In this document: piece by piece, positions 1 through 64,000 of the stretch
How positions within the stretch are numbered: position 1 is the first letter of the stretch
How the letters are laid out: the number at the start of each line of letters is the position of its first letter
Source of the DNA: Nannobrachium achirus
Taxonomy: Eukaryota; Chordata; Actinopteri; Myctophiformes; Myctophidae
NCBI GenBank assembly: GCA_963921795.1
Contig: OY997647.1
Span: 65,217,675-65,281,674 of the forward strand
Reading direction: 5' to 3'
Length of the DNA: 64,000 nucleotides
Made by a program: the position numbers and the translations under genes
The notes under the pieces: model-generated
What the model saw: only the letters and a program-made list of their open reading frames with translations
Database searches by the model: none
Told to the model about the DNA's origin: nothing

Positions 1-555
1 TAACATAAACACAAAAGCCAAGCCCGAGTTTCCCGTGTTATTTCAGTACCCCCAGACTGCCATGGCCAGAGTTTCCGGAGTTTTCCCGTAAAAAAAAAAA
101 AAAAAAAAAAAAAAATGCCTAAAAAGTATTAGCATGATCGCAATCGCGAAATTGCGTGTTTAGCCCCATAACAAACACATCTTTCAAAATGGCAGCCATG
201 TTTGTTTACATTTGAAGACTTTGAAGGCTTCTATCTCATGAATGCCTGAACGGATTTCCAAGCGGATTTTTTTGTTTGGAAACTGTGAAAAAGTACTACA
301 CATATGGTGCATGATCTAGGCATGGGCATGCACGATCCGTGCACTAGAAATGTATCCGTGCACTAGACATTTAGGAACGTGGCAGTGAGGAATTTGGGGG
401 CCATTTTGAAAAGGCAATGAATGAGTTAAGGGAGAAAGGATCGCTTTAGGCTCTTCTATGAAGTTCAGCGGTAAGTCATTTTCGGGTTTTGTCCCCCGTT
501 CACGCAGTCGACGCAAGTTGATTTCAACTCAACTCTTTACCGAGTCGATTTGACT
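1..555. other. Intronic sequence, no gene seen
   Basis: AT-rich sequence with a poly-A run near 91-115. No exon, TSP1-like coding segment or recognisable transposon end was found. It is the intron downstream of the last THSD7A exon in the window. Confidence 0.5.
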
Positions 556-1209
556 TGCAAAAATCACAAGTCCCTCACAGAAAGGGGGATATAAGCATGT
601 GACACTGGACTCACCTCCTCACAGAAGGGGGGATATAAGCATGTGACACTGGACTCACCTCCTCACAGAAGGGGGGATATAAGCATGTGACACTGGACTC
701 ACCTCCTCACAGAAGGGGGGATATAAGCATGTGACACTGAACTCACCTCCTCACAGAAACGGAGGTGAAGGGGGGACAGAAGACTCACCTCCTCACAGAA
801 AGGGGGATATAAGCATGTGACACTGGACTCACCTCCTCACAGAAACGGAGGTGAAGGGGGGATAGAAGACTCACCTCCTCACAGAAACGGAGGTGAAGGG
901 GGGATAGAAGACTCACCTCCTCACAGAAGCAGAGGTGAAGGGGGGACCGAAGCCTCACCTCCTCACAGAAACGGAGGTGAAGGGGGGACCGAAGCCTCAC
1001 CTCCTCACAGAAACGGAGGTGAAGGGGGACAGAAGACTCACCTCCTCACAGAAACGGAGGTGAAGGGGGGATAGAAGACTCACCTCCTCACAGAAACGGA
1101 GGTGAAGGGGGGATAGAAGACTCACCTCCTCACAGAAACGGAGGTGAAGGGGGGATAGAAGACTCACCTCCTCACAGAAACGGAGGTGAAGGGGGGATAG
1201 AAGACTCAC
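556..1209. repeat. Minisatellite built from the 3' junction of exon 1210-1325
   Basis: Two related arrays. At about 560-790 the period is 44 bp (units carry ATATAAGCATGTGACACTGG). From about 745 to 1209 the period is 42 bp, with about 11 copies. On the minus strand each 42-bp unit repeats the last codons of the adjoining exon (CTCCGTTTCTGTGAGGAG) followed by the donor GTGAGT. The period is a multiple of three and the reading frame stays open through the array. The array therefore supplies a series of donor copies and potential in-frame exon extensions. Confidence 0.85.
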
Positions 1210-1325
1210 CTCCTCACAGAAACGGAGGTCCACAGACTTGCCGTCGCTGCGAACACAGTCCAGCATGCGGGTCTTGATCCCACTGCCACACACCGCTCTC
1301 TCACTCAGCTGACAGGTGCTCCAAT
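1210..1325 (-). CDS. thsd7a: THSD7A exon (TSP1 segment DWSTCQLSE...), 116 nt
   Basis: Minus-strand exon encoding residues that begin (D)WSTCQLSERAVCGSG and end near KSVDLRFCEE. From memory this closely matches mammalian THSD7A (WSTCQLSEKAVCGNG...). The WxxC start and CGxGxxTR core are typical of a THSD7 TSP1 repeat. The acceptor reads CCCTGTCAG and the donor GAG|GTGAGT. It starts in phase 1, completing the Asp codon begun by exon 3259-3400, and ends in phase 0. THSD7A is a membrane protein with a tandem TSP1 ectodomain, linked to endothelial migration and podocytes. Both sides of this exon are flanked by minisatellites copied from its own junctions, so the exact donor used is uncertain: several downstream copies are in frame. 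Confidence 0.93.
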
Positions 1326-1925
1326 CTGACAGGGAACAAACACACACCGACCACATGATCAGGGCTCATCTACATCTACATGACAGGTGCTCCAATCTGA
1401 CAGGAGAACAAACACACACCGACCACATGATCAGGGCTCATCTACATCTACATGAACACACACCGACCACATGATCAGGGCTCATCTACATCTACATGAA
1501 CACACACCGACCACATGATCAGGGCTCATCTACATCTACATGAACACACACCGACCACATGATCAGGGCTCATCTACATCTACATGCACAAACCAACCAC
1601 ATGATCAGGGCTCATCTACATCTACATGACATCTCATCTACATGTCTCATCTACAATCTGACAGGGAACAAACACACACCGACCACATGATCAGGGCTCA
1701 TCTACATCTACATGATCAGGGCTCATCTACATCTACATACACAAACCAACCACATGATCAGGGCTCATCTACATCTACATACACAAACCAACCACATGAT
1801 CAGGGCTCATCTACATCTACATACACAAACCAACCACATGATCAGGGCTCATCTACATCTACATACACAAACCAACCACATGATCAGGGCTCATCTACAT
1901 CTACATGACATCTCATCTACATGTC
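1320..1925. repeat. Minisatellite copied from the acceptor side of exon 1210-1325
   Basis: Period is about 42-43 bp, core ACCACATGATCAGGGCTCAT followed by CTACATCTACAT. The exon's own 5' edge and acceptor (CAGGTGCTCCAATCTGACAG) is the first unit's left part and recurs at about 1384, with a partial copy near 1650. Later units keep only the intronic part. About 12 copies. Confidence 0.8.
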
Positions 1926-2070
1926 CGTAAGACTTTGTTTAGTGCGTGGCAAATTATAGATTATAGATTCCACACCATTATGTTCTTATTTTGATCATAC
2001 AACCCAATTACTGAAAGTCAAGTCTCCAGGTTTGCTTCAGAATACTGATATTTACTATGAATGTCAGGAG

Positions 2071-2504
2071 TAGGGATGTCCCGATACCACTTTTTTGCTG
2101 ACCGAGTACAAGTACGAGTACTTCATTTTGAGTACTCGCCGATACTGAGTACCGATACGAGTACAATTAATAATACAAAATGTCTTTAAATTACGTTTTT
2201 TTTTCTTTTTTTTTTAAATTGCATTGCTTTCCCAGAACATGGCACAACTGCCACACATTTCACTTTTCTTTTCAGGTTTAGCCCATGGAAATTCCTGTAC
2301 TGTGCATGATCTTCTAGATCTGCTATGCTCAAACATTTTGTATTTTTACTTTTGATACTTTAAGAGAGAGAGAGAAAGGCGAAGTGGCGGAACACACAGG
2401 GTACTCAGGCGCTTTGTGAGCAGTATCGGACGAGTACCGATACCGCAAAATAGGCCGGTATTGAGGCGAGTACCGATACCACGAGTACCGATACCGCATC
2501 CCTA
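2071..2504. mobile_element. Non-autonomous hAT element, 434 bp
   Basis: Termini TAGGGATG and CATCCCTA are inverted. They are flanked by a perfect 8-bp target duplication GTCAGGAG (2063-2070 and 2505-2512). The interior is rich in CCGATACC/GAGTACCGATAC repeats. No transposase frame was seen. Confidence 0.9.
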
Positions 2505-2892
2505 GTCAGGAGTCCAACTAGTACTAGTTGTTCTCAAATATGTTTTATTTGCAAGGACCATCTTAACAAGAGAGCGTCCAAATGAAACCAAATGGATCCA
2601 TGGAAAGGGTCCATGTGGTTCCATTTGAACTCACTCAAATGTACAGACCTGTTATGGTCCTTCAGGGTTAGCTCTTTTACTGTACGTGTTTCTGTTAAGA
2701 TTATCGTCCACTCACTTTGAATGTCTGTTTTGACCAAACTGTCCAGCACAAGCCAACATGGGATGACCTTCATCCAAACACACACACATCCCAACCACAT
2801 GTGTTCAGATTGCATTCTCAATAACAAGGTCACATAAACAATATTCACTTAAAACCCGATTAAAACAATAAAATGAGTTCAGGTTACATATC

Positions 2893-3150
2893 GTCACTGT
2901 CGGACAGAAACCTTGTATCTCCAAGTTTCAAATTTGTTCTTTCTTTCGCAAAGTAAAGCCCTGCTTCATCATCCAAGGCCATCTCACAAAAGTAGTGAAA
3001 ACAGCCGATCTACAAGCACACAACGCCTCGCACCGCGAGGCGTTGTGTGCTTGTAGATCGGCTGTTTTCACTAGTTTAAATCATTTTTAAAATGATAAAT
3101 GCAAAACGAACCGTTTTGGACATACAAGGTTTTCATCTGACAACGACGGT
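2893..3150. mobile_element. Hairpin element, family A internal form
   Basis: Inverted ends (TCGTCACTGTCGGACAGAAA on the left, a related CGACAACGAC-type end on the right) surround a near-perfect palindrome at 2994-3072 with arm core GCCGATCTACAAGCACACAA. The same sequence forms the middle of the 540-bp hAT elements at 24748, 26736, 48980 and 58225. Confidence 0.75.
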
Positions 3151-3186
3151 ATGCTCTAGGTGGGGGTGTTTCAGTAACATGCTCAC

Positions 3187-3258
3187 CAGTGATGTTGTAG
3201 GAGTAATGGAAGCAGTTGTTACCAGTGATGTTGTAGGAGTAATGGAAGCAGTTCTTAC
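3187..3258. repeat. Two extra 36-bp copies of an exon end plus donor
   Basis: Two head-to-tail copies of the last 36 nt of exon 3259-3400 including its donor. On the minus strand they give three successive donors (GTAAGA, GTAACA, GTGAGC) at 36-nt spacing, all in the exon's frame. See the finding on alternative donors. Confidence 0.92.
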
Positions 3259-3400
3259 CAGTGATGTTGTAGGAGTAATGGAAGCAGTTCCGGTTCAGTC
3301 CGCATGGCTCCGTCTCCTTGGTGGGGGGGCAGTCCTTTCCCTGGCCGGGTTGACGGATGGGGAGGGCTGTCCTCTCCCGAGTGCTGTTCACACTGCAGGG
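3259..3400 (-). CDS. thsd7a: THSD7A exon (TSP1 segment, RQP...CFHYSYNIT), 142 nt
   Basis: The minus-strand exon starts with PCSVNSTRERTALPIRQP, contains KDCPPTKETEPCGLNRNC and ends NCFHYSYNIT. From memory it matches the THSD7A block PIRQPADEG...EPCNLNKNCYHYDYNVT. Acceptor CCTCTTGCAG, first donor G|GTAAGA; phase 0 in, phase 1 out, joining exon 1210-1325. It contains the closing cysteines of one TSP1 repeat and two N-glycosylation sequons (NST, NIT). The oddity is that the last 36 nt with the donor are repeated twice more downstream, in frame, so the transcript could gain 12 or 24 residues. The exon boundary given is the most upstream donor, which gives the canonical junction. Confidence 0.94.
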
Positions 3401-3416
3401 CTGCAAGAGGGGACAC

Positions 3417-3535
3417 AGGGACGTGCAGAGAATGTTAGAGAGGCAGGGGCTGACATTTCTAAAAGGGCCTTTTGGTGAAAACATATAGAAAATAGCCAAC
3501 CTCCGAGCTTGTATTGCTAGTTTTTATTGTGTTTT
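3417..3535. mobile_element. Fragment of CAGGGACGTGCA hAT family
   Basis: Begins CAGGGACGTGCAGAGAATG and carries a half hairpin module near 3490-3520. Truncated copy of the element complete at 20152-20554. It lies only 16 nt upstream of the acceptor of exon 3259-3400. Confidence 0.6.
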
Positions 3536-3651
3536 TATTCAGTTTTTGTCAGTGAAAAAAAAGAAAACACACACACACACTGATATAAACCACAAGTAGG
3601 TTCATGAGATAGAGCAAAGAAAGGTTTAAGTCACTTGTTGTCACCTGACAG

Positions 3652-4025
3652 GGACGTGCAGAGAAGCTTAGAGAGGCAGGGGCTGACATTTCTAAAAAGG
3701 CCTTTTGGTGAAAATATGAAAAATAGCTGACCTGAGCTTGGAGGTCGGCTATTTTCGTTGCTTGATACCACACTGAACTAAGCATAATCAAGTGAATACT
3801 GGAGATGTGGCGTAACGGCATGGATTTCTACACAGAGAGGGCAGTTCTTTCAACATAAGATGCTGCATTCAAGTTCAGGAGAGTTTGGACAAGGCAATTC
3901 TCTTGAATGCTGCCTTCAGGTATGGCATGGAAAGAGGGGGCATTTTCATTTCTTTCACCATAGTGAAAACTGTGTTCCTGTTCTGGAGAGGACACCTTTT
4001 ACAGACGGGTAAAAGGGCAGGGGCA
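3652..4025. mobile_element. CAGGGACGTGCA hAT family, partial copy
   Basis: Starts CAGGGACGTGCAGAGAAGC and contains the hairpin core near 3716-3755 (GAGCTTGGAGGTCGGCTATT). The remainder matches the reverse complement of 20152-20554. The right end is lost. Confidence 0.7.
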
Positions 4026-4400
4026 GTAACGCCTTACTTTACTTGATTACTCCCTGGAGAAAGTCATTAGTTACACTACTTACATTACTTTTGCGTTACT
4101 CCATAAACTCGCCTGAGATGCATTGTCACGTAATTTGCCACTTAATATAACATAACCTTACTTGTGATGATATATTAGCACAAATATTTATCCTAATAAG
4201 CAGGACAGGGGGGGGGGGGGGGGGGTTCATAGTAACACAAGTAACGACTAAAGCGTTTGACCAGTAACTGTGGTGTGATAACTCATTACCGGAAAAAAAA
4301 GTTACCTGTAACTCTGTTAGTGGTGAGTGAGTGGTTCAGTCAATAAGCTGAACATTCCTCATGATATTACATTAATGCCAGGAGAGGATATACACTAAGA

Positions 4401-4450
<50 letters not shown>

Positions 4451-4912
4451 AGAGAGAGAGAGACAGACAGAGAGAGAGAGAGGGAGAGAGAGAGAGAGAT
4501 TTTCCACAGCTGTAGCAGCAGCGTCTGCATTTCCCTCATCGGCATCAGCCAGATAAAACTGATCCTGGACTCAAACGCGTGTCAAACGGTTTCTATTTGT
4601 GGGGTTCTTGTGCGGTGTGTGGGGGGGGGGGGGGGACGACAACGACACATTCCATATCCATGCTAATTATCCGTCCCTAGAGGACCACAGGGTGACTGAC
4701 AGCTCCCCCCCCCCCCCCCTCCTGCGTTGCTACGCTACACATTCCAGCGTATCATTCTTGTTGTACATGCAGGATTTGGATGCTAGCGTGCTATTTATAG
4801 AGGCGTGGCGTGATTACACCAAGTACACACTCAAATGCTGGTGTAGCAGACTGACTCACAGCCTCAGCATGATGCCCTCAAGAGTCTAGTATCTCCCTCA
4901 GTCCATAGGGAT
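4026..4912. other. Intronic DNA with low-complexity tracts
   Basis: No gene was seen. It contains a G run at about 4207-4226, an interrupted (GA)n tract at about 4404-4499, and G/C homopolymers near 4620-4636 and 4706-4720. Part of the left side resembles the fish repeat rich in AAGTAACG/GTTACT words. Confidence 0.5.
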
Positions 4913-4985
4913 GTCCCTTTGGATCAATGGTTAAGATATTGGACTTTCACATGGGAGACCCGGGTTTGAATCCTGAGCGTTACAC
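4913..4985 (+). pseudogene. tRNA-Glu-like sequence, degenerate tRNA or SINE head
   Basis: A TCAATGGTTAAGAT box-A-like stretch, an anticodon-like loop ACTTTCACA (TTC, Glu) and GGGTTTGAATCC (box B) are spaced as in vertebrate tRNA-Glu. The acceptor ends do not pair, so it is not a functional tRNA. It could be a pseudogene or the head of a tRNA-derived SINE. Confidence 0.45.
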
Positions 4986-5084
4986 TGGTGACCCATCAAG
5001 ACCCGAGGCCCATTCCACAACATTGTGTTCACTGTGGCTGAACTGCTATTGAACAACATTATTTCTATAGGACTATAGTTGCTA

Positions 5085-6180
5085 TGTGTATAATTAATTG
5101 TCTCCACCAGCCGAAGGCATGGGGGAGAGTATGTTTTTGTCCGTCCGTCCGTCCGTCCGTCCGGGCGTCCGTCCGGGCGTCCGTCCGTCCGTTACAAGCT
5201 AATCTCCGGCGCCGTTGGCCCGGTCGCTGCCAAACTATGCACACACACTCCCTGGATACCAATTCAGAACATGGGCCATCAGGAGGCCGTTTTTTGCAAA
5301 ACTAACTATTGCCAGTACTCCTACAGATTTTGTCCGAAAATCACACAAATCGGTAGACAGTGTCTCTACAGTCATGTGATCGACATGGATCTGTCCCATT
5401 TTCTATATTCCATCCTGATTGGCTAAAACTGGCATCCAAAGTTATCAGGATTGGTCAGTTTTGAATAAAATGCCAGAAATCATGAACGCAGTGTGCGATT
5501 TTGGTGAAATTGTGCATGCACATTCCCAATAGGAATAAATGCCACTTAAATATTTTCAAATCAGCCTCATGGTGGCGCTATAACAGGCCGATTTTTGTTT
5601 TTACCTATAACTCCACTGATCAGTGTACAACCTTTTTTTCACATATAGCACCAGCAAGACTCCCTAATCGGGAGATAAGCGACCGTCAGGTCGCAGCGTG
5701 ATTTTAGTCCAAAATGTGTAGGAGCAGTGTCCAAAAATGTGTTTTAAAAACTCTGCCTGAAGGTGGTGCTAAATGGAACAGATCCATGTTGATGACATGA
5801 GTGTAGAGCAAGTGTGTACAGATTTGCGTGATTTTAGGGCAAAATTCGTAGGAGCAGTGTCCAAAAATGTGTTTGAAAAAATCGGCCTGATGGTGGCGCT
5901 ATATGGGACAGATCCATGTTGATGACATCAGTGTAGACATACTGTGTAGTGATTTGCGTGATTTTAGGGCAAAATCTGTAGGAGTAGTGTCCACAAATGT
6001 GTTTTAATAAATCGGCCTGAAGGTGGCGCTAAATGGGACAGATCCATGTTGATGAGATGAGTGTAGATATACTGTGTACCGATTTGCATGATTTTAGGGC
6101 AAAAATTGTAGGAGCAGTGTCCAAAAATGTGTTTTGCAAGAATCGGCCTCATGGTGGCCATGATGCAAAATGCATCACTA
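5085..6180. mobile_element. Repeat element with (CCGT)n tract and an internal ~120-bp tandem array
   Basis: Begins GTCTCCACCAGCCGAAGGCA, then a GTCC/CCGT microsatellite at about 5137-5192. From about 5700 to 6160 there are four roughly 120-bp tandem units with CGGCCTGAAGGTGGCGCTA and GATTTGCGTGATTTTAGGGC. An inverted relative lies at 54040-54455. Confidence 0.65.
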
Positions 6181-6850
6181 GTCCTGCTGAAATACTAAAA
6201 TATCTAAAACACAGATTGAACACAAAAAATAACTCAGGATTGTGTTGATCGTGTCCCGAACAACAATAAAATAAGATAGGGTTGTCCCAGAGGTGAAGTG
6301 GGCCTTTAAATAAAGACCAGTTCCCTCAACAAGAAGTAGTCCATGCGTTACTAAAGGGCAACTCAAATCACTGCAATTTCATCCTCCACAACGCTCTAAC
6401 GCTTAAACGTATGCTCCGCTGTACGGAGGAGGATAAACCGGGGCTTAAAACAGATTTGCCTCGCTGCAAATCTTTGCTCTGAACTGGGCTTAATAGACGA
6501 GGTTGTTGCCTTACTGAATCAGAGACACACGGCCACTTAGATTCACATGTTTTGGTCCTGCCCGCCCTTGTCGGCATGGATTCTGGGGCTCCATGTTTAA
6601 ATCCCTGAGTGAAGCCCCTACAACATCCTTTTAGTGTAAAACCAGAGAATGCTGTCCGGTCAACACAACACGTTTGATGTGTGTCTCCTTCAGAGGTGGC
6701 CCAGCCAATAGGCAGAGTAGGCGACTGCCTAGTAGGGCATTCACGAATAGTGATTTTTTGTATTCGAATTATTCGACCTCAAAGTATTTGAATAGTCGAA
6801 TATTCGACAGGAGTGGCCAAACTGTCAAATATTAAGTAAGCAAGAGGCGA
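6181..6850. other. Intronic sequence, no gene seen
   Basis: No exon or clear element boundaries. A TAGGGCATTCACGAATA-like hAT end occurs near 6733 with no partner found. Confidence 0.4.
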
Positions 6851-6852
6851 AC

Positions 6853-6935
6853 ATTGTGAAAATAGCCGATCTACATGCTCACACCGCCTCGCGTTGCGAG
6901 GCGTTGTGAGCATGTAGATCTGCTATTTTCACAAT
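6853..6935. repeat. 83-bp hairpin module
   Basis: Near-perfect inverted repeat: 40-nt arms, 3-nt loop, core GCCGATCTACATGCTCACA. Two mismatches were seen across the stem. Member of the hairpin set described in the findings. Confidence 0.85.
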
Positions 6936-7579
6936 ATGTATCTGTGGAACCGAGTCACATTACATGTAATACCTACAATTCCATGTGCTAGTCAGGGTGG
7001 GGGTTCCCAGTTCAAATATGTTTATTTTGGGGGTCACGACCTAAAAAGGTTTGAACATATAATCTACAGATATAGAGCTTTTCAAAAATGCATGGTAACC
7101 TTTGCCACCTTTCGGATACCGACATCTCGTATGGCCCATATAGAATGTTTGTTCAGTAACAGTGTAAAATACTGTAGCTCTATATTACAATAGTACTCAT
7201 TGCAATTTCCCAGAATCTTTCTAGTAATATCTTATTTCAGTACAGTTACTGGAATAACATAATGATAATTCAGTAAGGGTTGGAAGGGAGAATGAGTCTG
7301 ATGTAAGCGATCCCACCTAGCATGAATTCAATCTGCTCTTCCCTGTGGCGGTTTGTTTCTGCGTAGCACTGATAAATTATGGAGGTTATGCGTTCTCTAG
7401 GCCTGGCGCAGCACGCAGCGTGACGCTGTGATTCAGTAAAGCAGCGTACAGAGAATAAAGAGCCTGGTAATCCCAGGGTTTCATCCATTCAGAAACACTC
7501 CAAGAACCTCTGCTCCCGGCTCTGTGTGACGTTCTGACATCACAGAGCGCTCTGATCTCCAGAGACATTACGCTAATCT

Positions 7580-7580
<1 letters not shown>

Positions 7581-7655
<75 letters not shown>

Positions 7656-7690
7656 GTGTGCGTGCGAGCGTGTATGTGTGTGTGGGTGGG
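7581..7690. repeat. (GT)n microsatellite
   Basis: About 35 GT dinucleotides with a few CG interruptions toward 7690. The long frames through it are artefacts of the dinucleotide. Confidence 0.95.
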
Positions 7691-7807
7691 TGGCTGTCTT
7701 TCGCGCGCGCATCTCTTGAAGCGTTCAACCAATGGGCTAGGCATGTTGTGTGTATTGTCTATACATGTGTGTATTGTGGAGGGCCATAGGGAGTTCAGCT
7801 CCCGGTG

Positions 7808-7846
7808 GGGAGTCGGTGGGATCAGTGGTTGATCCCACCGACTCCC
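7808..7846. repeat. Short perfect inverted repeat
   Basis: GGGAGTCGGTGGGATCA and its reverse complement are separated by five bases, a strong potential hairpin outside any recognised element. Confidence 0.75.
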
Positions 7847-7924
7847 CCAACCTGCACATCTCTGTGTAACACTTCCTACAGCTCTGTACAGTGTGTACAA
7901 TACACTGTGTAACACTCCATAGAC

Positions 7925-8270
7925 CAGGGTTCCCCAATTAGTGTTCCCCAAGGGCCGAATCATGTCTAGGGTACCAAGCCGAGGGCCACAACATTGCAGG
8001 GGGCGAAGGCGGCGTTCCTGCTACTCCAGCGACTGTGAAAGTTCAGATATCGTCTCGCAGGCGTTGTGTGCTTGTAGATCTGCTGTTTTCACTACTTTTG
8101 TGCGACAGCCTTGTATGATTTGGGAAAGAACGTACAAATTTGGAGATAAGAGATTTCCAGCCGACAACGACGATATACTAGTGTTGTTGCTGCTCTTATA
8201 CCACCATTATTACTGGGGTTGGTGGGGGCCAGACAGTAGACCCCCGCGGGCCGCCTATTGGGGAACCCTG
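7925..8270. mobile_element. Non-autonomous hAT, CAGGGTTCCCC family
   Basis: Inverted ends CAGGGTTCCCCAA and TTGGGGAACCCTG, with imperfect 8-bp flanking repeats (CCATAGAC/CCATACAG). Contains one copy of the sequence expanded as a 39-bp minisatellite at 51.1-53.8 kb, and a half hairpin module near 8060-8098. Confidence 0.8.
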
Positions 8271-8303
8271 CCATACAGCCTTGTAGATTAGTTGTTCTTG
8301 CGA

Positions 8304-8944
8304 CAGGGGCGCTGGAACTCCCAAATTCCAAGGGGAGCTGAGCCTGGAGGAGTTCATGCGTGCGGCCAAAGGCCGCACGCCGAAAAATTCACGTTTTTTA
8401 TCCGGTTTTGGGTTATTTTTATTACGGTTTCGGGTGCTTATTCCCCGCACAACGGTGTAACAAGGAGCTATATAGTTACGAGTTATTTTAGCACACAGTG
8501 CAACACACAGCACGCATGCACACACACAGTCACTCACGCACACACTACGAAATCGGGTATTATTTTTGTAACAGTTTTCTACAGTTTTTTATTCCCCATA
8601 TACAACGGTGTTTGCAACAATGAGCCTATAGACAGTTTCTAGTTCTCAAATAAATAGACTTTGGTGTGCCATCAAAGCGGGATTTAAATTTGACTTCCCT
8701 TCTGACCGGAAGTGGCAAGGTGACCATGTGATTAGGTCACCATGTGATAATCAAATACCTTTTTTCAACATATTTTATTCCCCAAAGTCAAATACATTAT
8801 TGTTTTAATATAGCTCTGTGTGTGTGTATTATATTATATTAGGCTTATTAAAAAAAAAAAAAAAAAAAGTTTTTTTTTTTTTTTTTTTCTCCCCACCACC
8901 AGGGGAGCTGCAGCTCCCTCAGCACCCCACTTCCAGCGCCCCTG
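8304..8944. mobile_element. Non-autonomous hAT, 641 bp, CAGGGGCGCTGGAA ends
   Basis: Inverted ends CAGGGGCGCTGGAA/TTCCAGCGCCCCTG. Perfect 8-bp target duplication TCTTGCGA at 8296-8303 and 8945-8952. The interior has a short GTGCGGCC palindrome and adjacent poly-A and poly-T runs (8850-8888). Confidence 0.92.
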
Positions 8945-8977
8945 TCTTGCGACCTACGGTTATAATAACCACTAATC

Positions 8978-9250
8978 AGGGACGTGCAGAGAATGTCAGA
9001 GAGGCAGGAGCTGAGAATGAGAATCCCTAAAAGAGCACGTTTGGTGGACAATAGGGGATCTGCAAGCTCTCAGCTCTCTTTTGCATCCATTTTGGAGTGC
9101 CGCTTTTTTTCCTCTTCTGTGTATAGATATCCACCTGTTTCCGCGATCATTTACTGCAGCATTATCTGCGAGACACTTCCGGTTAACAGCAGACATACAA
9201 GCTCACGTTGCGTCGCAGATGCAACTGTTGTGAGCTTGTAGATCACTCTC
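8978..9250. mobile_element. CAGGGACGTGCA-type fragment with hairpin variant
   Basis: Starts AGGGACGTGCAGAGAATGTC. A divergent hairpin module (GACATACAAGCTCACG...TGTGAGCTTGTAGATC) lies at about 9190-9243. Relatives of the hairpin part lie at 12074-12132 and 24283-24345. Confidence 0.55.
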
Positions 9251-9359
9251 GGCTGCGGCACCGGAAATGCCACATGCCTTCTGCGCAATGAACGATGGGA
9301 TGTTGGAAAGTTGTGGATAGGGATATGTATAGATTTAGATATAGATGTAGATATAGATA

Positions 9360-10570
9360 GAGTATATTATAGTATATATACCAGTGTACAGGGACTCCAG
9401 GGTCATTCAGATATATATATAGTATATTATAGTATATATACCAGTGTACAGGGGCTCCAGTCATTCAGATAGAGTATATTATAGTATATATACCAGTGTA
9501 CAGGGGCCCCAGTCATTCAGATAGAGTATATTATAGTATATATACCAGTGTACAGGGGCCCCAGTCATTCAGATAGAGTATATTATAGTATATATACCAG
9601 TGTACAGGGGCTCCAGGGTCATTCAGATATAGATAGAGTATATTATAGCATATATACCAGTGTACAGGGGCTCCAGTCATTCAGATAGAGTATATTATAG
9701 TATATATACCAGTGTACAGGGGCCCCAGGGGCCCCAGTCATTCAGATATAGTATATTATAGTATATATACCAGTGTACAGGGGCTCCAGGGTCATTCAGA
9801 TATAGATAGAGTATATTATAGTATATATACCAGTGTACAGGGGCTCCAGTCATTCAGATAGAGTATATTATAGTATATATACCAGTGTACAGGGGCCCCA
9901 GGGGCCCCAGTCATTCAGATATAGTATATTATAGTATATATACCAGTGTACAGGGGCTCCAGGGTCATTCAGATATAGATAGAGTATATTATAGTATATA
10001 TACCAGTGTACAGGGGCCCCAGTCATTCAGATATAGTATATTATAGTATATATACCAGTGTACAGGGGCTCCAGGGTCATTCAGATATAGATAGAGTATA
10101 TTATAGTATATATACCAGTGTACAGGGGCCCCAGTCATTCAGATAGAGTATATTATAGTATATATACCAGTGTACAGGGGCCCCAGTCATTCAGATAGAG
10201 TATATTATAGTATATGTACCAGTGTACAGGGGCCCCAGTCATTCAGATATAGTATATTATAGTATATATACCAGTGTACAGGGGCCCCAGTCATTCAGAT
10301 AGAGTATATTATAGTATATGTACCAGTGTACAGGGGCCCCAGTCATTCAGATAGAGTATATTATAGTATATATACCAGTGTACAGGGGCTCCAGGCCCCC
10401 CAGTCGTTCAGGACACAGTCTTCAGTGCAGTATAGATATAGATATATTATAATAGTACCAGTGTACAGGGGCTCCAGTCATTCAGATAGAGTATATTATA
10501 GTATATATACCAGTGTACAGGGGCTCCAGGGTCATTCAGATATAGATAGAGTATATTATAGTATATATAC
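9360..10570. repeat. Minisatellite of ~22 copies of the 3' junction of exon 10571-10724
   Basis: Units of about 52-60 bp. On the minus strand each contains a shortened copy of the exon's last codons (CTGAATGACTGG then CCCCTGTACACTG) followed by donor GTATAT and AT-rich intron. The array is therefore exon end plus donor, repeated about 22 times immediately downstream of the real donor. Confidence 0.9.
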
Positions 10571-10724
10571 CAGTGTACAGGGGCTCCAGGCCCCCCAGTC
10601 ATTCAGCACACAGTCCTCAGGGCAGGGCAGTCTGCTGTCTCGGGCCCCTAGCGGCATCTCCTCTGGATCACACAGGTAGTCTTCAACCTGGTCTGAGGGC
10701 CCGTCTATGGTGTTCTGCATGCAC
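10571..10724 (-). CDS. thsd7a: THSD7A exon (CMQNT...EDYLCDPEEMPLG), 154 nt
   Basis: The minus-strand exon encodes (R)CMQNTIDGPSDQVEDYLC, then DPEEMPLGARDSRLPCPEDC and VLNDWGAWSPCTL. From memory THSD7A reads CMQNTADGPSEHVEDYLCDP at the same place. It spans the end of one TSP1 repeat and the WxxW-type start of the next. Acceptor GCGTGCAG; phase 2 in, completing Arg from exon 17458-17591; phase 0 out. The donor GTATAT is weak. The acceptor lacks a normal pyrimidine tract: directly upstream is a (GT)n/(GCGT)n microsatellite on the sense strand. The downstream intron starts with a long minisatellite made of this junction. Confidence 0.94.
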
Positions 10725-10734
10725 CTGCACGCGC

Positions 10735-10850
<116 letters not shown>

Positions 10851-11012
10851 AGAAAATGTGTGTCATGTTTTGTGTATACAGCAGCAGCTCATTAATCCCG
10901 TTCATTAGTGGATAATAGTGAATGTGTTGACATTCTGAAGCAGTGATGAACATTTCAAGGTGCTTTCTAAAGGACATGAAAAGACGTTCAAAGACACAAC
11001 AAAGGCTTTTAA

Positions 11013-11150
11013 CCCATTTAGGGCCTAGGATTATTGACTGCTTTAACTACTGAAAAATAGCAGATATACAAGCTCGCAGCGCTGTGAGCTTGTATATCTG
11101 CTATTTTCTAAGGTTAAAGCATACAATAATGGTTAAAGTGGTTAAAATCT
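11013..11150. mobile_element. Family B hairpin element, short copy
   Basis: Left end AACCCATTTAGGGCCTAGGA with GCTTTAAC, and right part GGTTAAAGCATACAATAATG. A 57-bp hairpin lies between them at 11052-11108. Same family as 35957-36534. Confidence 0.65.
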
Positions 11151-11487
11151 AACGCGACTCGGGCGCGTTCCAGGTATTTGAGAGTTAAACTCCACTAACA
11201 GATCATTTAAAAACATGAACAGGTGCTGCACAGGTGGTCAGCTGAAACTAGCAGGGTGATTTTTATTGATTTGTTGCTTCCCAGTAAAAGTAGAAACAGA
11301 GAACATCAAGGTTGTTGTTTTTAGCTTGTGTTTCAAAGTCAAGATTTGACCGTGGATCCCCCCATCTTAACATATTTTGTTCCATGGACCCCGAGAAAGA
11401 ATGATTTGAGTTACAAATGTTCTGCTTTAAAATATATACATATTCAAAGATTTGCACAATTCTTCACGATTTCTCAAAAATAGCTCT

Positions 11488-11760
11488 CTGCTGTGGGGCC
11501 GAAACCTCTTAACTCCAAAATGTTCATTTTCGGGAAAATGAGCTCAAGTGTTGTTAGGGAGGTTTTGACCAAAGGGTTTTTTATTAATTTTCATTGGTTC
11601 AATATTATGTTAACCAACACTCAGATGTAAAGGGTGTTCAATAGCCCTGATTTATGACAAAAAATCTAAAACCTAAAAAATGGAGTTAAGAGATTTTGGC
11701 CAGACAGTGACGATATGCAACCGCGCTGTGAGCTTGTAGATCTGCTATTTTTGAATATCC
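11488..11760. mobile_element. Hairpin-bearing inverted-repeat element, partial
   Basis: GGCCGAAACCTCTTAACTCC on the left is answered by GGAGTTAAGAGATTTTGGCC near 11683-11702, then half a hairpin module (GTGAGCTTGTAGATCTGCTA). The inner part is unknown. Confidence 0.55.
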
Positions 11761-12073
11761 AAAGTATCAAAATAATGGTTAAAGTGGTTCAAAGTGACAT
11801 AACAGTAAAGCTGCCATCCTGGTCTAAATGGCTTGAACGGTCTAAATTAGCCTGGAATCAGACAAATCCGCTGGTGCAAAAAAATGTTTGCCTCTGCTGA
11901 TTTAGCTCTGGCCCCTCCATTTCCTCACCCCGAAAAGTTGGGTGAGCAATCAGGGCCCTGGTATTGGTCTGGTCTAACCAGTTGTGTCCAGAGTCCTTGG
12001 AAAGAAAGCTTCCATATCCACCTCTTTCCGTGGGAATTTACTGGAGAATTCTTTGCACCACACTTCCGGTTAA

Positions 12074-12132
12074 CAGCAGACATACAAGCTCACGTCACGT
12101 CGCAGATGCAACCGTTGTGAGCTTGTAGATCA
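12074..12132. repeat. Divergent hairpin module
   Basis: GACATACAAGCTCACGTCAC and ACCGTTGTGAGCTTGTAGAT form an imperfect stem of about 20 bp with a CpG-containing loop. Confidence 0.6.
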
Positions 12133-12339
12133 GGGGTTTTCAAAGTGGGTGACAGGGCACCCTGGGGTGCCGTGACGGCAGTCCAGGGGTGCCGTGAGAT
12201 CATTTGATAATATTTGGAATTTATTTGGACACTTGAAAAATATTTAGTATCATTTTAAACTTGAAGTACAAAGTTATTTTCAGTCAGTTCTAACCAAAAT
12301 GGCTGTTATCTCAACGTTTTCCTCGCAACATAATCACTA

Positions 12340-12372
12340 AAATAACGCCACTGTCGGGCAGAAACCTTGTAT
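12340..12372. mobile_element. Left part of a hairpin element split by the LINE
   Basis: Ends CACTGTCGGGCAGAAACC then TTGTAT. The element resumes at 17161 with CTCCAAGTTTCAAA, exactly as in uninterrupted copies such as 2893-3150. Confidence 0.85.
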
Positions 12373-12691
12373 ACAGAGCGTGCGCATGCGTGAGCGTCGG
12401 TACCTGACAGTGAGAAGCTCTGTCACTCTGTGGCATTTTAACGTTATTTTAACAGATTTCTACGCAATCTTCTAACACCAAATGCTTGGATACTAGTCCT
12501 CTGATATACAGCTTCTCAACCACCTTGCAATCGCAGTGATCAGGCACCTAGATCACTTTCTTCACCTTGGAGTCGCACTGTTCTGCTAGCCGGCTGTGGC
12601 TCGCCTTTAGCCTAGAAGCCGGTTAGCGAACAGTTAGCTGAGGCTAACCATAGCCTAGAAACGACCCAGCCGTACTACGGATACTGCCAAA

Positions 12692-13930
12692 ATGGCACCA
12701 TCAGCGGCAGAAGTCAACTCATTGAGGACGGAGCTCCACTCCATTACTAACCTCCTGAATGAACTCCTCCAGCGGCAATCACAAATCCAGGACCGCCTGG
12801 CCATCATGGATCCTCAGAACGGAGATGCCCCGAGCGGAGAGGCTGCTTCCCGGGAGCCCTGCCCGGGAGGAGGAGGCGCTCAGAGCGGCGACAGTCTCCT
12901 ACCTTCTCTCGGAGAGGCTGCCTCATACGCAACGGTGGTCAAGGGACTTCACAGGCGGAGACTATCCTTGTCCCTCTTCGATCCATCGGGTTGTGGAGAA
13001 CGTGACCTGACCATTGGCTTCCCCTGTTCCAACTCCTTCTTGCCGCTCCAGGAGTTGGCAGACGCGGCCACGCCGAGCCTGCTCAAGGTCCCTCCGCAGC
13101 GATCGGCGGCGACGTCCCGTCCTCGAAAACGCGCTGGTGGCCCTGATTCCTCCTCCGAATCTCTCACCGGCACATCGACCCGCACCTCTACCCCCAAGGC
13201 TATTCCAGTGGTCAAACGGCGGCGCGTGGCTGAACCGGCTGTCCCTCCAACTCTCCCTAATCCAGTGGAGATGACCAGCGCCACAGCAGAGCGTGAGAAA
13301 GCCGTTACTACTCCAGCTACTGTCCAGGTGTCAACGCCTCCTGCCTTGATGAGGCCAGCTGTATCTGATTCTCACATTCTCCCCCCTAATCTCGCAGTTT
13401 ACGGAGATGAGAGCAGTTCCGTCCCCCAAGTAATGGTATTGGGGGACTCGATTGTGAGATCTATTAAGTTTCCAGGAGCCATAATATGCTGTTTAAGTGG
13501 TGGAAAAGTTGTAAACCTTATTCAACTTGCCCCAATTCTAACCGACCTTTACCCCTCCATTCACACAATCATCATACACTGCGGGACCAATGACGTCATG
13601 TCTAGACGCTCAGCTAAACTTCATCATGACATTGAATCCTTGTGTGACACTATTGAGAGTTTGGGAAAAACTTGCATTCTGTCTGGCCCTATCCCTAGTC
13701 TCTCAAAGAGCAGTGAACATTTCAGTCGAATTTTTAGCCTTCATAACTGGCTGAAACATTTCTGTGTGGCAGCAGGTTACAATTTTATCAGTAACTTTGA
13801 TGATTTATGGTCTAAACAGCACCTTTATAAAAGGGATGGCACCCACCCTAATCTGAAAGGCTCCAAAATACTAGCAACAAATTTCATTCACTGCCTTCAC
13901 TGCATAGCCCATGATGTTGGTCCTCTGTGA
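12692..13930 (+). CDS. LINE ORF1 protein with SGNH-hydrolase (esterase) domain, 412 aa
   Basis: Residues about 1-35 are leucine/glutamine rich with heptad-like spacing (NSLRTELHSITNLLNELL), a likely coiled coil for trimerisation. The middle is rich in Pro, Ser and Arg/Lys and may bind RNA. From about residue 245 there is an SGNH fold: block I VMVLGDSIV (nucleophile Ser about 251), block III HCGTNDV (about 295-301) and block V DGTHPN (Asp and His about 381-385). Esterase-type ORF1 proteins are known from CR1/L2-group LINEs; their exact role in retrotransposition is not settled. ORF1 ends at TGA 13928-13930. The sequence between it and ORF2 is open in the same frame. Confidence 0.9.
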   Translation: MAPSAAEVNSLRTELHSITNLLNELLQRQSQIQDRLAIMDPQNGDAPSGEAASREPCPGGGGAQSGDSLLPSLGEAASYATVVKGLHRRRLSLSLFDPSGCGERDLTIGFPCSNSFLPLQELADAATPSLLKVPPQRSAATSRPRKRAGGPDSSSESLTGTSTRTSTPKAIPVVKRRRVAEPAVPPTLPNPVEMTSATAEREKAVTTPATVQVSTPPALMRPAVSDSHILPPNLAVYGDESSSVPQVMVLGDSIVRSIKFPGAIICCLSGGKVVNLIQLAPILTDLYPSIHTIIIHCGTNDVMSRRSAKLHHDIESLCDTIESLGKTCILSGPIPSLSKSSEHFSRIFSLHNWLKHFCVAAGYNFISNFDDLWSKQHLYKRDGTHPNLKGSKILATNFIHCLHCIAHDVGPL

Positions 13931-14095
13931 CCTTCACACCCTAATTCTTCTACTCTCATTCCTGTAATTATTAGTAGTAGTAGGTCCTGTTTCCTTGACC
14001 ACCCTGTACGCTCTGTCATCTTCAGCAACCTAGCAATCCCACCTAATAACCAGCAACATGTCCAACTGTCTCCACCTCTCACAGCCCCAGTTTTA

Positions 14096-16891
14096 ATGGG
14101 TCTTCTAAATGTCAGAGCATTAAAGGAGAAGTCATTTCTATGTCGAGATGTTATTCAGAATAACAACTTAGACTTTTTTATGATTACTGAGACATGGCTG
14201 ACCCCCGAAAACACTGCCTCTCTTAAAGAGACATGCCCCCCCAACTTTTATTGTTTTAATAAGCCTAGAATAACAAAGACCATTGGTGGTGGTCTTGCCA
14301 TTATTTATAGAGATAACTTTAAATGCTCCCAAATTTCTCTCGGAACCTTTTCTTCATTTGAGAGCTTTGGCTTTTTAATCAATGGCGATATTCCTTTTTT
14401 ATGTGTTTTAATCTATAGACCTCCAAAAAGCTCTGGGTTTTTAAACGAATTCTCTGATCTTTTATCCGCCATTGTGCCCCAATACGACAGGATCCTGGTT
14501 CTAGGAGATCTGAATGTGCATATTTGTTGTACATCTTCCTGTGTTTTAGCCTCAGATTTTATCACACTTTATGAATCTTTTAATTTTGTTCAATCGGTTA
14601 CTGGTCCTACCCATGACAAGGGTCACACACTAGATCTGGTCCTTTCATTTGGTTTTGAGGTAAATAACACTGGTACAACAGAATTCTCCTCTTCTGATCA
14701 CAAAGTTGTTACCTTTCAGACTCTGCTTCCTCCTCCTGATCCCAAGCCCCCTATTTCCACACGCTCCCGTGTTTTTAATACAAACTCAGCTCAGCGTTTC
14801 CAACAGGCCTTTTTAGTGGCTCCAACTAATTTTAACACGCAGTCTCAATTTTCTGTTGACAAGCTAGTATGTGATTTTAATAATAAATGCACCACCATTT
14901 TGGACAGAATTGCCCCTTTTAAAACCAAACTCCTTAAATCAAACCAATTATGTTTCTCAAATGAGCAAACAAGAGAGAGCAAAAGGCTTAGCAGAAAAGC
15001 AGAGCGTAAATGGAGGAAGGACAAACTTCCTACATCCTACAACTCACTACGAGAAAGCATGGCTGCCTACCAAAATGCTGTTAAAGAGGCAAGAAGTTCT
15101 TATTTTTCTAAACTGATCACATCAAACAGTCACAATCCCAGGGTTCTATTTCAGGCTATAGATTCAGTTGTCGGCCCTCCTCCCACTCAGCTACTAGAAG
15201 CCTCCTCTGAAAAGTGTGAAGAGTTTTTATTACACTTTATTAATAAAATAGACGTTATCAGGCAACAGTTTACCCCTGGGCCCAGTGCCCTCGGAGTTTG
15301 CACTCCCCCCCCTGCACTTCTGTCCCATTTTGAGCAGATTAGCCTGTCAACCCTGGAGGAAGTCATTTCTAAAATGAAATCCTCCACTTGCTCACTGGAC
15401 ACTATCCCTACTAGATTTTTTAAGGATGTTTTACACACAATAGGGCCCAATATTTTAACCATTATTAACCACTCACTGTCCTCAGGTGTATTCCCATCCA
15501 GTTTTAAAGCTGCTCTGGTTCAGCCTCTCTTGAAGAAGCCATCATTGGACCCTTCAGTTTTAAACAATTTTAGACCAATTTCAAAGCTACCTTTTTTATC
15601 AAAGATTTTAGAAAAAATTGTATCTACCCAACTCATCTCTTTTATGAGTTTTAACAGTGTCTTTGAGGACTTTCAATCAGGGTTCCGAGCTTGTCACAGC
15701 ACCGAAACCACACTAGTAAAGGTCACCAATGATCTTCTGTCGGCTGCTGATATTGGTGAGTGCTCCGTGTTGCTTCTTCTTGATCTCAGCTCAGCATTTG
15801 ACACGGTGAGCCACTCAATTTTAATTAAACGCCTAGAGGAATGGGTTGGAATCAGGGACCAGGCACTAGACTGGTTCCGCTCCTACCTTAGTGAGAGAAG
15901 CTTCTCAGTGGTCATTGGGAAGGCCTCATCCTCCCAGGCCCCCCTCTCCTCGGGTGTCCCCCAGGGCTCAATTCTAGGTCCACTGTTGTTTTCCATTTAC
16001 ATGCTCCCACTTGGTCACATAATACGTAAATACAATATCCATTTCCATTTTTATGCAGACGACACACAGTTATACATCCCCCTCAAGCCCGGTAACACCA
16101 ACAATATGACCCGCATCCTCACTTGTCTCTCAGAGATTAAGTGTTGGATGTCCCAGAACTCTCTTCAGCTCAACCAGACAAAAACAGAGATCATTTTATT
16201 TGGCCCACCTCATTACACCATCCCTTTCCAGTCACATCTAGGCGATCTGTCGAACAATATCAAAACATCTGCCCGCAACCTAGGTGTGATGTTTGACTCT
16301 GATCTATCTTTTAAAGTGCAGGTAACAAAAGTTGTACAGTCGTGTTTCTTTCAATTAAGAAACATTTCGAAAATTAAGTCATTTTTATCTTTTGCGGATC
16401 TAGAAAAAGTTATCCATGCTTTTATTTCGTCACGTCTCGACTACTGTAACTCGTTATACTCCGGACTCCCTAAAAAAGTAATCTCCCGTCTACAGCTTGT
16501 GCAAAACTCGGCAGCTAGACTCCTGACCAATACTAGGAGACATGAGCACATCACACCGATACTTGCCGCCCTTCACTGGCTACCGGTGGATTTTAGAGTT
16601 GATTTTAAAATTTTATTGCTTACTTTTAAAGCCCTGCATGGCCTGGCTCCCAGCTACATCTCCGACATGCTGGAGCCTTATAGGCCGACACGCACCCTGA
16701 GATCCGCAGGCAGAGCATTATTGGTAGTTCCCCCAACGAACCTCGTCACTATGGGTGATCGGGCTTTCGCGGCCCGGGCCCCAAAACTTTGGAACAACCT
16801 GCCTGTGGACTTAAGGCTTGCCCAGTCAGTGACTTCTTTTAAGACACTCCTGAAAACGCACTTATACACCAAGGCCTTTCCTAGACTTTAG
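14096..16891 (+). CDS. LINE ORF2 endonuclease/reverse transcriptase, 931 aa
   Basis: N-terminal AP-like endonuclease: NVRAL (about 5), ITETWL with the catalytic Glu (about 35), LGDLNVH (about 140) and SDHK with the catalytic His (about 200). Reverse transcriptase: FRPISKLPF (about 490), LLLDLSSAFDTVSH (about 560), GVPQGSILGPLLF (about 620) and the active-site YADDTQLY (about 652). The C-terminal region has LDYCNSLYSGLP and APKLWNNLPVDLR, typical of L2/CR1-group proteins. It nicks the target and primes cDNA synthesis there. The first ATG lies only a few codons before the endonuclease core. The frame is open 55 codons further upstream to the ORF1 stop, so translation may start earlier or continue from ORF1. 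No stops or frameshifts were seen. Confidence 0.95.
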   Translation: MGLLNVRALKEKSFLCRDVIQNNNLDFFMITETWLTPENTASLKETCPPNFYCFNKPRITKTIGGGLAIIYRDNFKCSQISLGTFSSFESFGFLINGDIPFLCVLIYRPPKSSGFLNEFSDLLSAIVPQYDRILVLGDLNVHICCTSSCVLASDFITLYESFNFVQSVTGPTHDKGHTLDLVLSFGFEVNNTGTTEFSSSDHKVVTFQTLLPPPDPKPPISTRSRVFNTNSAQRFQQAFLVAPTNFNTQSQFSVDKLVCDFNNKCTTILDRIAPFKTKLLKSNQLCFSNEQTRESKRLSRKAERKWRKDKLPTSYNSLRESMAAYQNAVKEARSSYFSKLITSNSHNPRVLFQAIDSVVGPPPTQLLEASSEKCEEFLLHFINKIDVIRQQFTPGPSALGVCTPPPALLSHFEQISLSTLEEVISKMKSSTCSLDTIPTRFFKDVLHTIGPNILTIINHSLSSGVFPSSFKAALVQPLLKKPSLDPSVLNNFRPISKLPFLSKILEKIVSTQLISFMSFNSVFEDFQSGFRACHSTETTLVKVTNDLLSAADIGECSVLLLLDLSSAFDTVSHSILIKRLEEWVGIRDQALDWFRSYLSERSFSVVIGKASSSQAPLSSGVPQGSILGPLLFSIYMLPLGHIIRKYNIHFHFYADDTQLYIPLKPGNTNNMTRILTCLSEIKCWMSQNSLQLNQTKTEIILFGPPHYTIPFQSHLGDLSNNIKTSARNLGVMFDSDLSFKVQVTKVVQSCFFQLRNISKIKSFLSFADLEKVIHAFISSRLDYCNSLYSGLPKKVISRLQLVQNSAARLLTNTRRHEHITPILAALHWLPVDFRVDFKILLLTFKALHGLAPSYISDMLEPYRPTRTLRSAGRALLVVPPTNLVTMGDRAFAARAPKLWNNLPVDLRLAQSVTSFKTLLKTHLYTKAFPRL

Positions 16892-17160
16892 CACCTGCAC
16901 CTTGCACTTTTTGTAACTGTGTTACATTGTTATATCTATATGTCTACGTCTGGATTTGCCTTCATTTTTAATTCTATTTTTATATTTTTCATTTTATATT
17001 TTATACCTTATTTTACATTCTATTTTATATAAGCATCCTAATTGATTGTGTTATCTCTACAAATGTTTTTATTTTTTGTTCCATGACACTGTAAAGCACT
17101 TTGTAAACACTGTTTTAGAAAAGCGCTTTATAAATAAAGTTTATTATTATTATTATTATT

Positions 17161-17390
17161 ATCTCCAAGTTTCAAATGTGTACGTCTTTTGGTAAAGCAA
17201 AGCCCTGCTTCATCATACAAGACTGTCACACACAACTAGTGAAAACAGCCGATCTACAAGCATCGCGAGGCGTTGTGTGCTTGAAGATCTGCTGTTTTCA
17301 CTAGTTTAGTAAATTTTATAGATGATAAATACAAAACGAACGGTTTTGGACATACAAGGTTTCCACCCGACAACGACGATATGCTATAAA
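17161..17390. mobile_element. Right part of the hairpin element split by the LINE
   Basis: Continues from 12372. Contains the hairpin at 17235-17305 (ACTAGTGAAAACAGCC arms) and the CCCGACAACGACGATAT terminus. Confidence 0.85.
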
Positions 17391-17457
17391 TATAAGGTGA
17401 TGTAGTCTGGCTATGCAAGGCTCGGTCTCAGTGGGTTGAAGGCTAGGTGGAGATTAC

Positions 17458-17591
17458 CTGACTTTGCGGGTCTGGATTCCCTCTCCACAGTTCTCCTTTA
17501 GATCCACGTTGCTCACCTTCCACACGCTCCAGGGCTCTGCTACCCACACGTACTGACCACAGTCCGACAGGCAGGGGACCACCTCATATAC
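17458..17591 (-). CDS. thsd7a: THSD7A exon (VYEVVPCLSDC...), 134 nt
   Basis: Minus-strand exon VYEVVPCLSDCGQYVWVAEP, then WSVWKVSNVDLKENCGEGI, QTRKV(R). It aligns from memory to THSD7A VYEVVPCHSDCNQYLWVTEP. It holds the CSVTCG-equivalent CGEG core of a divergent TSP1 repeat. Acceptor TCTTATAG, donor CAG|GTAATC; phase 0 in, phase 2 out. Without the microexon at 18338-18343 the mammalian Ala-Gln dipeptide before VYEVV would be missing. Copies of its acceptor and first codons are repeated upstream at 17592-17880. Confidence 0.94.
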
Positions 17592-17880
17592 CTATAAGAT
17601 ACAATACCACACATACTGAGGCAGAGGACCACCTCATATACCTATAATAATACACAGTCACTGAGCAGGGGACCACCTCATATACCTATAATAATACACA
17701 GTCACTGAGGCAGAGGACCACCTCATATACCTATAATAATACACAGTCACTGAGCAGGGGACCACCTCATATACCTATAATAATACACAGTCACTGAGGC
17801 AGGGGACCACCTCATATACCTATAAGATACAATACCACACATACTGAGGCAGGGGACCACCTCATATACCTATAGGATAA
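17592..17880. repeat. Minisatellite from the acceptor side of exon 17458-17591
   Basis: About six units of 55-65 bp. Sense-strand units read TATTATAG then GTATATGAGGTGGTCC, reproducing the acceptor plus the first codons (VYEVVPCL). They create several upstream decoy acceptors. Confidence 0.88.
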
Positions 17881-18337
17881 TACAACAATACTGCACTCCT
17901 CATACTGACCACAGTCACTACTGTACACATACTGTACAGGTGTACTGTACTGCTCACAGTTGCTAAGGCACAAGTCTGACAACTCATTACTCTGACTATG
18001 TGGCTATACGTGTGTGGTTAGGGTTAGGTCGCCTCCTTCCACGGCTGCGGCCGGGCGGAGATATTCTACACATCCTGTGGATGGTCATAAACTATAATTC
18101 ATTCATTTTTACTGAGGCTGTGGTCAATAAGCTGATATGCCATATATGGAGAAGAAGGGTCCCAGGTTCTTTCTAATGCTATTAGTTTGAGTCCCCCATT
18201 ACCAACATTCAGTGAAAACCTTAATTGTACAACTTGAGTGAAAACCTTAATTGTACGTACAGTAGTTAAGTAAATTGTAAAGACACAAAGGTAACCAATT
18301 AAATTAGTTTAGTTTTTGCAAAAAAAAATGCACTCAC

Positions 18338-18343
18338 CTGAGC
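18338..18343 (-). CDS. thsd7a: THSD7A 6-nt microexon (Ala-Gln)
   Basis: Sense sequence GCTCAG is bounded by an acceptor (TGAATCAACAG) and a consensus donor (GTGAGT). Upstream on the sense strand, about 25 nt before the acceptor, is a pyrimidine tract of roughly 35 nt. It lies in the intron between exon 19316-19494, which ends ...HVNQ in phase 0, and exon 17458-17591, which begins VYEVV in phase 0. Including it gives HVNQ-AQ-VYEVV, which is the mammalian sequence as I remember it. Skipping it keeps the frame. Found by reading; no transcript evidence. Confidence 0.78.
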
Positions 18344-18361
18344 CTGTTGATTCAATCCACG

Positions 18362-18410
18362 GCGATGGGAGAACGGGGAGAAAAAAAGAAAAGAAAAAGG
18401 AAGAAACATA
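18362..18410 (-). promoter_or_regulatory. Polypyrimidine tract of the microexon
   Basis: On the sense strand a run of TTTCTTCC/TTTTCTTTT/CTCCCC is followed by about 25 nt to the acceptor AG. A strong, extended tract is typical of very small exons, whose recognition relies on intronic signals. Confidence 0.65.
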
Positions 18411-18749
18411 ATTCATATTAGTTGGTGCGTTTTGATTAAACAGAAATATACATTTAAACCCACATGTATGATCTAAATATTCCTCTCATGCCAGAGAGAG
18501 CGAGTTCTTCTCCATCTCCCCTTGCTGTCATTAATGTTTCACTCTGCAGACCACAGGGTTCAGGAAGGAGAACTCAGCTCATGAATTCATCATTAAATTC
18601 ATGTCCAACAGTTCACTGTCACAACTTCATGGACCAGAAGAGAAAGATCAAACCATTATGTTTTCATTAAACATTAAAACATGATTGAGTGCAGCTGTGA
18701 GCGTAGAAATTAATGTTCATTCTTAGATAGATGGGGACCCCCCCACTGA

Positions 18750-19021
18750 TGCATGAGTTCAATATAAAGCAGTGTTGTCCAAACCGGACCCCAAGTTATT
18801 CTGTGGGGTCCTCGAGATGATTAACTTAATGTGCAGCATTGTTTTCTCACTCCACAGTAAAAAAAACAACATACAGTATAAGTGTATACAGGGTATCTAC
18901 GCATGTATAACACTTACAATTTAAAGACTTTTAAAACCGTTTTAATACCAAATTTGGCCCTGCTTCATCTCTCTCTCAACTAAGGGGTCCTTGGCCTGAA
19001 AACGTTGAAGACCCCTGGTCT
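18750..19021. mobile_element. CAGGGGTCTTCAAC-family fragment
   Basis: Ends with CTTGGCCTGAAAACGTTGAA then GACCCCTG, as in the complete element at 30509-30968. The left side is diverged. Confidence 0.55.
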
Positions 19022-19315
19022 TCATACTGACCTGGTTGACATGGTCCAGTTTGGGGCAGGGTCTACAGGGTCATACTGACCTGGTTGGGACAGGGTCTAG
19101 GTTGGGACAGGGTCTACAGGGTCTACAGGGTCATACTGACCTGGTTGGGACAGGGTCTAGGTTGGGACAGGGTCTACAGGGTCTACAGGGTCATACTGAC
19201 CTGGTTGGGACAGGGTCTAGGTTGGGACAGGGTCTACAGGGTCTACAGGGTCATACTGACCTGGTTGGGACAGGGTCTAGGTTGGGACAGGGTCTACAGG
19301 GTCTCATATACTAAC
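19022..19315. repeat. Minisatellite from the donor side of exon 19316-19494
   Basis: Four units of exactly 60 bp, plus a left unit that still contains the exon end GACATGGTCCAGTTTGGGGC (plus strand). Sense-strand units carry CCCAACCAG|GTCAGTATG, a donor copy resembling the real AACCAG|GTTAGTAT. Confidence 0.9.
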
Positions 19316-19494
19316 CTGGTTGACATGGTCCAGTTTGGGGCAGGGTCTTCCTCCGTTGTAGGGCTTCTCTCTGAGCCACTTGGAGCGAACTTTGACCCCG
19401 CTGCCGCAGGACTTGCTGCAGCGAGACCAGTTGGACCACTCACTGAGCTTACAGTCTGATGGACAGGGGATGATGCAGGCCTCCTCGATGTAGC
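19316..19494 (-). CDS. thsd7a: THSD7A exon (YIEEACIIPCPSDC...HVNQ), 179 nt
   Basis: Minus-strand exon (G)YIEEACIIPCPSDCKLSE, then WSNWSRCSKSCGSGVKV, RSKWLREKPYNGGRPCP, KLDHVNQ. This is near-identical to remembered mammalian THSD7A and shows the canonical TSP1 layers: WSNWSxC (C-mannosylation-type tryptophans), CSKSCGSG, and the Arg layer. Acceptor GGTCCCCAG, donor CAG|GTTAGT; phase 1 in from exon 29877-30143, phase 0 out. Confidence 0.96.
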
Positions 19495-20151
19495 CTGGGG
19501 ACCAAGAATACATTTACTTGAGTACTGTTACTATACAATACAAAACAGAAAGTAATCACTTCAGTTTCAACTCTTCAGTATTTACTGCTTTTTCCCCTGC
19601 AAATGCCCTGCAAAATGCATTTTTTCCACAGGTTTCTTTCCCTGTTTTGCCTTTTAATTTTTATGGAGAATGGAGTGTATTTTTGCAGAAACTCGCAAAT
19701 GTCCAGAAACCACTCCATTCCCATTGAAAAGCACAAACCTCCTTCATATGTAGATTTAAACGTTGAAGTCAGAGAAAGTCATAAAAATAGCAAAAAATAG
19801 CTGATCTACAAGCTCAATGTTCTGCAAATCCACTGCAAATCGACTGTCTTGCCAAAGGCAGGACTTGTGAAGTTTTGAACTGTCACATCTGTATATTTTC
19901 TGACTGAGTACCTGTCCTGTCGGTTTTTATCCATTTTATACATTCGAAACCGGTGAAATGAGTACTTTCTACTTGTTGGTACTTTAAGTACATTTTGATA
20001 CCAATACTTTAATACTTTTACTCAAGTGCATTTTGAATTCTGGACTTTGACTAGAGTGTTTCTACATTGAAGTATTGATACTTTTACTAAAACATTACAG
20101 TACTGTTCCAACCACCGTCCAGCAGTGCTAGCCGGCAGCAACAATCCCATC

Positions 20152-20554
20152 CAGGCATGTGCACACACAGACATCAAAGGGGGCTTGAGCCCCTGCCCTT
20201 TTATCAGTCTGTAAAAAGTGCCCTCTCCAGACCATGAATGCAGTTTTTACTATGGTGAAAGAAATGCAAATGCCCCCTCTTTCCATGCCATACCTGAAGG
20301 CAGCATTCAAGAGAATTGCCTTGTCCAAACTCTCCTGAACTTGAATGCAGCATCTTATGTTGAAAGAATTGCCCACTCTGTGTAGAAATCCATGCCGTTA
20401 CGCCACATCTCCAGTATTCACTTGATTATGCTTAGTTCAGTGTGGTATCAAGCACCGAAAATAGCCAACCTCCAAGCTCAGACGCGTTGTGAGCTTGGAG
20501 GTCTGCTATTTTCTGTGTCAGCCCCTGCCTCTCTATATTCTCTGTTCGTCCCTG
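20152..20554. mobile_element. Complete non-autonomous hAT, 403 bp, CAGGSACGTGC ends
   Basis: Ends CAGGCATGTGCAC and CGTCCCTG. Perfect 8-bp target duplication ATCCCATC (20144-20151, 20555-20562). Hairpin module at 20456-20513 (ATAGCCAACCTCCAAGCTCA). Relatives at 3417, 3652 and 26396. Confidence 0.9.
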
Positions 20555-20807
20555 ATCCCATCTCTCTCCCACAGAGAGGGAGAACCGACAGGTCAGAGCG
20601 ACCTCTGAGGATCATCACTGTGATGCTGTTTACCGGAGCGTTGAGACAAACGCAGTGAAACTACCAGAGCATGGAGGAGGATGACTGCTGGCTTCTTGAC
20701 CTGCGCCTCCACACGCCCTTTATTCTCACTGTCAAAGAACCTTTCCATTTCTCCTCCGCGCGCTTCATGCTGAAGTTCAGATGCTATTCTGTGGTTTTGT
20801 TTGTTCG

Positions 20808-20812
<5 letters not shown>

Positions 20813-20864
<52 letters not shown>

Positions 20865-20868
20865 AGGT
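20813..20868. repeat. (GA)n microsatellite
   Basis: About 22 AG dinucleotides ending in AAAGAGAAAG. Confidence 0.95.
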
Positions 20869-21139
20869 TTTGGGAAAACCAACTGAAAATGTCACAAAGT
20901 TGAGTTTGTGGAAAGAGAGTTTTATTTTTGTTTAACATATAAATATAACTTGTTTGTTGCCCTAAAGCGTTAAAGTTAAGGTTACCAGTAAACCCACAGC
21001 AATTCAAATGTTTTGTTTGTCTTGCCATAATGATGCCTCTTTAAAATATATATATATAGCTGGAGGGTTCGTATTAACAGGACCATACCAGAGTATCGTA
21101 TTTGAAAACAAAAAGTTAATCTATATATCTCTCGCCTTT

Positions 21140-21560
21140 TACCCAAGGTGCATTACAATGACTGTGCATTACATTCACCCATTCACACACACATTCATTA
21201 CATTCACCCATTCACACACACGTTCATTACATTCACCCATTCACACACACACACATTCATTACATTCACCCATTCACACACACATTCATTACATTCACCC
21301 ATTCACACACACATTCATTACATTCACCCATTCACACACACATTAATTACATTCACCCATTCACACACATTCATTACATTCACCCATTCACAGACACATT
21401 CATACAGTGATGTCAGAGGAAACCATGCTTGGCACCAACCTGCTCATCAGGAGCAGTTAGGGGTTCAGAGTCTTGCTCAAGGACTCTTCCACACTAACTC
21501 TGGGGGAGCCCGGGATCTAATGACGGGGAACTCTACCCATGAGCCAGCCACTGCCGACCC
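21140..21560. mobile_element. Common fish repeat with expanded CATTCACCCATTCACACA units
   Basis: The sequence runs from CAAGGTGCATTACA through GGCACCAACCTGCTCATCAG to TCTTGCTCAAGGACTCTTCC. This is a widespread fish dispersed repeat as I remember it; a shorter relative is at 33545-33665. The CATTCACCCATTCACACA segment is amplified about 8 times. Confidence 0.6.
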
Positions 21561-21562
21561 CC

Positions 21563-21692
<130 letters not shown>

Positions 21693-22221
21693 GGGTTCAT
21701 GTTGAGGACACGACCAGAGCAGAGTTTCAGCAGGGTTTCATCATGCTGGTTCATGCATGTCAGCACTAATAGAACATAAAAACCCACAACAACTCAACTC
21801 TGTTCATTTCATGAGCTTCATCTTATCCTTCTGCTCTGGCCTGGGGGGGGGGGGAAGACCCGCAACGCTGTCTGCAAGCACGCAGTTTGATTTACACTGT
21901 ATGACGCATTTTATCAAATATTTATACACCAAACTAGAAAGTGAAAGTTAAATGATGAAAAGGAGGCCTAGCGTTCTATCATTTTAGGGTCAAGGCGCGG
22001 TCATTTACACATTTCCAATATTCGTCTAAAAGAAATATTTGCAGCCAAAAGTTCACATTCCCTACAAAAGGCATTAATGTTTAAAAAAATGTTTTTCTTT
22101 GAGGAAAAGAGAAGAAAAAGCTACAGTGAGTAGGCTGGCATCGAGGAGGATTTTTGGAGGGGCAGAAAGGCCAAACTGAGAGGTTACAGCGGCCAGAAAC
22201 ATGTTCCTATAAGGCATATGT

Positions 22222-22790
22222 TAACCCATTAGGCCTAGAATTATTGAATGCTTTAACCAGTGAAAAATAGCAGATATACAAGCTCACAGCGCGGCACCGA
22301 GTGCCGCGCTGTGAGCTTGTATATCTGCTATTTTTGAAAAAGTCGTGAAAATGTGTGCAAATCTTTGAATATGTATTTTCAAAGCAAACGTTTGTAACTC
22401 AACATTTTGCTTCTGGGTGGTCCCTGGAACTAGATATTTTGAAATGGGGGTCCGTGGCCAAATAAATATCATTTTGGGGGTCCTTCACATGAAAAGGTTT
22501 GAGAACCACTGACATAGTAGTCTCTCAAGAACAGACTAACTGAGCTCCAGTTAAGTGAAAAGGACCTTTTCTTTGACGATGGCTGGCCAGATTGCTGACA
22601 TAGAAACATAGGTTTTTTCCAAAAATCTTAGAAGGATTCAAAAGACACTCATAGAATCGGGTCAAAATTCAAATTTTCACGATTTAAAAAAAAATAGCAG
22701 ATCTTCAAGCTCGCAGCGCGGCACTCGGTGCGGCGCTGTGAGCTTGTATATCTGCTTTTGTGAAGTTAATTTGAGCAACACAGCACTGTT
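22222..22790. mobile_element. Family B element with two hairpins
   Basis: Left end TTAACCCATTAGGCCTAGAA. Hairpins at 22263-22335 and 22689-22760 flank a GACCCCCATTTC/GGGGGTCCTT-rich middle. Opposite orientation to 35957-36534; the right terminus is degraded. Confidence 0.75.
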
Positions 22791-23149
22791 TGTGTTTAGT
22801 GGACACACATACTGTACACATGCTGTTACCCAAACCACGCATGCACACCCACATTAATAAATAATTATGAGAATAAAAGTAGGCTATGTAATCATTATTA
22901 AAATTATAATCATTATAGGCTTCACTAAATGGTCAGTCTCAGTCCATAAATGTAGGCCTATTTGCAAATGGAAAGGGGGGAAAACAGCTCGTTTACAATT
23001 CACTTTTGCTACCTCTGAAAGAAGTAAATATCATGGAATTAAATTTATATTGGAGGTGAGTGAGAAAAGGAACAAATATTGATGGTTAAACTTAAAACTT
23101 AAAAGTAAGACTGAACAATGACATCACACCGTTTAATCCTACTATTAAA

Positions 23150-24225
23150 CGGAGGGAAGTAGGGGTGCTGGGGGTGCGGCCGCACCCCCTCCCCCACGTC
23201 CCACCGCACCCCCTAAAGGGGGGTTGGGGGGAAAATATTGCCGATCGGCAAGTAGAGGCTCTGACATCAGTGGCGTGAAGTAGGAGCTATTGGCTACTTC
23301 TATTTCCAGTACAATTTCAAAATAAACATGTGTTGAATGATCGATTGTATAGACAAAAAAAAAAAGAAAGGCTCTTGTTTTGAAATGTGCTTCTGGGCAC
23401 TGTTCAGAGAGGAAATGGCTTTCAAAGGACTTCCCTTTTAACTTGTCTGTCTGAACGTCTGTCTCTCCGTGCGTAACTGATGCGTCATGGACTCGGTGGA
23501 TTATAACAATACGGCCATAAAGGAATATACAGAACACCAAGACAACACAACCTAGGCTATGAAGACATTAAACATCGCCCTCTGCTAGCCTTGGCGTCCT
23601 CACTGGTGAGTCGTGGGCTCGTGGCTATAGACTTGTAATGATGAATGAATGTTATGTTGTTATGCTGCTGTGCTGCCTGGCTAGGCTAACGTTTGGGCTA
23701 GCTAGTGGCTAATGGCTATGGTGTACCAGAACCATCGCCAATGAAGCCTGGGTTTCCGAGGCTAGCTGTTTCCTAACACTGGGGTCTGGACCGATGTGGC
23801 GGACACGTTGTATGGGTCACAACGCACTGAACACAGTGCGAAGCAACTCGTTGTGAGCTTGTACATCTGCTATTTTCACTACTTGTTTGGTACAAGGTAG
23901 TAATGTCTCTTGGTTCACGGGCTAAAAAGTTTGGGAACCATCATACTTGCTGTTGTAGACAGGTTCACGGGCTAAAATGTTTGCTTGCTGTTGTAGACAG
24001 TGGTGTAAAGTAACTAAGTAGATTAACTGAGCTCTGGGAACTGAATGATTTTATGAAACTGGCACTTGTTGTCTGACTGTTGGTACCAAGAAATCCAGAC
24101 TATATACCAAAAAATACCTGATTTAATATGATTTAATATAGGAAAATACTCGTTTTAGCCGACTTTATACCCGAAAAATAGGGCCCCCATAACTATGGGG
24201 GCCACCCCCATAACTATGGGGGCCC
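23150..24225. other. Intronic DNA with small inverted repeats
   Basis: No exon was recognised. Holds GGTGCGGCCGCACC at about 23174, a half hairpin module at about 23845-23880 and, from 24178, GGGCCCCCATAACTATGGGG in direct and inverted copies. Confidence 0.5.
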
Positions 24226-24282
24226 TATTTGCATTATGCATTGCACAGAAGGTGTGAGGCAGCTTCCGGCGCCGCAGCCGAG

Positions 24283-24345
24283 TGTGATCTACAAGCTCAC
24301 AACGGTTGCATCTGCGACGCGACGTCAGCTTGTATGTCTGCTGTC
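24283..24345. repeat. Divergent hairpin module
   Basis: GATCTACAAGCTCACAACGG and GTCAGCTTGTATGTCTGCTG arms around a CpG-rich loop. Reverse orientation to 9190-9243. Confidence 0.6.
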
Positions 24346-24577
24346 CTCTGGAAGTGTCCCGCAGATAATGCTACAGTAAATTCTCACGGAAACAGGTGGA
24401 TAGGGATATAAATATAATAGAAAATATAATAGAAATATATATAATAGGAAAAAAAAGAAAGAAAAAAGGGATATCCCTTTAAATCACAACTAAAGACGCT
24501 TGGGTTTTTGCCGCTGCCTTCGATTGAGTTATTTTCCTTTTTTCTTTCTCTTCAGCACTAGCAATTGTATTTGTTAT

Positions 24578-24615
<38 letters not shown>

Positions 24616-24747
24616 CCTAAAGCACATTGAATTGCCTTGTTGCTGTACAAATAAAATAAACTTCCAGCTTTCCTTCGTTGCAGGCGTTCTCCAGTCCCCA
24701 GGCAGCAGCAGAGAAGGAGAGTCCTCTCCTCTCTACTCTGCTGTGGA

Positions 24748-25287
24748 CAGGGACGTGCTGGCCATTGGGAAAGCGGGACAACTCCCGAACGGCCGGTTAA
24801 TTCCCGGCCTGTCAAGGCCGGCCATTAGGAAAAAATAAAAAATAAAATTGTTCCATTTTGTGGGCTGGGAGGCCAACAAAGTAAATCGTCACTGTCGGAC
24901 AGAAACCGTGTATCTCCAAGTTTCAAAGCAAAGCCCTGCTTCATCATACAGGGCCGTTGCACAAAAGTAGTGAAAACAGCAGATCTACAAGCACACAACG
25001 CCTCGCGGTGCGAGGCGTTGTGTGCTTGTAGATCGGCTGTTTTCACTAGTTTAAATAATTTTTAAAATAATAAAAATACAAAACAAACGGTTTTGGACAT
25101 ACAAGTTTTCCACCCGACAACGACGAAATAATGTAATTGGCCCACTGGCTTGTCACTTGTCATGATCTGAAATGGCAAATCTTTGAGTAGCAGCAGCGCT
25201 ATAGAGAGAGATCTCTCTCTATAGCGCACAATGAGGGCCTCTACAACTCTTTTTCCCGGGCTGAATCAGGGGCCCAGCACGTCCCTG
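24748..25287. mobile_element. Complete non-autonomous hAT, 540 bp, CAGGGACGTGCTGG family
   Basis: Inverted ends CAGGGACGTGCTGG/CCAGCACGTCCCTG with perfect target duplication GCTGTGGA (24740-24747, 25288-25295). The interior holds the family A inverted ends, hairpin 24968-25050 and a second palindrome GCGCTATAGAGAGAGATC near 25197-25228. Confidence 0.94.
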
Positions 25288-25437
25288 GCTGTGGATGAAA
25301 CCTCTCAACCTCCTCATCTCTGCACACAAACACTGATCCGCTGCTGTTAGCCTCAGGCTAACAGGCAGAGGGAAAAGAACACTGCCTAGCAGTCACCAAC
25401 CCTTCACACAGCACTGGAGCTGCACTCAGTTTACAGT

Positions 25438-25920
25438 TTAGGCATTTAGCGGACGCTTTTAATCCAAAGCGACTTACAATAAGCAGGTAATACATCACTA
25501 TAATAAACAAGATAACATGTCAGAATATCAACAACAATATTGCACATGCATATGAATATCAATCTAAAAATAATATAATCAGTAAAGAAAAGGATTCTAA
25601 AAAACCTACAAAAAAATGCCAACTAGCTTCATATATGGTCATTGAGTGTTTCATTAGTGCAAAGGGTTTAGGTGGAGTCTGAAAAGGTGAGTCTTCAGTC
25701 CACGGCAAAAGCTAGCAAGTGAGTCCGTTGTTCTAAGAGCGACAGGGAGTTTGTTCCACAGCTTGGGGGCCAGGAGGGCAAACTGTCTCGGACGAGTGGA
25801 TTTTTGCCCTGGAGTTTTTAGCGAGGGTTCTGTCAGCATCCCTGTGTTGGCTGATCTAAGTGAACGGGTAGGGGTGTAGGGGTTGATCAGGTTTTGGAGG
25901 TATGGAGGAGCCATACCTCA
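25438..25920 (-). pseudogene. 5'-truncated LINE, ORF2 C-terminus
   Basis: The minus-strand frame has YTPTRSLRSANTG and LAPKLWNKLPVALR, as at the C-terminus of L2/CR1-group ORF2. A 3' UTR with GTAAGTCGCTTTGGAT follows. No RT core remains. Confidence 0.75.
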
Positions 25921-26226
25921 TTCTCTGACCCGTTCAGTTTCAACTATAAGGACCCCCAGACAGTATTGATATGCGTTAAGGCCCCCCCGAGTCGATACCG
26001 CATTTGAACCCCTAGAATCCCCGGCCTAATCTACAAGGCAAAGTCCTCAGTGCTAATTTAACTCTGAGAGTGCACACAATGGAAGCGAAAGGACCCGGTC
26101 CAGTTGTGCACTCTTCACATAGTGAGTCACAGTAAATCACATACTGCAGTGAATCTCATAATGAATCACATACATTAGTGAGTGAGTCACATACAGTAGT
26201 GAGTCACATACAGAAGTGAATCATAA

Positions 26227-26394
26227 CTCGACTGCTGTAACTCTCTCCTCACTGGCCTCACAGCATGTGCACTTAAACCTCTCCAACTGATCCAAAATGT
26301 CACGGAACGACTGGTCTTCAACTGGTCTCCCCTCTTCTCCGCTCCCTCTACTGGCTCCCGGTTTGCGGCCCGCACTGAATACAAAACACTGTCT
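26227..26394 (+). pseudogene. LINE ORF2 fragment
   Basis: Plus-strand reading LDCCNSLLTGLTA, KPLQLIQNVTERLVFN matches the LDYCNSLxxGLP...QxxQN block of L2-like ORF2. It ends abruptly where a CAGGGACGTGCA-family element begins (about 26395). Confidence 0.7.
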
Positions 26395-26665
26395 GGCAGG
26401 GGCTGACATTTATAAACGGGCCTTTAGTGGAAATATTGAGCTCTTGTGAGCTTGGAGGTCGGCTATTTTCAGTGCTTGTTACCACAACTAAACTAAGCAT
26501 TATCAAGTCAATACTGGCAATTCTGTCAACATAAAGATGCTGCATTCAAGTTCAGAGAGAGTTTGGACACGGCAATTCTCTTGAATCTGGAGAGGGAACA
26601 TTTTACAGACGGGTAAAAGGGCTCAAGCCCCCTTTGATGTCTATGTGTGCACGTGCCTGACAGTG
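26395..26665. mobile_element. CAGGGACGTGCA-family hAT copy
   Basis: Contains GGCAGGGGCTGACATTTATA, half a hairpin (GAGCTTGGAGGTCGGCTATT) and the end TGTGCACGTGCCTG. Confidence 0.65.
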
Positions 26666-26735
26666 AGGAGAGGCAGAGGTTCTGCTCACAGAATATAAAC
26701 GTGTTCCTCTGTTTTATCTCCTGGATGGAGAAGGA

Positions 26736-27274
26736 CAGGGACGTGCTGGCCATTGGGAAAAGCAGGACAACTCCTGAACGGCCGGTTCATTCCCGGCCGG
26801 TCCAGGCCGGCCAAAAAAATAAAATAAAATGTCGGCCCTCGTTCCATTTTGGGGTCTGGGCAGCCAACAAAGTAGTCGGACAGGAACCTCGTATCTCCAA
26901 GTTTCAAATTTATAATTTGTTTCGCAAAGCAAAGCCCTGCTTCCTCATACAGGGCCGTCGCACAAAAGTAGTGAAAACAGCCGATCTACAAGCGTTGTAG
27001 ATCGGCTGTGCTTGTAGATCGGCTGTTTTCACTACTTTAAATCATTTAAAATGATAAATACAAAACAAACGGTTTTGGACATAGGCCTACAAGGTTTCCA
27101 CCCGACAATGACCAAAATATAAGTCATGTACAATAATTGGCCTACTGCTTGTCACTTCAAATCAAATCTTTGAGTAGCAGCAGCGCTATAGAGAGAGATC
27201 TCTCTCCATAGCGCACAATGAGGGCCTCTCCAACTCTTTTTCCCGGGCTGAATCAGGGGCCCAGCACGTCCCTG
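26736..27274. mobile_element. Complete non-autonomous hAT, CAGGGACGTGCTGG family
   Basis: Flanks GAGAAGGA and GAGAAGGT match at 7 of 8 positions. Interior as in 24748-25287. Its hairpin (26969-27035) has a rearranged loop with a second copy of the GATCGGCTGT arm. Confidence 0.9.
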
Positions 27275-27331
27275 GAGAAGGTGACAGCAGTGTGACTGCT
27301 AATTCAATTCTCCTCTCTCTCCCCTTCGAAG

Positions 27332-27463
<132 letters not shown>

Positions 27464-27589
27464 GTGCACCCACGCGGTGGAATGCTAATGTGAATCATGA
27501 CGGATTTGGGCTCCGGGCAACACAGCAACAACCCCTTAGTTTCCTCCTCATTGATTTGTTCTCTCTCTGTATTGGATTTCCAATCAAGG

Positions 27590-28908
27590 CCCAATAAAAA
27601 GAACAAGTGGTGGGGCCTTCTCCTCCCCTCCCTGACACCAAACCACCAGAATAAAAAGAACAAGTGGTGGGGCCTTCTCCTCCCCTCCCTGACACCAAAC
27701 CACCAGAATAAAAAGAACAAGTGGTGGGGCCTTCTCCTCCCCTCCCTGACACCAAACGACCAGAATAAAAAGAACAAGTGGTCGGGCCTTCTCTTCCCCT
27801 CGCTGACACCAAACCACCAGAATAAAAAGAACAAGTGGTCGGGCCTTCTCTTCCCCTCGCTGACACCAAACCACCAGAATAAAAAGAACAAGTGGACGGG
27901 CCTTCTCTTCCCCTCGCTGACACCAAACGACCAGAATAAAAAGAACAAGTGGTGGGGCCTTCTCTTCCCCTCGCTGACACCAAACCACCAGAATAAAAAG
28001 AACAAGTGGTCGGGCCTTCTCTTCCCCTCGCTGACACCAAACCACCAGAATAAAAAGAACAAGTGGACGGGCCTTCTCTTCCCCTCGCTGACACCAAACG
28101 ACCAGAATAAAAAGAACAAGTGGTGGGGCCTTCTCTTCCCCTCGCTGACACCAAACCACCAGAATAAAAAGAACAAGTGGTCGGGCCTTCTCCTCCCCTC
28201 GCTGACACCAAACGACCAGAATAAAAAGAACAAGTGGTCGGGCCTTCTCTTCCCCTCGCTGACACCAAACCACCAGAATAAAAAGAACAAGTGGTCGGGC
28301 CTTCTCCTCCCCTCGCTGACACCAAACGACCAGAATAAAAAGAACAAGTGGTCGGGCCTTCTCTTCCCCTCGCTGACACCAAACCACCAGAATAAAAAGA
28401 ACAAGTGGTGGGGCCTTCTCTTCCCCTCGCTGACACCAAACCACCAGAATAAAAAGAACAAGTGGTGGGGCCTTCTCTTCCCCTCGCTGACACCAAACCA
28501 CCAGAATAAAAAGAACAAGTGGTGGGGCCTTCTCTTCCCCTCGCTGACACCAAACCACCAGAATAAAAAGAACAAGTGGTGGGGCCTTCTCTTCCCCTCG
28601 CTGACACCAAACCACCAGAATAAAAAGAACAAGTGGTGGGGCCTTCTCTTCCCCTCGCTGACACCAAACGACCAGAATAAAAAGAACAAGTGGTCGGGCC
28701 TTCTCTTCCCCTCGCTGACACCAAACGACCAGAATAAAAAGAACAAGTGGTCGGGCCTTCTCCTCCCCTCGCTGACACCAAACGACCAGAATAAAAAGAA
28801 CAAGTGGTCGGGCCTTCTCTTCCCCTCGCTGACACCAAACGACCAGAATAAAAAGAACAAGTGGTCGGGCCTTCTCTTCCCCTCGCTGACACCAAACGAC
28901 CAGAATGA
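27590..28908. repeat. 57-bp minisatellite, 23 units
   Basis: Unit core CCAGAATAAAAAGAACAAGT, then a GGTGGG/GGTCGG/GGACGG variable block and TTCCCCTCGCTGACACCAAA. The period is a multiple of three and the unit has no stop in several frames, so open frames of 343-558 codons run through it on both strands. Variant patterns show higher-order duplication. No evidence of a gene. Confidence 0.95.
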
Positions 28909-29487
28909 TGACAAATCAATGGATCCCAGGATCACTGCTGGATTTACTGCATCATCATTAATATCAGCCATAAAGAACACTTTGATTCCACGGTGTTTAA
29001 AACCACATGGCAGTTATATTGAAGGCAGTTTATCAGTACTCACTGTGATGGTGTGTGTAAGACCGATTCAACACGTCTTCTAAATTAGTTTGCTCACACT
29101 TTAAAAAAATCTAAAATCTAAAACGACACTAGCTGAAGTACTTTCTTACTTACCGTATTTTATCGGTATCACGTTATACCCGAATTGTCCAGATTAGATT
29201 TTTTTTTTACCACTTTCAACCTTTCTGACCATATATTTTGCACATGTAATATGTGAAAATGATCAAAAGCTTCCAAAATAATTAAAAAATAGAAGCTCCA
29301 GCTAAAATGCGTCTCATTGCAACGTACATTTTTGACCATTTATTATAATTTTATTTTTTCAAATTGATTAGAAAATGTTGCACTTATTTGACAAAACATC
29401 GTTTAAAAAAACAAGATAATCAGGTGTCTAGGGCTCTCCAAAATTGGGATGGTCATCGGACACAGAGTTCTGGCATGGGTGGGGCTG

Positions 29488-29864
29488 TAGGGCTGTCACG
29501 ATTATTTTACATGACGATTAACTCAAATAATTGCAGTTAGTGTTTTTGTCGTTGGAAATCACATTTCTATTTGGCTTGTAGGCTTTGAAGTTGCACATGG
29601 CAGATCTCACACATAACCGAAATATACAAAGAAATTACTGACATATTTGACAACTTATACTTAAAAAAGAACACGATAGTGGAAATAGCTACAATATCTA
29701 CAAGTTCACAACATGTCACATCGCGACACGTTGTAAGCTTGTAGATCTGCTCACTATTTTCGAAAATGTCTGAAAATCTATGAACATTTTTCAACATTAC
29801 GATTATGACGATCATGACAAAATAATTTCGATTAGACGATTATGTAATAATTGTGACAGTGCTA
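29488..29864. mobile_element. Non-autonomous hAT, TAGGGCTGTCAC family
   Basis: Ends TAGGGCTGTCACGATTA and TAATTGTGACAGTGCTA. Hairpin module near 29680-29761. Its right end is 12 nt from the donor of exon 29877-30143. No clear target duplication. Sister copy at 61617-61991. Confidence 0.82.
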
Positions 29865-29876
29865 GATGGGGCTCAC

Positions 29877-30143
29877 CGTGGCTGTTGCATCGTGCGGTCT
29901 CCACCATGCGGTCGTCCTGGTCGTAACAGACCATGGCCTGGTAGCGGTACCCCTGCCCACACTCCCTGATGTCCCCCTGGACCTTCATGCCCAGCTGTCC
30001 CTCCGCGCGCCCCCCCTCGGGCAGGATGCAGTCCGACCAGTTGCCCACCGGCTGGGCGTTGTACTTGTTGCACGGGCAGTACTGTGTCTCTGACAGAGGG
30101 TACGACTGGCTGTTCTTGCACTGGTCTCGCTTCTTGCTCTTCC
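29877..30143 (-). CDS. thsd7a: THSD7A exon (GKSKKRDQCKNS...RCNSHG), 267 nt
   Basis: Minus-strand exon (G)KSKKRDQCKNSQSYPL, SETQYCPCNKYNAQPVGNWS, DCILPEG, then KVQGDIRECGQGYRYQAMVC and ETARCNSH(G). It matches remembered THSD7A (TQYCPCDKYNAQPVGNWSDC...GYRYQAMACYDQNG) almost residue for residue. It contains one cysteine-rich TSP1-like repeat with NWSDC (also an N-glycosylation sequon) and the CGQGYRYR-type layer. Acceptor CCTTCCAG, donor ACG|GTGAGC; phase 1 on both sides. It is the only full-size exon here without a junction-derived repeat; instead a hAT element lies 12 nt beyond its donor. Confidence 0.96.
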
Positions 30144-30508
30144 CTGGAAGGAGGAGAGAGAGAGACTGTGAGTCCTTTAAGCAACAGACTGTTAAACACA
30201 CGCAGCGGTGGAAGTACATTCACTTAAAGATCTGTGCGCTCAGACAGCGTCAGCCCAAAGCTGCCCTGCAGCGAAATGTATGCTTTGGTTACCGTGGTAA
30301 CGACGTAGGCGTCATGATGTTACATCACTACGTCGACGCTAGTTGATTACACGTTCAGGAAATGCGACATAATAGACCATAGTAAACACACGTTACAATA
30401 TTGTTTTTCTCTCTTCTTTTCTTTACTCTTGTGTTTCGCTCTTCTCTCTGGTTTTAACTGTTTGTTTTACTTAAAGATGGAGTGCCGTGATTTTTTCCCC
30501 CTCTAAAA

Positions 30509-30968
30509 CAGGGATCTTCAACAGGGGGTCCGGGACCCCTAGGGGGTCCTCAGAGTTACTACAGGGGGCGCCTCCAAATCTTTGTGTGATAGAAACCTTT
30601 TTCCTCCTTTGTTATATTAACCACTTGAACCCTAGTTAGTCCATATTCTGAGAACTTTAGCCAAAAATAGCAGATCTACAAGCTCACAACGCCTCGCGCT
30701 GTGAGGCGTTGTGAGCTTATAGATCGTCTATTTTCGGCAAAGAGGTTTGGTGTAGAGGGAGAAAAAGAGCAGACTAAGTACAGAGTGAAAGGTCAAGTTT
30801 ACTAAAGGTTCAAGTGGTTAAATATCTGAAAACACAAATTGACATGAATCCAAAATACACTGATGATTGTGCTGTCAAACGATGAAACTTTATAAAGGTT
30901 GTGGGGGTCCCTGCTTCATCTCTCTCTCAACTAGGGGGTCCTTGGCCTGAAAACGTTGAAGACCCCTG
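30509..30968. mobile_element. Complete non-autonomous hAT, 460 bp, CAGGGRTCTTCAAC family
   Basis: Ends CAGGGATCTTCAAC/GTTGAAGACCCCTG. Perfect target duplication CTCTAAAA (30501-30508, 30969-30976). Hairpin module at about 30661-30738. Relatives at 34836-34915 (fragment) and 35308-35720. Confidence 0.93.
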
Positions 30969-31379
30969 CTCTAAAACATGATTATCTACTATTATGATTA
31001 TACTAGTAGGAAGATTTTTTCCAAAAAAATGTACAGAAAGAGTTAAAATGATGTTCTTATGTGGCCACACCCACCAGTTCATTAAGTATGCCTGGTTGTC
31101 ATGGTGGGTGGTGACCCAGCTGAAGTTAGCCACGCCCACAGTGTTGGGTGAATGGTAAAAGGGGAGGGGATGATTATATGATGTCACTCTATCTGTGTTT
31201 TTGGATCGGCACTTTTGACCCACAAGGTGTCAGCCTCCAGGAAGAAACCCCAAATACAAAGGGAATACATAATTGCTCATAACAACCACACCAGGGGGTC
31301 TAATGAAGTACTGTCAACCTCCTAGACACATGAAAACCAGAAAAAGTACAAAACTATGGCACCACCTCTTTAAGTACTG

Positions 31380-31620
31380 TACTTTTGTGTTTTTTGTACT
31401 CGAGTATTTCCAATATCCAGTACTTTTACATCTACTCCACTACATCTCGTTTTGTTTTTTCTTACTCCACTACATTTATTCGAAAACTTTAGTTACCAGT
31501 TACTTTGTAGATTGATTATTAGGCTATTACAAAATAATTTTGTACTTTAAGTACATTTTGAAGCCAATACTTTTGTACTTTGTACTTCTACTTCTTCTTC
31601 TATTCTACGTGTGAAGGAGG
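31380..31620. repeat. TACTTTAAGTACATTTTG-type dispersed repeat
   Basis: Stretch rich in TACTTT/AGTAC words seen also at about 19900-20100, 52200-52340 and 63060-63420. No boundaries assigned. Confidence 0.45.
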
Positions 31621-32025
31621 ATTCTGCCATGCATTTCAATGGGAATGGAGTGGTATGTCTGTGGATTTCAGCAAACACTCCTTTTCCAACTAAATGAAAG
31701 GTCATAATCCGCCCTCATAGGTAAAATACATCTGTGGTGTGACCACACACACACACACACACAGTGTGTAGTGAGCGCTTCCTTTTATGAGTTCATTTAA
31801 TTTAAGCGTCCAGGCAAGCTCGGCCAATGACAAGCTCTGCGACTCGGACATACAGCGAATTTGCGACAAATAACTTTGGCCCCAAGGAGCTTTGCTGCTC
31901 ATTGTGTTTATTTGTTTCATTTTTATCTCAAAAGTGGAGGGGGCATCTCTCCCCCCTCCCCCTCCCCATGGAACTCTCAGCTAGAAGTGTTACCTTCAAG
32001 ATCCCACTCTGGAAAAGCAGCTGAA

Positions 32026-32085
32026 GATGGATGGATGGATGGTTGGATGGATGGATGCATGCGTGGATGGATGGATGGATGCATA
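32026..32085. repeat. (GGAT)n microsatellite
   Basis: About 12 imperfect GATG tetramers. Confidence 0.9.
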
Positions 32086-32773
32086 AGATAAGACAAGATA
32101 ACGTTAAAACGATACCTGGCTAATATCCCAAATATGTCTTAGCTAATTGAATTGACCCTTTGTCAAGTCCCGTCCGTTGTCCCGCCCCTCTTCGCACCCA
32201 TTGGTTGCTGTGTTTTGGTTGGACAAAGGTTCTCTCCATCCACTACCATTGAAATTCAGTTGCTTCTTATTGTTATTCTATGTGTTCAATTCTCATTTTA
32301 AACTTGGTTTCAGTCAAAAGGAGCCTCTCAGGTGCAGTATAGTGACTGGGCATGTTTTTAATTGTTTTTATTCCTCCAAAAAAATATGTTTTATCAAATT
32401 CAACATAAAAAAGGCAGAACCAGGGCGGGACAAGGCAGAAAGAGCCTGCTGGTTGGTCAGTCAGGGACCAATCAGAAGGCTGACCAAGGGTGAATTACGA
32501 TATTTGATAGAAATGTGTAATGTTTTAATGCAACATTTAGCTACAATGTCCCTGAACTTCACATGAAACTGCTAGCGTAGCCGCTTACAAGGCATCGCCT
32601 ACGATAACAATGATAGCCAGCCGGCAGCTTTTTTGCGACCAGCGCACCTGATTTCTTTACTTGACGAGACCCGTTCCATAATGCTCAATATCACCACGGG
32701 TAGAGCGCTATTTCAACCAATCAGAGGGCTTCGTTGGAACTACCTGTTGTATAATCTCCGGTACATCACTCAC

Positions 32774-32955
32774 CCACGAGCATCCTCTTGCGGGTTCGCA
32801 CGCCCACGCAGTCGGCGGTGCAGGGGGAGAACTTGGACCAGGGCGTGAGCTGGCAGTCCTCCTGGCAGGGCAGCTGGCATGGCTGGGTGAGGGCGGGCAT
32901 GGCGCTGGCATGCTGCAGACACGCCCCCATGTCCGCCTGGCCCCCGTCCTGCTTT
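32774..32955 (-). CDS. thsd7a: THSD7A exon (KQDGGQADMGACLQ...), 182 nt
   Basis: Minus-strand exon (R)KQDGGQADMGACLQHA, SAMPALTQPCQLPCQEDC, QLTPWSKFSPCTADCVG, VRTRKRMLV(G). It matches remembered THSD7A (KQDGGQAGIHECLQYAG...LTQACQIPCQDDCQL). It includes the closing PC...C pair of one TSP1 repeat and WSKFSPC...RTRKR of the next. Acceptor GTCTTGCAG, donor GTGG|GTGAGT; phase 2 in, phase 1 out. The exon that should precede it (ending ...C plus AG of an Arg codon) was not found in the window. Confidence 0.95.
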
Positions 32956-32971
32956 CTGCAAGACACCGCTG

Positions 32972-33440
32972 AGGAGGAGAGACAGAGGAATGAGACTTAA
33001 TGCTTTCTGTAAGAAACCACTGAGGAGGACAGAGAGGAGAGAGAGACAGAGGTTTGAGACTTAATGCTTTCTGTAAGAAACCGCTGAGGAGGACAGAGAG
33101 GAGAGAGAAGAGAAGAGGTTTGAGACTTAATGCTTTCTGTAAGAAACCACTGAGGAGGAAAGAGAGGAGAGAGAGAAGAGGTTTGAGACTTAATGCTTTC
33201 TGTAAGAAACCACTGAGGAAGAGAGAGAGGAGAGAGAGACAGAGGTTTGAGACTTAATGCTTTCTGTAAGAAACCACTGAGGAGGACAGAGAGGAGAGAG
33301 AGACAGAGGTTTGAGACTTAATGCTTTCTGTAAGAAACCACTGAGGAGGACGGAGAGGAGAGAGAGACAGAGGTTTGAGACTTAATGCTTTCTGTAAGAA
33401 ACCACTGAGGAAGAGAGAGAGGAGAGGAGAGAGAAGAGCT
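32972..33440. repeat. Minisatellite from the acceptor side of exon 32774-32955
   Basis: About seven units of roughly 64 bp. On the sense strand each has a pyrimidine tract (CTCTCTCTCCTCTCTGTCCT) then TTTCTTACAG and AAAGCA, copying the real TCTTGCAG|AAAGCA. Each unit is a plausible 3' splice site. Confidence 0.9.
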
Positions 33441-33534
33441 TTGGTGTTGGGTGCGAGGCTTCCACTCCCCTACTGGGCAGGGCTTCTGGTAGGGTTTCTT
33501 TCTTTGTACAGTGCTTGGGCGTTATCATCTAACA

Positions 33535-33700
33535 TATAAATGGTAAATGGTAAATGGTGCATTTATATAGCGCTTTTATCCAAAGCGCTTTACAGAGATT
33601 GTGCATTACATTCACCCATTCACGCACCGGTGACGGAGGAAACCATGCAAGGCACCAACCATACAATTAGAGAGGTCAGTCAGTAGGTCAGTCAGTAGGT
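33535..33700. mobile_element. Common fish repeat fragment
   Basis: TTTATATAGCGCTTTTATCC and GCATTACATTCACCCATTCA, then GGAGGAAACCATGCAAGGCA. Related to 21140-21560. Confidence 0.55.
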
Positions 33701-33800
33701 CAGTCACACAATGCATTTCCACCTTTATCTATTCACTCGCTTCAGCAACTGATCACAACTTTCACATGGCATTGGCCATTAGCATTATACAGACGATGAC

Positions 33801-34000
33801 NNNNNNNNNNNNNNNNNNNNNNNNNNNNNNNNNNNNNNNNNNNNNNNNNNNNNNNNNNNNNNNNNNNNNNNNNNNNNNNNNNNNNNNNNNNNNNNNNNNN
33901 NNNNNNNNNNNNNNNNNNNNNNNNNNNNNNNNNNNNNNNNNNNNNNNNNNNNNNNNNNNNNNNNNNNNNNNNNNNNNNNNNNNNNNNNNNNNNNNNNNNN
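33801..34000. other. Assembly gap, 200 N
   Basis: Exactly 200 undetermined bases, a round number that suggests an unmeasured gap. It lies in the interval where at least two THSD7A exons are missing. Confidence 0.99.
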
Positions 34001-34059
34001 GGTCCTAACTAATGCTCATTATGTTTTGCTATCATTGGCTGTGAACAGTTCAGACACCG

Positions 34060-34420
34060 GCCTACTAGTGACATCCTATTCCACGGACAGGACCCTAACG
34101 AAGCAATTATGGTCCTAAGGGTCAAATTCGTTCTCCTGCTATACCACTAAAATGTGGAACACCCTACTGAAGGCCTTAAAGGAGTGCAAATCCCTAACGT
34201 GCTTTAAAACGGCCCTGAAAAACCACTTACAGGCGGCAGCTGCTCCAAACTGGTAACAACTATCCTGTCCTAACCTTACCCCCCCCCCCACCCCCAGACC
34301 CTCCTATTGTAAATAACTTTTGCACTGTTTTTGTTTCTTTTGTTTACAAGTGCTTTTCTGATATAGATCTACTGCACAGTACTGTGTTCTATCTGTCTGT
34401 CATTCAATGTTATGAGTTAA
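34060..34420 (+). pseudogene. LINE 3' fragment
   Basis: Reading through frame changes, plus-strand fragments resemble KMWNTLLKALKECKS, CFKTALKNHLQ, the C-terminus of L2/Rex1-like ORF2 proteins, followed by a 3' UTR. The left side is lost at the gap. Confidence 0.55.
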
Positions 34421-35307
34421 AGAGAAGGATCTCAACGGAAATAAGCATCGCCTTACCAGAGTTTCCTTTTTGTTGACCTTGTATCAGTGTTATGAAACTG
34501 TACCTTTTCCTATGCAAAATTTCTAATACATAACTCAATCAATCAATCATCGATGGGAAAGTTATTGTGGGCATTCTATTCCTGGAAAGATCGCATGATG
34601 AAAAAGTAGACATTGTGTTTTAAAAACTATGACAACAATGATGTCACTGGTAGGCAGGTGTCCACAGACATTGACAGAGTAGATAGTGTTTTTTTTTCTT
34701 TTCATTTTGAGCATTTGTGTGTTCCAATTAGGCTATATGAACATGGAGAAAATGTTGCCAGTTGACTAAAAGGTTGTGTCCAATTTGGGTAAGTTCTCAG
34801 AATCTGCTTAAGAATCTGGCTAAAAAGGAGATTTTAGATTTGGAGGACCCCCTGTAGTAACTCTGAGGACCCCCTAGGGGTCCCAGACCCCCTGTTGAAG
34901 ACTCTTGGTCTATGGTTTCAGGCCCTGCTGTGGCTGAACAGTCCGTTGCTCGAGTGGCAGTCTCTGTTGCAGTTTCTGCAGATGTACTGTGGATGTACTG
35001 TGTACTGCCTCTGTGTCTCAGAGGAGGGCTGTAAAGAATACTTTTTGACACATGTGCCAAAGTGTATTCCTCTATGAGATTCTATAGGTGTTTTGAGTCA
35101 ATAGCCAACACTGTAGGCAGCCATTTTCAATTGTGTCAATAACTTCCTGTTCAAGAGTTTTGGGGCCAAATTCTATGCTTTTTGGAGATTCTTTTGGTGT
35201 CTTTTGAGTCAACGGGTCAACAGTTTAGGCAGCCATTTAGAATTGTGTCCATAACTAACTTCCGGTTTGAGATTGTTTTGGGGCACCCCTTCTAGGATGT
35301 CTTAGGA

Positions 35308-35720
35308 CAGGGGTCTTCAACAGGGGGTCCGGGACCCCTAGGGGGTCCTCAGAGTTACTACAGGGGGTCCTCCAATTCTTTATGTGATAGAAACCTTTTT
35401 TCTTGTTCTTTATATTAACCACTTGAACCCTAACGTCCATATTCTGAGAACTTTAGCCAAAACTAGCCGATCTACGAGCTGAGCTTGTAGATCGGCTATT
35501 TTTGGCAAAGAGGTTTGGTGTAGAGGGGAAAAAGAGCAGACTAAGTACAGAGTGAAAGGTCAAGTTTATTAAGTATTGACGGTTCAAGTGGTTAATATAT
35601 CTGAAAACACAAATTGACATGAATCCAAAATACACTGATGATCGTGCTGTCAAATGATGAAACTATATGGAATCTGGGGGTCCCTGCTTCATCTCTCTCT
35701 CAGCTAAGGGGTCCTTAGAC
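35308..35720. mobile_element. CAGGGGTCTTCAAC family, nearly complete
   Basis: Starts CAGGGGTCTTCAACAGGGGG. Short hairpin at about 35455-35512 (AGCCGATCTACGAGCT). The right end is truncated after AAGGGGTCCTTAGAC. Confidence 0.8.
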
Positions 35721-35956
35721 ATCTGTAACCAAATGTCATGCTTGCATCCAACGCGTAACGAATTCTCCCTTATTTCCCCCTACTAAATGATGTTTCTACT
35801 AAATGATGTTTCTACCCAACAGAGAGAGGATATAATTGACCTCTGCATAGCAGGGACGTCCTTCATCTGGTTGTGATTCATAACATTAAATATGATTGGA
35901 TTACACAGGATGGATATTCATATTCACACATCACATCAGCCACCGCTGATGATCAT

Positions 35957-36534
35957 TAACCCATTCAGGCCTAGAATTATTGAATGCTTTAACTATTAAA
36001 AAAATAGCAGATATACAAGCTCACAGCGCGGCACCGAGTGCCGCACTACGAGCTTGTAGATCTGCTATTTTTGAAAAATCGTGAAAATTAGAATTTTGAC
36101 CCGATTCTATAAGTGTCTTTTGGATCCTTCTAAGGTTTTTGGGAAAAAAAACTACATTTCTATGTCAGCAATCTGGCCAGCCATCGTCAAAGAAAAGGTC
36201 CTTTTCGCTCAACTGGAGCTCAGTTAGTCTGTTCTTGAGAGACTACTATGTCAGTGGTTCTCAAACCTTTTCATGTGAAGGACCCCCAAAATGATATGTA
36301 TTTGGCCACGGACCCGCATCTCAAAATATTTAGTTCCAGGGACCACCCAGAAGCAATATTTTAGTTACAAACGTTCGCTTTGAAAATACATGTATTCACA
36401 ACTTTTTCAAAAATAGCAGATCTACAAGCTCACAGCGCGGCACTCGGTGCCGCGCTGTGAGCTTGTATATCTTCTATTTTTCACTGGTTAAAGCATTCAA
36501 TAATTCTAGACCTTAATGGGTTAAATACCAGACA
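35957..36534. mobile_element. Complete family B element, 578 bp, two hairpins
   Basis: Long inverted ends (TTAACCCATTCAGGCCTAGA... and TCTAGACCTTAATGGGTTAA) extend about 38 bp each. Hairpins at about 35998-36074 and 36409-36482 lie just inside, in opposed orientation. Confidence 0.85.
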
Positions 36535-36656
36535 ACCATTAGTACTGACGCTGTGGCTGTAATGAAATGGACGCTTAAATTAACCGTTAAATATTTAAGC
36601 GGTCGCAATTAAACTTTTCCCTCTTCTTTGGCACCGGTTGAAGAATGTTGCAGCGG

Positions 36657-36898
36657 TTCTTTTTTATATCTCTGCTGGTGTTAATTAAGGGTTCTTTTTT
36701 ATATCTCTGCTAGTGTTAATTAAGGGTTCTTTTTTATATCTCTGCTAGTGTTAATTAAGGGTTCTTTTTTATATCTCTGCTAGTGTTAATTAAGGGTTCT
36801 TTTTTATATCTCTGCTAGTGTTAATTAAGGGTTCTTTTTTATATCTCTGCTAGTGTTAATTAAGGGTTCTTTTTTATATCTCTGCTAGTGTTAATTAA
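36657..36898. repeat. 35-bp minisatellite, 7 units
   Basis: Unit GGTTCTTTTTTATATCTCTG then CTAGTGTTAATTAAG; nearly identical copies. Confidence 0.93.
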
Positions 36899-37380
36899 GT
36901 GGAGCGTTTTATCTTGTACACCAAAACGACAGACAAGACAATTCTCACTCTCATTCTTCTGTGTGTCTGTCACTGTGGAGACGTTGTCAGCTACGAGCGC
37001 GACGCTCTTAATATCGTTATAATTCATATGACACTCGTATTATTGTTATCATTCGTTGAGCTGCGTGTGTGTTGTCGGATTAGTCTCATACAGAATGTGT
37101 TGCTGCTCTCAGTAAGAGTCTTTTGAACCTGGAGTTGTTACATACTTCAACATTCATAATCCCAGCTGTCAAATCGGCTGTCAAATACAGAATACAGAAA
37201 TAGATCATGCTGCTTGTCAAAGGAAGAGGATTGTTCTCAAACTACAATTCAATAATCTCTAGAATCAATATTTTGAGAGATATTCTGTATTCTACCGAAA
37301 TTATTTAACGCCCTCTGAAAATTTGGTTTATTAGTGTAGCAATTGTTCCTTTGACTTAGAACTTGTGAACTATATGTTCA

Positions 37381-37498
37381 AAACCGTACCTTTTGGAACA
37401 TTCAGTGTCTTTGCAATTGTTTTATAACCTTTTATTTTTTTGCACAGAGCAATAATCTCTTCTCTGAACTTGTCTGACCCTTCCTTAGACTTAGCCAT
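37381..37498 (-). pseudogene. Tc1-like transposase N-terminal fragment
   Basis: The minus strand reads MAKSKEGSDKFREEIIALC, KKIKGYKTIAKTLNVPKGTV, the first helix-turn-helix region of Tc1-type transposases. A stop follows within a few codons and no catalytic domain remains. Confidence 0.75.
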
Positions 37499-37599
37499 GT
37501 TTCTAGCTGCTCTAATCACAGTCAACAAGTCAACACACTAGTCAGACCAGATTGCACATCTGATGCAACTATATTAGTCGATTGCAGTTGTATTACAGA

Positions 37600-39300
37600 T
37601 GTTTTTAGGTGTAATTAAGAGTTGAATAATTGAAAGTGACATTGAAAGTGGCATTTAGCATTGAATTTGGAAAAAGAAAAAAAAAACTTTTGTTGAGCTA
37701 GTCCCATTGTTCTTGTATGATTTATTTATTTCATTCAGTTGACAGTTTGTGAATTTAGCCAATAAACCAGATTTGCAGAGTGGGTTTGAATACGTTTGAG
37801 CACAACGGAATATGCATGCATGCGTGTTTGCGTGCGTGCGTCTCAGACAGTACTTTAGCCCTTGGATGTAATTTCCCACAGTTCAGTGAGTGCATCTGCT
37901 TTGTTACTGGAGAAAGTTTTAGAAGTGATCATTGTACATTCTACACTTCAGTAGGATGCTCTTCCCAGGCTCCTGGGAGGAAGAATAATAATAATCATAT
38001 CATATTTACAAAGCTCTTCTTGCAAGGTAAACCATCCGGGTTGTATTTGACAAGACAGACAGATCTCAGAAAGTCAAGTCACGGTTCCTAGAAGTACTGA
38101 GCTGCAGTGCAGCCTTCAGCAGGCATGGAAGAAACAATATCAGGAAAACTTTGAAGCTGGATGTCCTTGTTTATTTTTATGTTTAAGAGATATTTTAGCT
38201 GACCTGATACTGTAAAAATAGGCCTACATATGAACCTGATGCGTGTAATCAGAGCCGTCTGGGAGAAATGCGAGGCCCTGTGCGAAGTCCTGTGCGAGTA
38301 GCCACATGTATCACAGTCAAGCTCAAATTATAAATAACAATAGTGTAGCATATGCCCAAAGATGGTGTATGAAACAACAGAGATGTCCATACATTAGCAT
38401 AAGGTGTAATATTAGATTTGTAATATTTTTGAATACTTTTTTTAGTTGTTGTACCTTGCTGCCTACAATATGTCTGCTCTGCACATTGTTGTAAATGTTA
38501 TTTTTGTACACAGGGCACCCAAACGAGACCCTGGTCTCAATGGATTTCCCTGAAATAAAGATTTCAATCAAATGTGTGTCCTCTGATAAGTAAACCTCTT
38601 CTTGTTGTTTATACCAGTAGTTCTCAAACATGTTTGTCTAAGGTCACACCTGTATTACATTGTTACATTATAGAACCTTACATTTAGGTCATATTACGGC
38701 ACATACATATGTAAATCTTTCCCACTAAGCTACAGTATGTGTCCTGTAGGAAAACGTTAGAGAATAGTTTGAACATAACTTCATACTTGATTCATTTAAC
38801 CAGCATCCCTACTATGGGGGAAACATTCACCAAAAACAATTGCGGATCTACAAGTGTGTTCCAACGTGATGCGTCAAGGTCATGTCCAGGGAACTTGAGC
38901 ATCATGGCTGGGGCGTCTCCAATAATCTCCCACTACAGAAACGTGATATAGGCTCCTGCCCGCATAAGGACCAGACGTATTCAAAGACTTGCACAAATAT
39001 TTACGTCACCTCACGTCACCAGGCTTTCTACAAACCTGGTATAAGTTTTGAGTGGCAAATCGAGTGGCAAAGTGAGTGGCAAAGTGAGTTTAACGTTGTT
39101 TAACGTCGTTTAATACAATCAGATAGGACTGTTCTGTTTGGATGTATGGTCTGTCAAGGCCAGAAAGTAATTTTTTTTGCCACTCAGTAGGCGTTCCCGC
39201 ATACGTTCCGGGTATGATGATGATGTCACACACATACCCTCAATTGATCCGGTCTAGGCGTGGCCTGATCCGGCAACAGGCAGAATGAGCGGCGTAGTTT
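37600..39300. other. Intronic DNA, no gene seen
   Basis: No exon or complete element was identified. A GATCTACAAGTGTG half-hairpin remnant occurs near 38845, and AGTGGCAAA is repeated at about 39050-39085. Confidence 0.45.
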
Positions 39301-39379
39301 TGTTTTGGTCTCCCCTGTTTGTTTCCCCAATCACTATTTAAATGCTAGAGAAGTGAAGTCTTGCCAGTTGCTGCGAGTT

Positions 39380-39526
39380 GGGGGGGGGGGGGGGGGGGGT
39401 GCTACTGGTCCAGGCGCATACCACTCAGGCATTGCCACATACGCATGGATGTCGGGCGGCGGCGCCAGTTCGATTCCCGATCCGGACAACATTTGCCGCA
39501 TGTCGCTCACCCCCCCCCCCCCCCCC
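39380..39526. repeat. Paired G and C homopolymer runs
   Basis: A G run of about 19 at 39380-39398 and a C run of about 17 at 39510-39526, separated by ordinary sequence. Prone to sequencing error. Confidence 0.9.
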
Positions 39527-39549
39527 ATTTCCTGTGAGTCTACTCAGTA

Positions 39550-39622
39550 GAGGCTTTTATGCCTTTATTAGATAGGACAGTAGACTCTACTGTCCTATCT
39601 AATACAGGCATAAAAGCCTTTA
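39550..39622. repeat. Perfect-arm hairpin, ~70 bp
   Basis: GAGGCTTTTATGCCTTTATT/AGATAGGACAGTAGA is mirrored by TCTACTGTCCTATCT and AATACAGGCATAAAAGCCTT. Unrelated to the GATCTACAAGC module. Confidence 0.85.
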
Positions 39623-40377
39623 TTAAAAGCCAAATCTTTAAAACTGTTTCCGGTTTGGTAGTTCCAGCCAAATTGTCAGAACCGGTGCCAGGAAGTGTAT
39701 TCGCTGTCCCTCCAAAGTGTAGTCAGTCTGATGACTACAACATGACGTAGGTTGTTTCCGCTTCCGACTGGATCAGAAACCCAACATGCTACTGAATCCC
39801 AGGCTACCCAGCTATGGGCGGTTTAGTTCAGACCTTCTCCATTACAGCTATAGAGCATCGCAGTGGCCGTGGTACTGGTGCCACTAAACAAATCTCCTGT
39901 TCATTTCCTCATAGACTTTCACGAAGATATTTAGAACAATTATGTTAAGCATAGAATCCAGGATGTCATGATCATAAAACAGTTTTTTCTGTGCAAAGAA
40001 CATTTTGAAAATCGCTAAAACAAAGGATATTTATTAAATGTATCAAATAATGAAATATTAAAATACGTTTTCATATAGGATCAAATGTTGTATGGTCATG
40101 ATTCACTGCCATCCTGTATGGCTTGGTTCTAGGCTTTACACAATTGTTATAAATATTTTTTGTAAAAGTCTATGGGGAAAATGAATGGGAGATTTTTTTG
40201 TCACACCACTTCTGCTGCCATGCTCTATATGCTGTTAGGTTCAGGTCTTCTCTCTACGCTGCTCCAAACATCAGAGATTCAGCTGAGCCAGCACACCGTG
40301 CACCCAGCAGCATTTAACAGACTGAGGGATCTGGACTAGACACACACATCTCTATCTCCTTCTACTTAATAAAACAT

Positions 40378-40748
40378 ATGGTCGCTGACGGGTGGAAACC
40401 TTGTACGTCCAAAGCCGTTAGGAATCGGAAAAAATATATTTATAAGTTGGGGTGTTCATTCTTTGGATCCAATGTGGTAGTTATTGAGTCCCAAGCTCTT
40501 GGTTGTACTTTTCATTGGTGAAATACCCTTCCCATATAGACACTTTCACTTTTACATTAAAACATTTGCAAAAACTAGTAGATCTACAACCTCACAACAC
40601 ATCACATGATGTACTGTGATGCGTTGTGAGCTTGTATATCTGCAATTTTTGCCACTTTTCACTGTAGTAGGACAATGAAGGGTATTCATTTACAAAATAA
40701 GGTTGCAACATGGAGATAGAGGGTTTCTGCTGCCCGACAGTAACCATA
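40378..40748. mobile_element. Hairpin element, long variant
   Basis: Ends GGTCGCTGACGGGTGGAAAC and CTGCCCGACAGTAACCATAT are inverted. Hairpin at about 40566-40654 with an unusual CATCACATGATGTACTGTGA loop. Confidence 0.7.
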
Positions 40749-41436
40749 TGCAGCCTAAGGGAGGCTACGTGTTTTACAACATCAGCTAAAAGCCCTCTCA
40801 GGACCTCTCTACTACTGTACGTCTAACTATAGGGTATAACATCTCTACTCTTATATAAGAACATATAATGTATAATACAAGTACCAAAGATGGGAGGAAC
40901 CATGGACAGCCGGGAAACACCTTGAGAAAGAGCAGAGGAATGTATGAAGTTGTGATCAATTCTATAAAGACGATTCATACATTTATTAAAGAGGAGCCAG
41001 AAAGTAGTGTACGATAGAGAATGAGCTCAATGTATCTCTTATGCATGAAGGCTCTGACACTGTGAATAAAATACTGACTCTCTCTCCACTCTCAAACTAC
41101 AGTAATATTCACTAACACACTCAGTCTCCAACTACAGTAATATTCTCTAGCACTGACTACAGTGAGTGGTGGAAGAATTGCTGAGAGTTTGAAGTAAAAA
41201 GTAAACCCCTCTACTGAGATGCTCTTATGGCTGCATTGCTCATCCATACTGCACATAAATCCAATACCACCATGTAGAAATGTACTCTGTTAAAAGTTTA
41301 AAGTCCTGTATGCAAAATGTGACCTGGCTAAAAGTACAAAAGTAGGATTGGCATCGAAATGTTCTTATAGTGCCAAAGTAAAAGTAATATATGTGTTTTC
41401 TTTTCAAAAGCTATCACACACACAAAAAAAAAGAAA

Positions 41437-41505
41437 ACTAATCTACCCATCTACAATCCCACAGCGCATCGCATCACGTTGTGAGCTTGTAGATTGTCTA
41501 TGTTT
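41437..41505. repeat. Degenerate hairpin module
   Basis: ATCTACAATCCCACAGCGCA and CACGTTGTGAGCTTGTAGAT; the outer stem is eroded. Confidence 0.55.
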
Positions 41506-41574
41506 GAGCATAAAATAGGGCTTAAGTGGTCAATGTATTTGCACCACTGACTACAATTACTACAGCTATGGAGA

Positions 41575-41760
41575 CCTCTATCCAGCTATGGAGTCTATCT
41601 ATGGAGTCTATCTATGGAGTCTCTAGACCTCTATCTATGGAGTCTCTAGACCTCTATCTATGGAGTCTCTAGACCTCTATCTATGGAGTCTCTAGACCTC
41701 TATCTATGGAGTCTCTAGACCTCTATCTATGGAGTCTCTAGACCTCTATGCAGCTATGGA
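41575..41760. repeat. ~23-bp minisatellite
   Basis: Unit CTATCTATGGAGTCTCTAGA + CCT, about 7 copies. Confidence 0.92.
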
Positions 41761-41808
41761 GTTTCTCTAAGCTTCTATGAAGACACAGCAGCCTCTACTA
41801 CATCTTAC

Positions 41809-41847
41809 CCTGCATGACAGTGATCCAGGCCACAACCCTAGCGGTGG
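41809..41847 (-). other. Miniexon-like cassette (uncertain)
   Basis: Sense strand has acceptor TTCCTCCCTCCACAG, 39 nt open in phase 1-1, then donor G|GTAAGA. Phase 1 agrees with exon 45201-45395 upstream. The 13 encoded residues do not resemble any part of THSD7A I can recall, so this may be chance or a lineage-specific or decayed exon. Confidence 0.25.
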
Positions 41848-42480
41848 CTGTGGAGGGAGGAACACACTCACATCACAACCCTAGTGGTGGCTGTGGAGGG
41901 AGGAACACACTCACATCACAACCCTAGCGGTGGCTGTAGGAACACACTCATATCACAACCCTAGTGGTGGCTGTGGAGGGAGGAACACACTCACATCACA
42001 ACCCTAGCGGTGGCTGTAGGAACACACTCATATCACAACCCTAGTGGTGGCTGTGGAGTGAGGAACACACTCACATCACAACCCTAGCGGTGGCTGTAGG
42101 AACACACTCATATCACAACCCTAGTGGTGGCTGTGGAGGGAGGAACACACTCATATCACAACCCTAGCGGTGGCTGTGGAGGGAGGAACACACTCACATC
42201 ACAACCCTAGCGGTGGCTGTAGGAACACACTCATATCACAACCCTAGTGGTGGCTGTGGAGGGAGGAACACACTCACATCACAACCCTAGCGGTGGCTGT
42301 AGGAACACACTCATATCACAACCCTAGTGGTGGCTGTGGAGGGAGGAACACACTCACATCACAACCCTAGCGGTGGCTGTAGGAACACACTCACATCACA
42401 ACCCTAGCGGTGGCTGTAGGAACACACTCATATCACAACCCTAGCGGTGGCTGTGGAGGGAGGAACACATTCATATCACG
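41830..42480. repeat. Minisatellite carrying acceptor-like sequence
   Basis: Units of about 36 and 44 bp alternate: AACCCTAGTGGTGGCTGTGG plus AGGGAGGAACACACTCACAT, with or without the GGAGGGA block. On the minus strand the long units read TTCCTCCCTCCACAG, a good 3' splice site. About 15 units. Confidence 0.9.
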
Positions 42481-42832
42481 GTGACATGTGCTTAATGTCT
42501 ACACCAAACTGAAGATATGGTGCAGCACAATGAGTTAGAACAAACATGACACAACCGTTCTAGCACAGCAATGTTATATATGTTAAAATCTTGTAGGCGT
42601 TTAATCCAAAGCACGTATATGCAAAAAATATGTGTGTGTGTGTGTGTGTGTGGGGGGGGGGTTGGAGAACCTTCTGTGGACATGCCCCCTTTCACAGCTT
42701 AACACATTATATGCCCACGTGGTGCCCACACGCCAATCTCTTTGATGTTTACGTGTGCCCAACGACACGTTCGACGTGTTGTACAGTAAACTATACTGTA
42801 CTGTAGCTACTGTACTTGGCTACCGCGGTGAT

Positions 42833-42926
42833 GAAACAAACTCCATTTCCCAAAATGCAGCGTGAAATCACGTGACCAGGACGTGCTGTCTGTCTCGTTG
42901 ACTTCCTGTTTAACGGCTGCACAAAA
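42833..42926 (+). promoter_or_regulatory. Possible TATA-less promoter
   Basis: Clustered motifs: AACTCCATTTCCCAAAATGC (like the ZNF143/THAP11 site ACTACAATTCCCA), ATCACGTGACC (USF/E-box) and ACTTCCTG (ETS). AAAATGGCGGG (YY1-like) follows at about 43103. Such clusters are typical of vertebrate housekeeping promoters. Motif reading only. Confidence 0.45.
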
Positions 42927-43095
42927 ATGCAGTTTTCTCCGGATTCTTTTCCTCTTTTTTCTCAAAACGGCGGCCTCTTCTACCGGCCGTACCACAAACG
43001 CTGTGGCTTAGAATTGATAAAAAACGGTCGCGAAATAAACAGGACATGCTTGGATTACATTTACTCGGATTACTTTTCTCGCCAGTACTTCGAAG
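42927..43095 (+). CDS. Candidate first coding exon of an unknown nested gene
   Basis: An ATG 40-90 nt downstream of the motif cluster opens 56 codons beginning MQFSPDSFPLFSQNGGLFYR and ending DYIYSDYFSRQYFE. It ends in a donor-like GAAG|GTAGGTAAA, with an in-frame stop just beyond. Composition (Tyr, Phe, Arg, Cys) looks protein-like but I do not recognise a family. No downstream exon was identified. It would lie on the strand opposite THSD7A within its intron. It could also be a chance frame; too short to call without transcripts. Confidence 0.3.
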
Positions 43096-43685
43096 GTAGG
43101 TAAAATGGCGGGTTGCCATGGGCACCAGCAAATTAAATGTTGAATAATTCTGGGCACCCGATGTGTTAACAGACCACTCCAGACTAAATAATATCTATAT
43201 GCTAATTTTCCTACTTATAAAGATCCCAGATGACCGTCCATGGGGTCTATTAGGCTGTCATCCAGTTTCCCCAGCAGACCTCACAGCACAGAGCGGAGCT
43301 CATACGCATATTGCTGCATATGCAATTTGTTGCATGTGTTTTGATGAGTTGTCATTACAAACACATCCGTGCCTTGGTTGTCCCACACAAGCTGTCTCAT
43401 AAATCAGGCTTTGGGGTGACCGTTTGAACTGCCAATCAAAGTGACTGCTACGGGCCAATCACAGAGCGCCTTTTCTGGGACTTGGCGAAACCCACAAATA
43501 CTGGTCGAGCATCAAATCACACACCAATCGTTTCAGTAATAGTTTTTTTTTTTGCCCAAGCAGTCAGGTTGCTGAACGGTTGAAACATAGGCAATAGCCA
43601 CTGCACACACTTTTTAAGCTGTACACTGTTACACTGTATGGTATGGGATGTAGGTCTACACTTTTGTTGGTAACTGGCTTGCTCT

Positions 43686-44095
43686 TCCCAGCAAGCACGG
43701 TCAGGACCTGGACCAATCAGTGACGTCTGGATTGGGGCCAGATCAAGTCAAACCATGACTAGTCAGATCTGGCCTAGAATATCACCTGATTTCAACCAAC
43801 ATAAATCCTGCCCACGAAAACGGACATCCTGGATTAATCAGAGAGGATCTGATCGAGGCCAGATAAATATCATAACTAGTCAGATACGTCCCAGAATATA
43901 ACCTTACATGCTCATATTTCAACCTACATCACAAACAATAACAATAATCCTGTCAAACAAAAAAGGCCATATGACGTCCTGGTAATGACGTCAAGATCAT
44001 CCCCATATGGGCTGTGATCTGGCCTGGTTCTGAACGTCACCGGAGTCACCGGAGGACATTATCATAACGTCATGACGTCATTTGGCTTGCAGGGT
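43686..44095. mobile_element. Inverted-end repeat, CCCAGCAAGC ends
   Basis: Left CCCAGCAAGCACGGTCAGGA, right GGCTTGCAGGGTT. Interior with several CAGATC/GATCTGGCC words. Boundaries approximate. Confidence 0.5.
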
Positions 44096-44159
44096 TAGCA
44101 CAAGCTGCACAAGCTGCACATTGTATGGATATATGTGACAATAAACCTGAACCTGAACA

Positions 44160-44295
44160 TAAGAGCATAAGCTCTGTTTAGCAGAGTGTGGATGGAGGAA
44201 CTCACCCTCTGATAAACACATGCGTTTATTTTATTTCTATTTTATATTTTCGGGACTTTGCGAAACACATAACCTCTGTTCAGCAGAGTGTTGGC
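44160..44295. repeat. Upstream copy of the donor region of exon 45201-45395
   Basis: Block AAGAGCATAAGCTCTGTTTA...GGAACTCACCCTCTGATAAA is repeated at 45059-45188, about 0.9 kb away. ACTCACCCTCT matches the exon's donor edge (plus strand). The block is interrupted by the hAT at 44296. Confidence 0.85.
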
Positions 44296-44774
44296 CAGTG
44301 TTGTGTTTGACAGCACATTTTGATTCAGTTTTAGTCATAGTCTTTTGAATAAAATGTCATTTAGTTTTAGTCTAATTTTAGTCGACTAAATATCATAGGA
44401 TTTTAGGCGACTAAATCTACAGTTGATTTAGTCAACTAAAATGTATTTTGGCAGAGATTGATGGCATCGTAATGACTGATTTTACACTTGGTTTGCGTGC
44501 TGAAAATACAAGCTCACAAGCTTGTAGATCTGCTATTTTAAGCGAGCAAAACCTGAGAGCAACCAAACATAAAATGACTCTCTTCCCCACCAGTCCCTCC
44601 CTAACGTTTTAGTCTAGTTTTAATTTTGTTGACAACGTTGTCAATATATTTAGTCTTATAGTTTTAGTCATCACAGCTTAGTTTTTATTTCGTTTTTATT
44701 TAGTTTTTGTCAGTGACAAAAACACAGTCGACAAACATTTTTTGTCATAGTTTTAGTCGACGAAATCAACACTG
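44296..44774. mobile_element. Non-autonomous hAT, 479 bp, CAGTGTTG family
   Basis: Ends CAGTGTTG/CAACACTG. Flanks GTGTTGGC and GTGTTGGA match at 7 of 8. Short hairpin core at about 44501-44540 (ACAAGCTCACAAGCTTGT). Rich in TTTTAGTCGAC words. Confidence 0.88.
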
Positions 44775-45058
44775 GTGTTGGATGAACTCTTGTTGACTTT
44801 GTCCTCAAAGGTACGTATGGGTTTGGTTTTGCCAGAGGTTCTGTTTTTTACTACACGCCTTTGTTTTTTCAAAGAGCGAAGTTTAGGCTAAAACATGCCC
44901 CTGGAGGCCTCCCATTGTGTCATAAGATTGGTTGAAATAAATCAAATATTTCTGTGGGGGTGGCTAAATAATCGGGGGGCGTTCCTAATGTAGGTACCTT
45001 TAGGGTTCTATGGAAACCAGTTTGGCAAGTGGGACAAAGTCAACAGGATACCACTGTA

Positions 45059-45200
45059 AGAGCATAAGCTCTGTTTAGCAGAGTGTGGATGGAGGAACTC
45101 ACCCTCTGATGAACCCATGCGTTTATTTTATTTTTATTCTATATTTTCAGGACTTGGTGAAACACATAACCTCTGTGTAGCAGAGTGTTGATGAACTCAC
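45059..45200. repeat. Second copy of the exon-donor block, adjoining exon 45201-45395
   Basis: Repeats 44160-44290 with few changes. Together with the true donor this gives three copies of ACTCACCCTCT (plus strand). Confidence 0.85.
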
Positions 45201-45395
45201 CCTCTCCAGCGTTATAAGCCAGTATGGATCTGGCCCTCATCTGCCTCCCCTCGGTGTTCTTCCCAGAGCAGGTGTGTGAGCACATCGTCCAGGAGGTCCA
45301 GGGGCTCAGGGCACAGTCCTTGGAGCAGGGCACCTCGCACATCACGGGCATGGGCAGGATGGCATCGCGGCACAGCTGCCTCTCCACGTACTCCC
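45201..45395 (-). CDS. thsd7a: THSD7A exon (EYVERQLCRDAI...ARSILAY), 195 nt
   Basis: Minus-strand exon (G)EYVERQLCRDAILPMPVM, CEVPCSKDCALSPWTSWTMC, SHTCSGKNTEGRQMRARSI, LAYNAGE(G). It matches remembered THSD7A (VDRQLCRDAIFPIPVACDAPC...CSHTCSGKTTEGKQIRARSI). It contains the end of one TSP1 repeat and WTSWTMCSHTC, the start of the next. Acceptor CCTCCCTCCAG, donor GAGG|GTGAGT; phase 1 on both sides. It is the most 5' THSD7A exon in the window. The preceding exon is not seen in the remaining 18.6 kb, so that intron is at least that long or the exon was missed. Confidence 0.96.
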
Positions 45396-45439
45396 CTGGA
45401 GGGAGGGGCAGAGCACAGGGACAAATAATCATACATAAT

Positions 45440-46440
45440 ATTTAACCAGCATTAACAGGAGCATTGGAATACATGTACTTTTTGAGCGGCGCGTGTGTCC
45501 GTAGCCTTTTTCCTCAGCGTTTTGCCATAGTAAAATGTGTGTGTGTAGCATAGCCTGTACATCCTAGACTCAAATCCTAGTCTGAAGACGTTATGCAAGC
45601 ACGACTCAACAGATATCAGCTCCAACAGAGCTGAATGACTATAGATATGTTTTTGATTTACCAGACTGTAAACCACAAACTAGAAGTTATTAATCTGTTA
45701 AATTCTCAATGCAGACCCTCATTTTGTTGAATTAGATTTTTTTACTTAACTCATATATATATATTAGGAATTATAAGACATAACACTTTAAAAGTATTAT
45801 GTTGAAAATTATTATGAAAGTGTAAAAACAGTATATCTCCAACAGTTTGTGGAACAACAGTATAAGTCCGTACAAGCAATATTCAGCAGACAAAGGGAGC
45901 AGATAACATTAAAACAGACAATTGAACAAAATGAGGGGGGCGTGCATTAACAATTTAACAAATTAGAAATGACTAGTTTGTGGTTTACAAAAAATATCTA
46001 TATTCCAAAAAATATATATATATATGGACTTAGACTGTTATTCGTATACTCAATTCTCATAGCTAGTCGTTGCTACAGAATGCTTTTTTCAGTAACAAGA
46101 GGGAACATTTTTGAGCGGTGCTGACCGTTCCTACATCTGGCTTTGTGTATATGTATATCTGTCCGTCCCAAGCTTCGTGGGACATCATGAAATGAACTCA
46201 TAAAACTCATAAAATGCACAACTCACTTCAGACTGACAAGCACTTGGAATAGTAGGCATAAGATTTAGTTTGACTCGCTTCCACAGATAAATATTGTTAA
46301 AATAGACAAACTACAAACTCACGACGGCTTGCATAGCAGAACGGATATTTTCACATTTGCTTCCATCTTACGTAATATTTGACAATTTGGCCAAGTTGTT
46401 ATTGAAAAGGTCTTGCAGATACTGTATATTGTGCATAATG
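45440..46440. other. AT-rich intronic DNA, no gene seen
   Basis: No exon or element boundaries recognised. A degenerate hairpin-like remnant lies near 46305-46360. Confidence 0.45.
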
Positions 46441-46454
46441 TATGTTGGTTTGTT

Positions 46455-46625
46455 TGTTTACTGTTAATCATCTGGGGACCCCCCAACATTACATACTGCT
46501 GCTTGGTTGTACATCAAACATTAAACTAATCATCTGGGGACCCCCCAAAATACTGCCGCTTGGTGGTACATCAAACATTAAACTAATCATCTGGGGACCC
46601 CCCAAAATACTGCTGCTTGGTTGTA
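46455..46625. repeat. ~56-bp tandem repeat, 3 units
   Basis: Unit AATCATCTGGGGACCCCCCA plus ...TGGTTGTACATCAAACATTA. Confidence 0.9.
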
Positions 46626-46634
46626 TATCAAAGC

Positions 46635-46800
46635 AGCCTTTAACACATGCAGGAGAGGCTGTTCATTCATTGGTTGTACAACACATAGCCTTTAACACAG
46701 GGGAGGCAGCTCATTGGTTGTACAACACATAGCCTTTAACACAGGAGAGGCAGCTCATTGGATGTACAACACATAGCCTTTAACTCAGCGAGCCAGCTCA
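46635..46800. repeat. ~45-bp tandem repeat, 3-4 units
   Basis: Unit GCAGCTCATTGGTTGTACAA then CACATAGCCTTTAACACAGG. Confidence 0.88.
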
Positions 46801-46879
46801 TTGGTGCGTGGGCGTATAGTGTTACTACCAGAGCAGAGCTGAACCTTTGCTCCTCACAGATGTTCAGGATCTCCTCCAT

Positions 46880-47292
46880 GTTTAATGCATCCAGGCCTGG
46901 AATTATTGAATGCTTTAAAAACAGCAGATATACAAGCTCACAGCGCGGCACCGAACATTTGTGAAAATCTTTAAATATATCTATTTTTTAAGCAAACATT
47001 TGTAACTGCAAATTTTGCTTCTGGGGGGTCCCTGGAACTAAATATTTTGAGATGGGGGTCCGTGGCCAAATACATATCATGTTGGGGGGTCCTTCACATG
47101 AAAAGGTTTGAGCATCACTGACATAGAAACATAGGTTTAAAAAAAAAAAAAAAAAACCTTATAAAGATTTAAAAGACACTTTTAGAATCGGGTCAAGAAT
47201 TGCACAATGTTCACGATTTTTCAAAATAGATTTTTCAATATTTAAAGCATAAAATAATGCGTTCCTGGTCTAAATGTCTTAATGCATCCAGT
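46880..47292. mobile_element. Family B element, degraded
   Basis: TTTAATGCATCCAGGCCTGG at the left and an inverted relative near 47262-47290 at the right. Half a hairpin at 46918-46955; the other half is deleted. Confidence 0.65.
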
Positions 47293-47442
47293 GTGAGGAG
47301 AAGGTCAGCCAGCAGGATAAATACACCGCATCAATAAAACCACACACTGTAGCATCATTAGAGGAAGAGCTCTGAATGTCTGACAACACGGACGTCTGCC
47401 AAGACATCTTGTTCTGAATGATTTACCCAACGTTAAGATAAC

Positions 47443-47602
<160 letters not shown>

Positions 47603-48107
47603 AGCAATGCAATATAACCGCAAACTGATTGATTCCGTCAGCCCCAGACTAATACAAACACGCTCAAATGAATCAATTACATCATAATTAGTGGTTGATT
47701 ATCCAACAATGTGTTTTTGTTAAATAAACATAATTGATTCTTTCATAACCGATGGTCATCATGAAATGTGGGTCATGATTAGCCTGGTGTTGCTCATACT
47801 AATTCCTCACTGCGTATCGGATATTAGTCTGAACTCGTGGGCAGAATTTTCATTTCCAAGGGGTGGGTTAAAACAAAATGGCTCTGGACACGATTGGTTA
47901 GACCAGACCAATGCTGGGCCCTGATTGGTCCCCCAAATCTCTGAGGAGAGGAAATGGATTCACAATTGAGCGGGGCCAGACCCATATTCACCAAGGGCAA
48001 GTTTTTGTTTTTTCCCAGGCGGATTGGTCTGGTTCCAGGCTGGGTCATGATGACCACAAGAACAAGATTGAGCCTGCTTAGGAGGCCCATCACCGGGCTG
48101 GCACTTT

Positions 48108-48372
48108 ACCCAATCTGGGGGTTCAAATCCACCCTTTACCCAAAGGGTCTGGGGGTTCAAATCCACCCTTTACCCAATGGTTCTGGGGGTTCAAATCCAC
48201 CCTTTACCCAATGGGTCAGGGGGTTCAAATCCACCCTTTACCCAATGGGTCAGGGGGTTCAAATCCACTTTACCCAATGGTTCTGGGGGTTCAAATCCAC
48301 ACTTTACCCAATGGGTCAGGGGGTTCAAATCCAACCTTTACCCAATGGTTCTGGGGGTTCAAACCCAGGAGT
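48108..48372. repeat. ~33-bp minisatellite
   Basis: Unit GGGGGTTCAAATCCACCCTT then TACCCAATGGTTCT, about 8 copies. Confidence 0.93.
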
Positions 48373-48411
48373 AGGACGGAGGTTCCACACTGGCAGTACA
48401 AGATACAACAG

Positions 48412-48548
<137 letters not shown>

Positions 48549-48979
48549 TGACTGAAACTGGGGAGAAAAGGGAGTTCATAGAAACCCAGAAGAAGCTGGG
48601 AGTGGAGACCAAGGACCACTTCTCTACTGGCCTTGGAACAGAGGATGCCCACATCTATTCTGCTTTTCTTGGTAAATGTACCAACAAAAGCAGTATAGCA
48701 CCACTACTGGCCAGCTGTGAATAGAATAGCCTTTCTTCAAGCTCAAGCGAGCCGTGAGCTTGCGGCTATTTAACATTTTTTTTTTAATGTTTTTAAAATA
48801 ATCATTATAACAAAATAACAACCATGTCTCTACAGCTGAAAAAAGTGAAGTTTATGATCCAACTTGTGCAGCTTCAGTAAAGCCGTTGTCACAGCAAGAC
48901 AGTTTGGACAGGTGAACAAGGATGAAGGTAATTATTAATTAATGTGCGTGCGTGCGTGCATGTTAGTGTGTACCAGCAC

Positions 48980-49558
48980 CAGGGACGTGCTGGGCCCCTG
49001 ATTCAGCCCGGGAAAAAGAGTTGTAGAGGCCCTCATTGTTTTGAGCGCTATAGAGAGAGATCTCTCTCTATAGCGCTGCTGCTACTCAAAGATTTGCCAT
49101 TTCAGATCATGACAAGTGACAAGCCAGTGGGCCAATTACTGTACATGAGTTATATTTCGTTGTTGTCTGGTGGAAACCATGTATGTCCAAAACCGTTTGT
49201 TTTGTATTCATAATTTTAAATATGATTTAAACTAGTGAAAACAGCAGATCTACAAGCACACACCGCCTCGCACCGCGAGGCGTTGTGTGCTTGTAGATCT
49301 GCTGTTTTCACTACTTTTGTGCAACGGCCTTGTATGATGAAGCAGGGCTTTGCGAAAGAATTTACAAATTTGAAACTTGGAGATACGAGGTTTCTGCCCG
49401 ACAGTGACTATTTACTTTGTTGGCCGCACAGCCCCCAAAATTGCACGAAGGCCGACATTTTATTTGAATTCTTTTCCTAATGGCCGGCCTGGACCGGCCG
49501 GGAATGAACCGGCCGTTCGGGAGTTGTCCCGCTTTTCCCAATGGCCAGCACGTCCCTG
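48980..49558. mobile_element. Complete hAT, CAGGGACGTGCTGG family, reverse orientation
   Basis: Flanks ACCAGCAC and ACCGGCAC (7 of 8). Hairpin at 49231-49313. Orientation opposite to 24748-25287. Confidence 0.92.
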
Positions 49559-49718
49559 ACCGGCACCATGCAGCTCCTAACACACAAACACAAACAGCTA
49601 ATGTTGTAAAAAACAACACGGGCCACAATTAACACCGCATTACCATCTGCTGTGGTTCCCTGTCACAATGTCTGCCATGACAAGATGCCAGGAAGACTTC
49701 ACGGACATTTTTTATAGG

Positions 49719-49736
49719 GGGGGGGGGGGGGGGGGG
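49719..49736. repeat. Poly-G run
   Basis: About 18 G. Similar G/C runs lie at about 50327-50344 and 50356-50370. Confidence 0.9.
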
Positions 49737-49834
49737 ATGGACAAGACAGCGGCTGACGGACAGGACATATTAAATGTGTAGACGTTTGGGGGTCTTTTCA
49801 AGGATGTGGCCGGGCGGGGGGGAACGGGATGTAT

Positions 49835-50262
49835 TAACCCATGAATACCTGGACATATTTTATACTTAAAAGTAGCAGATCTATTATAAGCTGACAGCGC
49901 AGTGAGCTTGTATATCTGCTATTTATGAAAAATCATGATTTTCTTTTGCAAATCCTTTGAATATATATTTTTAAAAACGAACATTTGTAACTGAGATATT
50001 TGCTTCTGGGTGGGGTCCCTGCAACAACATATTTTGAGATGGGGGTCCCCGGACCAAATACATGTCATTTTTGGGGGGTCCTTGACATGAAAAATACTGA
50101 GAATCACTGATTTAGAAGAAGGATGTAGAAGACATTTATAGAATCGGGGTCAAAAATATTGAAAGACACTTGCACACGTTTTCACGTAAAAAAATTTTTT
50201 TTTTTTTAATAGTTAAAGCATAAAACGTGACATGGACGCGTTCCCGATCGCAATGGGTTAAA
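49835..50262. mobile_element. Family B element
   Basis: ATTAACCCATGAATACCTGG at the left and CGATCGCAATGGGTTAAAT at the right. Hairpin at about 49867-49926 with a reduced loop. Confidence 0.75.
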
Positions 50263-51261
50263 TATTGTGAGATCTAGCAACTGTGGACGTCGCATCGATC
50301 CTGAACCGCAGGGGGTTCCTGCAAACCCCCCCCCCCCCCCCCCCATCTCATCATTAAGGGGGGGGGGGGGTTAAGATCCCCACCATGACGGAGGGGGGAG
50401 GGGAGGGGGGATAGCGGGGGGGGTGAAGGGTCAGTCACATGATGTGTCAGAAAGCCGCGGGGACGAAACAATCCATTCTCATCAGGAAGAAGACAACAGG
50501 AGGTCGATAAAGAAGGGGGGGAGGAATGTGGTGTATCTCTGGTCCATAGCGTTAGAAGGAGTTTTTCTTATGTGACGCTATGTCACTGATAATCCGAGAG
50601 GGGAGGGGAGTGATGCATGCTGGGAGGAGATCATTAGATTGTCAGTATGACACTGATGGTTCTGATGATGATGATGTCAGTGTCATCTGCCCCCATGGAT
50701 TCATCACCGTCACATCCCCGAACCTGACAAAACCTGAAAACAGACGATCTACAACAGGGTTCCCCAATAGGTGGGGCTACTGTCTGGCCCACACCAACCC
50801 CAGTAATAATGGTGGTATAAGAGCAGCAACAACACTATCGTCATTGTTGGGCGGAAACCTCGTATCTCAAATTTGTACGTTCTTTCACAAAGTAAAGTCC
50901 TGCTTCATCATACGAGGCCGTCGCACAAAAGTAGTGAAAACAGCAGATCTACAAGCACACAACGCCTCGCACCGCGAGCACCGCGAGGCGTTATCATTTT
51001 TAAAATGATAAATGCAAAACGAACGGTTTTGGACATACAAGATTTTCACCCGACAACAACGATATCTGAACTGTCACTGGAGTAGTGGGAACGCCACCGT
51101 CGCCCCCTGCAATGTTGTGGCCCTCGGCTTGGTACCCTAGACATGATTCAATGTTGTGGCCCTCGGCTTGGTACCCTTGACATAATTCAATGTTGTGGCC
51201 CTCGGCTTGGTACCCTAGACATAATTCAATGTTGTGGCCCTCGGCTTGGTACCCTAGACAT

Positions 51262-53077
51262 TAGGGATGGTCCGATCAGGTTTTTTGGAACCGATCACCG
51301 AGCACCGATCACAAAAGTTTGATCACCCGATACCGATCAATCACCGATCCGATCAAGTTATTATTTATATATTATTTATATTTTCTAAATGTTAATGTTT
51401 TAACTTTAATTAATTCATTCACTCATGAATTCATTTATATATTTGCCTTATAGTTATTTACCAGCATTACTATGTATTTATTATCATAGCAGTAACTAAT
51501 TATTCCTTCAGCACAGTGTTGTTTTTGTCTTAGTCTTAGTCTTTTTGACGAAATGCTTCTTTTAGTCAGATTTTAGTCATTTATATCCCTGATAGTTTTA
51601 GTCTAGTTTTAGTCGACGAGAACTCAAAAGGTTTTAGTCCAGTTTTAGTCAATAGTTTTAGTCAAAAAGAAAAATGTGTCTTTAAGGCGGCTGAATGATT
51701 TTGAGAAAATATCTAATTGCAATTTTTATTTACGGTATACATTTTATATAGTAGGGTAAGTGGTTTTTGGTTAAAACAAAACATTATAGGTTAAAAAGGT
51801 TATATTATTTTCTTATAATAAATTATTTGAACCAAAGAAAATCACTTACACCAAGCTGAATATATATTGTGTAATAATACATTTAAAAAGCATTGGAGTA
51901 TTACTACTAACTAGGCAAATTGGCAATCATGCAATGGTTCAGTTTAGTTATATTTCCAAAATGTAATATTTATAGGAATATAAAACATTATATTCAGAAA
52001 AAATCTCAGTAATGCTGTTGTCTGTTGCCTCTCATTATTGTCAAGGAAAGATGTACCTTATTTCGCTGCCTTGCTTTCATTATGCTCAAGGCAAAATAAT
52101 TACCGTATGACACGTTTTACACTGTGAAGTAACTAGGCCTAGTAGGCTACTTAAGTACTGTACTGTGCATGATCTTCTAGATCTGCTATGCTCAAACATT
52201 TTGTATTTTTACTTTTGATACTTTATACATTTCGATGCCAGGACGTTTGTGCTTTTACTTGAGTACATTTTGAATAATGGACTTACTTAACTCGTAAGGG
52301 ATTGCAGTATTGATACTTTTACTCGAGTATAAAATGCGAGTAGGCCTACTTTTTTCACCACATGGTTTCACCGCAAAAGAAAACATTACTTTCACTTTCA
52401 ACGTTACGGCCAGTGAAGCTTGCATAAGGATTGGAACGTAACGATTACAATAACATCACTGCAGCGCGTGCAGCCACATGGAGTACTTTGGAACGGGAAT
52501 AAGAACTTTTATCACACTGCTTCTCAAAGCAAAGGAATATAAAGGAATATGATTTGTTAAAAGGACAGCTTACCATAACTGGAATAGGAGCGTTCCACAG
52601 TAAGTAAGCCTGCATTATTTTCGTGGATTGTAAACGTTTCTTCTTTTCCAAAAAACGAACATATATTGACATCTTTCCTCAATCAGATGATTAGCTTTTA
52701 TTTCCCAATACCCAGCAGACAACAACAAATAACACGTGTATTCTCATGCCGACATTCCAGCCAATGACACAGCCTGTTGCTGCATCCAAGAACGTTCCCC
52801 TATATGATTGGCCACTACTCTTACAATATTTTGCAGCTTTTCATTCATTTTAAACGTCGTTATCGTCTCGTCAACAAAAACAACACTGCTAGTTCAGCAC
52901 TGTGGAAATCAATACCCCAAAATGGCCTCAAGTGGGCATACTGAACGGCTGGTTGATCGGATGCACCGATCGGATCGGATCGGTGAATTTACCTTTTGAT
53001 CTAAACCACCGATTATCACCGATCACGCTTTGATCGGCCCGATCCGATCCATTGCCGATTGATCGGTAACATCTCTA
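51262..53077. mobile_element. hAT element, 1816 bp, TAGGGATG family
   Basis: Ends TAGGGATGGTCCGATC and GATCGGTAACATCTCTA. Perfect target duplication CTAGACAT (51254-51261, 53078-53085) inside the minisatellite. CACCGATC words near both ends. No transposase frame seen. Shares a ~70-bp segment (CTGTGCATGATCTTCTAGAT) with the hAT at 2071-2504. Confidence 0.92.
51514..52888. mobile_element. CAGTGTTG-family element nested in the hAT
   Basis: Ends CAGTGTTGTTTTTG and CAAAAACAACACTG, with TTTTAGTCGAC-type subterminal sequence on the left. No convincing target duplication. No hairpin module in this copy. Confidence 0.65.
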
Positions 53078-54039
53078 CTAGACATCATTCAAAGTTGTGG
53101 CCCTGGGCTTGGTACCCTAGACATAATTCAATGTTGTGGCCCTCGGCTTGGTACCCTAGACATGATTCAATGTTGTGGCCCTCTGCTTGGTAGCCTAGAC
53201 ATGATTCAATGTTGTGGCCCTCTGCTTGGTACCCTAGACATGATTCAATGTTGTGGCCCTCTGCTTGGTACCCTAGACATGATTCAATGTTGTGGCCCTC
53301 TGCTTGGTACCCTAGACATGATTCAATGTTGTGGCCCTCTGCTTGGTACCCTAGACATGATTCAATGTTGTGGCCCTCTGCTTGGTACCCTAGACATGAT
53401 TCAATGTTGTGGCCCTCGGCTTGGTACCCTAGACATGATTCAATGTTGTGGCCCTCGGCTTGGTACCCTAGACATGATTCAATGTTGTGGCCCTCGGCTT
53501 GGTACCCTAGACATGATTCAATGTTGTGGCCCTCGGCTTGGTACCCTAGACATGATTCAATGTTGTGGCCCTCGGCTTGGTACCCTAGACATGATTCAAT
53601 GTTGTGGCCCTCGGCTTGGTACCCTAGACATGATTCAATGTTGTGGCCCTCGGCTTGGTACCCTAGACATGATTCAATGTTGTGGCCCTCGGCTTGGTAC
53701 CCTAGACATGATTCAATGTTGTGGCCCTCTGCTTGGTACCCTAGACATGATTCAATGCTGTGGCCCTCTGCTTGGTACCCTAGACATGATTTGGCCCTTG
53801 AGGAAAACTAATCGGGGAACCCTCATCTACATGCTCACAGCGGGGCCCTCATCTTGCCTAACCCTAACCCTCACATCCTTAAAGCCATGTGCAGTTTTTC
53901 TGATAGATGCTTTGCCAGGCCAGTTTGGAAAGAAACCAGTGATTCGTGCTTGCTGTTCACATCCTTTCTGTGTTCATTGTGTCAACTAAAACTATGACCA
54001 AAACTAAATGGAAACTAAACTAGAAGCAGTGCTCTTCCG

Positions 54040-54460
54040 AGCACAGGTCTCCACCAGGCCACACAAATTGCCCTGTTATAGCGCCACCATGAGGGCCATT
54101 TGAAAAATTTGGGGCAGAGGTTCTGAATTGGCATCCAGGGAGTGTGTGCGCTCATTTTAGGATCGACCGGGCCAACGGCGCCGGAGATTAGCTGTACACA
54201 AACTCGGAGGACGAATGGGCCTGTTATAGCGCCACCATGAGGGCCATTTGAGAAATTTGGGGCAGAGGTTCTAGATTGCCATCCAGGGAGTGTGTGTGCT
54301 CACTTTGGCAGCGTCCGGGCCAACGGCGACTGAGATTAGCTGCTCACAAACTCCGAGGACGCACGCACGCACGGACGCACGGACGGACGGACGGACACAC
54401 GGACGGACGGAGGGGAAAACATACTCTCCCCCATGCCTTCGGCTGGTGGAGACAATCAAG
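54040..54460. mobile_element. Inverted relative of 5085-6180
   Basis: Two ~170-bp tandem units (TATAGCGCCACCATGAGGGC ... CAACGGCG), a GGAC/GCAC microsatellite at 54361-54408, and the end TGCCTTCGGCTGGTGGAGAC. Confidence 0.65.
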
Positions 54461-54742
54461 ACTATGGGGACTAAAACGCAGACCAAATAAACTGACAATT
54501 TTAGACGGTTGCCATGTTACAGAGGGACTAAAAGTAGAACTAAAGCTGACTCTCCACCAAACTACAAGAGACTCCTCCCAACTCCTTCAGACAGGCAGTC
54601 TGTGGCAAATCAAAGCAGCTGATTGGCATTAGAAAACATAATGTTTACATTGCCAAAACAAGTGTCAAAATATAATAAAAACTGTTGAAAATGGGGAACG
54701 TATATACAGTTGGAGGGGGCTCAGCATTGTGTAAACAGAGCT

Positions 54743-55640
54743 ACCGTAAATTCTCTTATAGGAACCCGGGCTATTATTTGTCTCAAGAGTAGCGGGCACC
54801 AGGCTCTTGTTGGAAGCAGGACAGTATAAGAGACAAGGCTTTTATTCCTATTTCTCAAAAATATCAGAATGATTCAGATCAGATTTTTTTATTAGATACC
54901 GTATTTTTGGAAAAAAATATAAATATTATATATTATATATTAGGTTATTTATAAAGAAAAGCGTTTTTATTGGAAAATCATCATAGAAAGGCTCATACAG
55001 AGATAACATTCTGCTGTATTGTATTGCATTAACCAATTCATACTGAAAATCAGCTCCTCATAATGTGTATCAGAATAGAATACAGTCCACACAGCATACT
55101 GCTGGGGAATAAAAAACACTACATTTCCCATCAAGCTCAGCGGCTCGTTTCGTCATTCAGATGCGACTCTCCCTGGTAAACAGGAACCACAGGATACTAG
55201 CATGGATACTAGTATAGCCGCATTAGCTTCATTGAGCTTCATTTACTGTTTGGATTAAACTTCCACGCTAAAGATCTCATGTGCGGCCGTCATCCACGCC
55301 GATGTTCGCGAGGACTACGCACACGCACGCGCCCCGGTAAGTTGCCAAAGTCATCCGTCTTTGCCAAACGGAACGTGAAATGAGCGGCGTCCAAATATCG
55401 CTGCGCAGTTTGTAGACAGTGTACGGTAAATCACCGTAACAGCTGGCTTGGGATGTGAGTGACAGTCAGACAGAGTGGAGAAAGGTACTCCTGAATGATA
55501 CGTAACGTAAAAAAAAGAGGAAAAAGGAGGCTCTTATTGGAGCGTCGGCTCTTAATTACTTAATTCAATTGCGCACCCGGAAATTAAAGCAGGTCCGGTT
55601 CTTTATTAAATATAGGATATTATTAGAGCATTTACGGTAT
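54743..55640. mobile_element. Inverted-end element with promoter-like interior
   Basis: Left TACCGTAAATTCTCTTATAG, right GAGCATTTACGGTA. The interior holds ACTACATTTCCCATCAAGC (ZNF143-like), a CpG cluster and a consensus donor CCCCG|GTAAGT at about 55337. No transposase frame recognised. Confidence 0.5.
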
Positions 55641-55984
55641 GTCACATAGCGCTGTTACATATTATACAGGGTATAATAGCAGCAATCTCTTGCAGTCGCT
55701 TTGGTACAAATAGCAGCATTTTTCCCCTCAAAACGATTTAAAAGGGAAAGGCCTCAGAGTTAACATGCGTAGCAGCTTGCATCATTCAGTAAAGCAACGA
55801 TACGGTAACGTAAGGAGCAGAAAGAGGAAGCAGAAAGCGTCTTGGCCGGAGGGGTTTTTAATAATAAACACACACACGGTTTAGTAGAAGAAACACGGCA
55901 TGCATTTACAATGCAAATGACTGGTGGAGGAGCACACATTATCCCTATTAGACCTCCAACGCTTCTGTGCTGCGTTAGCTTTGA

Positions 55985-56245
55985 ACAATTATTTGAATGC
56001 TTTAACTATTAACAAATAGCAGATATACAAGCTCACAGCGCGGCACCGAGTGCCGCACTGCGAGCTTGTATATCTGCTATTTTTCTAAAGATCTTGAAAA
56101 AAAAAAAGTCTTTGAATATTTTTTACCAGATTCTATAATGTGTTCTAAATCAGTGGTTCTAAAACGTTTTCACGTCAAGGACCCCCAAAATTACATGTAG
56201 CCTATTTGGCCGCCGACCCCCATTTCAAATTATGTTGTTTCAGGG

Positions 56246-56277
<32 letters not shown>

Positions 56278-56465
56278 ACACCAGAAGCAGAGATTTGAAT
56301 TGCAAAAGTTTGCTTTGAAAAATATACATTCAAAGATTTGCACACATTTTCACAATTTTTCAAAAATAGCAGATCTACAAGCTCATAGCGCGGCACTCGG
56401 TGCCGCGCTATGAGCTTGTATGTCTGCTATTTTTCAATAGATAAAGTATAAAATAATGGTTAAAG
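55985..56465. mobile_element. Family B element with C33 run
   Basis: TTGAATGCTTTAAC left, TAAAATAATGGTTAAAGTGG right. Hairpins at 56013-56085 and 56361-56435. A run of about 33 C lies at 56246-56278. Confidence 0.78.
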
Positions 56466-56626
56466 TGGATGAAACAAATCGAGGTCTTAATTATTTATAC
56501 AGCATATGTAGTGTTACTGTACTTCCACTCATCCTGTGCCTGTGGCTGCAGGATGCAGCGAGCGGGGAGCGTTCCAAACCCATTCATCACACCTTCACTT
56601 CACAGAGCGTGAGAACAGAACAGCAG

Positions 56627-56627
<1 letters not shown>

Positions 56628-56686
<59 letters not shown>

Positions 56687-56703
56687 TGTGTGTGTGTGTG
56701 TGT

Positions 56704-56744
<41 letters not shown>

Positions 56745-56757
56745 CGTGTGCGTGCGT

Positions 56758-56791
<34 letters not shown>

Positions 56792-56792
56792 C
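56628..56792. repeat. (GT)n compound microsatellite
   Basis: GT repeat with CTGT and GCGTGC interruptions; (CAT)n follows at 56866-56891. Confidence 0.96.
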
Positions 56793-56999
56793 TCTGCCCA
56801 TGGCGAGCCAGGCAACCCCAGCACACATCAAAGGCAGCGCTGTGTGTTTTTAAAACCTTACACACATCATCATCATCATCATCATCATCATCGTTCCTCC
56901 ACTGATGTAGAAGCTGCACCGCAACAACCTGCCTCTGCTCTAGGAAGACAACCTTCTATGAATACAGGCTTCTGTGCATTTACTGTAGTGTTGGGTGTA

Positions 57000-58220
57000 A
57001 CGTGTTAAAACTATCTGCGTTAGTGTAACCTGTAACGGATTACTTTTTTGGGTAACGGAGTCACCTAACGAGTTTGTTTGCCAATTTTCGTCGTTTCGTT
57101 ATCCAGATGCCACATTTACGCTGTTTCCTGAATGAATGAGCCGTTTCTGTCAACAGAGACAGAGACTGACCGATCACCGATGCCTTGCAGTCTGCGTTGA
57201 TCGTGTAATCATTCTACACAATCTACAGTATTCAATATCGGTCACCACTTTTGGTGTGACAACGGGTCACCATCCCTAGTGGCGAAAAAAAACAACAACT
57301 TCTGGGAAATCAGATTACAATATTAGTCTTGTTTACATTAATTTGGCAGGGCTTGAGAGAAGACAGAGGTTGCCCTTTAGTAAGGCTGTGGGAGTAGGGG
57401 AAATGTCGCTCTTTCGATGTGTCATTCTTTTGAGTTCAGACAGCAGTTCATTCCGAATGGAGCGTTTATATGACAAATGTATCCCGATTGAAACGGCATA
57501 AACCACCTCTTCAGACCAGAATGAAAATTAATTCGGGTCAGACCGGAATGGCCATTCCTAAACGTTTATATGAGCATTTCTATTCTGAATGAGCAGTCAT
57601 TCCGAATATAAGTGGAATACATCTGTGCATATAAACGCACCCAATGATCCCCTTCTCCTTATTCAACTCATACTTGGACATGACATAATATGTCCGACTA
57701 CACATATTATGTGTAGTCAGAAGAATTGGGTACCACATAAGTTGTTTTTTATAATGTTCTTTATACACATGTCTGTGCCACTGGAGAACTTAACAAGTGA
57801 TGCCATCGGCCAGACATTGACAGACAGTGGATCGTCAGTAAATTGTCAGAACATTGACAGTGAGAAAGGAGGTCATTTGTAAAGGTGTTGTTGTTGTTAT
57901 GTAAATGCTGCTCACATTCTTATTTCCAATGAAAAGAAGTGTTGAAAAGTGCCTTTAGTTTTCAGTAACAAAACAGAAGAATGAGCAAGGATAAACCACG
58001 AAATTAAACCTGCGAATACAAGTATATTTCCAGAAACAAATGCAGGAAAAGTACAAGAAATTCTGACATTTTGAAATGGCACATCTGTAAATAAACGTGG
58101 ATTGATTTGATGAGTCTATTCCAGACGAGAGAGAGGTAATCTCCTCTGCTCTCAATCAGAGGTAAACAATATAACATGGAATAAAAACAGTTTTGACTGC
58201 ATGCTGACTTGCTGTGCAGC
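57000..58220. other. Intronic DNA, no gene seen
   Basis: Contains GTTTATATG-rich repeat sequence around 57440-57620 and a small TACACATATTATGTGTA palindrome at about 57697-57715. Confidence 0.45.
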
Positions 58221-58224
58221 CAGC

Positions 58225-58805
58225 CAGGGACGTGCTGGCCATTGGGAAAAGCGGGCCAACTCCCGAATGGCCGGTTCATTTCCGGCCGGTCCAGGCCGGC
58301 CATTATGAAAAAAATTAAAATAAAATGTCGGCCTTTTTTCCATTTTGGGGGCTGAGCGGCCAATAAGGTAAATCGTCACTGTCGGGCAGAAACCACGTAT
58401 CTCCAAGTTTCAAATGTATACATTTTTTCACAAAGCAAAGCCCTGCTTCATCATACAAGGCCGTTGCACAAAAGTAGTGAAAACAGCAGATCTACAAGCA
58501 CACACACCGCCTCGTGGTGCGAGGCGTTGTGTGCTTGTTGATCGGCTGTTTTCACTAGTTTAAATCATTTTTAAAATGATAAATACAAAACAAACGGTTT
58601 TGGACATACAAGGTTTCCACCCGGCAACAACGAAATATAACTCATGTACAGTAATTGGCCCACTGGCTTGTCACTTGTCATGATCTAAAATGACAAATCT
58701 TTGAGTAGCAGCAGCGCAATAGAGAGAGATCTCTCTCTATAGCGCGCAATGAGGGCCTCTCCAACTCTTTTTCCCGGGCTGAATCAGGGGCCCAGCACGT
58801 CCCTG
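58225..58805. mobile_element. Complete hAT, CAGGGACGTGCTGG family
   Basis: Both inverted ends are present. Hairpin at about 58475-58558. Flanking 8-mers do not match, so the target site is altered. Confidence 0.88.
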
Positions 58806-59311
58806 TAAGGTAGAATAAAGACAGGACTGACTGACATGCATGGTGACTTGCTGCGTGCAGCCATGCTAGCTCCTCTAGCTGTGCTGAACCCATTGATTCA
58901 ACAGGGGAGCCGTAATAACAGCAACAGCAGCTTCTCAGCGATAGGACCAGGTCACCTTGACCCATTTTTATATCCTTTTCCACTGGAAAAACACAACAGA
59001 GGCTGCTTTAAAGCAAGTCTTTATAATTTATACTGTATGTGTAACGCTGTGGCGTCGCTTGCCGACAGAGACCCTGGATCTTCTACGCTAACTAACAAGG
59101 CGAGAAGCCAACGTCGCAGTGCAATGGAGTATAAATAATACTCCTTACCTGGATGTGTTACCCCACATAGAGGAGAAATGGGTCAAGTTAATTCCTCCCA
59201 GGAATAGTGCTAGGCTAGTGGGGAACTGGGGAAAGAGGTATGGAGGCGGGTGTAAAGTATAGTAGTTTGTCGTCACAAGTCGGATAGAAACCTTGTATGT
59301 AGAAAACAGTG

Positions 59312-59560
59312 TTGTGTTTGATGGCGACATTTGGTTTCATTTTAGCCATAGTCTTTTTGAATCAAATTTCATTCAGTTTTAGTGATTTTTTATTCATCTG
59401 AAAACTTTTTAGGTGACTAAATCTACAGTCGATTTTGTCGACTGAAATGTTTTTTTTTTTTTGCTGTGCCTTGATGGCATCTAAATATTTGATTTTTGAC
59501 TTGGTTGCATGCTGAAAATAAGACGATCTACAAGCTCACAATGACTTAACACAGCATCAA
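59312..59560. mobile_element. CAGTGTTG-family fragment
   Basis: Starts CAGTGTTGTGTTTGATG. Ends in a half hairpin module (ACGATCTACAAGCTCACA) at about 59522-59540. Confidence 0.65.
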
Positions 59561-59799
59561 AATCAATAACCACTTTAACCCTACAGTACGATCATCTAGC
59601 CGGGTTTTCAAACAGCAGATTTCAAACAATCTTGAAAGTCAGTCCGAAGCCATTGCGAGTACTTTTGAACCATTTTAACAAAACACATTTTGTTGACGGT
59701 CCCTGGCACAAAATATACTTTTTTTTACATAACAATAATGATTGGGGGTCATGAAAATGTTTGAGAACCACGGAAATAGAGAATTAATTTATGGCAGAG

Positions 59800-61600
59800 G
59801 TTTTCAACTTTTTTCACAGCAAGGTCCTTTGAGTCACGGAACAACCATTTGATTAACCTGGCTCCGCCAGGTGGTGGCAGCAGTGAGTACCGCCCTACTT
59901 CACCATCTGAACCTGCTCAGGGAGAGTTGATATCACTCGTTAAGTCCCAGAACGGACCAATCAGCGGCAGCTACGGGCGGGCTCTGAGCGGCTCTGAGCG
60001 GCTCTGAGCCAATAGAGTCTGACTGCAGACCACGTGGAAACCCAGGAGGCGGAGTCTGGGTGTAACGTCATGCAGTCAGGCCAATATGAATGGTTGGAGT
60101 TGGCACTCCCAGACTGTGATAGACAGACGGCCCCATCCAATCACCTGCTAAAGAACTTGAAAAAATGGCCCGCCTCCTACATCGGTTTGGTTGGAATGAA
60201 TCCAGATGGTAAAAGCAGGGCGGTATACAGGCATACGCACTGCTGCCACCATCTGGCGCAGTCATTTAAGCTCGTTGGATATGATTTTGTCCACAATTCC
60301 ATGCTCTATTGATGTCGGTAACATCAAAATAAAAATTCTTCTACATTCTCTAATTGTGTAGATTTCTTGCAGATTAAGTAACGCAGATGTTGAACCATAA
60401 TTTAACTCAAATGAAAATGAAACCAAATCCATTTGGTTTCATTTTACACTCTCCAGAGTTAAAGATCTATAAGGGTCCATTTGGTTACCAACTCACCATC
60501 ATTTAGCTGGGGGACAAACTGGAACCCCCTCAAGGACCACTGGTGGTCCCTGGACCACTGGTTGAAAACCACAGATTCATGGGGGGGAAAAAAACATAAA
60601 AAGATGAATGCTGGAGATAGCAGGTTTCTGGCTGCCGCCGCTGCTGCAGATATATTTGTCCTTTCTTATAATAAGTCCTTCCTCCTCTCATTCTTGTGGT
60701 TGGAATCATCACAGCCGGGGCTTTGTGGGGGCCACGGTAATAAGAAGGGAACTAACTGTATTAAATATGACTTGGTGTGGTGCAGTGTGATTGCTGTGTG
60801 TTCTAGTTGAAAGGAAGCTCTGAGCTGTGTGAGCGGAGAGAGGAGAGAGGAGCGGGGGAACACTGCCTAATAACCCTCTACAACCCACAACGCATCCCTG
60901 GCATTTTGATAGACTTTAGCCTTGGCTATAAAAGAAGATGGCACATATACAAAGCTCACAGTGCTAATTAAATAGACATTATAGCCTACTGTTTTTGCTT
61001 GACTCACACAATGCACCGAATGAGAGTTAGATACTGTATTGAAACAAAAGAGTATTGAAACAATTCATAGGATTTCTAGGGCGTATCATTTTAGTTGACC
61101 TTGTGCCAGTGAACTGTATCATGAAACGGTACCTTTTCCTATGCAAACTTCTAATAAATTCTTCCATCAATCAAAGCTTCACATCGGAGTGTTATACCTC
61201 TTTTTGCTAAACACAATTCTTTATATTACTTTTTTTTCATGCAAATTGGTAATGGAACATACCATCTCCATAGTCATGCAATGCTACCAAATCTTTGAAT
61301 ATATACTTTTTTTAGTTTTTTACTCAAATCTGTGCTTCTGGTGGGTCCCTGTGTAACCTCATATTTCTTTAGATGGGGGTGTCCTGGACACCCCCATTGA
61401 AAAGTTTGAGCACCCATTGATATACAAACTTTTTTTTTCTTTTTTTTCTGTTTCTTCAGAAAACTGTTCTTATTCTGAATATAGAGATCTCAAATTCTGC
61501 CCAAACCCGAGGTGACATTTTGGGCCGGGTATAGGGCCTTAAATGTATGCTAATTGGTCGGGCCGGGTAGGGCCTCGGGCCAGCCCAGTTAGGGCCCAGT
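59800..61600. other. Intronic DNA, no gene seen
   Basis: Dispersed-repeat fragments with GGACCACTGG and GGTGGTGGCAG words. No exon with THSD7A similarity; no complete element bounded. Confidence 0.4.
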
Positions 61601-61616
61601 TAGGGCCCAGTTAGGG

Positions 61617-61991
61617 TAGGGCTGTCACAATTATTACATAATCGTCTAATCGCAAATATTTGACATAATCGCAAATATTTGACATAATCGCAAATATTTT
61701 GTCATAATCGTCATAATCGTGAATGTTGAAAAATGTTCATACATTTACAAACATTTTCAGAAATAGTGGAAATAGCAGAGCTTGTAGATCGGCTATTTCC
61801 ACTATCAATGTTATTTTTTAAGTAGAAAGTTGTCAAATATGTCAGTAATTTCTTTGTATATTTAGGTTATGTGTCATATCTACCATGTGTAACTTCAAAG
61901 CCTAAAGCCGAACAGAAATGTAATTATCAACGAAAAAAACATTTGAGTGACAATTAATCGTCATATAAAATGTCATATCGTGACAGCCCTA
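61617..61991. mobile_element. Complete hAT, 375 bp, TAGGGCTGTCAC family
   Basis: Ends TAGGGCTGTCACAATTA/GTGACAGCCCTA. Flanks AGTTAGGG and AGTTGGGG (7 of 8). Hairpin at 61763-61805 consists of the shortest module seen (arms GTGGAAATAGC plus a single GAGCTTGTAGATC). Confidence 0.9.
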
Positions 61992-62203
61992 AGTTGGGGC
62001 CCTAACTGGGCCCAGTTAGGGCCCAGTTAGGTCATTTAAAGGTCCATTTCCAGACATGCTCGTAGAATGGACCTCCGGTCTTAAAGGGATAAGCAGCTCC
62101 ATGGAGGCGTCATGGCAGCCTGTAAATGCAGGCCTTGATTATGACCGTAATATGGAAACCAATTGACAAGTAAAGAACCCCCCTCTGACCCCCCCGTCTC
62201 TCT

Positions 62204-62225
62204 CTCTCTCTCTCTCTCTCTCTTT
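62204..62225. repeat. (TC)n microsatellite
   Basis: About 11 TC units. A (CACG)n/(CA)n tract follows at about 62338-62412. Confidence 0.9.
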
Positions 62226-62666
62226 CACATCCTCTGCCTCCATCTCCCTGGAGGCCTCATTAGCAGGGAGCTGCACACTGCGGCGCAGGAATCTCCATGT
62301 AATTGCCATATTCAAAACCTCCACGTGCACACGTATGTGCACACGCTCACACACACATGTGCGCACGCACACGCACACACACACACACGCACGCACGCAC
62401 GCACGCACGCAAGCACACACACATCACCAGCACACCCTATTCCTTGTTTCACGTGTTATGATATTTTTGATAGATATTAGCTATGCAGATATACAGTATA
62501 TGTCAGTTACTTGTTCATAATTAGACGCTATAGTGTTTTTAGCTTGACCCTCACAACGTAACCTACAGAATGTGATTTAGATTCAGCAAGTTGTTTGGAC
62601 AGATGCTGCTACTGTATCCTACTATTATGCAGGGGTGGAAAAAGTACTCAAACTTTTTACTTAAGT

Positions 62667-63066
62667 TAAAGGAGCTATAGTCAACTTTTTCTTGAAAAAC
62701 GGATGCTAAAATAAAAATAATATTTCAAAATATTTTATAAAAAAATAAGCTTCATATATGTGTTTCAATTAAAAAAATGACCACAAAAAGCGTAAAATAA
62801 TGATAAAATAATCATTTTGGCCATTGTCGGGCCGACACTTTGTTTACATCCTAGTCTAAAACTATCAAAGAATAGACTAGAATGTAAACAAAGTGTTGGT
62901 CTGACAATGGCCAAAATGATGATTTTATCATTATTTTATGCTTTTTGTGGTCATTTTGAATTGAAACACATATATGAAGCTTATTTTTTTATTAAATATT
63001 TTTATAAACATTATTTTTATTTTAGCATCATTTTTTCAAGAAAAAGTTGGCTATAGCTCCTTTAAA
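62667..63066. mobile_element. ~400-bp foldback element
   Basis: TTAAAGGAGCTATAGTCAAC at the left is answered by GTTGGCTATAGCTCCTTTAA at the right. Complementarity continues to a centre near 62850 (AATGTAAACAAAGTGT arms). Confidence 0.88.
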
Positions 63067-63188
63067 GTATCAATACTGCAATATAGAAATACTCTGTTAC
63101 AAGTAAAAGTCCGGAATGTACTTGAGTAAAAGTATGAAAGTGATGGCATTAAAGTGTAATTAAAGTACAGAGAGTAAAATTACAATAT

Positions 63189-63242
63189 GTTTGAAAATAG
63201 CAGATATACAAGCTCGAGCTTGTAGATCGGCTATTTTCAAAC
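63189..63242. repeat. 54-bp hairpin module without loop expansion
   Basis: GTTTGAAAATAGCAGATATA and CGGCTATTTTCAAAC arms around CAAGCTCGAGCTTG, an almost loop-free palindrome in TACTTTTACTT-type repeat sequence. Confidence 0.88.
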
Positions 63243-63436
63243 AGCCACGGTATAAATTAGGGCTAAAGTGGTTTATGTATGTTTTGTAAGATTATAATTT
63301 ATATCTGAAAAGTAACTAGTAACTAAAGTGTTCAAATAATTGTAGTGGAGTAAAAGTACAATATTTGGATACGAGATGTAGTGGATTAGAAGTAAACGTA
63401 CTGGACATTGGAAATGCTCAACACATTTTTACTTAA

Positions 63437-63753
63437 AGGAGTAGTTCACCCCCAAAATGACTTTTTTTCTATTGATTAGTCACGCCATGGAGAGTAGAGT
63501 TCAATAATATTTGTAGTTTTTTGTCGCATTCCTAAGACAAAAATGTGATAGCAATAAATGTATCCCCATTCGTTCTGGATGGGGACCCGTTTCGAAACGG
63601 GTCCCCATCCGAAATCAATGGGGGTAAATTTACTCGAATCAAATTTTTGTCTTAGGAATGTGACAAAAATCAAAAAATATTATTGAACTCTAGTCTCCAT
63701 GGCGTGACTAATCAATAGAAAAAAAGTCATTTTGGGGGTGAACTACTCCTTTG
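63437..63753. mobile_element. ~317-bp foldback element
   Basis: AAAGGAGTAGTTCACCCCCA left, TGGGGGTGAACTACTCCTTT right. The arms are complementary nearly to the centre at GGACCCGTTTCGAAACGGGT (about 63584-63603). Confidence 0.9.
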
Positions 63754-64000
63754 AGTACAGTACTTAAGTAAATGTACTTAGTTACTTTACAGCACTGCTG
63801 TTATGTGTTCACACTGTGGCTGCAGCTCCAAGTCACATTCATCAAGTCTGAACAGCACAAGAAGAAATCAGATTTTAATTGCATTCCTTAAAGGACAACT
63901 TTGTTTGTTTTTTACAACAAGGGTTCATATTTTAGATTGTAAATAGAGAAAAGAAAAGATGAGTTAAAATGTTTTCATTTACTGCTTTCTATCGTTTTAA

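What the first reader, a model, noticed from the sequence alone, without database searches (positions are those of the whole stretch)
556..45395. Minisatellites beside THSD7A exons are multiplied copies of the exons' own splice junctions
At seven of eight full-size exons the adjacent repeat contains that exon's boundary. Donor copies: exon 1210-1325 (42 bp, ~11x), exon 3259-3400 (36 bp, 3x), exon 10571-10724 (~54 bp, ~22x), exon 19316-19494 (60 bp, 4x), exon 45201-45395 (dispersed, 3x). Acceptor copies: exon 1210-1325, exon 17458-17591 (~60 bp, ~6x), exon 32774-32955 (~64 bp, ~7x). The units differ in sequence and length, so each array arose independently from its own junction. Something appears to nucleate tandem duplication at exon-intron borders in this gene or genome, and the arrays create dozens of decoy splice sites.
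Basis: partly seen in the sequence, partly recalled or inferred. Interest (0 to 1): 0.88.

Follow-up and report, generated by a model that had tools for sequence, protein, structure and literature searches.

The report
Exon-edge minisatellites near chromosome ends
In this fish, genes near chromosome ends carry short DNA repeats that are copies of their own exon-intron borders, a pattern known from lancelets that fills the genes with decoy splice sites.

Summary
The window holds eight fish THSD7A exons (minus strand). Eight of 16 junctions, at seven of eight exons, lie in repeats whose units include the junction. By array origin the excess is strong: 4 of 12 gene-part arrays include a real junction by TRF interval against 0.19 expected (7 of 12 by reading). 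By coverage alone it is modest.

Two findings go further. (1) It is not a THSD7A oddity. In 68 test loci of the same genome, repeats at exon edges score in 10 of 26 loci within 4 Mb of a contig end (all within 2.4 Mb) and 0 of 42 farther in. The window lies 2.4 Mb from its contig end. (2) A second THSD7A copy, about 91% identical, lies 65-71 kb away. All 11 junction arrays compared are repeated in both copies; only 1 of 9 ordinary intronic arrays is (p = 7e-5).

Best reading: chromosome-end regions make many tandem duplications, and those that include an exon edge persist. Preferential seeding at junctions is not excluded. Junction-spanning minisatellites are known in lancelets ("mirages"); I found no vertebrate case this dense or tied to chromosome ends in print.

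The parts
1210..1325 (-). THSD7A exon; both junctions in arrays
   Evidence: AG/GT borders and homology
573..1229 (-). donor-junction array of exon 1210-1325, unit 42-44 bp; includes the last 20 exonic bases
   Evidence: TRF, read, 14 extra junction copies
1310..1906 (-). acceptor-junction array of exon 1210-1325, units 42-72 bp; only 2 extra units hold the junction itself
3259..3400 (-). THSD7A exon
3185..3290 (-). donor-junction array, 36 bp x 3, with 32 exonic bases shared
10571..10724 (-). THSD7A exon
9355..10606 (-). donor-junction array, 52-60 bp, 21 extra junction copies, one with a longer exon segment near 10376-10435
17458..17591 (-). THSD7A exon
17592..17893 (-). acceptor-junction array, 44-50 bp, 6 extra copies
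19316..19494 (-). THSD7A exon
19022..19348 (-). donor-junction array, 60 bp x 5
29877..30143 (-). THSD7A exon without any junction array (the exception)
32774..32955 (-). THSD7A exon
32956..33432 (-). acceptor-junction array, 64 bp x 7; 6 exonic bases shared
45201..45395 (-). THSD7A exon
45063..45200 (-). donor-junction tandem copy about 105 bp downstream of the exon 45201-45395 donor
44166..44293 (-). further copy of the same donor segment, about 990 bp from the donor

Best explanation
These are junction-spanning minisatellites of the kind called mirages in lancelets. In the outer few megabases of this fish's chromosomes short tandem duplications arise often (shown as a tenfold higher local repeat density). 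Some happen to include an exon edge. Such a duplication leaves one working splice site and the reading frame intact, so it is tolerated, and the array then grows and shrinks on the intron side by unequal exchange (copy-number differences shown, mechanism inferred). Arrays lying wholly in introns are gained and lost quickly. Arrays that contain an exon edge persist, plausibly because one unit is held in place by selection and a deletion that removes the array with its flank would destroy the exon (persistence shown for one gene, reason inferred). Persistence makes exon edges stand out.
For: Origin excess of junction arrays in the window, copy A and copy B. No other array of at least 2.5 copies in copy A lies within 250 bp of an exon (my reading of the list). 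Exonic overlap of 5-44 bases fits duplications with no fixed breakpoint. Two gene copies: all 11 junction arrays have two or more units in both, with different copy numbers; 1 of 9 non-junction arrays does; four of the eight unshared ones are present as a single unit in the other copy (Fisher p = 7e-5). Chromosome-end dependence: 10 of 26 loci under 4 Mb versus 0 of 42 beyond, repeat density 18.3% versus 1.6%. Junction-spanning units read in unrelated genes: myosin L053, ion channels L071, L072, L075-L078 and L080, and TSP1 gene L051.
Against: Per base, junction positives (12 of 50 sides under 4 Mb) are not far above the repeat density there (18.3%), so coverage alone gives little excess. The retention contrast rests on one gene; if the four non-junction arrays with no counterpart in the other copy are set aside it is 11 of 11 versus 1 of 5 (p about 0.003, by hand). 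The acceptor array at 1325 is present in copy B, but no extra unit there holds the junction (8 edits). Two of the ten positive end loci (L054, L055) only abut the acceptor. Several end loci are negative, including L085 at 0.23 Mb. The one clear recent junction duplication leaves room for preferential seeding. No RNA data.
Confidence: 0.55

Rival explanations
1. Junction-targeted seeding: something at exon-intron borders (a splicing-coupled RNA-DNA hybrid, a nucleosome or base-composition step, a recombination initiation site) makes tandem duplications start there.
For: Origin excess. A two-copy junction duplication in copy A that copy B lacks. P0090 and P0093, from other sources, show another duplication at the same exon donor. 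Lancelet mirages occur in several genes (PMC3087553, PMC3902484, passages).
Against: Exonic overlap varies widely, with no fixed breakpoint. At least four intronic arrays arose or collapsed to one unit between the two gene copies, against one two-copy junction event. Exon edges farther than 4 Mb from contig ends have none (0 of 42 loci), so a junction alone is not enough.
Confidence: 0.22
2. Coincidence in a repeat-rich zone: arrays lie everywhere near chromosome ends and some overlap exon edges.
For: Coverage tests are weak (circular-shift p 0.03-0.065). 14% of random intronic positions meet the same criterion (42 of 300). Near ends 24% of exon sides are positive at 18% repeat density.
Against: Coverage counts expanded arrays, whereas an exon edge can only be inside an array whose founding unit contained it. 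By origin the excess is about 20- to 30-fold.
Confidence: 0.12
3. Function: spare splice sites are favoured, for example as insurance against splice-site loss in a fast-mutating region.
For: Copies keep GT or AG; 57 decoys in the window exons, 112 in copy A. Donor units of 42, 36 and 60 bp are multiples of three.
Against: Other units (44, 52, 64 bp) are not. The 60 bp unit has a stop in frame just after the donor. Lancelet mirages are reported not to disturb splicing (PMC3087553, passage). No expression data here.
Confidence: 0.07
4. Assembly artefact.
For: The assembly has gaps and a nearby second gene copy that could be an unpurged haplotype.
Against: Units differ from one another in ordered ways, the same arrays occur in two separately assembled contigs with different copy numbers, and the pattern recurs at seven contig ends counting this gene.
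Confidence: 0.04

Closest known systems
Mirage minisatellites of lancelets (Adh3, globins, TnC, PGBD5)
   Same: Tandem units spanning an exon-intron border, at donors and acceptors, variable copy number between haplotypes, splice signals kept in many units (PMC3087553 passages of section 16; PMC3902484 one passage; the founding 2002 paper was not held).
   Different: Here in a teleost, at about half of one gene's junctions and in unrelated genes, tied to contig ends, and with a retention contrast against ordinary intronic arrays.
Internal tandem repeats at exon-intron boundaries of human genes in segmental duplications (PMC2812944, abstract and passages)
   Same: Minisatellite units about 30 bp at exon-intron boundaries; can create novel introns.
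   Different: Defined by variable repeats in duplicated human genes; not described as copies of most junctions of a gene nor by distance from chromosome ends in what I read.
Subtelomeric VNTR enrichment in humans (PMC7608644, abstract and outline)
   Same: Minisatellites concentrated within 5 Mb of chromosome ends (21-fold for GC-rich VNTRs).
   Different: About VNTRs in general; the abstract says nothing of splice junctions.
Intron creation by tandem duplication of AG/GT (Rogers; cited in PMC3087553)
   Same: Duplication carrying splice signals.
   Different: Here the copies lie inside existing introns; no new intron is shown.

Membership tests
Mirage minisatellite | tandem unit spans an exon-intron border | tested here: met
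Mirage minisatellite | copy number varies between alleles or copies | tested here: met
   copy A versus copy B; whether B is an allele or a paralogue is open
Mirage minisatellite | splice dinucleotides kept in many units | tested here: met
   lenient placement
Mirage minisatellite | normal splicing is not disturbed | not testable with these tools
   no RNA data
Mirage minisatellite | somatic instability (reported at lancelet Adh3) | not testable with these tools
   no reads
Subtelomeric VNTR | concentrated near chromosome ends | tested here: met
   assumes that contig ends are chromosome ends
Subtelomeric VNTR | GC content above 60% (human class) | not tested
   no GC count of the units was run; several units look AT-rich
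THSD7A gene | homology to vertebrate THSD7A over the exons | tested here: met
   best named hit Notothenia coriiceps THSD7A-like, 82% identity over 90% of the query

The most novel reading that the evidence does not exclude
Exon-intron junctions are themselves preferred starting points of tandem duplication near chromosome ends of this fish, so that splicing or transcription structure leaves a mutational scar in DNA, and vertebrate subtelomeric genes continually generate decoy splice sites and possibly new introns.
Probability: 0.25. Interest if true: 0.88.

Novelty: new variant of a known kind. Interest (0 to 1): 0.72.

Why it matters
It extends a lancelet curiosity to a vertebrate, ties it to chromosome position, and gives a testable account (retention by selection versus targeted seeding) of how exon edges acquire repeats. 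Genes near chromosome ends in such genomes carry many decoy splice sites, which bears on gene annotation, intron gain and splicing fidelity.

Tried and rejected
Coverage-based tests gave only modest excess. I report them but hold the origin-based test to be the right one, because array expansion inflates coverage. A GC-rich seed preference was considered; it does not fit units with only 5-6 exonic bases, but I did not test composition. A property of exon neighbourhoods in general was rejected: no array of at least 2.5 copies in copy A lies within 250 bp of an exon without containing its junction (reading of the list). A THSD7A-only cause was rejected. Weak rows dropped from the junction counts: A6a, A10a, A12d and B6a (identity 0.77-0.84, low-complexity sequence). 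One search's A6a row (2 copies, no splice dinucleotide) was dropped from the decoy count by the script. In one search the B array at 60707-60808 was not counted because its counterpart lies outside the compared stretch. L032 is a whole-exon tandem duplication and was not counted as a junction array. Protein family search of the exons gave TSP1 domains only; solved structures gave only thrombospondin-type relatives. The question whether the upstream THSD7A exons are also duplicated elsewhere in the genome did not complete (got no reply), so copy B may be a partial tandem duplicate or an unpurged haplotype.
Full report
What is there. The window is part of a fish THSD7A gene on the minus strand. 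Eight exons (1210-1325, 3259-3400, 10571-10724, 17458-17591, 19316-19494, 29877-30143, 32774-32955, 45201-45395) have AG/GT borders and match vertebrate THSD7A, the best named hit being Notothenia coriiceps at 82% identity over 90% of the joined query. The window is G000 contig C10:65217675-65281674 in a 1.66 Gb assembly, 2.4 Mb from the end of a 67.67 Mb contig.

The arrays. Reading the sequence with TRF and BLAST confirms junction-spanning repeats at donors 1210, 3259, 10571, 19316 and 45201 and acceptors 1325, 17591 and 32955: 8 of 16 junctions and 7 of 8 exons. Units differ in length and sequence. The exonic parts match conserved THSD7A protein sequence, so the exon is the source and the intronic copies derive from it. 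Among the 13 best-supported arrays of copy A and the upstream exons, the best extra copy shares 5 to 44 exonic bases. One search found 57 extra copies with a nearby GT or AG for the window exons and 112 in copy A.

Beyond the window. L009-L028 give 100 kb on each side. More junction arrays occur at further exons of the gene: both junctions of the exons at stretch positions 97894-98011 and 82384-82479, the acceptor at 88602, a two-copy donor at 89254, and the donor of an upstream exon at 201921. Over 16 exons, 12 of 32 junctions score at 5 edits or fewer and 15 of 32 at 6 or fewer; in the second gene copy 9 of 22 and 10 of 22. The 15 include the acceptor at 85105, which lies in simple repeat sequence and is doubtful.

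Chance. By coverage the excess is modest. By origin it is strong: 4 of 12 arrays in the window's gene part, 8 of 19 in copy A and 6 of 13 in copy B include a real junction by TRF interval, against 0.19, 0.26 and 0.18 expected (P = 2e-5, 5e-11, 1e-8). Over the whole window it is 4 of 17 (P = 2e-5). Three more window arrays (1378-1906, 17615-17884, 32971-33432) are junction arrays by reading, although TRF's interval stops short of the working copy.

Two gene copies. A second copy of the 3' part of the gene lies 65-71 kb away, with exon identity 94-100% and about 91% over 24.6 kb of aligned blocks, repeats included. It sits on a contig separated by a 200-N gap, so it may be a partial duplicate or an unpurged haplotype. 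All 11 junction arrays compared have two or more units in both copies, with different copy numbers, for example TRF 11.6 versus 47.5 at donor 1210. In copy B the 1325 acceptor array has no extra unit with the junction itself. Of 9 non-junction arrays, 1 is repeated in both; four are a single unit in the other copy, three have no counterpart and one is dispersed. Fisher p = 7e-5; restricted to arrays with a counterpart locus it is 11 of 11 versus 1 of 5 (p about 0.003, by hand).

Other genes. Exons found by domain searches were fetched as L001-L008, L029-L048, L049-L068 and L069-L088. With one test on all 68 loci, limited to 350 bp flanks, 10 of 26 loci within 4 Mb of a contig end are positive at 3 edits or fewer (12 of 50 testable sides) and 0 of 42 farther in (0 of 84 sides); all positives lie within 2.32 Mb. 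Loci-level p = 1.8e-5, though several loci share a gene and two pairs overlap. The second batch alone gives 6 of 13 versus 0 of 7 (p = 0.05). Local repeat density is 18.3% versus 1.6%. I read 13 of the 26 end loci by eye. Units span a junction in L051, L053 (both sides), L071 (short), L072 (both), L075, L076 (both), L077, L078 and L080, the last being untestable by the script. L054 and L055 only abut the acceptor. These lie at six contig ends, seven with THSD7A. End loci such as L085 (0.23 Mb), L050 and L056 are negative. Chromosome position became a hypothesis after the first controls; L049-L068 were chosen to test it and L069-L088 to repeat it. L085 was fetched as an internal control and proved to lie at a contig end.

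Other species. Of 51 proteins found with the array-bearing exon, P0090 (by script) and P0093 (by eye) show a different duplication at the same donor. The others show none, but this sees only repeats open in frame.

How it likely works. Chromosome ends generate many short tandem duplications (shown as density). Those across a junction leave a working splice site (inferred) and persist (shown in one gene), while intronic ones turn over. Seeding at junctions remains possible.

Known work. Lancelet genes carry such repeats, called mirages; [quoted passage not shown] PMC3902484, one passage; Canestro 2002 not held). Human minisatellites at exon-intron boundaries are described in PMC2812944 (abstract and passages), and human subtelomeric VNTR enrichment in PMC7608644 (abstract and outline). 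Searches listed no vertebrate case of this density; I saw titles and abstract starts only. The library lacks most subscription papers.

Noticed in passing
33801-34000 and 33 to 45.2 kb: A 200-N gap; about 200 residues that lie between these exons in human THSD7A (recalled sequence) were not found in the window, so some exons may be missing at the gap.
   Followed up: partly
L009-L018 (C10:65117675-65217674): A second copy of the 3' part of THSD7A, partial duplicate or unpurged haplotype.
   Followed up: partly
L071: A donor reading AAG/ATAAGT, perhaps of the AT-AC class, with the AAGATAAGT motif repeated downstream.
   Followed up: no
27593-28906: 57 bp unit repeated 23 times inside a 569-residue open frame on the minus strand; no exon nearby.
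   Followed up: no
51110-51261 and 53078-53791: Two arrays share the same 39 bp unit 2 kb apart.
   Followed up: no
L032: Tandem duplication of a whole EGF-type exon, far from a contig end.
   Followed up: no
P0090, P0093: Unnamed ENA proteins with a different tandem duplication at the same THSD7A exon donor, suggesting recurrence in another lineage.
   Followed up: partly
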